From: Maylandia zebra
Lineage: Eukaryota; Chordata; Actinopteri; Cichliformes; Cichlidae
Direction: 5' to 3'
DNA: 64,000 nt
Assembly: GCF_041146795.1 (NCBI RefSeq)
Contig: NC_135185.1
Coordinates: 30,988,529-31,052,528 of the forward strand
Under the pieces are notes generated by a model. It saw nothing but the letters and a program-made list of their open reading frames with translations. It was not told the origin of the DNA and did no database searches. Positions 1 through 64,000 of the stretch are shown one piece after another. Positions within the stretch are counted from its first letter, which is position 1; each line of letters opens with the position of its first letter. A program made the position numbers and the translations under genes.

Positions 1-3000
1 GCTAAAGCTAACTTAAATCCTTACAGCAGTTATCAGGTGGCTTTCCGCGCATGCTAGAGCTTCTCACTGCAGCTGTCACTGAATCCCCAATCTTCTCCTT
101 TTCAGAGGCTAATGTGCTGACTCTGGGATTCTCCGGCTCTCAGCGGGGAGCTTCTGGCCACCTGCAGTTGAGGGAATGTCCAGGGTTGAACATGTGGTCC
201 TTAACAAAGGGACCTCTTTTAGGTCCATCTGGGAACTCTCATTTTCTTCCTTGCAAAAGGACAGTAGCCAGGGGAACCTGGTTTACAGCAATCTTGAGAG
301 GATGAGTGGTGAGAGTATGTGAGTCCTTTCCATCATCGTCTCTGTTACATTCAAACAAAAAACGATCTTTTTTAACAGCCTTTGCAGCAGCCACACATCC
401 AGAAAACATGCCCGCAAACAAAGAAAAGCATAAAAATGTGATGTCTCATAAATGACTTTGGATGTTTTGATGACCATAACTTACACAAAGAGTCTTCAAA
501 CAGTGCACAGTCTTAGGTGTGTTATCAGCTGTGTGAGACTTACTGCTTTGTGTTAACATGTAGTCCTCTCTAAAGACAAAAGAATCTTCACAATTATGCC
601 GTGCAGTCTGAAGTGCTTCAATGTTTTTATTTAGATTATTTATAGATGTGTATAACCAGGTAAGCCCTCGATTTAAGTCTTCATGCAAAGCAAACTGCTT
701 GCAGTCTAAGAAATGCATTGATTTTCTGCTTTAACATTTAACAAGACACCATATTTTATTCCCCCAAAATGTGAAGCTATTTGTTTAAAAACTATTTGTT
801 TAACCGTCCTTCTTGATCGCAACCAGCCCTCCTTTCTGTCCCACTGGCTCTGTGCCAGGCAGGGAATCCTGGCAAACACAGGGCAGACAGACAAATCAAG
901 CTGCCGGCGGCGTTTCAGACAGAGCAGACAGTCACCAACCCAGTACCTGAGCACAAAGACAATGATGTCATGTTGTCTCCTTCCTTTGCAGTCAGAATTA
1001 CTACTATTAACAGAACAACATGGAAAAGCATCGCCTATTTTAAAGATGGAAACAAACCACAAAGTACTCAGAATAGAGGGTTTGTAAAGAATCTGCGTAC
1101 CACAAAGGACCTATTCTTTATTTCAATTGAACTGCCTAGAAATATCGGCCGCACATTACTCTGCCCTTGGGTAATGAAACTATTAATTCATGATGAAAGT
1201 GGATCCATGGGCGTTTCTCAAAATGAGATCATTCCTTTCTTTATATATCCTTCAGACAATTCTGTCAATGAGACAGAATAAAGGTGGTTAAGTGCACTTT
1301 TGATATGTCTTTTTCTTTTAAATATATTAACATGCTGTGCAGGGTGATATTTAAAGGAACAAGTAAACAGTTGACCCTTTCAAAAATGTAAATAAATAGT
1401 CATTTACCTCACCCAATATCTTACCCCTTTCTCACCTCCCTGCCAATTGCACTAGACCACCCAATGATCTGTCATCACCAGGTCATCAACTGAACCACTG
1501 CATTCCTTTCTTTTCATTCCCTGCTTTTTTCACACTCTTGCAAGACTCATCTCCTCGTTTACATCTCTATTGTGACACAAGAATTTGTCATTTTGGTGCC
1601 CCTGGCACCCTCCCGGGCCCTTCACACCTCAGTGCGGCCTCCTCGCTCCACACCTGAAAGCAGATTAGCTGGACATCACCTCCCCACCTCCACCCTAGTT
1701 TAGTCTGCGGTTCTTTTCACTCCTCACTGGTCCTTCTTACCCCCCTCTGATTAGACTGCTTCAGTTTCAAGCATGAGGTCCAGGATAAGGTTACTGTACT
1801 GGGGTCGCTGATACACCAGAAGAGGTAAGTTATTGGGTCATGGGAACGAGAGAGACACTGGCCGCAGACGTTGATGTCATGGCGAATTGCCTCAGTAATA
1901 GACTGCAGACCGGTGATGTCATAGTACGGTTAGAAATCTGGAGGATGGGCGAAGGAGGATGAATGAATCGGATCAAAAGTGCAAGCACAGTACGATATCT
2001 GATGCGCTTCATGAAAAGAATGTCATTCACAATTGGTCTGCAGCCATCACTGTGTTTATCTCTTCTATTTAAAAAAACAACATTTTGGTTCCTGTTGTCA
2101 TAGTTGGCACGGCAACCAAAAGCAGTGAAGCTCTTAAATCGGAAAAGTCCCGACACAGACCCGAGGTAATCATGAATTAGCAAACATGTCTGTAAACCAC
2201 AAAGATGTTTCCCATCTGATATTTGCAGTATTCATCCAACCGTGTTTTTGTTTATTTTGTTGGCTGTTGGAGGTCCAGGGAGGCCGAGCACCGCCACTGG
2301 TGACCTTGTAAAAGAGAAGTGATGAAAAATTAATGGGAGAAATTCAGCCGCCTGCTTTTCTTGCTCTATTTAGTATGTCTGCAATTCATTATATTTACTC
2401 GATATTTTGCTTTCACATTCTTTTACATGATACTTATTGTGCAAAAAGGAAACAAAAGTGGAGCTTCAGCTGCAGCCAGCCAAACTGCATTAAAACTGAA
2501 TTACGTCTGCACTGTGAAATATTTTAATTGCAAGCTGATAAGGTTTTAGACTGAGGCTGTAGAGCGATCAGAGTGCTCAGCGCTCCGCCACATCGGTTAA
2601 AGCTGTGAGTGGTGGCAGACAGCCAGTAAGATGAATCAAGACTCAGTGATGCTGCACTCTACATTTAAAGACACCACAAAGGGATTAGCTTTGATTTGTG
2701 GTCACTGCTGCTTATGTCTGTGAATGTTCCTTTTGCAATTTATCAAAAGAGAAAGTGCACTGTTTGAACCCTTTGTACCTTCCACCCACCCAAAGCTGCT
2801 CACTTACTGAGCAGAAATAACTGACTGATAATGTGAACGGTACCTATGGTTGTTCGTGTTTGTTTATACGTGCATGGATGCATGGCTCAGACATGCAAAA
2901 ACAACACAAACAGGTGCCTAAAGCATGCACACACAACATCTGAACTTCTGCATTCCAACACAAGGCCAAGTCCTTTCCCTCACACCCTCTATCTATAACT

Positions 3001-5450
3001 CTTAAGACTCTCAAACACTTTGATCCCCTCATGCCACCAAGCCAATAGTGAAACATTAGTGGGAGTAGCTCTTCTGTCAGATAGTTATGGATTGTGCTGT
3101 ATAGAGGATGAGGTCACCAGGCAAATGCATAGCTGCTCTGGCTCACTGTCACTTTTCTAATTGGAATGACAAGCGGGGTCATATTTCTCCAAAGTTAAGA
3201 TCTTAATCTCCTCAAACGGGATTGATGCCGACAATGTTTTATACCCAGAGGGCATAAATATTGACACGTATCTTGATGTATATGGGATGATGTGTAACAT
3301 GAGGCTATCGCTGTGTCGCACATGACAGGTGATCTGCTGACTTTGGTACTGACGAGCTCATAGACGCAGTGCAGCACAAAGGGTAACAGCTGCGTGCACG
3401 GATGTGGATATCTTATACGCTGTATCCTACAGAGCATCAGCATCGCTGCCAGTTGTCTGCTTTATGATTTTCATAGTTAGCAAACCAACCAGTATGATGA
3501 AATCTCTGCAGCTGTTGTGTGCAGCAAGTCAGGCAACCAAATCCACCAGGGAAGCTCTCCAAAATGGATGCCGGCCACACGGCTCCACTACAGTGGAGCG
3601 GAGTGTAAGCGGAGGGAACAGTGCAGCTATGCCATGACGGCAAAGGCTCCATTAAGGGCCATCAAATATTCATCTGCCATACGGCACTGAGCCCTTATTT
3701 CTACCCTGCAGTGTGAAAATCCACCAGGAAAACCTGTCCTGAAAACAACAACAATGCTGTGAAGAGAACGTAAAGGAAAGCCCCTAATTATCTTGGACTT
3801 CTCACCAGGCAACACCTATTTATTTATTGATGAACAGTGGCAGAAACAAAGGCAATACTGTAACATACTAACTACCACCGTCATTAAGTGAATGGCTGCC
3901 TAATCTTCACAATAAGCTTCAATCATAAAATTGTTCCTGTTCAAAGGGACGTTTGTTTTCTCACCTGGTCCACATTGTGCAGCAATGTCAACTAATGTCC
4001 ATAAAGCACTCAATGAGCATAACAATGACATCACCAGACTGACCACATGGTCCAATAACTTGAGTTGACTCCAAGCTGTCAATAAAAACTCCATCAATGA
4101 ATCCAACCAGGCCTATTCAGAGCTGTGACCGGGTTTAAAATGTGTTTAGTGCTGCTGGTGGGGCGCTAATTTGCTTAGGATCCTCGCAGGCTGGCTGTAA
4201 TTACATTATCAGACCGTTAACAACCACAGAGGAGCTCGAGACGTTTCTCTAAAGGCTCTGTCATCCATCAGTGTGCGGTGAGTTGCAGTGGAGTTTATCT
4301 AGAGTGCTGTTTGGCTAGGTCTTTCATGTTTTTGAATGGGATTTCCCTTATTATTTAGACGCTGGCTGTGATACACAAGATGCACAGCCTACCTGAATAT
4401 TGTTCTTGACCTTGTCAATCTCTTTATGACCACAGTGTAAGGGTCTTCGAAAAGCCTCTTCTTTCAGGACAACAAACCAAGTCACAAAACTCAAATCGTC
4501 TCAAACTGGTTTCTTAAACATGAAAATGAGTTAATTTTACTCAAACAGCCTCCAGTAACGAGTTCTCAATCCAACAGCGTACCTTATGGATGTACAGCTG
4601 CCAAATCTGCAACAGCTATGTGATAAGGACCAGGATCTCAGAGGAACATTTCCAGCACCTTGTTGAATCTCTGCCATAAAGGATTAAGACAGTTTTTTAG
4701 GTATGAGAGGGTCCAACACAGTACTTGTTACTGTAGGTGAACCCAATAAATATATTGTATTGTAATTATCGGGTTTACATTGCCCCAAACATAAATGTAA
4801 CATACAAGTAAAAATAAATGAAGAAACAAAAATAAAGCTCTGTAGCATTAGACTATAACCCCCCCCCCCCCCCCCAAACAAAAAACATTTCATATTCTTA
4901 GAAAATGAAAAACTATCACAAAAACTAACCCTTCTGAAATAAAGGCCAAACATTATCAAAACAAAATAGGATTATTTATGCTATGATAATTTGGTTGCAT
5001 TAGGCAGGTTGCATTTGGTGATGGGCTCTAGACTGTAGGAAGTCATCGGCAGCAAAGGATTTTCATCTGAGTTAATAAAAACAATCATTATATTTAAAAT
5101 TAGGTGAGTTTATTAGGTGATTCATTCAAATGCAACATAGAAACAAATTTTTAATGATTGCATCTTTGTCTAAAAACTTGTGGACCTAATTGTATAACAT
5201 GCTTTCTCTCAAATGTTCACCAGAGGGCAGCATCAGCGCACGTTATAGTTCTTAAGTTCACATTCAGTCCTGGTTGTTAATGTAAAGTGGCCTTGAAGGA
5301 GAAAATGCAGACAAAAATGTCCATAAAACAAAAAATGCAACACAGTTTTGTTAAAAATTCCCAGTGATACCATGTAGATGTACATCCAATATGATACATC
5401 CAATCTGAACATGTCTTGATGCATGCTCAGTAATTCAGGTAAGGAAATGC
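1..5450. other. Non-coding stretch, no gene recognised
   Basis: I find no open frame here with a recognisable protein family, and no convincing chain of splice-linked exons. Short open frames of 60-118 codons lie on both strands, but they look like chance frames in AT-rich DNA. The only simple repeat of note is a run of about 17 C at 4,859-4,875. The stretch may be intergenic or part of a large intron of a gene outside the window. Confidence 0.5.
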
Positions 5451-5693
5451 CAAAAAGTTGATTCTGTTCATCTGGATGTTTTCAGCGTTTTCAATGGGAG
5501 AAACATTTCATCACTAATCCAAGTGACTTGTTCAGTTTCAGCTCACTGCAGGTTTCCCGGACTTTATAAACAGTACATTTGCATAATGACTGAAGCTAAT
5601 ATCACTGACGAATAGGCTGTAAGGTCAGTTTCCTGATCATTAATATGCAAACTGTCATGACCTTTGATCAACAAACACTGATCAAAGCATTGA

Positions 5694-6060
5694 TCAGTGA
5701 TAATTAATCAATGACCGTGAGTAACATTCACAGAGTTGGGGAATGGCAGCAGTCACAGATGGTGAAAGATGTACCTTTAGGCCCCCTACTCGATTCAGAG
5801 ATGGTCGTTCCCTTTTCTCATAAATGGCCTCTCTGACTTCCTGCTCAAACCAGCGTTCCTCCCTGTCCAGGGTGTGTACATCTTCATCACTGAACGAGTG
5901 TCCACTGGTCTGTAGGTGTAAATAGACTGCGGAGTCCTGGCCTGACGAGTTAGCTCTTCTGTGTTGCGCCATCTGCTTAGCCGGTTGTTTGATTTCTCCG
6001 ATGTATTGGTGGCAATCCTCCTGGCACAGTGCTACACTACATTACTGTGTTTGTGTTGGG
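5694..6060 (-). pseudogene. PLE GIY-YIG endonuclease domain
   Basis: In Penelope-like elements the GIY-YIG nuclease at the C-terminus nicks target DNA. Just upstream of the ATG-initiated frame at 5,972, the same reading gives YIGEIKQP, the YIG half of the motif. It is followed by AQHRRANSSGQDSAVYLHL, DREERWFEQEVREAIYEK and RPSLNRVGGLKVHLS, which are conserved blocks of fish PLE endonucleases. The domain is almost complete, but it is separated from the RT linker by a frame break near 6,037. It belongs to the decayed element around it and is not a host nuclease. Confidence 0.8.
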
Positions 6061-6566
6061 GAACCCTTGGGGTGGACCAGTTTTTAGGCGCAATGTGCTC
6101 TGAGGTTTGAAAGCTAAAGAGGTGCTGTGTTTCGAGAAAATGCATCTCAGCTGTTCTAATCCGGACACATAAAGGATCACTAATGGATTTTGCTTAGGCA
6201 GCAGTTGTACTTCTCTCCTGGATCGCGTGTAGCTTTCTTTAGGCGTCCTCCCAGCTTTGACAAATGTGCAGCTGGGATGACCACATTTACTCAGGGCCTT
6301 CTTGGCATGATGTTCTTCTTCTTCCCTAGCTGCTCTGTCTGTGGGGATGGTGTTCGCTCTGTGTTGTAGCGTCCTGATGACACCTAGTATGTGCTCCAGT
6401 GGAGGATGAGAGTCAAACCTTAAATACTGATCCGTATGCGTTGGTTTACGGTACACATGAACTTTTAAATGCCCCTTAAACATATTCAACTCTGTATATT
6501 TTATATATTTTATTATTATTATTATTATTTTATTTTATTTTTTTACTATTTAATTTGTAAAAATGT

Positions 6567-6568
<2 letters not shown>

Positions 6569-6630
<62 letters not shown>
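6569..6630. repeat. (CA)n microsatellite
   Basis: Uninterrupted CA/AC dinucleotide repeat of about 31 units, lying inside the disrupted Penelope-like element next to a LINE 3' end. The open frames across it are repeat artefacts. Confidence 0.97.
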
Positions 6631-6632
<2 letters not shown>

Positions 6633-6704
6633 AGGAAAATATTTAGTATACACATCCAGAAATGCATACACTATTATATATTGTACATATATTTATTAGT
6701 TTCA

Positions 6705-6872
6705 GGTTGGCCATTCTTGTATTTTGCTCATTTGTGTTGTTGTGTTTGCACATCTCTGTTGCTTGTGGGTCTCGCACACAAGAATTTCACTCGCATGTGC
6801 TGTGCCAGTGTGCCTGCACATGTGATGTGACAATAAAAAGTGATTTGATTTGATTTGATTTGATTTAAACCT
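6705..6872 (+). mobile_element. LINE 3' end with (TTTGA)n-type tail
   Basis: This short insertion carries the 3' end typical of a fish LINE or LINE-mobilised SINE: AGAATTTCACT, then TGTGACAATAAAAAG, then tandem GATTT/TTTGA pentamers at about 6,843-6,868. It interrupts the Penelope-like RT on the opposite strand. A related 3' end with a GAATTT tail is inside the gypsy element near 49,960-50,054. No coding part is left, so the clade (L2 or Rex1-like) is an inference from tail style. Confidence 0.6.
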
Positions 6873-7017
6873 TTCCCCACTGAAAACGCTATGTCCAGAT
6901 GAACAGAATCAACTATTCAGATTTGTGCAAATCCTTCAATCTAAGAAGGCTAACGTGTCATTTTTCATATCCTCCCTAGTGAACTTGATGTGTGGTCCAC
7001 CGCGTTAATCCATCCAT

Positions 7018-7112
7018 TGGTGTTCCCCCGGATAAGCTGGAGGAGGTGGCTGGGGGGAGGGAGGTCTGGGCTTCTCTGTTTAGTCTGCTGCCCCTGCGAC
7101 CCCGCAGTCCAC
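7018..7112 (+). mobile_element. Rex3 (RTE) 3' fragment inside the PLE
   Basis: About 95 bases read in the + direction as the end of the Rex3 reverse transcriptase frame (PPDKLEEVAG, then a REVWASLL-like block). They closely match the longer Rex3 3' fragments at 22,270 and 35,769. The piece splits the Penelope-like RT on the other strand, so it landed after that element. Rex3 is an RTE-clade non-LTR retrotransposon common in teleosts. Confidence 0.75.
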
Positions 7113-7449
7113 CGAGTTAATGTGATCAGTGAATTTTGGTGCATCTGAGATTTCATTTTCACCCAGTTTTTATCCACATATCTGGTGTTCCAGCACAGGA
7201 TAATAGAGCCCTCTTTTCCCCTTCTTCCATGTACAAGTTGCCACATTGGGTGAAACTGGGGAACCCATGGCACACCCATGTTCCTGCCTGTAATACTGAC
7301 CCTTGTGTGTGAAATATGCGAAATGAAGACACAGTTCCAGAGCAAACATACTGCTGATACTGGTCCTGTTGTTGCTTGGATTAGTGAAAAACCTTTCCCC
7401 CACTGAAAACGTGACGTCCAGATGAACAGAATCAACTTTTTGGCACTGT

Positions 7450-8770
7450 GAATATGGTTAATATTGTTTGAGAGAATATCATATCAAGACGTTTGAATCT
7501 TGACAGCAGCTTTCCATGTAGCACCCACCAGACGGACTGACTTGGTGGAACTTGTTTACTGACATTTAAATAAAAACAATCAAATGTCAATACACAAGTT
7601 GCTACCACAGAAGATTGTTAAATCTATTCAATTATTTGGGGAATCTGTATTGTAATTATAATACTTTTGGATTAGAAAAGTCAGTAGGTAACCTTCTTGA
7701 TAAACAAGTTTCCAAGCGAGAGAGTCCTACATGAAATATGATAATATATGCCTTCAACGGCATATTTAGCCAGCGGATCTGTTTGGATGATGACTGTAAA
7801 GATTTCCACTGTACTAAAAAAAAAAACACAAGCAAAACATTTTCACATCTGTTTATTTGCCTTCTCCGAGTGGTACAGCTCAGGCTCCTACTGGATGACA
7901 GATGGGCAGATTAACTAACATATTTATAGTAGTTTGTTTATTAGAATAACTTATTTTATATATTTATACTGTTAGAGAGATTTTTTGCACATTTGCAGTA
8001 CAATACAGTATTCAGAAAATACTGTATAAAAACAGTACTTACTAATACCTTTATAGCCATTCATTGGAATTCATGAAAATCTTTTAGATGAGGTTTTCGA
8101 AATGTCATGATGTTTTGCACGTCAACACAAATGTATTGCTGTTTGTTAGGTCAGTTACATATTAAGCCTTTCAGTTCGTATCAGAACAGAAATGCAAACC
8201 TAACTGGGTAACCTTTGTAATTTGCTTTCATTGCTTGGCGGGCTGCGAAAGTAATTTGTTTATTTCCCTCATGCAACCTTCAGGACACAAGCGTGGCTTT
8301 GTGATAGGGAATAAATAGTCAGGATTTGCATTCTGCATTATGCAAGCCAAAAGGTTGCTTTGAGCTTTTTAGTTATGCCTTAAGGTGTCAAAATTAAAAA
8401 AGATTACACAGTTATTGTTATCTATGTTCAGTGCGACTGTAAAGGAAAATGACTGGAACGTTATTAGGTATTTCATGTAGCCAAACCTTTTTTTTAGCAT
8501 TTTGCCTCTGTTGGATACCGATAGTGAAGATAGACAGGAAGAAACACAGCAGGGGGCTACTGCCGCTGCTTTCTGCCCACACGGCACGTGGCCTGTCGCC
8601 TGGTCGCCTCTAAGCTAAATCGGTGCCCACTTACAGCCCCATCTTTGACACAAACTGCATTTGTGGTCAGAATGGGCATGGATGTCATGGTAATTGTGGG
8701 ATATTAATGGTTTCTTTGAACTGTTCTTTTTCTAAAGTGGAATGATGGTACAGCATACATGACTTTCTTT
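7450..8770. other. Non-coding stretch
   Basis: AT-rich sequence in which I recognise no gene, RNA gene or named repeat. Short open frames on the minus strand near 8,369-8,587 do not resemble a known family. Confidence 0.5.
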
Positions 8771-8774
8771 AATT

Positions 8775-8965
8775 TTCTTTTTTTTGCCTGTCCCATTTGG
8801 TTCATTAGCCATCAGAATTGTTGTCTGAAGACCAACAAGGATACCCAATGGATTTACTTTGCCAAATGGATCATTGTGGCATTGCCGTACTGGTCCATTT
8901 GATTGACCTTTGTTGTTATTATTTATTTTATTTTATTTTATATCTTATTTTATTGAGAAAGGGCA
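8775..8965 (-). mobile_element. Retroposon 3' end, same family as 44,706-45,712
   Basis: Read on the minus strand, this matches the 3' end of the + strand retroposon at about 45,560-45,712. Shared blocks include CAGAATTGTTGTCT, TGGTCCATTTGATT and GCCTGTCCC-TTTGG, read in the orientation printed here. The 3' end abuts an A-rich stretch. The rest of the family's body, including its GC-rich upstream part, is absent, which fits 5' truncation. The clade is not assigned. Confidence 0.6.
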
Positions 8966-8969
8966 CTTA

Positions 8970-9470
8970 AAAAGAGAAAGAAGAGAAAAATATCTCCTGG
9001 ATCACCTGTTGAGAGAAAAAGAAGAGAAACAAGCAAAAAAACCATACTAAACACAAAACCATCGCATTAATCTAGCTAAGTGTAAACAGCAGTAAATACT
9101 AAATATTCAATGTTGTTGTGCAGCACGCAGGACCGACAGCGCACAATGTGCTTTGAAGTAGCAGCCAAGAAAGGTGCAGTTTTTAAATTTATCTGGGCTA
9201 GTGTAGATGTAGCCTTGTGGAGGAGTAAAGGTGAGGCTTTTGAACTTAAGAACACTGTAGAAAATACAAAAAATATTCAAACTTGAGCACCCAATTCTTG
9301 TTTCGTAGTCATTAAAGATGTATGTATTGACGAAATTATTATAAACCACAAATTACCATGTCAAGCCCATGAGGAGCGGATATAAAGTAAAGGTTTTAAT
9401 ATGCATCCCTGAGGCACTATCACAATTACAACCATCTATTTCTCATTCAACCTCAATTCAATGCATATAG
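8970..9470. other. Non-coding stretch
   Basis: AT-rich DNA with no recognisable coding exon or named repeat. It leads into the (CA)n tract upstream of receptor gene A. Confidence 0.45.

Positions 9471-9471
<1 letters not shown>

Positions 9472-9556
<85 letters not shown>
9472..9556. repeat. (CA)n microsatellite
   Basis: Pure CA/AC tract of about 42 units lying roughly 360 bases upstream of the start codon of receptor gene A. The long VCVC and THTH open frames across it are artefacts of the repeat. Confidence 0.97.
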
Positions 9557-9558
<2 letters not shown>

Positions 9559-9599
9559 TATTCCTTTTTTAAAATATATGAATACACGAGTTACTGGGG

Positions 9600-9917
9600 A
9601 CAAAATACAGGATAACATTACAGGAGCATCTGTGTACATTTTGTTCCAGCCCATGACAATAGGTGCCATTCTGCCAGCTGTGGAAACATAAACTTTGAGA
9701 CGTGGGCCCAGTTTATTTGCAAGTCAAAGCAGGGAAGCAGATATGAAAGGTATATTTGTCAGTAACATGTGATGTCTGTAAGCTGGACGTGAGTTGCTGT
9801 GAAATTCGACAATGCAGAACGTATTCTCATTTGGGAAATAGAAGCCGGAAGGTACTTAAACTCTCAGGCTGTGATAAGCTAAGATTCATTTGAAGATTCC
9901 CATTTCTCTTTAGGAAA
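9600..9917 (+). promoter_or_regulatory. Conserved 5' flank of the receptor genes
   Basis: The 300 bases before the gene A start codon are recognisably homologous to those before genes B (23,190-23,513) and C (36,689-37,012). Conserved blocks include CCAGTTTATTTGCAAGTCAA, AGGTATATTTGTCAG and TATTCTCATTTGGGAAATAG. Just before each ATG there is a good acceptor: a pyrimidine tract and TTAG ending 4-5 bases upstream. A non-coding first exon is therefore likely further upstream, and part of this block may be 5'UTR or intron rather than promoter. No TATA box can be assigned. Confidence 0.45.
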
Positions 9918-12900
9918 ATGTTACCAATGGATGTAAATCATCGCCGGACGCTTGCTGCGAAGCTTCTGTTTTATGGGATATTCCTCAGCAACCACATAAG
10001 TGAGGGTGGTAAGTTCAACAAAATGTAGCTTAAAAGATTTCTCAATATCAACTCATAATCAGATTTTTCATGTTGTCAGTTTTCACAGGTCCAAATGGAG
10101 ACTGCACACCCAAGAATACCCTCTTTATCAGTAATGAAACACTAACTCAACAATATTTTCCATCACGTAAGTTCAAAAATAATGAAGGAAAAAATAATAG
10201 TCTTTGAAAGGTTCAAAGAAAACAATAGTACCCTGTGTTTTTAGAAATGATTATTAAATAAATAAGAATACATATAATAAATAATTGTTATATTTTAGAA
10301 ACTATCTACCGAGAGGTCAACGGACCTAAACTCTGTTTCAACATCCAGCCAAACAATAGCCTTGCAGGTACAGTTATCTAATTTTTGTTTTTTATATTTC
10401 GGACTGTTGGTGAAAAAAGTCGTCTTGGGTATTTGCTAAAAGTGTTTGATTGTTTCTGTATTTGTCTTAGATTGTTGTAGCGAAAACAATTTCACCTGTA
10501 GCCTTAAAGTAAAAGGAGACGGACCAGGCAAATACATCCTAAATGCAACTGAAGAGATTTTATCTAAGCAAGATATTGTGGTGATGAAGAAGCCACAGTA
10601 TGATTATTCGTGTATGCCATCACAGGTCTACAACAAAAGCAGCCCTGGTAAGCCTCTAAGACATGAGACTTTGCACACAATGGTCATAATTTTCAGTTTA
10701 TTTGAAAAGGTTTCCAACCAGTGATCTGACGCACTTCTTACTTTGTTGCAGGTTTTCTTTATAACATCAACCGCTGCTTGAATGAAAGTAAATTCACAAA
10801 CCTTTTCCTCTTAATTTCTACATGAAACAACGTGACAGCAGTGACAGTGCACAAGTTCTAATTTCATACTTTTATGTGTTGAAGGTTCCAAAAGCATTAG
10901 AGTGAATGCTGACAGTTGTTTAGATAATGAAACCAATACCAGAGTGGCTTGCAAAGGTATTATGTTGTTTATTTAACAGGATCATTAAAAAAACAACATT
11001 TTAGTAAGTACTGTGATAATAAGAGAGCACGGGGTTGAAAATTTAATTCCTGCTTTTTTCCATGAATGTTTGTATGTGCCTGTGCTATGCAGATGTAACA
11101 GAAACACACTACGTTATCTTTGACAATAAAACATGTGTGTTATGTAAGAAACCAGTCTTGAAAAGTCTAGACAAAGAGATTAATTATACCCTGGAGAAAA
11201 TTCCTACCAGCCCAGACAAAGCAAAGTAAATATCTCAGTTTTCTACAGAACAATAACAGCAAATAAAAATAAATACACGCTTTTGAAATCTGCTCTAAAA
11301 CATTAACGGTGTGTCTTACAGAGATGCCATGAATGTTCTATCATGCTTGTTTAAAGAGCTGGGTAACGCCAGCACAGCAGCAGTGAAAATGGGCAACATT
11401 ACAGGACTGATTGCCAAACTGCCCCAGGAAAACCAAACCAACATGAACTTTGTCTTCACAAAAAACTCTGGAGTAAATGTAAGGTGTTTGTGCAACACAA
11501 TTTTATGACCTTCAATTAATAATATTATTTTGTTCTTCTTTTGTTATTTTTTTTGTTTTACTAATATTTTTAAAAGTCTGTTGAAGAAGAAAACAGCAAT
11601 TCTTTGACGGGCCCATTTCGTTTAATGAAAATTCCTAAAGAGGCCAGTAAAATGGCGGTGGAGAGAAATGGATCATTTCTTGGGATTCTGCTCTTTCCAG
11701 AAATGCATGCGGTAATAGTACAGCTCAACTAATTACTCATGATCTTTATAAAATGTATAAACATATTGACCAAACCTGATCTATTAACAATCTTTTAATC
11801 TTAACAGGATGACAGCAGTAAATACTATTTAAACAGTGAGATAGTGGGAATAGAAATGGGGGCAAAAATACAAAACCTTTCACAACCCATCGAGATTCAG
11901 TACAGTAATGTGGACAAGGTAAGTGTGATGTCATAACAGAAATAATGATCAATTTAAGTTCAGAGGAAAACTTATTCTGATTTTCATTTTCTATTTTGAT
12001 AAAGAAAGGAGCGAATGCTTCTTGCATGTCTTGGGATGGAAACAGCACAGATGCAAACGGTAAAAAACCCCAAATAGATCTCTCTATATATATATCTAAT
12101 TTTAATATGAAAACCACAGGAATTAAAGACCTTTGAAGTGTTCACTCACATTTTGCACACACGCTGATTACTGTGATAAAGTCTGTCTTTAACAGTTACT
12201 TCTTTGTATTACTGCTGTCCAACAGGGAAATCACTCTGGATCACAGATGGCTGTCAAACAGTGGAGACCAATAACAGCATCACCTGCCAGTGCACACATC
12301 TAACCTTTTTTGCCATACTCATGGTAAGACAGCTGTATAGGAAATAAGAAATTATTTTTTTTACAGCACATACTGACACATAACTATTTGAACCTAGTCA
12401 CCTACACCTGCAAACATTAGCACTTCTGATGTTAATACTCTGACCTACATCACTTCAATCGGTTGTGGACTGTCGCTGTTTTTCTTGATCGTCGGTCTCT
12501 TCATGCACGTTCTCGTCAGGTAAGAGATCCGAGGCAGTTTGGATTTTTACCTCAGTAAAGTCCTTTTTCTTACGCACACTAATTTGCTCCACAGAAAGGG
12601 GAAAGCAAGCGAAGCAACAAAGATTCTGATGAACCTCTTTGTCGCCATGTTGATCCTGAACTTGTCCTTCTTGACCAATGAGAGCATTTCAAATCTGGGT
12701 ATCAAAGGTGCATGTGTGGCAATAGCAGCAGTTCTGCACTACGGGATGTTGGCCACTTTTACCTGGTTCTTCATGCAGGCTTTACACTTGTACCTCAGTC
12801 TACGTCGAATCTGCACTGAAGTGAAACATTACATGCTGAAGATTTGCATCACAGGATGGGGTAAGAGACCTGAGCCAAAAATGATACTTATGCTCTCATA

Positions 12901-13605
12901 TTATGAATAATAATCACAGGAGAATTTATATTCCTAATCTTCTCTTTAGTCATACCGGCTGTGGTGGTGATCGCTCTTCTTGCCTCCCAGAAATATAATT
13001 CTATTAATATTAATACAAATGAGGGGAAAGCAGCAACAATGTAAGTCTGTAAATCTGATAATAGATTTCTTGGATAAAACACAAACATCTTCATCAGAGG
13101 ATCACGTTGTACTCCCTTTTTCAGGTGCTGGATCTCTGATGCTGGTATCCACCAGGGGGTCAACATTGGTTATTATGCTGTAGTGTTCGTCTTCACTCTG
13201 AGTGTATTCATTCTAACTGTAAGGCAAATCGTTCTAATGCCAAAAGCAGGAAAGGCCCAAGACAATAGTTCCATTAAGAGCAACACTTCCACCATTCTGA
13301 GCCTGTTCCTCCTTCTTGGCATCACCTGGGCTTTTGCTTTCTTCAGCTACGGACCTTTGCTCATCGCTTCCTACTACATCTTTACCATCCTCAACTCCTT
13401 TCAAGGTAAATCTAAAACTGTCACAGTGAGCTGACTTCATTCTTTATTGGATTAAAAGTCCTTAACCTTCTTCTTTATTTGTATAGGTTTCTTCCTGTTC
13501 ATCTACTATTATAAATCCAGCAAGATTATTGGAGACGGCAAAATCCACACACAAAGTAGCAGCACAGCTACATCAAACACAGCTGTAACGTCTCCTTATG
13601 CATAA
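9918..13605 (+). CDS. Adhesion GPCR gene A (ADGRG-like, alpha ectodomain)
   Basis: Predicted 696-residue adhesion G-protein-coupled receptor at the cell surface. Exons: 9918-10008, 10089-10166, 10299-10367, 10471-10647, 10752-10787, 10885-10956, 11093-11225, 11322-11478, 11577-11711, 11808-11918, 12005-12059, 12226-12323, 12398-12519, 12595-12860, 12950-13040, 13125-13405, 13487-13605. All junctions are GT-AG and the frame is unbroken. Residues 1-30 form a signal peptide. The stalk is Cys- and N-glycosylation-rich. The GPS has paired Trp and Cys, with predicted cleavage at Leu397/Thr398 (CTHL|TFFA), leaving a TFFAILM tethered agonist. TM1 begins near residue 420. Cys485 (TM3) and Cys565 (ECL2, CWISDAG) form the usual disulfide pair, and TM6 has GITWAFAFF. 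The tail ends SPYA. The short stalk without named domains and the TM motifs fit subfamily VIII (GPR97/GPR114/GPR56 group). The exact orthologue is not settled. Exons 1-8 diverge from B and C; the 3' exons are nearly identical to theirs. Confidence 0.88.
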
Positions 13606-13949
13606 GGCTTGCTGTTTTACCATATTTTGACACAAGAGGGCAGCATTTTATTTCATATAGTTCCAGCAGGTTGCTCTGTGTAGAAACAACTTGGTCATTC
13701 TTCCCATGTGCTCTCCGCTGAATGGCTTTTCTGACATGAAAGCACTAACCCAGATTACCTTCTTTGACGCAAATACTCATGTGGACTAGAGCTCGAGTCA
13801 GTACTCTGGAAGTCATTTCAGAGCACGACTCTATGTTTGTTCCCATGCTTTTATATTTTAACAGACAAACTTGTCTTACTCACGCCAAATAATTCATAGA
13901 AGGCTGTGATTCAGTCAGAATACGCAACCACAATTGTAAACATGTCAGG
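13606..13949 (+). other. 3' flank of gene A (probable 3'UTR)
   Basis: This stretch follows the stop codon and is matched, almost base for base, after gene C (40,839-41,182). Only its second part is present after gene B, because of the 198-bp deletion there. No canonical AATAAA is visible close behind the stop, so I cannot place the poly(A) site. Confidence 0.4.
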
Positions 13950-14066
13950 ATGTTAAGGTGTAAAATGTTAAAGTGGGAAAGTGAAACATGTCAAAGACAT
14001 AAGGACATTTTCAATTTGATGGCAGTAACACCTCTCAAAAAGTTGGGACAGGGACATGTTGACAAC

Positions 14067-14460
14067 CCGCTTTCAAGTCAAAAAGTCGTCATAAATAAGT
14101 CTCCAATAACACCAGAAAAAGTCGCCAGATTTGTCGCTAGTTGCTTTTTAGAAAAAGAGTCGCTAAGGGGGTCTGAAAACTCGCTAAATATAGCGACAAA
14201 GTCACTAAGTTGGCAACACTGGTGCTACTGCTGTTGCGAGTGTAACTACCGCCCCCGCCCCCTCAGCTCAGGGAGGGGCGCAAACACAAGGCTTTGTTTG
14301 CCGTCTCTGCTCAGCGCAAACACAAGGGTGACTTGCAGCATAAAGTGAAAGAGAGGGCAAGAGAAAGAAAAAAAAAACCCCACGGCTCCCAATAAGGAGC
14401 CGGCTCGCATTGTTCACTTCAAAGATACGGCTCTAAGAGCCATTTCGTTCGCGGCCGACC
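14067..14460. mobile_element. hAT-like non-autonomous sequence
   Basis: This block has a GC-rich interior and ends with GGAGCCGGCTC, ACGGCTCTAAGAGCC and ATTTCGTTCGCG, a motif set I associate with fish hAT-type elements. It is absent from the corresponding place after gene C, so it inserted into the gamma flank. No transposase is visible and its borders are not certain. Confidence 0.45.
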
Positions 14461-15200
14461 CATCACTACAAGTGATATTCCTAAAACTTTTCCACTCAGG
14501 GGCCGAGTCATTCTCTGAGATCTGCTGCTGCATCTTCTCAGAGTGCTGATGTTTGGCAATGTCCACTTCTTTAGTGAACCTGTACTTGGCCTCTCTGTAG
14601 CAGTCCCTGTCTCCGCTTCTGAACGCCTTTCTCTTTTCCAGCCACAGCTTTTTGGGTTTAGGAGTAAAACAGGGTTTGTCATTGTTATAACTCACCCTGG
14701 TGCGTGATGGCACAATGCTGTCCTTGCAGAAGTGGATATAGGAGGTGACAGTGTCCATAAACTCATCCAAGCTGTTAGAAACAGCCTTCATTGTGTCCCA
14801 GTCTGTAGACTCCAAACACGTGCGAAGCTCCTCCACAGCCTCATTGCTCCACAGTTTTTTAGTCCTCATGACAGGTTTGGAGAGCTTCAGCCTCTGTCTG
14901 TACGTAGGGATCAGATGGATCATGACGTGGTCAGAAAGTTCGAGTGCAGTGCAGGGTAACACTGGTCCAGTGTCCTCTCCTCTCTGGTCGGGCATTTAAT
15001 ATACGGTTTATATTTGGGAAGTTCCTGGCTTAGATTGGCTTTGTTAAAGTCCCCAAGAGCCATAATGACAGTGTCCGGGTATGCCTGATCCATGTGCAGT
15101 ACCTGCTCCTCGAGGGCACACTGAGCTGCATGCAAATCTGCATCTGGCAGAATGTAAACAGTGGCCATAAAGAATGAAGCAAACTCCTGCAGAGATTAAA
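14414..15200 (-). pseudogene. L2-type LINE fragment (endonuclease end and linker)
   Basis: Two overlapping minus-strand frames give the region between the APE endonuclease and the reverse transcriptase of a fish L2-clade LINE. The first (about 15,168-14,920) has VIMALGDFNKANL and KCPTREERTLDQCY, the end of the endonuclease. The second (14,995-14,414) has LSDHVMIHLIPTYRQRLKLS, KLWSNEAVEELRTCLESTDW and FRSGDRDCYREAKY, typical linker blocks. A frame change separates them. The RT domain is missing, so this is a broken internal piece with no function of its own. Confidence 0.8.
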
Positions 15201-15624
15201 GCATAGAAGATAGTGCTTGTGTGAATGGTGCATGTTGCATTGAGTGCTTTGAGTACCCCGGGAGAGTAGAAAAATGCTATTTAATAATCTTAGCATTCTC
15301 TTGTAGAAATATCCAAGCAATTCCTCGAAAAAGATGTCTGCATGGGAGAACATGTTGATATAAAACCTTTACATACAGTACCTCTCAGGATTGATGGTGC
15401 CTTTTCACATGTAAAAGCTAGGCATTAAATTTATGGTGAGGATCATTATTCTTTATTCACTATTCTGAAATTGTCCCACAATTTGAAGACAACAGCATCC
15501 ACGGTGGGGAAAGCTCAACTGGCAAACAAGACATGAGCTCAACACTACCTATAGTGATAAGATCCCTGAAGTTATTCGGATGTTGAAACTATTCTTTAAA
15601 ATGTACCACATTTTATGAGCATAT

Positions 15625-15800
15625 GGATAGGATTATCTCCCTTTTTCTTTCTCTGCACTACATATTTTATTTTGTATATATGTTACTTATTTATTGTGTT
15701 TTGCCTGCCTTATTTTAGTATCACAGTGGGACAATTTTGTTGTACCCATATATACAAAGTACAACTGTGCAATGACAATAAAGAGTTAAATATGTTCAGT
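15625..15800 (+). mobile_element. LINE/SINE 3' end insertion
   Basis: About 170 bases ending in GTGCAATGACAATAAAGAGTT look like a retroposon 3' end. The diverged flank of gene C (near 42,750) lacks them, while both sides of the insertion are recognisable there. It therefore inserted into the gamma flank after the older duplication. Clade not assigned. Confidence 0.45.
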
Positions 15801-16784
15801 GTATTTTGACAAACTCCTTTGCTTGTGGTAGATTTTTTTGTCAAGTTAATCATTAGTATTTATTTATAAAATAGCTTTTTTGAAATAAAAATTATAGCAA
15901 TTCTTTAAAATTTACCATATTTAGGTAAATTAAGGTCTGATTTGTTCAATGACTTTTTACTATGTTAATATATTTTTCATTCAGAAATCTTCTGATTGGC
16001 TTTTTTAGTTCTCATTTTTGTGGTTTTATTGTAGTAGTAAATGGAAATGTTGTAATAACTTTTTTTCTATTTGATCAGGACACAATATTTCATACATATA
16101 AGTAAAGTATTGTGGGAAAAAATGATGTGTATACACAATAAAGTCTTAAAATAAAAGATTATGCTTTTCTTTAAATTTTGGTTATTAATGATTTCTTCAA
16201 ACTACTCTTTTTACAGTGTGTAATGATTGTACCGCACATATCTAGAGTGATTTTATAAAATAACTGAAAGTTGCAGCAGTGCACATGGACAAGCCAAATG
16301 CATTCTGGAGAAGGGTTTTATGGTCAGACTAGACAAATACTGAGCTATTTGGTCACAATGAAGAGAAGCACATTTAGAGGAGTATAGGGGAGTACCAGCT
16401 GTCAAACACGATGATGCATCCTGTAGGATGAGCATCATTCTCTGGCACAGTGCTGTTTGTTATGATGATTTCTGATATGAGGTTCAGTTCTACGGTGATG
16501 ATCGCAGGGTGTGCACAGGTCAAGTGCCACTATGACCCTCCAGACAATAACGAGGACAGGGGATGACCGTTCAGCTCTTTAATGGCAGATTTAGCGTGGG
16601 TGTGGGTATGTGTGTGGTTCTACAAACAGAATGGAAAATAGAACACAAATTACAATCAAATTATAGACAACAATAATCACCATATAACATATTACAGCCA
16701 CATACTTGTCTTATAGACCCTAATACTAAGCTGGCGGCTTTTACTTATAGTCTGAACCATATTTGGCAACAAAGAAAATAAGTC

Positions 16785-18860
16785 AAGTCAAGTCAAGTTT
16801 ATTTATAGAGCACATTTAAAAACAACCAAGGCTGACCAAAGTGCTGTACAGTAAATACAGATAAAAATACAATAGAACACAATTTCGTAAAACACCTCGT
16901 TGATCAAATAAAAAATAAATAAACAAATAAATTAAACCTTTCTAAAAGCCAATGAAAAGAGGTGAGTTTTAAGAGCAGTTTTAAAAGTTTCTAGGCTTTT
17001 GGAGAATCTGACGTGAGGAGGTAAACTGTTCCACAGTCTGGGTGCAGCCACAGCAAACGCCCTCTCTCCCTTTGTCTTTAATTTATACCTGGGAACATCT
17101 AAAAGCATCAGATCGGCTGACCTCAAAGATCTCCTGGGGCGATAAGTACTAAGGAGTTCTGACAGGTAAGAAGGTGCAGTGCCATTTAAAACCTTAAAAG
17201 CCAGCAGTAAGATTTTAAAATCAATCCTAAAAGCAACTGGGAGCCAGTGGAGAGAGCAGAGAACCGGAGTGATGTGGTCTCTTTTTTTTTGAACCGGTCA
17301 ACAGGCGAGCGGCAGCGTTCTGCACCAGTTGAAGGCGATGTAGACAGGAACGATCTAGGCCAGCATAGAGGGAATTACAGTAGTCCAGCCGTGAAGTAAT
17401 AAAAGCATGGACCACTCTTTCTAGATCGTTCCTGCAAAGGTAAGACTTGACTTTGGCTAAAATCCGTAAATGATAAAAAGATCCCTTAACTACAGAGCTG
17501 ATTTGTTTATCAAGTTTAAAAGCATTGTCAAAAATAACTCCAAGACTCTTAATGGAAGAAGTGCAATCGGAGGTTAGGGGTCCCAAAAAGTCAAGAGAGA
17601 AGTTGGGATCTTTAGGAAGCCCAAACACAATGACTTCAGTTTTGCTTTCATTAAGGTGTAAGAAGTTAAGAGTCATCCAAGTCTTAATGTCAGACAAGCA
17701 GGAGAGTAGCGGCTGCAAAGAAACATTGCAGTTCAACCTCAGAGGGAGGTAGATCTGAATATCATCGGCAAAGATGTGGAAGGACACATTATGTTTACGG
17801 AGCACATCGCCCAGAGGGAGCAAGTACAGAATAAACAACAGGGGGCCTAGTATGGACCCCTGAGGTACGCCACAGGTTAAAGGAGCTCTGGGAGATGACA
17901 GTTCACCAAGGTGAACAGAAAAACTCCTATTATTCAAATAGGACTGGAAAAACTTTAAGACAGTGCCCTTTAAACCGACACAATGTTGAAGGCGGGCTAG
18001 CAGTATGTTGTGATCTACAGTGTCGAAGGCTGCTGTCAGGTCCAAGGTTACTAAGACAGCAGCACAACCAGAGTCAACAGTTAAAAGCAAATCATTAAAA
18101 ACTCTCAGTAGGGCGGTTTCTGTGCTATGCCGAGCTCTAAAACCAGACTGGAACTTCTCATAGAGATTGTTGTTGTCAAGAAATAGCTGGAGCTGCGTGA
18201 GGGCGGCTCGTTCCAGTACTTTGGACAGAAAAGGGAGGTTGGAAATGGGCCTATAGTTAGAGAGTAGGGATGGATCTAGATTAGGCTTTTTAAGGAGAGG
18301 TTGAACAACAGCGTGCTTGAAGGGTGTTGGAAAGCAACCAGAACTGAGGCAGGCATTGATCAGGACCAGAAGGAAAGGTCCGACTGAGTCCAGAACCTGC
18401 TTCAGAAGCCGAGAGGGGATAGCATCGGTGGAACAGTTGGTAGTCTTAACCTTGCAGACTATTTCATGCAGCTGAGAGAGAGAGATTGGTTCGAACTGAT
18501 TAAAGGCAGAATGGCACAAAGAAAAAACACAGGGATTGGAAGGTGGAGATGGAATGACAGACTGCAGGGAGGAAATCTTGTTTACAAAGAACTTTAGAAA
18601 GTCATTACAGAGGGTGGCAGAAGGTGTGAGGCTGGTGGATATGCAAGGATTAACAATGGAATTTAAAACACGAAACAGAGTCTGAGGTTTATGGACACTA
18701 CTGCTAACCAGGTTTGATATGTAGGAGGACTTGGCCTCTTTAACGGCTTTCTGATAGGTTAAAAGAGAGTCTCTGAGGATATTAAAAGAAATGTGCAGCT
18801 TGTCCTTTTTCCATTTTCTCTCAGCACACCTAAATAATAAACATCTTCCCATCACTTAAC
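16785..18860 (-). mobile_element. L2/CR1-like LINE, 5'-truncated copy 1
   Basis: A minus-strand non-LTR retrotransposon. Its 3' end at about 16,785-16,930 has a tail of tandem CAAGT/ACTTG pentamers. The frame at 18,855-17,227 gives 542 residues. RT blocks: NYRPISNLPFLSKVLE (about 200-215), LDLTAAFDTVDHN (271-283), CGVPQGSILGPLLF (328-341), FADDIQIY (362-369). The APE endonuclease is absent, consistent with 5' truncation. A T-run of nine bases at about 17,282-17,290 (eight in copy 2) breaks the frame before the C-terminal block, which continues at 17,126-16,932 in another frame. So this copy is inactive. L2 or a close CR1-group relative is my best clade assignment. Confidence 0.82.
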
Positions 18861-19269
18861 TCTTGTGCCCCACTCACTTATGATGCCAACTAAAGAAGGC
18901 AAATACACATAACAAATCACCAACTCAAACTGAACTCAGTTTGGCCTAGGCGAACTTAGCTTAGCTTAGCCCGCTTAGCTTAGCCCGCTTAGCTTAGCGA
19001 TAATTTAGCTTATAGAAAATGTACAAACAGAGGACGTCCAGAGCAAGAAAACATACAGGCTATCCTTCTTACACAAGAAATATCCTGTAACTCACCAGTC
19101 TTATGGACGCACACTCTCACTGAACCCACATAAACTGCTCCCGAGCATAACTTGTAATTCACACTGCCTTCATGAACACCATTTTCCATCCCAGTCAAAC
19201 ATTACTCACAAAACGGCCGCGCCCTCTAGTGGCGAGGCAGAAAGCTGCATCACAGTCCTGCCTTCAGAA

Positions 19270-19491
19270 CACTGTTAGACTGCGCAAAGTGGATAGAATA
19301 ATGAAGGAGGACTACCTCTAAAGTCTTCAACTTCACCTCAACTCAGCAGCATAAAACTTAAACACAACTGGGTGTTCAAACCGGACAATGATCTCAAACA
19401 CATCAAATCTGGTTTTGGAATAAATAAAGCAGGCTAACATTGAGCTTCTGGAACAGCCTTTCTAAAGCCCTGACCTCAACACTATTCGACA
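19270..19491 (+). pseudogene. Tc1-like transposase C-terminal fragment, left part
   Basis: The + strand carries decayed Tc1 transposase coding sequence corresponding to the end of the catalytic domain, with GACAATGATCTCAAACACA (the second Asp region) and AGCCCTGACCTCAACAC (the SPDLNP motif). The match resumes at 22,715, after a 3.2-kb insertion, with the next part of the same gene. It is heavily mutated. Confidence 0.65.
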
Positions 19492-19756
19492 TATAGTTGG
19501 TGGTGGGAAAAAGTTATTTTTAATGTTTGTCACACTTAAATGTTTCAGATCATCAGACAAATTCAAATATTAGACAAAGACAACACAAGTAAACACAAAA
19601 TGCAGTTTCTAAATGAAGGTGTTTATTATTAAGGGGGAAAAAATCCAAACCTACATGGCCCTGCGTGAAAAAGTGATTGCCCCTAAACCTAATAAATGGT
19701 TGGGCCTCTCTTAGCAGCAACAACTGCAATCAAGCAGTTGCTGTAACTCAGTCATA

Positions 19757-20170
19757 ATCAGTGTTGGTCAAGTTACTTGAAAAAAGTAATCAGTAACGAA
19801 TTACTGATTACTTCCCCCCAAAAGTAATCCCATTACTTTACTGATTACTTATTTTCAAAAGTAATTAATTACTTAGTTACTTTTTAAAAACACAATTTAC
19901 AACCTGAATAGGTGATAAAGCGATAGATCTTTCAGCCCAATTCTACTTTTTCTGCATAATACATCATACAAAATGTAATCAGATGGAAAAGTCTCTTTTT
20001 AAAACTTGTTTTATTAGTTTTAAGCTTTTAACTTTATGCATCAAGCAAAAAATTTATTATATGCAACATTCTCTGACTGGAAGAATTAATTTACTTTTAA
20101 ACCTATTTTCTGCACATTCCAGCACATAAAATAAAATAGGTTTTTGTGTTTACGCTCACTCTTTCAAATA
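19757..20170. mobile_element. hAT-type non-autonomous element, left end
   Basis: It begins with CAGTGTTGGTCAAGTTACTT followed by AGTAAT/ATTACT-rich sequence, the start of a common family of fish non-autonomous hAT elements. The matching right end (expected to read AGTAACTT..CCAACACTG) is not visible, so it is truncated, probably by the next repeat at 20,180. Confidence 0.5.
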
Positions 20171-20174
20171 GATG

Positions 20175-20285
20175 CATGTAGGGATGGGTATTGATAAGAT
20201 TTTCACGATTCCGATTCCATTTTCGATTCTGTTTAACGATTCAATTCTTTATCGATTCTCTTATCGATTCTTTTTAAAAAGGAGA
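20175..20285. mobile_element. Fragment of ATCGAT-rich DNA transposon end
   Basis: TAGGGATGGGTATTGATAAG followed by repeated ATCGATTC blocks is a recognisable end of a fish DNA transposon, probably hAT. Only this end is present, so the superfamily is a guess. Confidence 0.4.
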
Positions 20286-20506
20286 ACACTAACTTTGTTT
20301 GTTAGAACTTTGTTTTATATCTTCTCTTTGAACAAGATAGAAATTTAGGAGTAACATGGCCTTACAAACCCAACAGTGAGATCTTAAGAGATCCAGCCTA
20401 CGGCTCTTCAATGGGGTGTCACAGGGACCCCAGGAAAAAAAATTGTAAATGTATAATAATTAAATAAATATTCTTCTGTAGCAATAACAAAGTATAACAT
20501 AAACTA

Positions 20507-20897
20507 CTATAGGCAGCACGGTGGCACGGTGGTTAGCACTGTTGCCGCACAGCAAGAAGGTCCTGAGTTCAATTCCACCACCAGGCCGGGGCCTTTCTGT
20601 GTGGAGTTTGCATGTTCTCCCCGTGTTTGCGTGGGTTCCCTCCGGGTACTCCGGCTTCCTCCCACCGTCCAAAGACATGCAGCTTGTGGGGATAGGTTAA
20701 TTGAATAATCCAAATTGTCACTAGGTGTGAATGAAAGTGAGTGCGAATGGTTGTCTGTCTCTGTGTGTTGGCCCTGCGACAGACTGGCGACCTGTCCAGG
20801 GTGTACCCCGCCCCTCGCCCTATGACAGCTGGGATAGGCTCCAGCGCCCCCCGCGACCCTGAAAAGGATAAGCGGAAGCGAATGGATGGATGGATGG
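20507..20897 (+). mobile_element. SINE-like retroposon with 11-bp target duplication
   Basis: The 391-base insertion starts GGCAGCACGGTGG and ends in (ATGG)n. It is flanked by AACATAAACTA on both sides (20,496-20,506 and 20,898-20,908), a clear target-site duplication. Near the 5' end TGGCACGGTGG and GAGTTCAATTCC resemble RNA polymerase III A and B boxes, suggesting a tRNA-derived SINE. The GATGG tail is the type used by RTE LINEs such as Rex3. No coding sequence is present; the open frames across it are chance. Confidence 0.75.
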
Positions 20898-21059
20898 AAC
20901 ATAAACTATTCTGTAGCAATTACACAAGAATATCCAGTAATGTCCCTGCCTACAATTAAACACATTCACTTACCGAAAATTGGGGGCATCTGCTGTGGTA
21001 AATGGGTGCAAGCCTTTGACCACAAACTGAGTCACTGCTCGGTGACATTTATGGGCAGA

Positions 21060-21380
21060 AATCTGTGCCATCTGAAACTGAATTTGAATAAGTTAAATTT
21101 GAATTTGAATTGCTAGGCTTGAATCTGAATTGTAACTTGAATAAATGCTTTTAAAAACTGAATTTGAATTAGTCTAATTTGAAATTCAATTTATTGGTTT
21201 GAAAATGATCATAACTAAATTGAAATTGAATTTTATATTTTGAAAATGAATTGATTTGCTTTGAAACTGCATTTTATCCTTTAAAAATTTAGCTCTCGAA
21301 TAATTTCAGTTTCACTTCTCACCATTCAGTTTCAGTTCTACAATTCAATTTCAGTTCCAAAATTCAGTTTTTTGGAACTT
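21060..21380. repeat. GAATTTGAA-rich simple sequence
   Basis: Low-complexity AT-rich stretch with many near-copies of GAATTTGAA and TTTCAGTTC. It is copied in the second unit at about 34,580-34,880, where one short block is deleted. Confidence 0.55.
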
Positions 21381-22148
21381 ACATCCAGTTCCGGTTCAAG
21401 TGCAGATTAATAGAACTACGTTTTACTAGCGGACCGAAAGTGTTACTGACGGGAAGTAACTTTTATGCTTATTGTAGCTGTTAGCTAAAACGCTAATTTA
21501 GCGTAGTTTGCCCTGAATTCAGCTTTGACAACAAATATGATCGACTGTTTCTAGTAGAATTCCAAAATTGTCATCTTGGACCCTCTCAGAGTACCCCCTC
21601 TGTATGCTTGCAGAGACCCCTACAGTAGGGAAACATGCAAAACTGTCCAAACCTTTGTATTTTAGCTTTATTTATATCTTACACAGCATCCCAACTCTTT
21701 AGCTAACTGAATAACTTTAGCTAAAGTGAATAGTTAGTCTAATTCATTAGTGCAGCATTACTGGATCACCTCTGTTTGAAGTGATATAATGTGATATACA
21801 ACTATCACTGAAACAGCAAACTTTGTAAATAAGCAAACAACACTTCTCATTCTCTAAACGTTTGGCCACAGCTGTAGATTACACTATCAGTGCTTGTTCA
21901 CTCTTGACAATAATAACATTTCTAAATTCTCTTTGTGCATTTACAGGTAAACAATATCTAATATTTTATCTAAATGACTACTTTGTCTTTGAAAAGGGTG
22001 AAGAGCCTGAGGCCGGTGACAGTCCAGTTCTACTCTAAGTACATCCTTACTGTAGCTCACAGGACAAGGCCACATTCCTGTCCTGCCAGAAGAGAAGAGA
22101 AACTTCAGAGTCTTCATGCAGTTCAACCACACCTGTCATATTCCATAT

Positions 22149-22262
22149 GACAGGGGTCTCAAACTCCAGTCCTCAAGGGCCAGTGTCATGAAACTTTTCC
22201 ATGTGTCCCTGGTGCAACACACCTGAATACAATTAGTAGGTCATTAGCAAGAGTATAGAACT
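22149..22262. mobile_element. Half of a hAT-like MITE
   Basis: It starts CAGGGGTCTCAAACTCCAGT and continues through GTGCAACACACCTGAAT, the left arm of a palindromic fish MITE family. The inverted right arm is missing, cut off by the Rex3 fragment that follows. Confidence 0.55.
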
Positions 22263-22267
22263 TGACT

Positions 22268-22545
22268 GCGTGCTGAAGTGGCGACCCCTGACAAGGATGC
22301 CCCCTGGGCGCCTCCTGGGTGAGGTGTTCCAGGCATGTCCCACCGGGAGGAGGCCCCGGGGCAGACCCAGGACACGCTGGAGAGATTATATCTCTCGGCT
22401 GGCCTGGGAACGCCTTGGTATTCCCCCGGATAAGCTGGAGGAGGTGGCTGGGGAGAGGGAGGTCTGGGCCTCTTTGCTTAGGCTGCTGCCCCCGCGACCT
22501 GGCCTCGGATAAAACGGATGAATATGGATGGATGGATGGGTTTGT
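22268..22545 (+). mobile_element. Rex3 (RTE) 3' end
   Basis: A + strand frame at 22,270-22,512 encodes the end of the Rex3 polyprotein: PPGRLLGEVFQACPTGRRPR, GRPRTRWRDYISRLAWERLG and EEVAGEREVWASLLRLLPPR. It is followed by the (GGAT)n tail characteristic of RTE elements. Everything 5' of this is missing, as in most genomic Rex3 copies. Confidence 0.88.
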
Positions 22546-22714
22546 ATAACTTTTCTCCCTTAATCAATGAAATCATCATTTTAAAAATGCATTTTGTATT
22601 TATTTACCTTTGTCTAATATTAAAATCTGTTTCATTATCTGAAACATGTAAGTGTGACAAATATGTGAAAAACTAAGAAATCAGGAAAGTGCAAACACTT
22701 TTTCACACCATTGT

Positions 22715-22910
22715 ACGCTTAAAAGCCAGGCCCATGCCAGGGAACCAACAGATTTAAACTAACTCTGCCAACACTGCCAAGAAGAATGTTGGTTAATGGG
22801 TACCAAAAGCATGCCACTGAGGTGCAACTTGCCACGTCACATTAAACCAAATATTACTGGGCGTACGTACATATATTAGAATGTATGTATACTTTTGACA
22901 TTTTGTGGAT
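22715..22910 (+). pseudogene. Tc1-like transposase C-terminal fragment, right part
   Basis: Continues the transposase fragment at 19,270-19,491 with decayed blocks ending CCAAATATTACTGGGCGTACG and then ATGTATACTTTTGAC, the standard end of that Tc1 family. The copy has substitutions and frame breaks throughout. Confidence 0.6.
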
Positions 22911-23189
22911 TAGAAAAAAATCCAAAATAAAATCATAATTTGTGCACTCAAATCTTATATTTTAAAGTAAGATGTCTGTTGCATAAACATTCAAGCCCAT
23001 GATGAACGTATGTAAACATCTGACTACAACTGTAAATAATCCTATACACTGCACATCTTTAGAAACCTGCGGATACCTAGAAGGTTTTAGCACAATCAGA
23101 GTGATGACTTCCTGTTTTCCATCCAACCTGAAATGAGCACAGATACATTTTAAAAACTGCACATTCTTTAGATTTCATATCAGTACAAG

Positions 23190-23513
23190 GGATAAAGTAT
23201 TACTGGAGCATTTATGTTCAGACCTACAGTCCAGCCCATGGGGGGGGGAGTAGCATTCTGGCAGTGTTTTTTCTGAGGAAACATATAATTTAAAAAGGGG
23301 GACCAGTTTATTTGCAAGTCAAAGTAAAGAGGAAGATATCAAAGGTATATTTGTCAGCAAAAATAATGACTGTAAGTTCAAGTTGCTGTGAAACTCAACA
23401 ACGCAGAACATATTCTCATTTGGGAAATAGAAGCTGGAACTTATTAAGTTTTAGGTTGTGATAAGTAAGCTTGCTCCATTTTCATTTGCAGGCTCCCTTT
23501 TCTCCTTAGGATA
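23190..23513 (+). promoter_or_regulatory. Conserved 5' flank of gene B
   Basis: Diverged counterpart of the block before gene A and near-identical to the block before gene C. The start codon follows a pyrimidine-rich tract ending CTTAG, so an upstream non-coding exon is likely here too. Confidence 0.42.
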
Positions 23514-26500
23514 ATGTTACCATTGGCTGTAAACCATTGCCTGATGTTTGCCGTGGAGCTAATGCTTCTGTTGTACAGCACAGGTAAGTAACAAAATCTA
23601 GCTTAAAAGAAACCAGTATTTCTCAAAATATTTTTCTCATATTTTTACGTTGAAATTTTTTAGGCACAAATGGAGACAGTAAATCCAATAATACCCTCTT
23701 TATCAGTCCCAAAACACTAGCTGATTCATATTTTCCATCAAGTAAGTTAAAAACAATACAGGAAAAAATCATCATTAGGTTAAAGGACAAACTTAGTAAT
23801 CTGGGGTTTTATATTTTAATTTAGAAACTATCTACCAAGAGGACAATGGAACTAAACTCTGTTTCAACATCCAACCAAATAATACACGTGCAGGTACAGT
23901 TATCTAATTTTTAGCTTTTCTTTTTTTTTTGCTTTCAAGCTGTTGGGGAAAAACATTTGTCTTGGTTATTTGCTAAATGTGTTTGTGCTTTAAATTTTTC
24001 TTAGAGTGTTGTAACGACACGGATTTCAACTGCAATATTGAAGTAAAAATAGATAGTCAAGGTAAATACAGGCTAAATTTAACTGAAGAGATTTTATCCA
24101 AGCAAGATATTGTGGTGATGAAGGATCCAGAGCATAATTATTCATGTATGCCATCCCAGCTCTACAACAAAAGCAGCCCTGGTAAGCCTCTAAGAAGTGA
24201 GTTAGTGCACAGTGGTCAAATTTTAAGTTTATTTGATCAGTTTGAAAAGGTTTCCAACCAATGATCTGATGCACTTTCCATCTTGTTGCAGGTTTTTTTT
24301 GTAACATCAACCGCTGCTTGAGTGAAAGTAAATTCACAAACCTTTTCCTCTTAATTTCTACATGAAACAATGTGACAGCAGTGACAGTGCACAAGTTCTA
24401 ATTTCATACTTTTATGTGTTCAAGGTATGAAGAATATGAGTATGAATATGAAACTGAGCAAAGGGAGCTTTCGTGAAAACCTCACAGGTATAATTATTTG
24501 TTTATCAAATCAGTTAAAAACAAATATTTAATGTTAGCAAGTGTAACAACAGCCCGCTTGTGTTTGTGTGTGTGTGTTTGCATACTTTGTGTACATTTAC
24601 ATAAAACAGAATATGTCGTGAGTGATAATGACACATGGACTGTGTCATGCAACCCATCCACAACAACCACCAGCATCAATTCTTCCAGCGAATCTTCCAC
24701 AACAACCACCAGCATCAATTCTTCCAGCGAATCTTCCACAACAACCACCAGCAATGACAATGACACTATTGACATTTCCATCAACCATACCATTCCTAAC
24801 CCAGTGTAGATATCTCAGTTTTCATAGAAATATTTTTGCAATATTGTGCACTTTTGAAATCTACTTTAAGAAACTAACTGTGTCTCCGTGTTACAGAGAC
24901 GTCATGAAAAATCTATCCTTTGTCCTTGAAATGATGGGTAATTTTGGCACAGCAACAATCAAGATGGGCAACATCACAGGAGTGATTGCCAAACTCTCCC
25001 AGAAAAATCAAGCCAACATGAACTTTGCCTTCACAGAAAACGCTGGCGTGAAGGTAAGGTGTTTGATAAAAGAGCGTGACACAATTTTAAGACTGTGGAT
25101 TACTAACTCTCTAATGTCTGAGGCATGGAATAATTGCCAGAAAAATCATATTTCTGAGTTCAGTGAAAATTACTCTGGTTATTGAACATTCTGATGAAAT
25201 ACAAAAGATACTTTAATGCTCATTTGCATATATTAGTTTTAATTTGTATAATACATATGCATGACATCATTATTTTATAATTGTTTTTGCTGATAAACAT
25301 TTCTCATTTTGAAAGATTGTTAAAGGAGAAAACAGCAATTTTACAGGCCCATTTCGTTTAATGAAAATTCCTAAAGAGGCCAGTAAAATGGCGGTGGAGG
25401 GAAATGGATCATTTCTTGGAATTCTGTTGTTTCCACAGCAGCATGCGGTAATAGTACAGCTCAACTAAAAACTTACTTTTCATATGTATAAACATATTGA
25501 CCAAACCTGATCTATTAACAATCTTTTAATCTTAACAGGATGACAGCAGTAAATACTATTTAAACAGTGAGATAGTGGGAATAGAAATGGGGGCAAAAAT
25601 ACAAAACCTTTCACAACCCATCGAGATTCAGTACAGTAATGTGGACAAGGTAAGTGTGATGTCATAACAGAAATAATGATCAATTTAAGTTCAGAGGAAA
25701 ACTTATTCTGATTTTCATTTTCTATTTTGATAAAGAAAGGAGCGAATGCTTCTTGCATGTCTTGGGATGGAAACAGCACAGATGCAAACGGTAAAAAACC
25801 CCAAATAGATCTCTCTATATATATATCTAATTTTAATATGAAAACCACAGGAATTATAGACCTTTGAAGTGTTCACTCACATTTTGCACACACGCTGATT
25901 ACTGTGATAAAGTCTGTCTTTAACAGTTACTTCTTTGTATTACTGCTGTCCAACAGGGAAATCACTCTGGATCACAGATGGCTGTCAAACAGTGGAGACC
26001 AATAACAGCATCACCTGCCAGTGCACACATCTAACCTTTTTTGCCATACTCATGGTAAGACAGCTGTATAGGAAATAAGAAATTATTTTTTTTACAGCAC
26101 ATACTGACACATAACTATTTGAACCTAGTCACCTACACCTGCAAACATTAGCACTTCTGATGTTAATACTCTGACCTACATCACTTCAATCGGTTGTGGA
26201 CTGTCGCTGTTTTTCTTGATCGTCGGTCTCGTCATGCACGTTCTCGTCAGGTAAGAGATCCGAGGCAGTTTGGATTTTTACCTCAGTAAAGTCCTTTTTC
26301 TTACGCACACTAATTTGCTCCACAGAAAGGGGAAAGCAAGCGAAGCAACAAAGATTCTGATGAACCTCTTTGTCGCCATGTTGATCCTGAACTTGTCCTT
26401 CTTGACCAATGAGAGCATTTCAAATCTGGGTATCAAAGGTGCATGTGTGGCAATAGCAGCAGTTCTGCACTACGGGATGTTGGCCACTTTTACCTGGTTC

Positions 26501-27267
26501 TTCATGCAGGCTTTACACTTGTACCTCAGTCTACGTCGAATCTGCACTGAAGTGAAACATTACATGCTGAAGATTTGCATCACAGGATGGGGTAAGAGAC
26601 CTGAGCCAAAAATGATACTTATGCTCTCATATTATGAATAATAATCACAGGAGAATTTATATTCCTAATCTTCTCTTTAGTCATACCGGCTGTGGTGGTG
26701 ATCGCTCTTCTTGCCTCCCAGAAATATAATTCTATTAATATTAATACAAATGAGGGGAAAGCAGCAACAATGTAAGTCTGTAAATCTGATAATAGATTTC
26801 TTGGATAAAACACAAACATCTTCATCAGAGGATCACGTTGTACTCCCTTTTTCAGGTGCTGGATCTCTGATGCTGGTATCCACCAGGGGGTCAACATTGG
26901 TTATTATGCTGTAGTGTTCGTCTTCACTCTGAGTGTATTCATTCTAACTGTAAGGCAAATCGTTCTAATGCCAAAAGCAGGAAAGGCCCAAGACAATAGT
27001 TCCATTAAGAGCAACACTTCCACCATTCTGAGCCTGTTCCTCCTTCTTGGCATCACCTGGGCTTTTGCTTTCTTCAGCTACGGACCTTTGCTCATCGCTT
27101 CCTACTACATCTTTACCATCCTCAACTCCTTTCAAGGTAAATCTAAAACTGTCACAGTGAGCTGACTTCATTCTTTATTGGATTAAAAGTCCTTAACCTT
27201 CTTCTTTATTTGTATAGGTTTCTTCCTGTTCATCTACTATTATAAATCCGCTGAATGGCTTTTCTGA
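23514..27267 (+). CDS. Adhesion GPCR gene B (chimeric, truncated C-tail)
   Basis: Predicted 683 residues. Exons: 23514-23583, 23664-23741, 23825-23893, 24005-24181, 24292-24327, 24425-24487, 24610-24805, 24897-25053, 25316-25447, 25539-25649, 25736-25790, 25957-26054, 26129-26250, 26326-26591, 26681-26771, 26856-27136, 27218-27267. The frame is open throughout. Signal peptide, stalk, GPS (predicted cleavage before Thr408) and 7TM region are complete. Exons 1-8 are of the beta type shared with gene C. From intron 9 on it matches gene A, including gene A's downstream flank, so it is probably a crossover product. Exon 7 encodes a Ser/Thr-rich segment with two and a half 13-residue repeats that include INSSS sequons. 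A 198-bp deletion in the last exon replaces the normal 28-residue ending by AEWLF and a stop. Exon 13 has Val where A and C have Phe (GLFMHV). Confidence 0.85.
24652..24752 (+). repeat. 39-bp coding minisatellite in exon 7 of gene B
   Basis: A 39-base unit encoding [13 protein letters not shown] occurs twice, followed by a partial third (STTTTS). It gives a mucin-like, potentially O-glycosylated stretch in the receptor stalk. The same array is in gene C at 38,151-38,251, with Ile in place of Asn in both units. Confidence 0.9.
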
Positions 27268-27599
27268 CATGAAAGCACTAACCCAGATTACCTTCTTTGA
27301 CGCAAATACTCATGTGGACTAGAGCTCGAGTCAGTACTCTGGAAGTCATTTCAGAGCACGACTCTATGTTTGTTCCCATGCTTTTATATTTTAACAGACA
27401 AACTTGTCTTACTCACGCCAAATAATTCATAGAAGGCTGTGATTCAGTCAGAATACGCAACCACAATTGTAAACATGTCAGGATGTTAAGGTGTAAAATG
27501 TTAAAGTGGGAAAGTGAAACATGTCAAAGACATAAGGACATTTTCAATTTGATGGCAGTAACACCTCTCAAAAAGTTGGGACAGGGACATGTTGACAAC

Positions 27600-27992
27600 C
27601 CGCTTTCAAGTCAAAAAGTCGTCATAAATAAGTCTCCAATAACACCAGAAAAAGTCGCCAGATTTGTCGCTAGTTGCTTTTTAGAAAAAGAGTCGCTAAG
27701 GGGGTCTGAAAACTCGCTAAATATAGCGACAAAGTCACTAAGTTGGCAACACTGGTGCTACTGCTGTTGCGAGTGTAACTACCGCCCCCGCCCCCTCAGC
27801 TCAGGGAGGGGCGCAAACACAAGGCTTTGTTTGCCGTCTCTGCTCAGCGCAAACACAAGGGTGACTTGCAGCATAAAGTGAAAGAGAGGGCAAGAGAAAG
27901 AAAAAAAAAAAACCCACGGCTCCCAATAAGGAGCCGGCTCGCATTGTTCACTTCAAAGATACGGCTCTAAGAGCCATTTCGTTCGCGGCCGA
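27600..27992. mobile_element. hAT-like non-autonomous sequence, unit 2
   Basis: Duplicate of 14,067-14,460. It differs mainly in the length of an A-run near 27,900. Confidence 0.43.
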
Positions 27993-28734
27993 CCCATCAC
28001 TACAAGTGATATTCCTAAAACTTTTCCACTCAGGGGCCGAGTCATTCTCTGAGATCTGCTGCTGCATCTTCTCAGAGTGCTGATGTTTGGCAATGTCCAC
28101 TTCTTTATTGAACCTGTACTTGGCCTCTCTGTAGCAGTCCCTGTCTCCGCTTCTGAACGCCTTTCTCTTTTCCAGCCACAGCTTTTTGGGTTTAGGAGTA
28201 AAACAGGGTTTGTCATTGTTATAACTCACCCTGGTGCGTGATGGCACAATGCTGTCCTTGCAGAAGTGGATATAGGAGGTGACAGTGTCCATAAACTCAT
28301 CCAAGCTGTTAGAAACAGCCTTCATTGTGTCCCAGTCTGTAGACTCCAAACACGTGCGAAGCTCCTCCACAGCCTCATTGCTCCACAGTTTTTTAGTCCT
28401 CATGACAGGTTTGGAGAGCTTCAGCCTCTGTCTGTACGTAGGGATCAGATGGATCATGACGTGGTCAGAAAGTTCGAGTGCAGTGCAGGGTAACACTGGT
28501 CCAGTGTCCTCTCCTCTCTGGTCGGGCATTTAATATACGGTTTATATTTGGGAAGTTCCTGGCTTAGATTGGCTTTGTTAAAGTCCCCAAGAGCCATAAT
28601 GACAGTGTCCGGGTATGCCTGATCCATGTGCAGTACCTGCTCCTCGAGGGCACACTGAGCTGCATGCAAATCTGCATCTGGCAGAATGTAAACAGTGGCC
28701 ATAAAGAATGAAGCAAACTCCTGCAGAGATTAAA
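27948..28734 (-). pseudogene. L2-type LINE fragment, unit 2
   Basis: Duplicate of 14,414-15,200. Frames at 28,529-27,948 and 28,702-28,454 have the same endonuclease-end and linker blocks. One residue differs (FNKEV here, FTKEV in unit 1). Confidence 0.8.
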
Positions 28735-29158
28735 GCATAGAAGATAGTGCTTGTGTGAATGGTGCATGTTGCATTGAGTGCTTTGAGTACCCCGGGAGAG
28801 TAGAAAAATGCTATTTAATAATCTTAGCATTCTCTTGTTGAAATATCCAAGCAATTCCTCGAAAAAGATGTCTGCATGGGAGAACATGTTGATATAAAAC
28901 CTTTACATACAGTACCTCTCAGGATTGATGGTGCCTTTTCAGATGTAAAAGCTAGGCATTAAATTTATGGTGAGGATCATTATTCTTTATTCACTATTCT
29001 GAAATTGTCCCACAATTTGAAGACAACAGCATCCACGGTGGGGAAAGCTCAACTGGCAAACAAGACATGAGCTCAACACTACCTATAGTGATAAGATCCC
29101 TGAAGTTATTCGGATGTTGAAACTATTCTTTAAAATGTACCACATTTTATGAGCATAT

Positions 29159-29334
29159 GGATAGGATTATCTCCCTTTTTCTTTCTCTGCACTACATATT
29201 TTATTTTGTATATATGTTACTTATTTATTGTGTTTTGCCTGCCTTATTTTAGTATCACAGTGGGACAATTTTGTTGTACCCATATATACAAAGTACAACT
29301 GTGCAATGACAATAAAGAGTTAAATATGTTCAGT
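29159..29334 (+). mobile_element. LINE/SINE 3' end insertion, unit 2
   Basis: Duplicate of 15,625-15,800, with the same AATAAAGAGTT end. Confidence 0.43.
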
Positions 29335-30319
29335 GTATTTTGACAAACTCCTTTGCTTGTGGTAGATTTTTTTGTCAAGTTAATCATTAGTATTTATTTA
29401 TAAAATAGCTTTTTTGAAATAAAAATTATAGCAATTCTTTAAAATTTACCATATTTAGGTAAATTAAGGTCTGATTTGTTCAATGACTTTTTACTATGTT
29501 AATATATTTTTCATTCAGAAATCTTCTGATTGGCTTTTTTAGTTCTCATTTTTGTGGTTTTATTGTAGTAGTAAATGGAAATGTTGTAATAACTTTTTTT
29601 CTATTTGATCAGGACACAATATTTCATACATATAAGTAAAGTATTGTGGGAAAAAATGATGTGTATACACAATAAAGTCTTAAAATAAAAGATTATGCTT
29701 TTCTTTAAATTTTGGTTATTAATGATTTCTTCAAACTACTCTTTTTACAGTGTGTAATGATTGTACCGCACATATCTAGAGTGATTTTATAAAATAACTG
29801 AAAGTTGCAGCAGTGCACATGGACAAGCCAAATGCATTCTGGAGAAGGGTTTTATGGTCAGACTAGACAAATACTGAGCTATTTGGTCACAATGAAGAGA
29901 AGCACATTTAGAGGAGTATAGGGGAGTACCAGCTGTCAAACACGATGATGCATCCTGTAGGATGAGCATCATTCTCTGGCACAGTGCTGTTTGTTATGAT
30001 GATTTCTGATATGAGGTTCAGTTCTACGGTGATGATCGCAGGGTGTGCACAGGTCAAGTGCCACTATGACCCTCCAGACAATAACGAGGACAGGGGATGA
30101 CCGTTCAGCTCTTTAATGGCAGATTTAGCGTGGGTGTGGGTATGTGTGTGGTTCTACAAACAGAATGGAAAATAGAACACAAATTACAATCAAATTATAG
30201 ACAACAATAATCACCATATAACATATTACAGCCACATACTTGTCTTATAGGCCCTAATACTAAGCTGGCGGCTTTTACTTATAGTCTGAACCATATTTGG
30301 CAACAAAGAAAATAAGTCA

Positions 30320-32395
30320 AGTCAAGTCAAGTTTATTTATAGAGCACATTTAAAAACAACCAAGGCTGACCAAAGTGCTGTACAGTAAATACAGATAAAA
30401 ATACAATAGAACACAATTTCGTAAAACACCTCGTTGATCAAATAAAAAATAAATAAACAAATAAATTAAACCTTTCTAAAAGCCAATGAAAAGAGGTGAG
30501 TTTTAAGAGCAGTTTTAAAAGTTTCTAGGCTTTTGGAGAATCTGACGTGAGGAGGTAAACTGTTCCACAGTCTGGGTGCAGCCACAGCAAACGCCCTCTC
30601 TCCCTTTGTCTTTAATTTATACCTGGGAACATCTAAAAGCATCAGATCGGCTGACCTCAAAGATCTCCTGGGGCGATAAGTACTAAGGAGTTCTGACAGG
30701 TAAGAAGGTGCAGTGCCATTTAAAACCTTAAAAGCCAGCAGTAAGATTTTAAAATCAATCCTAAAAGCAACTGGGAGCCAGTGGAGAGAGCAGAGAACCG
30801 GAGTGATGTGGTCTCTTTTTTTTGAACCGGTCAACAGGCGAGCGGCAGCGTTCTGCACCAGTTGAAGGCGATGTAGACAGGAACGATCTAGGCCAGCATA
30901 GAGGGAATTACAGTAGTCCAGCCGTGAAGTAATAAAAGCATGGACCACTCTTTCTAGATCGTTCCTGCAAAGGTAAGACTTGACTTTGGCTAAAATCCGT
31001 AAATGATAAAAAGATCCCTTAACTACAGAGCTGATTTGTTTATCAAGTTTAAAAGCATTGTCAAAAATAACTCTTAAGACTCTTAATGGAAGAAGTGCAA
31101 TCGGAGGTTAGGGGTCCCAAAAAGTCAAGAGAGAAGTTGGGATCTTTAGGAAGCCCAAACACAATGACTTCAGTTTTGCTTTCATTAAGGTGTAAGAAGT
31201 TAAGAGTCATCCAAGTCTTAATGTCAGACAAGCAGGAGAGTAGCGGCTGCAAAGAAACATTGCAGTTCAACCTCAGAGGGAGGTAGATCTGAATATCATC
31301 GGCAAAGATGTGGAAGGACACATTATGTTTACGGAGCACATCGCCCAGAGGGAGCAAGTACAGAATAAACAACAGGGGGCCTAGTATGGACCCCTGAGGT
31401 ACGCCACAGGTTAAAGGAGCTCTGGGAGATGACAGTTCACCAAGGTGAACAGAAAAACTCCTATTATTCAAATAGGACTGGAAAAACTTTAAGACAGTGC
31501 CCTTTAAACCGACACAATGTTGAAGGCGGGCTAGCAGTATGTTGTGATCTACAGTGTCGAAGGCTGCTGTCAGGTCCAAGGTTACTAAGACAGCAGCACA
31601 ACCAGAGTCAACAGTTAAAAGCAAATCATTAAAAACTCTCAGTAGGGCGGTTTCTGTGCTATGCCGAGCTCTAAAACCAGACTGGAACTTCTCATAGAGA
31701 TTGTTGTTGTCAAGAAATAGCTGGAGCTGCGTGAGGGCGGCTCGTTCCAGTACTTTGGACAGAAAAGGGAGGTTGGAAATGGGCCTATAGTTAGAGAGTA
31801 GGGATGGATCTAGATTAGGCTTTTTAAGGAGAGGTTGAACAACAGCGTGCTTGAAGGGTGTTGGAAAGCAACCAGAACTGAGGCAGGCATTGATCAGGAC
31901 CAGAAGGAAAGGTCCGACTGAGTCCAGAACCTGCTTCAGAAGCCGAGAGGGGATAGCATCGGTGGAACAGTTGGTAGTCTTAACCTTGCAGACTATTTCA
32001 TGCAGCTGAGAGAGAGAGATTGGTTCGAACTGATTAAAGGCAGAATGGCACAAAGAAAAAACACAGGGATTGGAAGGTGGAGATGGAATGACAGACTGCA
32101 GGGAGGAAATCTTGTTTACAAAGAACTTTAGAAAGTCATTACAGAGGGTGGCAGAAGGTGTGAGGCTGGTGGATATGCAAGGATTAACAATGGAATTTAA
32201 AACACGAAACAGAGTCTGAGGTTTATGGACACTACTGCTAACCAGGTTTGATATGTAGGAGGACTTGGCCTCTTTAACGGCTTTCTGATAGGTTAAAAGA
32301 GAGTCTCTGAGGATATTAAAAGAAATGTGCAGCTTGTCCTTTTTCCATTTTCTCTCAGCACACCTAAATAATAAACATCTTCCCATCACTTAACT
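30320..32395 (-). mobile_element. L2/CR1-like LINE, 5'-truncated copy 2
   Basis: Duplicate of the LINE at 16,785-18,860. Here the frame breaks at a different place. A one-base length change near 31,070 ends the main frame (32,389-31,061) shortly after the RT domain. The C-terminal block at 30,948-30,466 is intact because the T-run has eight bases. Each copy is thus disabled by its own mutation. Confidence 0.82.
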
Positions 32396-32789
32396 CTTGT
32401 GCCCCACTCACTTATGATGCCAACTAAAGAAGGCAAATACACATAACAAATCACCAACTCAAACTGAACTCAGTTTGGCCTAGGCGAACTTAGCTTAGCT
32501 TAGCCCGCTTAGCTTAGCGATAATTTAGCTTATAGAAAATGTACAAACAGAGGACGTCCAGAGCAAGAAAACATACAGGCTATCCTTCTTACACAAGAAA
32601 TATCCTGTAACTCACCAGTCTTATGGACGCACACTCTCACTGAACCCACATAAACTGCTCCCGAGCATAACTTGTAATTCACACTGCCTTCATGAACACC
32701 ATTTTCCATCCCAGTCAAACATTACTCACAAAACGGCCGCGCCCTCTAGTGGCGAGGCAGAAAGCTGCATCACAGTCCTGCCTTCAGAA

Positions 32790-33011
32790 CACTGTTAGAC
32801 TGCGCAAAGTGGATAGAATAATGAAGGAGGACTACCTCTAAAGTCTTCAACTTCACCTCAACTCAGCAGCATAAAACTTAAACACAACTGGGTGTTCAAA
32901 CCGGACAATGATCTCAAACACATCAAATCTGGTTTTGGAATAAATAAAGCAGGCTAACATTGAGCTTCTGGAACAGCCTTTCTAAAGCCCTGACCTCAAC
33001 ACTATTCGACA
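32790..33011 (+). pseudogene. Tc1-like transposase fragment, left part, unit 2
   Basis: Duplicate of 19,270-19,491, including the AGCCCTGACCTCAACAC block. Confidence 0.62.
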
Positions 33012-34026
33012 TATAGTTGGTGGTGGGAAAAAGTTATTTTTAATGTTTGTCACACTTAAATGTTTCAGATCATCAGACAAATTCAAATATTAGACAAAGA
33101 CAACACAAGTAAACACAAAATGCAGTTTCTAAATGAAGGTGTTTATTATTAAGGGGGAAAAAATCCAAACCTACATGGCCCTGCGTGAAAAAGTGATTGC
33201 CCCTAAACCTAATAAATGGTTGGGCCTCTCTTAGCAGCAACAACTGCAATCAAGCAGTTGCTGTAACTCAGTCATAATCAGTGTTGGTCAAGTTACTTGA
33301 AAAAAGTAATCAGTAACTAATTACTGATTACTTCCCCCCAAAAGTAATCCCGTTACTTTACTGATTACTTATTTTCAAAAGTAATTAATTACTTAGTTAC
33401 TTTTTAAAAACACGATTTACAACCTGAATAGGTGATAAAGCGATAGATCTTTCAGCCCAATTCTACTTTTTCTGCATAATACATCATACAAAATGTAATC
33501 AGATGGAAAAGTCTCTTTTTAAAACTTGTTTTATTAGTTTTAAGCTTTTAACTTTATGCATCAAGCAAAAAATTTATTATATGCAACATTCTCTGACTGG
33601 AAGAATTAATTTACTTTTAAACCTATTTTCTGCACATTCCAGCACATAAAATAAAATAGGTTTTTGTGTTTACGCTCACTCTTTCAAATAGATGCATGTA
33701 GGGATGGGTATTGATAAGATTTTCACGATTCCGATTCCATTTTCGATTCTGTTTAACGATTCAATTCTTTATCGATTCTCTTATCGATTCTTTTTAAAAA
33801 GGAGAACACTAACTTTGTTTGTTAGAACTTTGTTTTATATCTTCTCTTTGAACAAGATAGAAATTTAGGAGTAACATGGCCTTACAAACCCAACAGTGAG
33901 ATCTTAAGAGATCCAGCCTACGGCTCTTCAATGGGGTGTCACAGGGACCCCAGGAAAAAAAATTGTAAATGTATAATAATTAAATAAATATTCTTCTGTA
34001 GCAATAACAAAGTATAACATAAACTA

Positions 34027-34417
34027 CTATAGGCAGCACGGTGGCACGGTGGTTAGCACTGTTGCCGCACAGCAAGAAGGTCCTGAGTTCAATTCCACCA
34101 CCAGGCCGGGGCCTTTCTGTGTGGAGTTTGCATGTTCTCCCCGTGTTTGCGTGGGTTCCCTCCGGGTACTCCGGCTTCCTCCCACCGTCCAAAGACATGC
34201 AGCTTGTGGGGATAGGTTAATTGAATAATCCAAATTGTCACTAGGTGTGAATGAAAGTGAGTGCGAATGGTTGTCTGTCCCTGTGTGTTAGCCCTGCGAC
34301 AGACTGGCGACCTGTCCAGGGTGTACCCCGCCCCTCGCCCTATGACAGCTGGGATAGGCTCCAGCGCCCCCCGCGACCCTGAAAAGGATAAGCGGAAGCG
34401 AATGGATGGATGGATGG
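34027..34417 (+). mobile_element. SINE-like retroposon, unit 2
   Basis: Duplicate of 20,507-20,897, with the same flanking AACATAAACTA repeats and (ATGG)n end. A few substitutions are visible (for example CTGTCCCTGTGTGTTA against CTGTCTCTGTGTGTTG). Confidence 0.74.
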
Positions 34418-35647
34418 AACATAAACTATTCTGTAGCAATTACACAAGAATATCCAGTAATGTCCCTGCCTACAATTAAACACATTCACTTACCGAAAAT
34501 TGGGGGCATCTGCTGTGGTAAATGGGTGCAAGCCTTTGACCACAAACTGAGTCACTGCTCGGTGACATTTATGGGCAGAAATCTGTGCCATCTGAAACTG
34601 AATTTGAATAAGTTAAATTTGAATTTGAATTGCTAGGCTTGAATCTGAATTGTAACTTGAATAAATGCTTTTAAAAACTGAATTTGAATTAGTCTAATTT
34701 GAAATTCAATTTATTGGTTTGAAAATGATCATAACTAAATTGAAATTGAATTTTATATTTTGAAAATGAATTGATTTGCTTTGAAACTGCATTTTATCCT
34801 TTAAAAATTTAGCTCTCGAATAATTTCAGTTTCAGTTCTACAATTCAATTTCAGTTCCAAAATTCAGTTTTTTGGAACTTACATCCAGTTCCGGTTCAAG
34901 TGCAGATTAATAGAACTACGTTTTACTAGCGGACCGAAAGTGTTACTGACGGGAAGTAACTTTTATGCTTATTGTAGCTGTTAGCTAAAACGCTAATTTA
35001 GCATAGTTTGCCCTGAATTCAGCTTTGACAACAAATATGATCGACTGTTTCTAGTAGAATTCCAAAGTTGTCATCTTGGACCCTCTCAGAGTGCCCCTCT
35101 GTATGCTTGCAGAGACCCCTACAGTAGGGAAACATGCAAAACTGTCCAAACCTTTGTATTTTAGCTCTATTTATATCTTACACAGCATCCCAACTCTTTA
35201 GCTAACTTAATAACTTTAGCTAAAGTGAATAGTTAGTCTAATTCATTAGTGCAGCATTACTGGATCACCTCTGTTTGAAGTGATATAATATGATATACAA
35301 CTATCACTGAAACAGCAAACTTTGTAAATAAGCAAACAACACTTCTCATTCTCTAAACGTTTGGCCACAGCTGTAGATTACACTATCAGTGCTTGTTCAC
35401 TCTTGACAATAATAACATTTCTAAATTCTCTTTGTGCATTTACAGGTAAACAATATCTAATATTTTATCTAAATGACTACTTTGTCTTTGAAAAGGGTGA
35501 AGAGCCTGAGGCCGGTGACAGTCCAGTTCTACTCTAAGTACATCCTTACTGTAGCTCACAGGACAAGGCCACATTCCTGTCCTGCCAGAAGAGAAGAGAA
35601 ACTTCAGAGTCTTCATGCAGTTCAACCACACCTGTCATATTCCATAT

Positions 35648-35761
35648 GACAGGGGTCTCAAACTCCAGTCCTCAAGGGCCAGTGTCATGAAACTTTTCCA
35701 TGTGTCCCTGGTGCAACACACCTGAATACAATTAGTAGGTCATTAGCAAGAGTATAGAACT
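35648..35761. mobile_element. Half of a hAT-like MITE, unit 2
   Basis: Duplicate of 22,149-22,262. Confidence 0.53.
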
Positions 35762-35766
35762 TGACT

Positions 35767-36044
35767 GCGTGCTGAAGTGGCGACCCCTGACAAGGATGCC
35801 CCCTGGGCGCCTCCTGGGTGAGGTGTTCCAGGCATGTCCCACCGGGAGGAGGCCCCGGGGCAGACCCAGGACACGCTGGAGAGATTATATCTCTCGGCTG
35901 GCCTGGGAACGCCTTGGTATTCCCCCGGATAAGCTGGAGGAGGTGGCTGGGGAGAGGGAGGTCTGGGCCTCTTTGCTTAGGCTGCTGCCCCCGCGACCCG
36001 GCCTCGGATAAAACGGATGAAGATGGATGGATGGATGGGTTTGT
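35767..36044 (+). mobile_element. Rex3 (RTE) 3' end, unit 2
   Basis: Duplicate of 22,268-22,545. The frame 35,769-36,011 has the same terminal Rex3 blocks and a (GGAT)n tail. Confidence 0.87.
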
Positions 36045-36213
36045 ATAACTTTTCTCCCTTAATCAATGAAATCATCATTTTAAAAATGCATTTTGTATTT
36101 ATTTACCTTTGTCTAATATTAAAATCTGTTTCATTATCTGAAACATGTAAGTGTGACAAATATGTGAAAAACTAAGAAATCAGGAAAGTGCAAACACTTT
36201 TTCACACCATTGT

Positions 36214-36409
36214 ACGCTTAAAAGCCAGGCCCATGCCAGGGAACCAACAGATTTAAACTAACTCTGCCAACACTGCCAAGAAGAATGTTGGTTAATGGGT
36301 ACCAAAAGCATGCCACTGAGGTGCAACTTGCCACGTCACATTAAACCAAATATTACTGGGCGTACGTACATATATTAGAATGTATGTATACTTTTGACAT
36401 TTTGTGGAT
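36214..36409 (+). pseudogene. Tc1-like transposase fragment, right part, unit 2
   Basis: Duplicate of 22,715-22,910; continues the fragment at 32,790-33,011. Confidence 0.58.
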
Positions 36410-36688
36410 TAGAAAAAAATCCAAAATAAAATCATAATTTGTGCACTCAAATCTTATATTTTAAAGTAAGATGTCTGTTGCATAAACATTCAAGCCCATG
36501 ATGAACGTATGTAAACATCTGACTACAACTGTAAATAATCCTATACACTGCACATCTTTAGAAACCTGCGGATACCTAGAAGGTTTTAGCACAATCAGAG
36601 TGATGACTTCCTGTTTTCCATCCAACCTGAAATGAGCACAGATACATTTTAAAAACTGCACATTCTTTAGATTTCATATCAGTACAAG

Positions 36689-37012
36689 GGATAAAGTATT
36701 ACTGGAGCATTTATGTTCAGACCTACAGTCCAGCCCATGGGGGGGGGAGTAGCATTCTGGCAGTGTTTTTTCTGAGGAAACATATAATTTAAAAAGGGGG
36801 ACCAGTTTATTTGCAAGTCAAAGTAAAGAGGAAGATATCAAAGGTATATTTGTCAGCAAAAATAATGACTGTAAGTTCAAGTTGCTGTGAAACTCAACAA
36901 CGCAGAACATATTCTCATTTGGGAAATAGAAGCTGGAACTTATTAAGTTTTAGGTTGTGATAAGTAAGCTTGCTCCATTTTCATTTGCAGGCTCCCTTTT
37001 CTTCTTAGGATA
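36689..37012 (+). promoter_or_regulatory. Conserved 5' flank of gene C
   Basis: Near-identical to the block before gene B. The acceptor-like tract before the ATG reads CTTCTTAG here and CTCCTTAG before gene B. Confidence 0.42.
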
Positions 37013-40000
37013 ATGTTACCATTGGCTGTAAACCATTGCCTGATGTTTGCCGTGGAGCTAATGCTTCTGTTGTACAGCACAGGTAAGTAACAAAATCTAG
37101 CTTAAAAGAAACCAGTATTTCTCAAAATATTTTTCTCATATTTTTACGTTGAAATTTTTTAGGCACAAATGGAGACAGTAAACCCAATAATACCCTCTTT
37201 ATCAGTCCCAAAACACTAGCTGATTCATATTTTCCATCAAGTAAGTTAAAAACAATACAGGAAAAAATCATCATTAGGTTAAAGGACAAACTTAGTAATC
37301 TGGGGTTTTATATTTTAATTTAGAAACTATCTACCAAGAGGACAATGGAACTAAACTCTGTTTCAACATCCAACCAAATAATACACGTGCAGGTACAGTT
37401 ATCTAATTTTTAGCTTTTCTTTTTTTTTTGCTTTCAAGCTGTTGGGGAAAAACATTTGTCTTGGTTATTTGCTAAATGTGTTTGTGCTTTAAATTTTTCT
37501 TAGAGTGTTGTAACGACACGGATTTCAACTGCAATATTGAAGTAAAAATAGATAGTCAAGGTAAATACAGGCTAAATTTAACTGAAGAGATTTTATCCAA
37601 GCAAGATATTGTGGTGATGAAGGATCCAGAGCATAATTATTCATGTATGCCATCCCAGCTCTACAACAAAAGCAGCCCTGGTAAGCCTCTAAGAAGTGAG
37701 TTAGTGCACAGTGGTCAAATTTTCAGTTTATTTGATCAGTTTGAAAAGGTTTCCAACCAATGATCTGATGCACTTTCCATCTTGTTGCAGGTTTTTTTTG
37801 TAACATCAACCGCTGCTTGAGTGAAAGTAAATTCACAAACCTTTTCCTCTTAATTTCTACATGAAACAATGTGACAGCAGTGACAGTGCACAAGTTCTAA
37901 TTTCATACTTTTATGTGTTCAAGGTATGAAGAATATGAGTATGAATATGAAACTGAGCAAAGGGAGCTTTCGTGAAAACCTCACAGGTATAATTATTTGT
38001 TTATCAAATCAGTTAAAAACAAATATTTAATGTTAGCAAGTGTAACAACAGCCCGCTTGTGTTTGTGTGTGTGTGTTTGCATACTTTGTGTACATTTACA
38101 TAAAACAGAATATGTCGTGAGTGATAATGACACATGGACTGTGTCATGCAACCCATCCACAACAACCACCAGCATCATTTCTTCCAGCAAATCTTCCACA
38201 ACAACCACCAGCATCATTTCTTCCAGCGAATCTTCCACAACAACCACCAGCAATGACAATGACACTATTGACATTTCCATCAACCATACCATTCCTAACC
38301 CAGTGTAGATATCTCAGTTTTCATAGAAATATTTTTGCAATATTGTGCACTTTTGAAATCTACTTTAAGAAACTAACTGTGTCTCCGTGTTACAGAGACG
38401 TCATGAAAAATCTATCCTTTGTCCTTGAAATGATGGGTAATTTTGGCACAGCAACAATCAAGATGGGCAACATCACAGGAGTGATTGCCAAACTCTCCCA
38501 GAAAAATCAAACCAACATGAACTTTGCCTTCACAGAAAACGCTGGCGTGAAGGTAAGGTGTTTGATAAAAGAGCGTGACACAATTTTAAGACTGTGGATT
38601 ACTAACTCTCTAATGTCTGAGGCATGGAATAATTGCCAGAAAAATCATATTTCTGAGTTCAGTGAAAATTACTCTGGTTATTGAACATTCTGATGAAATA
38701 CAAAAGATACTTTAATGCTCATTTGCATATATTAGTTTTAATTTGTATAATACATATGCATGACATCATTATTTTATAATTGTTTTTGCTGATAAACATT
38801 TCTCATTTTGAAAGATTGTTAAAGGAGAAAACAGCAATTCTTTGACGGGCCCATTTCGTTTAATGAAAATTCCTAAAGAGGCCAGTAAAATGGCGGTGGA
38901 GGGAAATGGATCATTTCTTGGAATTCTGTTGTTTCCACACCAGCATGTGGTAATAGTACAGCTCAACTAAAAACTTACTTTTCATATGTATAAACATATT
39001 GACCAAACCTGATCTATTAACAATCTTTTAATCTTAACAGGATGACAGCAGTAAATACTATTTAAACAGTGAGATAGTGGGAATAGAAATGGGGGCAAAA
39101 ATACAAAACCTTTCACAACCCATCGAGATTCAGTACAGTAATGTGGACAAGGTAAGTGTGATGTCATAACAGAAATAATGATCAATTTAAGTTCAGAGGA
39201 AAACTTATTCTGATTTTCATTTTCTATTTTGATAAAGAAAGGAGCGAATGCTTCTTGCATGTCTTGGGATGGAAACAGCACAGATGCAAACGGTAAAAAA
39301 CCCCAAATAGATCTCTCTATATATATATCTAATTTTAATATGAAAACCACAGGAATTAAAGACCTTTGAAGTGTTCACTCACATTTTGCACACACGCTGA
39401 TTACTGTGATAAAGTCTGTCTTTAACAGTTACTTCTTTGTATTACTGCTGTCCAACAGGGAAATCACTCTGGATCACAGATGGCTGTCAAACAGTGGAGA
39501 CCAATAACAGCATCACCTGCCAGTGCACACATCTAACCTTTTTTGCTATACTCATGGTAAGACAGCTGTATAGGAAATAAGAAATTATTTTTTTTACAGC
39601 ACATACTGACACATAACTATTTGAACCTAGTCACCTACACCTGCAAACATTAGCACTTCTGATGTTAATACTCTGACCTACATCACTTCAATCGGTTGTG
39701 GACTGTCGCTGTTTTTCTTGATCGTCGGTCTCTTCATGCACGTTCTCGTCAGGTAAGAGATCCGAGGCAGTTTGGATTTTTACCTCAGTAAAGTCCTTTT
39801 TCTTACGCACACTAATTTGCTCCACAGAAAGAGGAAAGCAAGCGAAGCAACAAAGATTCTGATGAACCTCTTTGTCGCCATGTTGATCCTGAACTTGTCC
39901 TTCTTGACCAATGAGAGCATTTCAAATCTGGGTATCAAAGGTGCATGTGTGGCAATAGCAGCAGTTCTGCACTACGGGATGTTGGCCACTTTTACCTGGT

Positions 40001-40838
40001 TCTTCATGCAGGCTTTACACTTGTACCTCAGTCTACGTCGAATCTGCACTGAAGTGAAACATTACATGCTGAAGATTTGCATCACAGGATGGGGTAAGAG
40101 ACCTGAGCCAAAAATGATACTTATGCTCTCATATTATGAATAATAATCACAGGAGAATTTATATTCCTAATCTTCTCTTTAGTCATACCGGCTGTGGTGG
40201 TGATCGCTCTTCTTGCCTCCCAGAAATATAATTCTATTAATATTAATACAAATGAGGGGAAAGCAGCAACAATGTAAGTCTGTAAATCTGATAATAGATT
40301 TCTTGGATAAAACACAAACATCTTCATCAGAGGATCACGTTGTACTCCCTTTTTCAGGTGCTGGATCTCTGATGCTGGTATCCACCAGGGGGTCAACATT
40401 GGTTATTATGCTGTAGTGTTCGTCTTCACTCTGAGTGTATTCATTCTAACTGTAAGGCAAATCGTTCTAATGCCAAAAGCAGGAAAGGCCCAAGACAATA
40501 GTTCCATTAAGAGCAACACTTCCACCATTCTGAGCCTGTTCCTCCTTCTTGGCATCACCTGGGCTTTTGCTTTCTTCAGCTACGGACCTTTGCTCATCGC
40601 TTCCTACTACATCTTTACCATCCTCAACTCCTTTCAAGGTAAATCTAAAACTGTCACAGTGAGCTGACTTCATTCTTTATTGGATTAAAAGTCCTTAACC
40701 TTCTTCTTTATTTGTATAGGTTTCTTCCTGTTCATCTACTATTATAAATCCAGCAAGATTATTGGAGACGGCAAAATCCACACACAAAGTAGCAGCACAG
40801 CTACATCAAACACAGCTGTAACGTCTCCTTATGCATAA
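37013..40838 (+). CDS. Adhesion GPCR gene C (ADGRG-like, beta ectodomain)
   Basis: Predicted 707 residues. Exons: 37013-37082, 37163-37240, 37324-37392, 37504-37680, 37791-37826, 37924-37986, 38109-38304, 38396-38552, 38815-38949, 39041-39151, 39238-39292, 39459-39556, 39631-39752, 39828-40093, 40183-40273, 40358-40638, 40720-40838. The frame is open throughout. Exons 1-8 match gene B almost exactly. By my count exon 4 differs from gene A at 19 of 59 residues. GPS cleavage is predicted before Thr409. The full-length C-tail ending SPYA is kept. Exon 7 carries the Ser/Thr repeat with Ile in place of Asn. Early exon 9 is a mosaic: it has gene A's [10 protein letters not shown] rather than gene B's ENSNFTGPF, then returns to beta-type bases. 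One residue of TM-region exon 14 differs from A and B (KRK for KGK). The downstream flank is of the older, diverged delta type. Confidence 0.88.
38151..38251 (+). repeat. 39-bp coding minisatellite in exon 7 of gene C
   Basis: Same two-and-a-half-unit array as in gene B. Each full unit reads [11 protein letters not shown] followed by KS or ES, so the sequon present in gene B (NSS) is lost in both units. Confidence 0.9.
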
Positions 40839-41299
40839 GGCTTGCTGTTTTACCATATTTTGACACAAGAGGGCAGCATTTTATTTCATATAGTTCCAGC
40901 AGGTTGCTCTGTGTAGAAACAACTTGGTCATTCTTCCCATGTGCTCTCCGCTGAATGGCTTTTCTGACATGAAAGCACTAACCCAGATTACCTTCTTTGA
41001 CGCAAATACTCATGTGGACTAGAGCTCGAGTCAGTACTCTGGAAGTCATTTCAGAGCACGACTCTATGTTTGTTCCCATGCTTTTATATTTTAACAGACA
41101 AACTTGTCTTACTCACGCCAAATAATTCATAGAAGGCTGTGATTCAGTCAGAATACGCAACCACAATTGTAAACATGTCAGGATGTTAAGGTGTAAAATG
41201 TTAAAGTGGGAAAGTGAAACATGTCAAAGACATAAGGACATTTTCAATTTGATGGCAGTAACACCTCTCAAAAAGTTGGGACAGGGACATGTTGACAAC
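40839..41299 (+). other. 3' flank of gene C, conserved with gene A
   Basis: Near-identical to 13,606-14,066 after gene A. The identity stops abruptly at 41,299, the point at which the gamma flanks carry the hAT-like and L2 insertion. Confidence 0.6.
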
Positions 41300-41800
41300 T
41301 GTGTAGCACCTGTCTTCCTTTAAACAGAAAACCATAAACATCTGCTGGGATGAGCTGCTGGACGTTTGGTAGAAGAACATTCCATCTTGTTGGATATAGG
41401 ATCCTAGCTGGGTTGTCTTCCGAGTTATTATCATGATGCATCAAACGTTTTTATTTGGTGATATGGTTGGCCATTTCAGCACCTGACTCTTCCACTATTA
41501 AGCCAAGCTGCTGTAATGAATGCACTGTGCAGTTCAGCATTCTCTTGTTGAAAAATCCAAGCAACTCCTTGAACAAGACTTTATCTGCATGGGAAAATAT
41601 GTTGATCCAAAACCTGCATATACCTCTGAGCAATGATGGTGCCTTTCCAGATGCCCAGGCTTCCAATTCCACAGCCCAATACCATCAGAGATGTATAGTC
41701 ATTGAATTTTGGTAAGCTGGATTTTCCTTCTCTTCCATCCTCATCCATTTTTTCCAGGCAGAATCTTAAAATTTTGAATTGTCTGACCAAATAACAGTTT
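41201..41800 (-). pseudogene. Tc1/mariner (ISRm11-like) transposase, uninterrupted remnant
   Basis: Minus-strand frames carry decayed transposase of a fish Tc1/mariner group: YTSLMVLGCGIGSLGIWKGT and RYMQVLDQHIFPCR from the catalytic domain (about 41,790-41,581), then C-terminal sequence and 3' flank down to 41,201. Several frame breaks make it inactive. The gamma flanks carry pieces of the same copy, so it marks the age of the older duplication. Confidence 0.65.
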
Positions 41801-42059
41801 CCCCTTTGGCTGTGTTCATTTTAAATGGGCTTTGGTCCATAGAAGACAGCAACTTTTCTAGATAATTCTCACATATGGCTTCTTCTTTGCATGATAAAGC
41901 ATTAACCTCCATTTTTGGATGGCACTGTGAACTGTGTGAACACAATGACAGATTGGTGAACCTCTGCCTATCTTTAATATCCAGTCCCGTTATTGAACTG
42001 TTGCTAGTTAACCTAACTATTTAAAAAATGTTCCCCCAGCTGTTTCTTTTCAGTACTAC

Positions 42060-42450
42060 TTACTTCTCTAGCCTTTTCTCGCCTCCAACTTCTTTTGAGC
42101 AATGTTGCTGCCATCAAATTCAAAACGAGTGTTATTTTTCATGAAACAGTAGAAAGTCTGAATTTAAACATTTAAAAATATGTATATATTATCCATTGAA
42201 ATTTGCTTCATGCTTCTCCCATAGCAAAAACAATCCTGACACTGTAACTGTCACATTAAATGGTTCTATGACAAATCTGTCATTTGTTTAGTTTGTTGCT
42301 AAAAAGCAGATTTTTCACGTTTACCAGTAAACTTAAAAATGTTTTCTGTGGTCTATTGTAAATAAAATATGGGTTTTGTAAATCATTGACTAAGGTTGTA
42401 TTACAGACCTCTTGAATCAGTCATAGAGTGGAATGCAGAGTTTAAACGTT
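42060..42450 (+). mobile_element. Second ISRm11-like 3' end, opposite orientation
   Basis: On the + strand, CCAACTTCTTTTGAGCAATG, then CATCAAATTCAAAACGAG and GTAAATAAAATATGGGTTTT match the 3' flank of the same Tc1/mariner group as the remnant at 41,201-41,800, but inverted relative to it. Only the 3' end is recognisable. Confidence 0.5.
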
Positions 42451-42599
42451 TAAGAAATTAAACATTTATTTTTTTTGACTGATGTGCTTCTCAATGTGAT
42501 TAAAAATAGCAGAATCAAGGTGAAAGGAAGGCTTGTCTCACATATCCTACACAGTGTCGGGGCTGAACTCGCCAGTTAGTGTGTTGCGTGCCTTCAGAT

Positions 42600-43140
42600 A
42601 ATTACTCTGAGTCCAGAGAGACCAGTATCCACTGTGCGGGAAGCTTAACTGGCAAACAAGAAATGAGCTCATGACTACCTATAGTGATAAGCTCCCTGAG
42701 GGTATTTGAATGTTGAAACTATTCTCTAAAGTTTACTGTATTTCACTAGCATATATATAAGTGCAGTGTATCTTGGCAAACTGTTTTGTTTGTTTAGTGG
42801 TTTTTGGGAATTGTGGATTTCGTTAGTACTTATTTTTATTATACTACCTTAAAAAATATCATATTATTTTTTCATTTAGAGGGAACCTGATTTGCTTTTC
42901 TCAGTTTTATTAAAGTAGCCTTAAAGTCAAATCTTTGCATGTACTCTATATCATATGAAGTTTGTCAAGCTTTTATTTGACAAAATAAATGATTTGACTA
43001 AAATGTCGTAATAACTTTTTTTGTATTTTATCAGGACAAAATATGATTTTCATACATAGAAGCAAATTGTCTTGTGAAAGAAACTGTTGTATGTACACAA
43101 CATAGTCTTGAAATAAAAGTCTGAGCTGTTTAAATGAATA
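42600..43140. repeat. Diverged paralogous flank (delta) of gene C
   Basis: Aligns by eye, at roughly 75-80 percent, with 15,500-15,630 and 15,795-16,170 in the gamma flank. Shared blocks include AACTGGCAAACAAG, ACTACCTATAGTGATAAG and TATTTTATCAGGACA/TATTTGATCAGGACA. This is the far edge of the older segmental duplication that made the first two receptor genes. Confidence 0.65.
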
Positions 43141-44307
43141 ATAAAGTTTTTCCTTATTCAGAACTTGAGCCTCGATGAGTGACATTGAGAAAGGAAGGAC
43201 TGTTTATTTATCTACGACTGATTAATCTCCTAAATGACCACAGCGTGCCAGACAAAAACTGGGGTAATTACTGCCATGCATGTCTGATTTGTGTTGCTCC
43301 AAAAGAAGGGCTTTTACGCAAAGCACAGCAGGCTTCTGTGGTATACCTGTGTGTGTCCTTATGTTAGAACATGCAAAATTAAAAAGCAGAGGCTAAGATG
43401 CAGGATCACAACTCATAGCTCTGTGGTAAGCAGTTGTGAACATTAATCTCAATAGCAAAAGATTTGATAGGCCAGAATGTGAGGGTGAAAAAAACAACTG
43501 CTTTTGATTCATTAACTTACTAAATCAAAAGTATGTAAAAGTCCCCGCACAGATTTGGAGCAGAGTTTTACTGCTTTCCTAAAAACATAAATCAAGGCAT
43601 CTCTGAGAAATGTTCTGGGAAGATTGTTGTTTTGTGCGTCAGTCTAGATGATTTCATAATGAAAATGACAGGGAATGTTACATTTTCACGCTATTCAACA
43701 AAACCCTTACCAGAGTGAAAAACCAAATAAAATTTTAACACGTGTTAATGTGTTTCACTTAGTAGATGGGAACTAAGAAAGTGCTTTTTAATTGCTCTCA
43801 GTGTCATACCACATGTACAGTAGTGGCTCAGAGAAAGACATTAGCATCAACATGCACGTTAAAGTTGGAAAACATTTTGGTTCTATATCGAAATATAGGC
43901 AGAAAAAAGTGCATAAAATACAAAATCTGCTCCAGAAAGGTCGTCCTAACCTCAGTTTCTGTGGAATAAGAATAGTTAAAGTTTCCAATCACCAGACTGA
44001 CTGGATGCATTATTACCACAATCTGTGTGCAGGAGCTTTTATGCATTTTATTATAGGGAGTCTAGACTGAATCCTGGCCTGTAAAAGCAAAATTTTCAAT
44101 CTCAAATGACCTATAAAACCCGAGGTCTTGTTCCCGGAGACTTGCGTGTAAAGAGGGAAAAATTATTATCTTTTATTTGCCCGGTTACTGGTTAACACTG
44201 GCTTTTATCAAATTTGAGATGACACAACATCAATTCTATTTGCTAGCAAATGTGTGACAAAGCAAAGTTGACTCTTAGAAACGTACGGTCGACTTCATTT
44301 TCTGCTC
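43141..44307. other. Non-coding stretch
   Basis: No recognisable gene or repeat. Several overlapping short frames near 43,766-44,070 on both strands do not resemble known proteins. Confidence 0.45.
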
Positions 44308-44313
44308 CCCTGC

Positions 44314-46993
44314 TATGGGGCGCCGTTTGTAAAGTGAAACGTGCTGAAATTAACGGCAACATTTTTCCACATTTAGCTCAAAACAAGTCATTTTTTACAA
44401 CATTTAGTAAAATATTTGTAACTTTTGATATTTAAAACAGAATTTTAAATGTTAAATCTAAATATTATATTTAAATCTAAATGTTAAATCTAAATGTTAA
44501 ATCTAAATGTTTAGGCTAACATGCAAATTTATTGCACGGATCAGCGGAAATACCAAAATAAAAGCTTTCCGAAAACCTCCGGTGCAAAAGTGTGCCGGTA
44601 GTGGTCAGACACGTTCTCACTCCCTAAGCGTAATAATTTTCACTAGGTGACAAATTGTCAACATTTTATGCTTTTGGGTACCCAACACGTTCCTAAATGA
44701 CGGCACCACCACTTCCCCTGCCAGTGGCGGACTCCCTCAGACATGCGGTGCGTTGGTGGTTCTTTGTGTCCGGGGATGGGCGTCCAGGTACACACCGGCT
44801 CACTCCTTGGCGGCCGCTTATCGGGGCCTGGAGCCTGGGGCTCGCTCGGGCCACTTCGGAGGTGGGGTGCCCCCGGCCTCTCGGCCTGGGGCTCGGTCAC
44901 TCAGGCACGGCTGGCTGCCGGCGGAGCTCACGGGCGCGTCACTGCAACTCCCCCTGGCTTCTGCTCCGCGGCTGCTGAGTGAGCCCTCATCTGGGACTCT
45001 CCTCAGCTCTTTCTGGGACAGTGGCGCGGCTGCCCCTCTGTTGGTCTTCCTTGGTCTCTTGTGTTCTGGGGGCCTCTGGATGTCTGGAGTTTTGATGTCC
45101 TCCATACCTGCTTCATGCCCTGGAGGACGGGGCTGCGGCCCCCCCACACCCTCTACCAGATCATTACATGAAGGAACCTTTTAAAAACAAGCACGTCCAT
45201 GCTCACAGGTGTACACACGGGTGATCATACCCACAAACTACACCCTTTTTGGCTCCTACCTCAAAGCACACTGTGTTCTGTTGATCTTATGTGCTGCACA
45301 ATAATGTTTAATATTTAGTATTTACTGTTATATTCCCATATATCATTGTGATGTTGTTTATTCTATTACTCTTGTTCTCTTCTGCTTGTTTTCTTTTTTC
45401 TTTCTCAACAGGTAGATGTTTTTTTTTCTCTGCCCGTTCTGTTGGTTTTTGTTTTTTGCCCTTCTCCCCCGTCCCTCTTCTCAGCTGTTTCTCTTTCCCT
45501 CTTTCTTTCTCCCCTTCTTTCCTCCAGTCAAGTCTGTCCCGTATTCAGTAAGTGAAAATAAAATAAACAATAAAAGGTGAATCAAATGGACCATTACGGC
45601 AAGGCTGGGATGGTCAATTTGGTAAAGTAAATCCGTTGGGCATCTTTCTTCGCCTTTAGACAACAATTCTGATGCAAAAGAGCCAAACGGGACAGGCACA
45701 AAATAAATAAATAAATGACGGCATCGGGAAAAGGAGAGCACATGAGAACCGTTTGGACTCAATCTACACATGTTCTTTCATTTTCTACTTTGGAAAACAC
45801 TGTTTTACGTCATTTAACTGCTAGTAAAGGTTAAGAATAAGGTTATAGTTAGGGATAAGGTTAGGTTTAGGGCTGGAACGTCTATCCGATTGTTCAGTCT
45901 GACGTCACTAGCCGTGTCTGGGCCTAAACGCCGCTGCAGGTCCATATATCAAACGATCGCTATGGCATTACTGAGAGTTAAAAACTGTCTAAAGTCTTTC
46001 ATCTTTAATAAAATGATCAGCGTTCTGCTCTACCAGGTGTAACAATTGAGTTTAACATCCAGGCATCCATGAAAACGGAATTTATGACATTTAACGGAGT
46101 TAGAAGTTAGCAGGGAGTTAGCTCGCTAGCTTCTATCTAAATACAATATAGCATGTCCTGACTGCGGGGTTTTGGAAACAAATTAAAACGTACAGCTCTG
46201 TTATCACTTCCAGCATAAATGAAGACAGAAAACTAAACAGCAGTGACGTTTGTAGGGTTACTGAAGTTGGGCTAGCTGGTATATAATGATGTGCTACGTG
46301 ACCGCTAGCGACACAGCTATGTTAGCATAATATAAACAAGCTAACTTTTTTCCACTCGATAAAAGTTAACGTGAGTGTTCTCGGTGGTCAGGAACAAATG
46401 TAATCGCATGGCAGGATGCTGTAAAAGGACCAAACTTCAGCCAGAGAACAACTGAGATAATCCATCCACAATACGAGGTTAGTCATTCATATACTGCTGC
46501 ATGGGCTGGGCTGCAGTTACATCCTAAGGTTTTAAAAACTGAGCTTAAATAAATGATTAGCGGTAATAAAAGCCGAGGCAGGTCAACAGGGATCACTGAC
46601 TGTTTTAGGAGATTTAGCTGAAAACATCGGAAGATCCGTTTTGTCGGCCATCCAAAGGTTCAGCAGTAGTGCACTCTTAGCAGCTGCAGTCTCCACTTCA
46701 CAATCGCTGCAGCACGCTCGTAGGCAAGAAGTGAAGCAGCACATGGCGGGGAGAAGTGAGGAGAACAGACACAATTTTGCACCGGAGGTTTTCGGGAAGC
46801 TTTTATTTTGGTTTAATATTTAACATTTAACATTTAGATTTAATATTTAACATTTGATGAAAAGTTACAAATATTTTACTAAATGTTGTAAAAAATTACT
46901 CGAAAAAACATGTTTTTGTAAGGTTTTGAGCTAAATGTGGAAAAATGTTGCCGTTAATTTCAGCATGTTTCACTTTACAAACGGCGCCCCATA
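44314..46993. mobile_element. Non-autonomous DNA transposon with long inverted repeats
   Basis: The ends are inverted copies over about 225-290 bases: left 44,314-44,605, right 46,770-46,993. Both begin TATGGGGCGCCGTTTGTAAA. The inner edge of each arm shares the block AAAACCTCCGGTGCAAAA. CCCTGC flanks both sides (44,308-44,313 and 46,994-46,999), and in the left copy the following TATG could belong to either element or target. So the duplication is 6-10 bases. There is no transposase, and the superfamily is not assigned. About 1 kb of the interior is a later retroposon. Confidence 0.75.
44706..45712 (+). mobile_element. Retroposon with GC-rich body and (AAAT)n tail
   Basis: A 1-kb insertion flanked by AAATGACGGCA at 44,695-44,705 and 45,713-45,723, with an AAATAAATAAAT 3' tail, the signature of target-primed retrotransposition. 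The first 480 bases are strongly GC-rich and the 3' part is pyrimidine-rich, then AT-rich. Its 3' end matches the minus-strand fragment at 8,775-8,965, so it is an interspersed family. Open frames in the GC-rich part exist in several phases and show no known domain. Probably a LINE 3' part; clade not assigned. Confidence 0.65.
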
Positions 46994-47003
46994 CCCTGCT
47001 ATG

Positions 47004-49166
47004 TTGTTTTCAATGGGTCTGGGTAGCGCGCTAGCTAGGACCCTTTCTCCTTTCCTTGCTTTTTAAAAGAATCCTGAAAATGATTTATTTCCTGGTAACT
47101 TTGCTCATGAAATTGATGTGGACCCAGGGCCTTTGTAGTGTCTGGTTTCTCCGCAGGCTGCAGTAAAATCAGGCTGAGGTCCAGGAGCAGGGCAGCGCTT
47201 GCGTGACTGCAGAGTGGGGGAGGACTAGCCATAAGTCTTAGTGGAGGGGCACCTGTGAGCACCCCCACTTCTGTGTGACTCTAAGCACTTATGCCCATAG
47301 TTAAGTGTACAGATTTATTATGGGTGTGTCAGAGAATTTGTGTTACTTTTTGCAGGGAGCACAAAATGAGGCCTCTTCCTACAGGAAAACAGGGAGAGAG
47401 CAGGGGGAATATTAAAGGTGCTTTCAGGTTACTGACCATGACTTGGAAAACTTTCCAAATAGAACACTGCCTTCCATAATTCAGGTGGGGTGGCCAGATG
47501 GCTTCAGACGCACGCACACACAGAGGATTTGACTGAGATGAACTGCCTTTCCCGAGTCCTGGAAATCAGTTTAAGTGCTGTCTTTGCTGTTCATCAGCGT
47601 CTTTCATCAGCTGCGGGGAGAATGGAGAAAGTGGAGGGGTCATGAAAGAGGAGAAGAAAAAAGGGAGGGGGTGTCTAAGGGGCGCAACCTTTTGAAACAT
47701 TCAGATTGAATGCTTGACCTCTAAATTTGAAGGTTCTCCTCCCTATATTTTCCTGTCCACTCTTCTCACGTTATGTGCAACACCAGGAAGGTTCATTGCC
47801 TTTAATGTCACGTAACGTGGTTCCCCCTATCCCCCCACGACCTTAGCAACTCCTCATCAGTCTCTTCAATCACTCACAGCTTAGTGATGCACAAGGCCTG
47901 AAAAGTTGGAGAACTGAAAAACCCTCGAATGTTCTGATCTGTCTATCAAATGTCACTCTTCATCAAAATTACTCAATCATTCAGTTGACACTTGAAGTCT
48001 GAGGTTTTTTTGTGCACATTTTGCATGAAAAAGTGCAAAAGGAATTTTGTGATATGTTTTTGTGAGCTATGAAAGCAGACAAATAATAACTGAAAACAGG
48101 TGGAAATGTATTGTTTCTTACTACCGTACATAGAATGTTTGAGTGAAACTCCAAGCAAAGGAAGTTAAAGTGGCAGCTGTAAAAGTTGTGTTTCAGTTCT
48201 TGTAGAAACTTTAAAGCAGGTTAAATAACGGGGGACAGCATAGAAAATGCGATTAATCAATAATAATTCCATAATAATTCTTGCATTAGATTTCCACTTT
48301 TTGACCTTACCATCCTTCATTAAAAGCAGCTTCCAGCATCTCACTCTGAAGAATTCCCTCATTAAACCAGGGTTTTAACAGACCTCATAAGCACCAGTTG
48401 GGTACCACATTTTACCAACATAAAAAACTATGGTTAAGACTCTAAAGTCTTCTGGGTTCGCTCATGCCTGGTTTGCTTGCTATTGACTTGGCTGCTGCTT
48501 GGGCCTTTAAAATTCACACTTGTTGAAGTTGTGGTATTTTGCTTCACACAAATCCTTTACTACAGGGACTAACTTCCTGGTTTAATGCTGCACACTTAAA
48601 AACCTTTATAAAAGGCAGACTTTAGTTGCTAAACAGGTTCTACGTTTTTAAGGACACTATTGCAGACTATTGCAGCTGCAGATAAGAAATTACTTTTTAG
48701 CTGAGTTCCCCCAGTATGCTTGTATTACAAATAGAAAAGAATTTGCATAGGATTCTCACCAAACAAGTATTTCCCTGCATCACTAAGCTTTATAGCATAT
48801 TATGTACACACTCACTGTACCCACAAACAAACAAAAAAACCCTGCTGCCAGATGAACACAGAAAAATGACCCCATGATAATGCTGTGAATGCAAATGAGT
48901 AATGTTTTGCAAAGTTGGGGGTAAAAATGTTTTGGTTTCAGCTTATTTGCACAAGTTCATGCAAACTTAGTTATAAACGTCTATGCAGATGACACCACTT
49001 CTTTTTACAAAAAACAACTTCCTTCAACTTGGGAGGGACAAGATTTTATTTATTTTTTCATAAAGAAGAAGAAAGGCTTGAGCTCAATGGGGCTAGTGGA
49101 GTAAAACCTTACCACACAGTGTTAAGTACTGAGCAGCCTTTCTTCTTATTCACCAAAAAGACATAC
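47004..49166. other. Non-coding stretch
   Basis: No gene or named repeat recognised. A frame near 48,970 reads VINVYADDTTSFY, which resembles an RT active-site motif but has no supporting context. Confidence 0.4.
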
Positions 49167-49490
49167 AGGGAGTGCAGAATTATTAGGCAAGTTGTATTTT
49201 TGAGGAATAATGTTATTATTGAACAACAACCATGTTCAATAATGTTATTATTGAACAACAACCATGTTCTCAATGAACCCAAAAAACTCATTAATATCAA
49301 AGCTGAATGTTTGTGGAAGTAGTTTTTAGTTTGTTTGTAGTTTTAGCTATTTTAGGGGGATATCTGTGTGTGCAGGTGACTATTACTGTGCATAATTATT
49401 AGGCAACTTAACAAAAAACAAATATATACCCATTTCAATTATTTATTTTTACCAGTGAAACCAATATAACATCTCCACATTCACAAATAT

Positions 49491-49677
49491 TGTTATATCT
49501 TCACTCCGGGTTACTAGTATAACAATGATACTCGGACCACGACGTAACTTGCGGTATTTATTATAACGGAGCAACTTAACATGGAGCTAGCCCGAGCAAC
49601 AGCCGAAAAGCATCATTTCCCATAATGCATCGGGGCATGCCCACTACGGATCCTGTTATAACCCAAAATACACAACA
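49491..49677 (-). repeat. Gypsy 3' LTR
   Basis: Left-hand LTR, which is the 3' LTR for the minus-strand element. It carries CCACGACG and CTTGCGGTA where the other LTR has CCACAACG and CTTGTAGTA; the rest matches by eye. Confidence 0.93.
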
Positions 49678-49839
49678 TCTCCTCCCCTCTTACAAAGGAT
49701 GTACTATGAAATAAACAGGTGATCTACTCACAAACTTCAGTCTTCACTGGCACATGACAGTAATAGCCTCACAAACATTTCACCTCTTATTAACTGTAAG
49801 GTTACAACACCAACTCTTTTAATTAATTAATTAATAATT

Positions 49840-50054
49840 AACTCTTTTAAATAATTTAATTAATTTATATTTTATTCCTTCCTAGTTAAATTTACCCTTT
49901 TTAATTTTTCATATTTATTTCCTATCTTATTCATAGCCTTTTCCTTTTTTGTTCTCTTTAGGTCACGAGCAGTTGTCCAAGCATTTCACTACATATCGTA
50001 CTGTGTATGACTGTGTACGTGACAAATAAAATTTGAATTTGAATTTGAATTTAA
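49840..50054 (+). mobile_element. LINE/SINE 3' end inside the gypsy element
   Basis: Between the gypsy polypurine tract and the integrase frame there is a + strand retroposon end with GCATTTCACTACATATCG, then TGACAAATAAAATTTGAATT and a GAATTT repeat tail. It resembles the 3' end at 6,705-6,872. It is the youngest layer of the nest. Its left border is unclear. Confidence 0.55.
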
Positions 50055-50145
50055 TTGCTATCTTGGGGAGTGAGGGTGGACTACCTCAACCTCCCCCATG
50101 ACCCATGGGGATTATTCTGCCCCGTTCATTTGGGTCAGGTGCCAT

Positions 50146-51627
50146 CTAATAACTCAGACGAACAGGAGGCCGCCGCTCTCTATTGGGGTATCGGCGGTCT
50201 GTGGTAACGTCAGTCTGTGTGCTCTCTTGTGGAGCCTTTGTTCCTGACACCGAAGATGTCTCAGTCTCTCTTACAGTCTCCTTTACAGGTGGAACCACTG
50301 TTCCTGATGTGGTGGAGTTCTCTACTTGTGTGTGTGAAGGGGCTGACGAGTCGATGAGTGCATTTTCAAGATCTCCGCAAGACCCTTCTGCAGACACTGG
50401 TGCGGACCGGAGTAGCTGATCCACGTGTCTTCTCCAGACTCCATCGGCCACCTGAACTGTATATGAAACTGGACCAGTTTGAGCAATGACAGTTGCAGGA
50501 ACCCACTTGTGTACTCCTCGGTAGTTCCTGGCCTGCACTGACTCGCCGGTGCTGAAGACTCTGCCCTTGACCTTTTGACCCCTGTACATGATTTGTTTCT
50601 CTTGTTGTTTTTGTACAGTGTCCTTCACAGTTGAGGGTTTCAAAAGATCAAAGGTAGTGCGCAGATCTCTTTTGAACATTGCGTTGGCAGGAGATGTCCT
50701 TGTGGTCGCATGTGGACTATTCCGGTAGTTAAGCAGAAACTTGTGCAGTCTCTGATGCAGTGTTCCTTGGCCTTGTGATGTTTTCAGTGCATGTTTCATT
50801 GTCTGAACAAACCTTTCTGCAAGACCATTCGTTGCAGGATGGTATGGAGCTGACGTAATGTGCTGCACTCCATTAGCCTGTAGGAAAGCCTCCATTTCCT
50901 GTGAAACCAGTTGAGGTCCATTGTCAGAGACTATCTGAGTAGGAGATCCAAACCTACTGCACATTTCTCCTAGAGCTTCTATGGTCTTTTCAGTGGTGGC
51001 TGATTTCATGATGGTCACTTCAGGCCATTTACTGTGTGCATCAACAGCTACAAGAAACATTTTGTCCTCGTATGGACTTGCAAAGTCAATGTGTACCCGA
51101 TGCCATGGCTCCTGTGGGAACTCCCAGGGATGAAGAGGAGCAAGTGGTGGGTTGTTCCGGACCATCTGACACGAAGAGCAGTTCTTAGCAATCTCCTCGA
51201 TCTGTTTGTCCATATTTGGCCACCAAAAATAGCTTCTCGCTATTTCCTTCATTCTCACTATTCCACTATGTCCTGCATGCAGTTGCTTCAACAGTTTTGG
51301 TCGCAGTGACATGGGAATGATGACTCTCCTCCCCCACAGCAAACATCCCGCCTGAACAGAAAGCTCCACCCGCTTTCCCAGGAAAGCCTTCAGGTCTACA
51401 CCCTTACTTGCAGGCAGACCCTTAATGATCCAGTCCAGCACTGCTGCCAACACAGGGTCATTTCTGGACGCCTTTTTCACCTGCACAGCCGAAACAGGTG
51501 CTGTCTCTACCTCCCTGAAGTAGAGGATCTCAACTGTGTCAGAGACGGGGTTTTTTAACAGGAAGGGGTAACCTGGACAACCCATCTGCATTGCAATGAG
51601 ACTCCGATTTGCGATATTTGATGTCAT
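50146..51627 (-). pseudogene. Gypsy integrase segment of pol
   Basis: Minus-strand frame of 493 residues, of which roughly the first 25 are out of the true frame. The zinc-binding HHCC region has CSSC at about 150-153. The catalytic core has Asp181 (HIDFA), Asp235 (SDNGPQ) and Glu271 (LAERF), with the D-35-E spacing of retroviral-type integrases. The C-terminal domain is about 350-405 (GESVQARNYRG, WVPATVI). Its start overlaps the end of the RT/RNase H frame by about 90 bases in a different phase. The shift is near an A6 run on the minus strand (about 51,550), either a mutation or, less likely, a programmed shift. Confidence 0.85.
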
Positions 51628-53734
51628 AAGAATGTCCTGACAATATCAACGCCCACCTCTGGAGACGTGAAGCAGCAAGAGATGGAATCCCTGTATAGGG
51701 TCCCAGGATGGTTGTGAGAGGCCTATGGTCAGTAAACAGTGTAAACTTCCTACCGTACAGGCACTGGTGGAATTTCCGAACACCGAATACAATGCTCAGC
51801 GCCTCTCGTTCCAGCTGAGCATAGTTGGACTCTGCTGTGTTTAATGTCCTTGATGCGAATGCAATTGGCCTTTCTTCGCCATTTGGGAGAATGTGGGAAA
51901 TCACTGCCCCCACCCCATAGGGAGAAGCATCACAAGCAAGCTGAATTGGGAACTTGGGATTGAAGTGGGTTAGCACCTCAGATGCAGTCAGTGAATCCTT
52001 TGCCTTTTGAAAGGCGTCTTGGCAGCTTGCTGTCCACTCCCATGCTTCTTCCTTGCATAGCAGGTTGTGCAGTGGTTTCAGGAGTGATGCCAAGTTGGGT
52101 ATGAACCGTCCGTAGTAGTTCAACAGCCCTAAGAAAGACTTTAACTGACTGACATTTCGTGGTGGGGGTGCATCCACGATTGCTGTGATCTTCGAAGGTG
52201 CAGTGTGAAGTCCATTTGCATCAATCACGTGCCCTAGATATTCCACAGATGACTGGAAAAAGTCACATTTCTCCTTACGGACTCTCAATCCGTATTCCTT
52301 CAGCCTCTGAAGGGTCGTATCCAAGTTGCGCAGATGCTCTTCATCATCTGCTCCTGTACACAGGATATCATCCAGATAGCATTGCACACCAGGTAATCCG
52401 CTCAGGATTTGATCAATCGCTCGTTGAAACAATGCTGGAGCTGATGTGATGCCAAAAGGCAACCTGCAAAATCTGAAAAGTCCCTTATGTGTGTTAATAG
52501 TCAACATGTCACGTGACTGCTCTTCAACGTGCATTTGCAGGTAAGCTTGGTTGAGATCTATTTTGCTGAACTTTTGTCCTCCACTCAGACCAGCAAATAA
52601 GTCATCAATCAGTGGAAGGGGATACTGCTCTGCTGTTAATACAGGATTCACGGATACCTTGAAGTCTCCGCAGATCCGGATTCCGCCGTCCTTTTTGGGA
52701 ACTGGAACGATGGGCGTGGCCCACTCGCTGGTCGTAACCGGCTCCAGAACACCATTCTTGACCAATGCGTCTAAATTAGACTCCACCTTGGGCCGAATGG
52801 CGTACGGCACAGGTCTAGCCTTCATAAAGACTGGCTTGGAGTCAGGCTTGAGATGCAGCTTCACTGTAATTTTTTTCATGCTGCCCAGTTCCTCACGAAA
52901 AACCTCCTGGTGTTTTCCCAGTATGGCCTGTAGCTGAGAGGAACCATGCGACAGCTTTCTCACCTCTTGCCAGTTGAGTCTGATTGTTTTGAGCCACACA
53001 CGTCCCATTATAGCAGGGCAGTTCTTCTGCGTAACATACACAGGCAGCTTAGCAGTTTGGCCATTGTATTGAACAGTCACCTCTGCCATTCCTTTCATAG
53101 GCACTCGATGTCCAGTATATCCTTTAAATACTGTGTCGGAGGGTTTGAGTGGAAGGTGCTTCAGACATGTCCTATAGACATTATATGACACTAGTGATGC
53201 TTTTGACCCAGTGTCAATCTGCATTTTTACAACATGTCCCTCCAGTTTGGGCGTGACCCAAAAGCCGTCTGAGGTTTCGTCCACCTTCAGTATTCGCACA
53301 GTATTTATTGCAGACAACACTTCTTCATCTGAGGAGTCATTTGCTCTATCCTCATGAAGCTTAACTGTGTGAACATGTCTTTCTTTTTTGAATCTTGCAG
53401 TGCCTCTTTTATTCCCAGGCTTTGAGCCCTTATCCTTGCACCTTTTGTTCCTGCATGCCCGTGCTACATGACCTTTTTTTCCACAGTTGTTGCAATCCAT
53501 TTCTTTGCACCAGCAATCACTAGCAAGGTGTCCTAACTTGCCACAGCGGAAGCATGGTCCCTGTGCATTTGCTTTACCATTGTCTAGTTTGTGTACTCTG
53601 TCTGTAGCATGTAGCGCATGGGCTTCTTTTGATGCCATTTCCATGGTCACACTGATATTAATTGCCTTCTCAAGAGTCAAATCACTTTCCGTGAGCAATT
53701 TCTTCTGTGCAGCTTCATTTCTTAAACCACACAC
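51539..53734 (-). pseudogene. Gypsy Gag C-terminus, protease, RT and RNase H
   Basis: Minus-strand frame of 731 residues. Two CCHC zinc knuckles lie at 61-74 (CFRCGKLGHLASDC) and 81-94 (CNNCGKKGHVARAC). The aspartic protease has DTGS at 174-177. Reverse transcriptase spans about 295-500 with YLDD at 453-456. RNase H follows at about 597-720 with Asp602, Glu645 and Asp669 as likely catalytic residues. The capsid part of Gag is upstream in another frame, and integrase follows in another, so this copy cannot make a continuous polyprotein without frameshifting. Confidence 0.87.
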
Positions 53735-53774
53735 GAGTCTGTCTCTTAATGTGTCATTTAAAACATCTTTAAAC

Positions 53775-54128
53775 TCAGTGTTCAGCTAATTTGCGTAACG
53801 ATGCAACGAACATTGTGACAGACTCACCCTCTTCTTGGTTTCGCTTGTGAAACTTGAACCGTTCAGCGATCACGAGGGGCTTGGGCGAGAAGTGTTTGGT
53901 CAGTGTGTCCACGATCTCTGTGAAACTTTTACTGCCTGGCTTTGCTGGCTGTAGCAGGCTCCTTAGCAGAGTAAAAGTCTTTGGGCCTATCACACTCAAA
54001 AAAATGGGCACCAGTTTAGCATCCTGTATGTCGTTAGCCGCAACGAAATATCCAAAACGCTCCGTATATGAGCTCCATTGCTCCGTGCTTTCGTCGAAGG
54101 GACCGATAGGGCCAGTAACTCCAGCCAT
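53775..54128 (-). pseudogene. Gypsy Gag N-terminal part
   Basis: Minus-strand frame of 117 residues starting MAGVTGPIGPFDESTEQWSS, a gypsy Gag capsid-like region that includes HFSPKPLVIAERFKFHKRNQ. A short frameshift (two bases missing by comparison with the continuing frame) stops it just before the next part of Gag, which continues from about 53,770 into the 53,734 frame. The start ATG lies about 310 bases after the 5' LTR, a normal leader length. Confidence 0.78.
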
Positions 54129-54434
54129 TACTCGGCTCCTGGTTGAATGGCACTCTTCCCCTCACAACTGTTCCTTTTCGTAACGTCTCTTTTATCCGTT
54201 TATGTTTTGGTTAACGTCACTTACGGAGTCTGCCTTCGTCGTCCTGTCCGCTGTACATTCCTCCCCGTTTCGCTGAGAAAAAAAAAAACGGCATCCACCT
54301 TCGCACACCGGTAGCGTCGTCCTACCTCCGGCGCTGTCTAACACCAGGTTAGCGCGAGGCATCAGCAGGAAAAAAAAAATGTAAAACTCCAAAGCGGACT
54401 GCAGCGTCGGTCCAGACGTCCTCGTCGCCACTTT

Positions 54435-54621
54435 TGTTATATCTTCACTCCGGGTTACTAGTATAACAATGATACTCGGACCACAACGTAACTTGTAGTA
54501 TTTATTATAACGGAGCAACTTAACATGGAGCTAGCCCGAGCAACAGCCGAAAAGCATCATTTCCCATAATGCATCGGGGCATGCCCACTACGGATCCTGT
54601 TATAACCCAAAATACACAACA
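54435..54621 (-). repeat. Gypsy 5' LTR
   Basis: Right-hand LTR, the 5' LTR for the minus-strand element, 187 bases and bounded by TGTT and AACA. Confidence 0.93.
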
Positions 54622-54661
54622 AATATACATTTCTGACATTCAAAAACAAAACAAAAACAAA

Positions 54662-55676
54662 TCAGCGACCAATATAGCCACCTTTCTTTGCAAGGACACT
54701 CAAAAGCCTGCCATCCATGGATTCTGTCAGTGTTTTGATCTGTTCACCATCAACATTGCGTGCAGCAGCAACCACAGCCTCCCAGACACTGTTCAGAGAG
54801 GTGTACTGTTTTCCCTCCTTGTAAATCTCACATTTGATGATGGACCACAGGTTCTCAATGGGGTTCAGATCAGGTGAACAAGGAGGCCATGTCATTAGTT
54901 TTTCTTCTTTTATACCCTTTCTTGCAGCCACGCTGTGGAGTACTTGGACGCGTGTGATGGAGCATTGTCCTGCATGGAAATCATGTTTTCTTGAAGGATG
55001 CAGACTTCTTCCTGTACCACTGCTTGAAGAAGGTGTCTTCCAGAAACTGGCAGTAGGACTGGGAGTTGAGCTTGACTCCATCCTCAACCCGAAAAGGCCC
55101 CACAAGCTCATCTTTGATGATACCAGCCCAAACCAGTACTCCACCTCCACCTTGCTGGCGTCTGAGTGGGACTGGAGCTCTCTGCCCTTTACCAATCCAG
55201 CCACGGGCCCATCCATCTGGCCCATCAAGACTCACTCTCATTTCATCAGTCCATAAAACCTTAGAAAAACCAGTCTTGAGATATTTCTTGGCCCAGTCTT
55301 GACGTTTCAGCTTGTGTGTCTTGTTCAGTGGTGGTCGTCTTTCAGCCTTTCTTACCTTGGCCATGTCTCTGAGTATTGCACACCTTGTGCTTTTGGGCAC
55401 TCCAGTGATGTTGCAGCTCTGAAATATGGCCAAACTGGTGGCAAGTGGCATCTTGGCAGCTGCACGCTTGACTTTTCTCAGTTCATGGGCAGTTATTTGG
55501 CGCCTTGGTTTTTCCACACGCTTCTTGCGACCCTGTTGACTATTTTGAATGAAACGCTCGATTGTTCGACGATCACGCTTCAGAAGCTTTGCAATTTTGA
55601 GACTGCTGCATCCCTCTGCAAGATATCTCACTATTTTTGACTTTTCTGAGCCTGTCAAGTCCTTCTTTTGACCCAT
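54662..55676 (-). pseudogene. Tc1-like transposase, frameshifted
   Basis: The N-terminal frame at 55,676-54,981 starts MGQKKDLTGSEKSKIVRYLA and contains the paired helix-turn-helix DNA-binding region (about 10-110) and the first catalytic Asp (Asp144, LWTDEMRV). A one-base loss in a T-run near 54,990 moves the rest into another frame. There the C-terminus reads WPPCSPDLNPIENLW (with the catalytic Glu) and ends KKGGYIGR at 54,662. A second one-base loss is likely near 54,926. The gypsy insertion lies 3' of the gene, so it is not what broke the coding sequence. Confidence 0.88.
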
Positions 55677-55984
55677 TTTGCCAAAGGAAAGGACGTTGCC
55701 TAATAATTATGCACACCTGATATAGGGTGTTGATGTCATTAGACCACACCCCTTCTCATTACAGAGATGCACATCACCTAATATGCTTAATTGATAGTAG
55801 GCTTTCGAGCCTATACAGCTTGGAGTAAGACAACATGCATGAAGAGGATGATGTGGACAAAATACTCATTTGCCTGATAATTCTGCACTCCCTGTACAAT
55901 GCAATGCACCAAGTGTGGACACATCCTCCAAGTGGACTCAACGCAACTGTTCCAGGCTGTGTTGACCTGACATGTAGTACACAT

Positions 55985-56529
55985 TAGGGTTGGGCGAATA
56001 GACAACAGGCTCAGCCTATGAGTAAGTTTGTTAATAATGATGCAGCGAATAGAAGCAGTCTTAGCAGTTTTAACAACACCCTCTTTCATCTGTGAACAAA
56101 TGCACCTCCTCAGTGTGTGCCCAAATGCAGTGATTCATTTACTCAAACTCATGACAGAAAGAAAGAAAGAAAGCCAGTAGCTTATGTTCAGGAAAAGACA
56201 TTTGGATGCTCATGCAAGTTAGTCATGTTTGAGTCTTTTGCTCGCACTTCTACATCTGCACAAGCGGCACACTGCTTTGGTTACATCCTTAGGTTTACCT
56301 TTTTCATCCGGTTTAAAGCCAAAGAAATCCCAAATTGGCGACTTTATATTTTTTTGGCAACTAGTTCATCCATGTTCGGACTTCTGTGTTGTAAACGCGC
56401 AAATCAATCCGTGCATGATTACATTGCTCCGCCCATCAAAAAGTCTGCACATGTGCAAATATATCGCCATCATCGGTTATTGTACTGATGATTGTTGGTT
56501 GGAAAATGTTTACAAATTGCCCAACCTTA
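55985..56529. mobile_element. Small hAT-like element with 8-bp target duplication
   Basis: A 545-base segment with ends TAGGGTTGGGC and GCCCAACCTTA, inverted with one mismatch, flanked by GTACACAT at 55,977-55,984 and 56,530-56,537. Eight-base target duplications are typical of hAT transposons. No transposase is present, so it is non-autonomous. Its insertion lies 90 bases beyond the Tc1 right end. Confidence 0.75.
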
Positions 56530-56539
56530 GTACACATCA

Positions 56540-59500
56540 GGTTAAGTGGAAAGTTACGGCATAGAGTTAAAGATTACATCATAACTTAAGACAGCTTTCC
56601 CAAAGAACTCTAAATCATGCTTAAAGCTGGAAATTCTACCTTCTTTCAAAGTTCACAGATTTGCATGTACTTCCTATGTACTGCCCTCTAGTATTACACA
56701 GCATGCAGTAAATACTTTTGCTATCAATATGTACATATGTATCTTGGTAAATGTGGATCTGATTTTAGCTTAGCCACATTCTTGCTTTAGCATTATAAAT
56801 TCTACTTCCTGTGTCTAATTCCGTAGGGAGCTCCTAATCATCTTACCCACAAGACATCCAAGAGTAAGTATATATTCTTCTGTGTAAATAAATGAGCTAA
56901 GATTACATGAGGAGACAAATTCGGAAAGCATCCACTTTTGTGCCAGTCCTAATCAAATGTTGTTTGTATCTGTGTGTTTGCATTTGGGTTAGTGGCAGTT
57001 TAATGTGAAGGACCACCAGAAAAGTTTGTTTCCTGGAACAGCAGTGGAAGCTTTTTTTTCTTCATTTTCTCCATGGCGCATTCTTAATGTGTCTTGTTTG
57101 TCATTTATGAGTCTCAGAACATAAGGATGTGGGTCTTCAAAGTAATTTGTGTATTGCCCCAGTATGTGGTCCAGCTCTTGCACAAAATGGTATTGGACAA
57201 ACCACAAAATGTAGGCTTGATGAACGTTCATTTGGAGCAAATAAATTTTCTTCCCACACCACTTTGATTTTGTCTATTAAATATATTTGATGCAGTAATT
57301 ACTAATAACATGTTTAAAAATCTTCAAATGAAAATTTCACAACTCTCTGCAAGTTATAGGGAGCTGTGATGTCTCCTTCCTATTGTATTGTGTTTACAGC
57401 CAAAGCATAACTTCCAGCGTGCAGACCTAGACGGCTTCAAGTGATTCCATCCCAGCAGAGGTATTGAGTGACGGGGCGGCAGAGGTTAATCTGGAACATA
57501 CTTGTGACTCTGTGGGGTTGTACTATCCTGCTTTTCTGACATTGTATTCTGATTTACGGTCCGTCATCTTGCTGCTGTTCACTCTATCACTTCACTGAAT
57601 TACAGGATTAGGAGGAAGTGATGTCAGCTGCATAGGGGTACATGTGCTTTAACCTGTAACCTCTGTCAAATTATAATAGACAAATGGTACAATCAACACA
57701 ACCAGTGGAAATGCATTCAGGCAGCGAGAATCTTATCTTTATCTATAGATAGTGCAAAATTCAAAGGTCACAAAGGTACACACTAGTCATTCTTTGGCTA
57801 CTGTAGCTTAACTGCTTAAATTCGGAGGTGTGGAAGCTTGCATTTGGAGGCTGGGTGGGTTTTGGTAGCGTAACAAGTGGTTGAAGTCAAATTTTTGATG
57901 TACTTTTACTTTGCTTTGTTGGGGTTTCCTCTGTATTCTTATAGGGGTTTTTACCCTACAAGTGTTTTGACACAACTGTTGTTGTAATTTGGCACTATAT
58001 GACTAAAGATAAAATTAACCTAATTTAATTAATCCACAATAAGATAGATTAGTAGAAGCCAAAAAACTGTTTGGTTCAGTATCATTTTTCTCTCACTTCC
58101 AAATAGATCGGACACCAACTATTTCAAATTATTCAGCTTTGTTTGATTAATTTCACTACCCTCGTGTTGAAAGTGGAAGAAGGAAACAACAAAAAGACTG
58201 CATGATACAAGACTTTCTAAAACAAAAGTTTTGTATCTGGCTGATGTTCAAAGTAAAGCTGCTGTTCTGCTCATAGCAGCATACCCAAAATGACCCACTT
58301 TTGCAGGTGTTTGCAGTGTGATGAAGTGACCTCAAAGTTAAAGTTGTTTTTAGTGTTCACACAAGTTTTACTCCCAGCTGTATGATCACACGGTGCTTTG
58401 GAAACCCTTTGAAAGGGTTTCATTGCATCCTTCTGTCTCTCTGGCTCAATATGTAAATCTGTACACCCAGTTAGAAAACTACAGGGGAAGTTTGGCAGGA
58501 GAGAGTATATGCAGAAACATGCATGTTAGCGTGAGCATTTCGATACATTACATCAGTGGGAACAAGTGAACTTTGCATACACTGCCCTGATCCTCATGCT
58601 CCTTTTTTCTCCAGCACCCTCTGTGGACTGCAACTGGGACGGTAAACTCTGGGTGACCTGTCTTTGCATGTCATTCTTCAAAAGCAGTTACAGTGGGGCA
58701 AATTTCTCTTTGACCAGGCACGCAGGTCACACATTAAAATATACCAACTGCACATTGCTATGCACAAACAAAGCGCTGAGTTCTTCCTGCTGCTCATCCT
58801 GACACCCCACCTGCATTATCTGCACACACATACACACACCACCTCCACCAAACACCTCTACCATTGCTCCGCTCTAAAGATAGCCCCTCCCGGAGCATAG
58901 TCAAAATTTGCCTTTCACACGGGCAGCTGGCCAAAGCAAATAAACCAGCCACATGCCAGCTAACGAGGGCATGAACAGGGTCAGGGGGGGCCTTGCTGGG
59001 AGGTTCCAGGAGTGACAGAGGGAGGGACATGGTCACGCAAAGAAAACAAGCTCAGCAAGAGCCAGCCAGCCTTCTCACGCAGGGGCCCAGACATGTGTCT
59101 TGTCATGCAACAGCCACCCCATCAACCCAAATTAGGGCTGACGGAAGTAATAAAGCGAAGGAGCAGAGAAGGAGAATGAGAGGAGCGAAGCAATCCCCTC
59201 CTTGTCCTCAGAGTGTATAAAAGTGAGAGGGAGGATATGTTGCTCACCTTTTAGAAAAGTCTTACAAAACAACTCTGGTAGCCTCACTACACCCCACAGT
59301 GGAAAGGCTGTCTGCAGTCAGCCACACACACATGTCCTCAGTTAACCTTCCATGAAAGACATATTGAGAAATATGGCAGCATCTCTTCCCATTGATTTTA
59401 CCAAAAGTTACTGCGGAAAGGAAGAATTTTAGCAGCTCTGATTCTAATATTCAGGTTTGCCCAAACACAAAAAAATACTAAAAGCTGTCTTTCTATGTTG

Positions 59501-60623
59501 TCAGATAAAGGTTCAAGTTTAAAACGCTGTTAAATACAGCCTGCCCTACACAGAATTGCAGGTAGTCAAAGACCGTGATACTCATATTTGGCAGGAACAA
59601 GAAATCCACAATTTCCATGTATTTATATTAAATGATCAAGCTAATGGCTTTGGTAATAAAATAATCACATCCGTGTCCCAGATTATAGATAGTGCAGAAC
59701 AAGATTAGAAACATTAAGGGAAAAAAAGAAAGGAGCAGCCTCTGTCTTAGAGGTTCGATGGTCAGAGGAAGAATATGTCAGCTATTGGTGGTCTGTGCCA
59801 GATGTGAGGTATAGGGTGCCTCTTGGCCTCCGAGTAAGCATATGGAATATATCGTCCATAAGGGACTACTTTGACACTGTTCTCTCTTGAGCTCATTAGT
59901 TTGTGAGGCAACCTTAGCTTTTTTCCCCCCTGCAGAAACTGCGTGATTGAGAAACGTGCCACTGTTTGTGTCTAAGTCAGCCACCATGGGAAGCCTGGTA
60001 GAGCTCGTGTCTCAAATTACACCATTCATAAAGTCATGTGAGGAGTGCTACTTAAAGAAAGAAAACGTATCTTGCGTGTAGCCAAGAGCTAAAGGAACTG
60101 CATTGCTCAAGAATAATGTGACATGTGATATCCTCACATCTGACTCAAGCATTGTTTCTCACTGAGCTCTACATAATAATGAATTGACAAAGCATGTCGA
60201 ATGGGAGGAAAAGACATATCATCCAACATAAAACACGAGGTCAGTGTCGCTGTGCATGGCTGCAAAAGCTTCTCACAACAAGTTTTAAAAGGCTAAAAAA
60301 CACTCTAAGCTTGACTACTCCAATAAAAAAAGAGTAAAATGATAAATTGGCTTTTATTTTTTTTACCTGTAGACCAAATATGAGAATAAACCAACAGTGC
60401 TTCTATTCATCTGGTGCAAAAATCAGCATTACTCTATCAAACCCAACGATGGACACTATTTAAACACTCTCTGAACGATATCACTGCTAATGGTCATTAC
60501 CCTGCTGACAGCTATGTGTTTACATTCCCCCACAAATGACTGCAGCACTGAAAAGATCATGCCCTATATAGACAAAATCCATTTGATGTTGTCTCAATCC
60601 TAAATACCACCAAGATAAAAGCA

Positions 60624-60625
<2 letters not shown>
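56540..60625. other. Non-coding stretch
   Basis: No coding exon that I can support. GTGTATAAAAGTGAGAGG near 59,214 resembles a TATA box, but there is no recognisable gene behind it. Short frames near 58,566-58,900 lack a family match. Confidence 0.45.

Positions 60626-60626
<1 letters not shown>

Positions 60627-60714
<88 letters not shown>
60627..60714. repeat. (TA)n microsatellite
   Basis: Uninterrupted TA tract of about 43 units. Isoleucine/tyrosine frames across it are artefacts. Confidence 0.97.
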
Positions 60715-60717
<3 letters not shown>

Positions 60718-63700
60718 AGAACGGAATTATAAAATTCAAAATGTGCTTGATCATGACAGCAGATCTTGCTACACAAACACATAGGTGAATCTGGTAAATG
60801 TTCCTTATGCAAACAGATTGCAAAAACAGTGAACATGCATGTCTGTGCAGCTTGTTTCAGTCAAACAGCTGAGCAGGTCAGCAGTTCCAGCGTGCTGCAG
60901 TCTTGACAGAGAGGACGATTGCAGCTGGGACTGCCGAACGTGCCAGAATGAGCTAAATCCGAGAAGCTGTGAGGTGATTTACATGAAACTATGCTACAGG
61001 ATCCACCTGTTAGCAGCACTGCATTTAGTAAGTAAATGGAGCTGCTGGCTCACTCTTCGAGTATCTCAAATTTGCATGAATTCCAAAATATTATCAGACT
61101 AAGAGGTATAAAAATGTCTGTGCTGGGTCATTGAGACTGAAGCTGCGATGTCAGCTTTAATTCTGGGTTATTTTTCTCAAGTAGAGAAAAGGCAGAGAAG
61201 TCAAGAGAGAGAAGTAACAACATTAACGACATCACACAGAAAAGTCAGAACACATTAAATATCTGGGATTAAATTGCTACGTGTAAATTAGAGGATGTTG
61301 TCAGAACAGAGGGTTTAAACTGCTGATAAATGTCATTCATTCATCTGGTAACCGCACTATTATTTTCTCTGAAGCATAAAGACATTCTCTGACACAGACT
61401 AGAGCTAAGCCCCTAGAAATGAAACGCAGCCATGAGCCATCTGTCACCCAATATGACGACTCTCCTTTCTGAGGGACACCACAGGGTAAGAGCCAGCTGG
61501 AGTTTTATCATCTCCAATTATCACAGTTTTGCTTTTGATCAGTTTGCACTAAGAGCTGTAATCACTCTGTCTGTGCTCATCAACACCATTATAAACAATT
61601 CAGCCACACAAGTTCCCTATTTTCCCTATTCTTTTCAGTAAGTGGGCAAAAAAAATCCCAAACTATTGTCCCTGACCTCTTATCATTGAGTTGCTAATAA
61701 TTTAAAGGTACGCATTAAAAGTCAAAACGACTTTCCTTACTAAACCCATCCCAACCAGTATTCAAAAATATGAAAAAATACCCAAAAAAGAAGCTTTTTA
61801 AGGCTTCATACAAAACGTTAATACACCATGCACCCCAACAGTGAAGAGAGAGAGGTTTTCACAGGTAAGTGACCAAAGTGGAACATAATTAAAATTAAGT
61901 CAAGTAAAGTCATAGTAAAGTTTCTCCATGGTAATTGCGTCACAGTTTACAGCTCCAGAAACACAAAGCAATGGCATGCAAGTGGGCATGTGGTACATAA
62001 AGCACAAAAGCCCATCCACACAAACCTATTTTGTTCTACCAGAGCTGCGTTTGTTCCCACTTCATCACAATAAAAAGACTTGATTTGCTTCTAATATATA
62101 TCTGATTTCATTGCAAAGATTAGTTTCATAGTTACATTCTCAATCTCCTAATGCTAAACAATTGGAGTATAAGCAAAATTTGACAGAGAGTAAGTTGCAT
62201 GTGCACCAGCGTCACTACAGCCGGGCTCTTCTGGGTCTAAAACAGTTGATGAATAATAACCTCAGAGGAATCTGTCCCACTGCTGCAGTAATACCGACCG
62301 GCTCATCAGCAGAACTGGAGCACTGAAGGGGGTAACCTGACCGCTTGCTGACCCGGCTCCATTTTCAGGATACTAAAATGAACCGAGCTACTCAGGCGGA
62401 ACATATGAGGTGCAAAAAAGAGGGAATCACGGAACATTATCCGCCCAATTACACAATGAGAAGAGCAACTCACTGGTAAGATCCATACTGCACATAATGT
62501 TCAGTGAGCCTGTGGATGAGCCATTGGCTGCTTCAGCCGCAATCTGACCAGTTCAACCTCCCCACCTGCAGTGATCCCAGCCTGGGACAGGCTGTCTCAA
62601 AGAGAGCCAGAGACAAAGCAGCTCATAAATATGTGAGCCAGTAAAAAGAATAGAGAAAAAACCCAGGAACATTCTGTTTCATATCCTAAGAGAAAAAAGT
62701 TACTTTTTTTATTAAACTGCAAAACAGAGCAGAGATTATTTCAAAAGACAAAATGCTGTCATGGTGAAATGTTTTGGCATCTAACGGTGAAAGAAGAGAA
62801 CATGCCAATAATTTTCATAAGAACCTCTCTAGACAAACAACAATAAGTACTTTGTACAGAGAATATACAGTATAACATAGATACAATATACACTGGGTTT
62901 TGTTAGTAAAATGCTGTAATAATCCAGTTGGTAAAAGTTGCATGATCATTACTGAAGTTCAAACAATTCTGAATGAGGAATGTCAGCTAGAACAATGTGA
63001 AAGGAGAGTGAAGCTAACCAAAACTCTGGAAAATCAATTGGAGTTCTTTGTCTTTAGGAGACTGTAAAAGATCTGGAAAAATAAACCCAGTAGCTTCCAA
63101 ATATGTTGGCTTGGATTTTCAACCTGGGAAAACATAATCACACCTACACGAGCTGAAGCTTGAGCTCTCAGTCTGTCTCCTGCTACTTTTAACCCATCAG
63201 CCAATTTGTCCAAACCTCTGGTAAGTTCTATATACGTCCGAGGAATGCCAAAATCTGTCCGTCTTTGTTAAGAACATCTTCTTTTGTTTTCTGCCTAATT
63301 ACGAAATAAAAAAGGAAAACATACTTCTGATTCTTTTTTTTAAAATAAATATTTACTCTGCCAAATTAACTTCAGCAGGATTCTCCTCACATCCCTGAGC
63401 CATCTTTAGAAAACAATCAGCAGGTGTTGTCTTGTAGTTTTCAAGCGTTTCAAGGAATTTCTCCATGTGCAAGTAATTTATTTTTCAAGGTGGATTTCTG
63501 CTCAGACTGTCTTTGGAAGGACCCCAAAGATGATATTTTAAAGCCTTCCATGTGCTGCAGAGTCAGTAAAAAGAACAAAAATGTGAAAAAAATAAAATTC
63601 TGGCAAGTAATGATTGTCATTCAGTGAGCAGTATTTCACTGAAGCTGTGGTAAAGGCAGTTCTGTTATGTGTTATACTAATGCTTTGGGTATTATCCCAG

Positions 63701-64000
63701 CACTTAAAACATGATAAATAATCTTAAGTGTATATAAAATCTTAGATTTTATATTAAAAATATATAAAATATAAAGGGGAGAAGGGGAGGGGGTGTTTCA
63801 CTGGTACAGTCCCAGTGAATAAAATGTCAGATTTTTGTATTAATAGTAATGCCGCCCATTTTCTTCATCTTTTATTCATGTTGAGATTAATTTTAATGTT
63901 TCCTGGATGACAGATAAAACCCGGTTATCTTATCTTATGATTAAAGTCATTTTTTAAAATACATGGAAATCCTTCATTTTAGATTTAAATTTAAATCCTG
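60715..64000. other. Non-coding stretch to window end
   Basis: No gene supported. One Cys-rich frame at 60,839-61,102 is treated as a finding of low weight. The rest is AT-rich, with no named repeat that I recognise. Confidence 0.45.

Follow-up and report, generated by a model that had tools for sequence, protein, structure and literature searches.

EMR2 (ADGRE2) is a mammalian CD97-EMR3 chimera (Kwakkenbos 2006, as cited in PMC2720389 and PMC10055975). As far as the parts of these accounts drawn on here go, it resembles the locus described below in involving related adhesion GPCR genes, a chimera with the ectodomain and 7TM domain of different relatives, and concerted evolution by conversion of gene parts. 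In the tandem receptors TLR1 and TLR6, separate conversion events in nine mammals have made a region towards the C-terminus uniform, and the N-terminal part has stayed distinct; they belong to another protein family, and the sections of that paper used here mention no chimeric third gene (PMC2077338). The zebrafish-specific Group VIII-like adhesion GPCRs g8l1-5 are teleost expansions beside the ADGRG set, in an account whose relevant sections cover repertoire and expression without mosaic evolution (PMC4335454). A search of open papers, with most subscription papers outside its reach, gave none that treats conversion or chimeric genes in a fish ADGRG cluster. Anti-Lepore globin and opsin-array hybrids show the order parent, hybrid, parent that results from unequal crossover, as do the genes A, B and C described here. 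Such hybrids are unlike both parents along the gene, whereas the B protein departs from that of C by a tail deletion and substitutions.

The window, a stretch of 64,000 nucleotides from the haplochromine cichlid Maylandia zebra, carries three tandem adhesion GPCR genes of ADGRG type, all on the forward strand (Table 1). Their exon models have GT-AG at all internal boundaries and a single stop per gene, and the outer limits match those of the initial annotation (9918 and 40838). Genes A and B, the two that were scanned, score 46.6 and 46.7 bits against PF01825 (GPS) and 115 and 116 bits against PF00002 (class-B 7TM), all above the cut-offs, and the GPS/7TM half of gene C differs from that of A by 1 residue. 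With a GPS motif followed by a class-B 7TM domain, the three are adhesion GPCRs. When the common half was compared with solved sequences, the top 9 of the 52 matches were ADGRG6, G2, G3, G4, G5 or G1, and those cichlid relatives that bear receptor names are called G5, G2-like or GPR64-like; judged by sequence, ADGRG receptors are the closest relatives of A, B and C, which belong to that group. Queried with the 3' half, the 962-Mb assembly yielded three copies, every one in the window, and no fourth among its 63 contigs. Neither the window nor the 8 kb on either side holds a receptor copy beyond A, B and C (these 80 kb contain no N), and elsewhere in the assembly none exceeded 48% identity (57 of the 1496 first-look candidates were scored). 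No RNA families or tRNAs were found. The two copies of the gamma flank differ by 20 substitutions in 9414 bp, and the first contains a LINE-type RVT_1 ORF on the minus strand.

Table 1. Features of the receptor locus, in window coordinates.
Feature	Position	Strand	Description
Gene A	9918-13605	+	17 exons (exon model); stop 13605
Gene A exons 1-9	9918..11711	+	alpha ectodomain: presumably signal peptide, N-terminal region and part of GAIN
Tract X in A	11753..14064	+	rest of intron 9, exons 10-17, ~460 bp downstream
Gamma flank downstream of A, reaching B	14065..23513	+	first copy, single-copy part of the 13.5-kb unit
Gene B	23514-27267	+	17 exons: beta ectodomain, common GPS-7TM half, changed tail ending KSAEWLF-stop
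Tract X in B	25484..27597	+	would hold, somewhere along it, the crossover that made B
Junction of the 198-bp deletion private to B	27246..27249	+	A 13516-13713 lost; 3-bp TCC microhomology
Gamma flank downstream of B, reaching C	27598..37012	+	second copy, single-copy part of the 13.5-kb unit
Gene C	37013-40838	+	17 exons: beta ectodomain, common GPS-7TM half, complete tail
Exon-9 patch in C	38826..38901	+	identical to A 11588-11663; B as in most other beta proteins
Tract X in C	38986..41297	+	near-identical to A
Delta flank downstream of C	41299..43140	+	common with gamma: scattered 72-83% blocks only

The protein encoded by exons 1-8 of gene A is 55% identical to that of C and 84% to the Oreochromis alpha protein P0008. 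Within tract X, which in A encodes the C-terminal part of GAIN, a 12-residue stretch (letters not shown), the 7TM domain and the tail to the stop, A and C show 2 differences in 2311-2315 bp, versus 563 in 2169 bp (26%) outside it. A two-segment fit places the switch at A 11753, in intron 9, and the 3' end near 14064, with a log-likelihood gain of 440, so the change in identity is far beyond chance. Pairwise, the tract differs at 2 of 2113 bp between A and B, 2 of 2311 between A and C, and 4 of 2113 between B and C. A and C are identical in the window through introns 10-16 and across 458 bp of 3' flank. Since the near-identity covers introns and 3' flank, protein constraint does not explain it; such identity is the mark of gene conversion, seen here in the window's DNA, the other species being represented by proteins only. 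This inclusion of introns and 3' flank distinguishes the cichlid tract from TLR1/TLR6 as treated in the sections cited (PMC2077338). The exon-9 patch of C is likely an A-to-C conversion later than the B/C split.

The division of the gene recurs among 11 cichlid proteins, with two short gene models, P0009 and P0015, excluded from the exons 1-8 tree and column counts. Across exons 1-8, 46 of 231 columns split alpha from beta and 1 splits the tribes; in exon 9 the corresponding figures are 2 and 0 of 44, and in tract X none of the 380 columns splits alpha from beta and 5 split haplochromines from Oreochromini. The exons 1-8 tree unites the alphas (100/100) and rejects a haplochromine clade (AU p 1.7e-5). 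For tract X the AU tests reject both an alpha clade (p 0.035) and a beta clade (p 0.0325), at modest values. Branch support in that tree is weak: 85/82 for the haplochromines and 80/91 for four Oreochromis proteins, which Sarotherodon does not join. Paralogues within a lineage are thus closer to each other in tract X and the reverse holds in exons 1-8, the signature of concerted evolution. Ectodomains group by type and, with moderate support, the GPS-7TM half follows tribe, implying repeated gene conversion in cichlids. B, C and the H. burtoni beta protein form one group (100/100), separate from the tilapia betas, and the 7TM halves of tilapia alpha and beta proteins are already alike; homogenisation has therefore also acted where the B/C split is absent. 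The three genes offer a clean example of a modular receptor with a constant signalling half and a diversifying sensing half, and 7TM-only phylogenies of such receptors can group by lineage, masking old ectodomain lineages. As database entries, two Sarotherodon relatives carry unrelated names and three Oreochromis relatives none.

In the self-alignment, 27247-40751 repeats 13714-27249 over 13.5 kb with 99.4% identity. Between A and C, identity is 99.0% along A 11568-14066; further upstream, the aligned blocks of A reach ~75-79% against B and C; beyond 14066/27599/41299, A and B remain alike and C departs. The 13.5-kb tandem repeat ends at corresponding places in A and C. This alignment confirms the arrangement read in the initial annotation, with ectodomains running alpha, beta, beta and downstream flanks gamma, gamma, delta, and the resulting order alpha-gamma, beta-gamma, beta-delta, together with the matching repeat ends, supports the unequal crossing over proposed there. 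The copies lie in tandem on one strand, the repeat ends at homologous parental sites, and a hybrid stands between its parents, as unequal crossing over predicts. Agreement between 5' and 3' branching would have spoken against this origin; instead B groups with C in the 5' parts and with A in the 3' flank. The middle gene, B, has the appearance of having arisen by unequal exchange within the tract common to A and C.

The breakpoint must be read differently from the initial annotation, which sought it within exons 8-10. The identity switch in intron 9 is common to B and C, so it is not B's breakpoint and represents the edge of the A/C gene-conversion tract. Among the variable sites of tract X, each of the 4 single-copy differences occurs in B or C alone, and none is diagnostic of the exchange point; the crossover can lie anywhere within A 11753-14064. 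B had been described as C's ectodomain joined to A's 7TM exons and downstream environment: the beta ectodomain and gamma flank stand, but A's 7TM is inseparable from C's, so B is not a demonstrated combination of two kinds. Rather than a new ectodomain-7TM pairing, the crossover itself gave only a third copy bearing A's 3' flank. Here EMR2 differs, its EGF and 7TM parts matching two genes in the material cited above, whereas the 7TM half is alike in A, B and C. B has no distinguishable 7TM from another relative, as an EMR2-type chimera would, and unlike EMR2, again as far as that material goes, it takes demonstrably from A alone only the 3' flank.

We consider it fairly probable that the 3' halves of A and C underwent conversion, that the two genes then crossed over unequally to leave B, and that later changes followed, an order that we infer. 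Two old tandem genes, A with its alpha ectodomain and gamma flank and C with its beta ectodomain and delta flank, would have diverged along their entire length, until conversion made near-identical a 2.3-kb tract that starts in intron 9, ends 460 bp beyond the stop and codes for the GAIN end, GPS and tethered agonist, 7TM and tail, with exons 1-8 staying largely distinct; similar homogenisation would have occurred separately in tilapias. The long identical tract may then have let A and C pair out of register and cross over, which doubled the 13.5 kb between the tracts and gave B the ectodomain of C, the common 7TM half and the 3' flank of A. The sameness of the signalling halves would in this way feed copy-number change. 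Afterwards B would have lost 198 bp including the conserved C-tail, and C would have gained its exon-9 patch from A. The reverse order, in which a low-identity crossover came first and the 3' halves were homogenised later, when B converted C (or A), fits an A-C divergence in tract X no larger than the unit's, and the exon-9 patch of C does point to post-split conversion. That divergence (2 in 2311 bp) lies slightly below the 6.1 differences expected from the unit's, such that conversion may postdate duplication; as a means of dating the two events it was rejected, the difference not being significant (Poisson p 0.058). Crossovers as a rule require long near-identity, and the tilapias have homogenised 7TM halves without sharing the B/C split, both of which argue against duplication first, and we think that order improbable. 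Tandem duplications of such size can also arise without homology, by replication-based or end-joining routes, their ends falling in the common tract by chance. Both ends at homologous positions in a 2.3-kb near-identical tract would then be a coincidence, and no non-homologous junction was seen in the alignment of the 13.5-kb unit ends, which leaves this origin very improbable.

Unequal exchange is a known route of gene multiplication, and here it is accompanied by loss of B's normal tail. All three genes do keep 17 exons in open frame, as first reported, but that of B is open only owing to the 198-bp deletion, which takes the native gene end and is followed shortly by an in-frame TGA (27265-27267). 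The resulting terminus of B (10 letters, not shown, closing with the motif in Table 1) compares with a 30-residue tail in A and C. The protein novelty of B is thus the tail deletion, with the conserved C-tail replaced, plus a few substitutions. The common GPS and tethered agonist suggest that A, B and C would signal alike once the ectodomain is engaged; B might combine beta's ligand response with a tail that alters desensitisation or trafficking. B and C differ at 12 of 2031 coding versus 22 of 11116 noncoding positions (Fisher p 0.0035). Single-codon changes comprise 9 nonsynonymous and 2 synonymous (dN 0.0056, dS 0.0046, a ratio near 1), counts that omit a 12th coding difference, in a codon with the exon-9 indel, and B's changed tail. 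Coding sequence evolving faster than noncoding (nonsynonymous alone p 0.012) is only suggestive of positive selection. In exons 1-8, B shows 2 differences from the H. burtoni beta protein and 5 from C, so the separation of B from C may be older or younger than that of the two species.

The divergence of B from C also bears on the main rival reading, in which only A and C are real, the tract was walked twice, two allelic 13.5-kb loops were laid in tandem, and the B deletion is an allelic polymorphism. A repeat-bounded loop is the expected product of such misassembly, and a twice-walked graph would give an identical picture in the one assembly at hand; heterotype false duplications are among the commonest vertebrate assembly errors, as stated in the part of PMC8081667 cited here. 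The assembly retains haplotig-like sequence in at least contig C39 (against C20). Yet outside tract X B and C differ at 30 of 11,384 bp, 5.7 times the rate of that contig (18 in 38,682 aligned bp; Fisher p 4e-9), a yardstick only, as C39 may represent a haplotig or else a recent duplication. Of 7 C39/C20 pairs sampled, 4 gave alignments longer than 1 kb and enter the rate; the other 3 gave nothing and were left out. The B-C divergence of 0.26% is ~5 times the diversity of three Lake Victoria species (0.04-0.056%, in the portion of PMC8321545 used), although it falls in the Pseudocrenilabrus population range (0.19% and 0.51%, in the portion of PMC6375353 used), and local heterozygosity can still be high. 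The absence of N and of a fourth copy also weighs against an artefact, and the coding excess is unlike random error, though selected alleles could yield it. Thus weakened, the artefact seems unlikely.

Beyond the window, it is possible, and we suggest it tentatively, that in some fish ADGRG clusters gene conversion is a standing device that keeps one signalling half (GPS, tethered agonist, 7TM) constant as ectodomains diverge, the identical halves making a cluster prone to gain copies through unequal crossover. If this is true, B, which joins a beta ectodomain to a tail that is not the native one, would offer a natural test of how a receptor behaves once desensitisation through its tail is gone. 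A pattern of low ectodomain and high 7TM identity may recur beyond cichlids, not in all fishes. Of 29 within-species protein pairs from 16 species, 9 have 7TM domains 96-99% identical and ectodomains 50-94%; 6 are near-identical along almost all of their length and probably represent isoforms or duplicate annotations of a single gene; and in 14 the 7TM reaches only 45-87% (Xiphophorus, Poeciliopsis, Poecilia, Fundulus, Gambusia, Acnodon, Astyanax and a distant Pygocentrus protein). Ten of these pairs, hand-picked after this comparison, and the window's A-B and A-C were set against 3360 background pairs from which cichlid-cichlid, same-species and close-kin sets had been removed by hand. Nine of the 12 lie above every background pair of similar ectodomain identity; the Xiphophorus and Poeciliopsis pairs do not, and Poecilia formosa gave no value. 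Only 14-15 background pairs fall near the window's value. One between-species Alosa pair in the background (61.6% / 97.8%) approaches the same pattern. In piranhas, 7TM domains of orthologues (97.4%) are hardly closer than those of paralogues (94.5-96.7%) and do not group by species, so independent homogenisation is not demonstrated there. Pairs combining 50-61% ectodomain with 96-99.6% 7TM identity come from the window species, Nile tilapia, a snakehead and two piranhas.

Three tandem ADGRG-type adhesion GPCR genes, A, B and C, occupy the window (64 kb; G000:C19:30988529-31052528, in an assembly of 962 Mb and 63 contigs), each modeled with GT-AG exon borders. By protein comparison, their closest named relatives belong to haplochromine cichlids: P0007 from Pundamilia nyererei differs from gene A once in exons 1-8, once in exon 9 and nowhere in exons 10-17, and P0001 from Haplochromis burtoni is 96% identical to gene C. 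A domain scan of A and B detected a GPS motif and class-B 7TM domain in both, and the best solved-sequence matches of the shared half are ADGRG6, G2, G3, G4, G5 and G1. The GPS and tethered-agonist sequence is identical across all three genes.

Features of the receptor cluster and of mobile-element remains in the window
Feature	Position	Strand	Description
Gene A	9918-13605	+	699 aa, 17 exons
Gene B	23514-27267	+	683 aa, 17 exons
Gene C	37013-40838	+	707 aa, 17 exons
Exon-7 repeat, B	24657-24753		39-bp tandem repeat
Exon-7 repeat, C	38156-38252		39-bp tandem repeat
LINE-type ORF, first unit copy	17230-18855		542 aa, RVT_1; open
LINE-type ORF, second unit copy	30466-32389		RVT_1; frameshift-split
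LTR-retrotransposon-like remains	49490-54621	-	between 188-bp direct repeats, 98.4% alike
ORFs within these remains	51542-53785	-	zinc knuckle, RVT_1, RNase H
ORFs within these remains	50149-51645	-	integrase domains
HTH ORF	54984-55706	-	HTH_38 match, 24.6 bits

The initial annotation correctly described ectodomain types alpha, beta, beta and downstream flanks gamma, gamma, delta. Upstream of A 11753, in intron 9, about a quarter of sites differ on average between A and B/C, in exons and introns alike, excepting a nearly identical 76-bp exon-9 patch (A vs C) and intron 5 (2/97). From 11753 to ~14064 (A coordinates) the differences fall to 2/2311 (A-C), 2/2113 (A-B) and 4/2113 (B-C), and a two-segment likelihood fit for A-C delimits the tract at 11753-14067, with 2/2315 differences inside and 563/2169 outside. 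Beyond this tract (X) the flank is gamma in both A and B, with 20 differences over the 9414 bp that lead to gene B; the delta flank of C matches gamma in scattered 72-83% blocks only. On the 5' side, B and C have the beta ectodomain and the region upstream of it in common. B had been proposed to join C's ectodomain to A's 7TM exons at a breakpoint in exons 8-10. The intron-9 switch is found in B and C alike, which does not support that breakpoint, and since the 7TM tract is practically the same in all three genes, neither exons particular to A nor a new ectodomain-7TM pairing can be made out in B.

The same contrast between halves is seen in other cichlids. Nile tilapia has one alpha protein (P0008) and two betas (P0002, P0006); over exons 1-8 the window alpha is 84% identical to that of tilapia vs 55% between A and C, and over X A and C are 99.7% identical vs 96.8% between the window and tilapia alphas. 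Among 11 cichlid proteins, 46/231 columns of exons 1-8 are fixed between alpha and beta and one between haplochromines and Oreochromini, vs 0/380 and 5/380 in X. The exons 1-8 tree unites the alphas (100/100) and rejects a haplochromine clade (AU p 1.7e-5). In the X tree the haplochromines group with only moderate support (85/82). Four Oreochromis proteins, alphas and betas together, form a group at 80/91, and Sarotherodon is left unplaced. Both an alpha clade (p 0.035) and a beta clade (p 0.0325) are rejected. These columns and groupings suggest that the 3' half was homogenized separately in the two tribes. Such mosaic concerted evolution of clustered receptors with unequal crossing over is of a kind already known, with EMR2 and TLR1/TLR6 as parallels.

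Outside cichlids, within-species pairs in Channa striata, Serrasalmus rhombeus and Pygocentrus nattereri combine 50-54% ectodomain with 96-98.5% 7TM identity, and 7TM identity this high occurs in none of the background pairs whose ectodomains are comparably alike; pairs from Xiphophorus and Poeciliopsis do not exceed background, and in 14 of 29 within-species pairs compared the 7TM is only 45-87% alike. The piranha data do not bear out independent homogenization of the 7TM half. Elsewhere in the assembly, 17 exon-level adhesion-GPCR-like matches (30-45% to tilapia beta2, P0006) within ~0.32 Mb (G000:C1:4694279-5010175) probably constitute another tandem array.

The proposed unequal crossing over is broadly upheld. 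Two copies of a 13.5-kb unit, 99.4% identical, lie in tandem: the first begins in A's tract, crosses gamma and beta and ends in the tract of B, where the second begins, to end in that of C. The ends of this repeat sit at homologous points in A and C, the arrangement expected if unequal crossover between the tract copies of A and C had generated B. The crossover point could lie anywhere within the tract. The intron-9 switch, being present in both B and C, therefore derives from A/C conversion, earlier or later than B's origin, rather than from the event that made B. Outside the tract B and C differ at 30/11,384 bp, a rough age of ~376,000 generations, which conversion would bias downward, if the rate given in PMC8321545 (3.5e-9 per base and generation) is applied. 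Over exons 1-8, two differences separate B from the beta protein of H. burtoni and five separate it from C, and the tree gives these three no clear branching order; the B/C split may thus precede or follow the H. burtoni species split.

A near-identical tract would also mislead an assembler, which could make B an artefact. Yet N is absent from the window and from 8 kb on either side, and a genome-wide search recovered three copies; a full-length beta 5' part turned up twice, and that of A at 75%. B-C divergence is ~5x the diversity of three Lake Victoria species (PMC8321545) and 5.7x the value for a contig of this assembly that resembles a haplotig (18/38,682, from four aligning pairs among seven sampled). 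Because this divergence falls inside the range of Pseudocrenilabrus populations (PMC6375353), and because the assembly does retain that contig, we consider an artefact unlikely rather than negligible. The contig, C39 (449 kb), repeats part of C20 (36.23-36.35 Mb) and is either a haplotig kept in the assembly or a duplicate of very recent origin.

The tail of B is distinctive. Through a deletion private to B, with a TCC microhomology of 3 bp, the gene has lost 198 bp comprising the last part of exon 17 and 108 bp past the stop; the frame runs on to a TGA, and the protein ends in KSAEWLF. A 30-residue tail is kept, with small changes, in A, C and 9/9 other cichlid proteins compared; across the 83/120 homologues with a recognizable TM7 end (37 without the motif were left out) tails span 10 to 215 residues, just one below 15. 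Elsewhere, polarization by the H. burtoni and tilapia betas assigns most B-C amino-acid differences to C (B numbering: I188, K192, I201, exon-9 SL, H323, V326, R457), S31 and V449 to B, and leaves residue 269 without polarity. The exon-9 SL of C also occurs in A (one relative, Simochromis, has L alone), which points to A-to-C conversion after the B/C split. B-C differences are denser in coding (12/2031) than noncoding sequence (22/11116; Fisher p 0.0035). The exon-7 repeats encode a Ser/Thr-rich stretch and are far more numerous in P0006; two Asn-Ser-Ser sequons of this region are present in B and H. burtoni and absent from C.

Both copies of the 13.5-kb unit contain a LINE-type reverse-transcriptase ORF. 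The HTH ORF scores just below the Pfam cut-off of 27, and its letters resemble a Tc1-type transposase.
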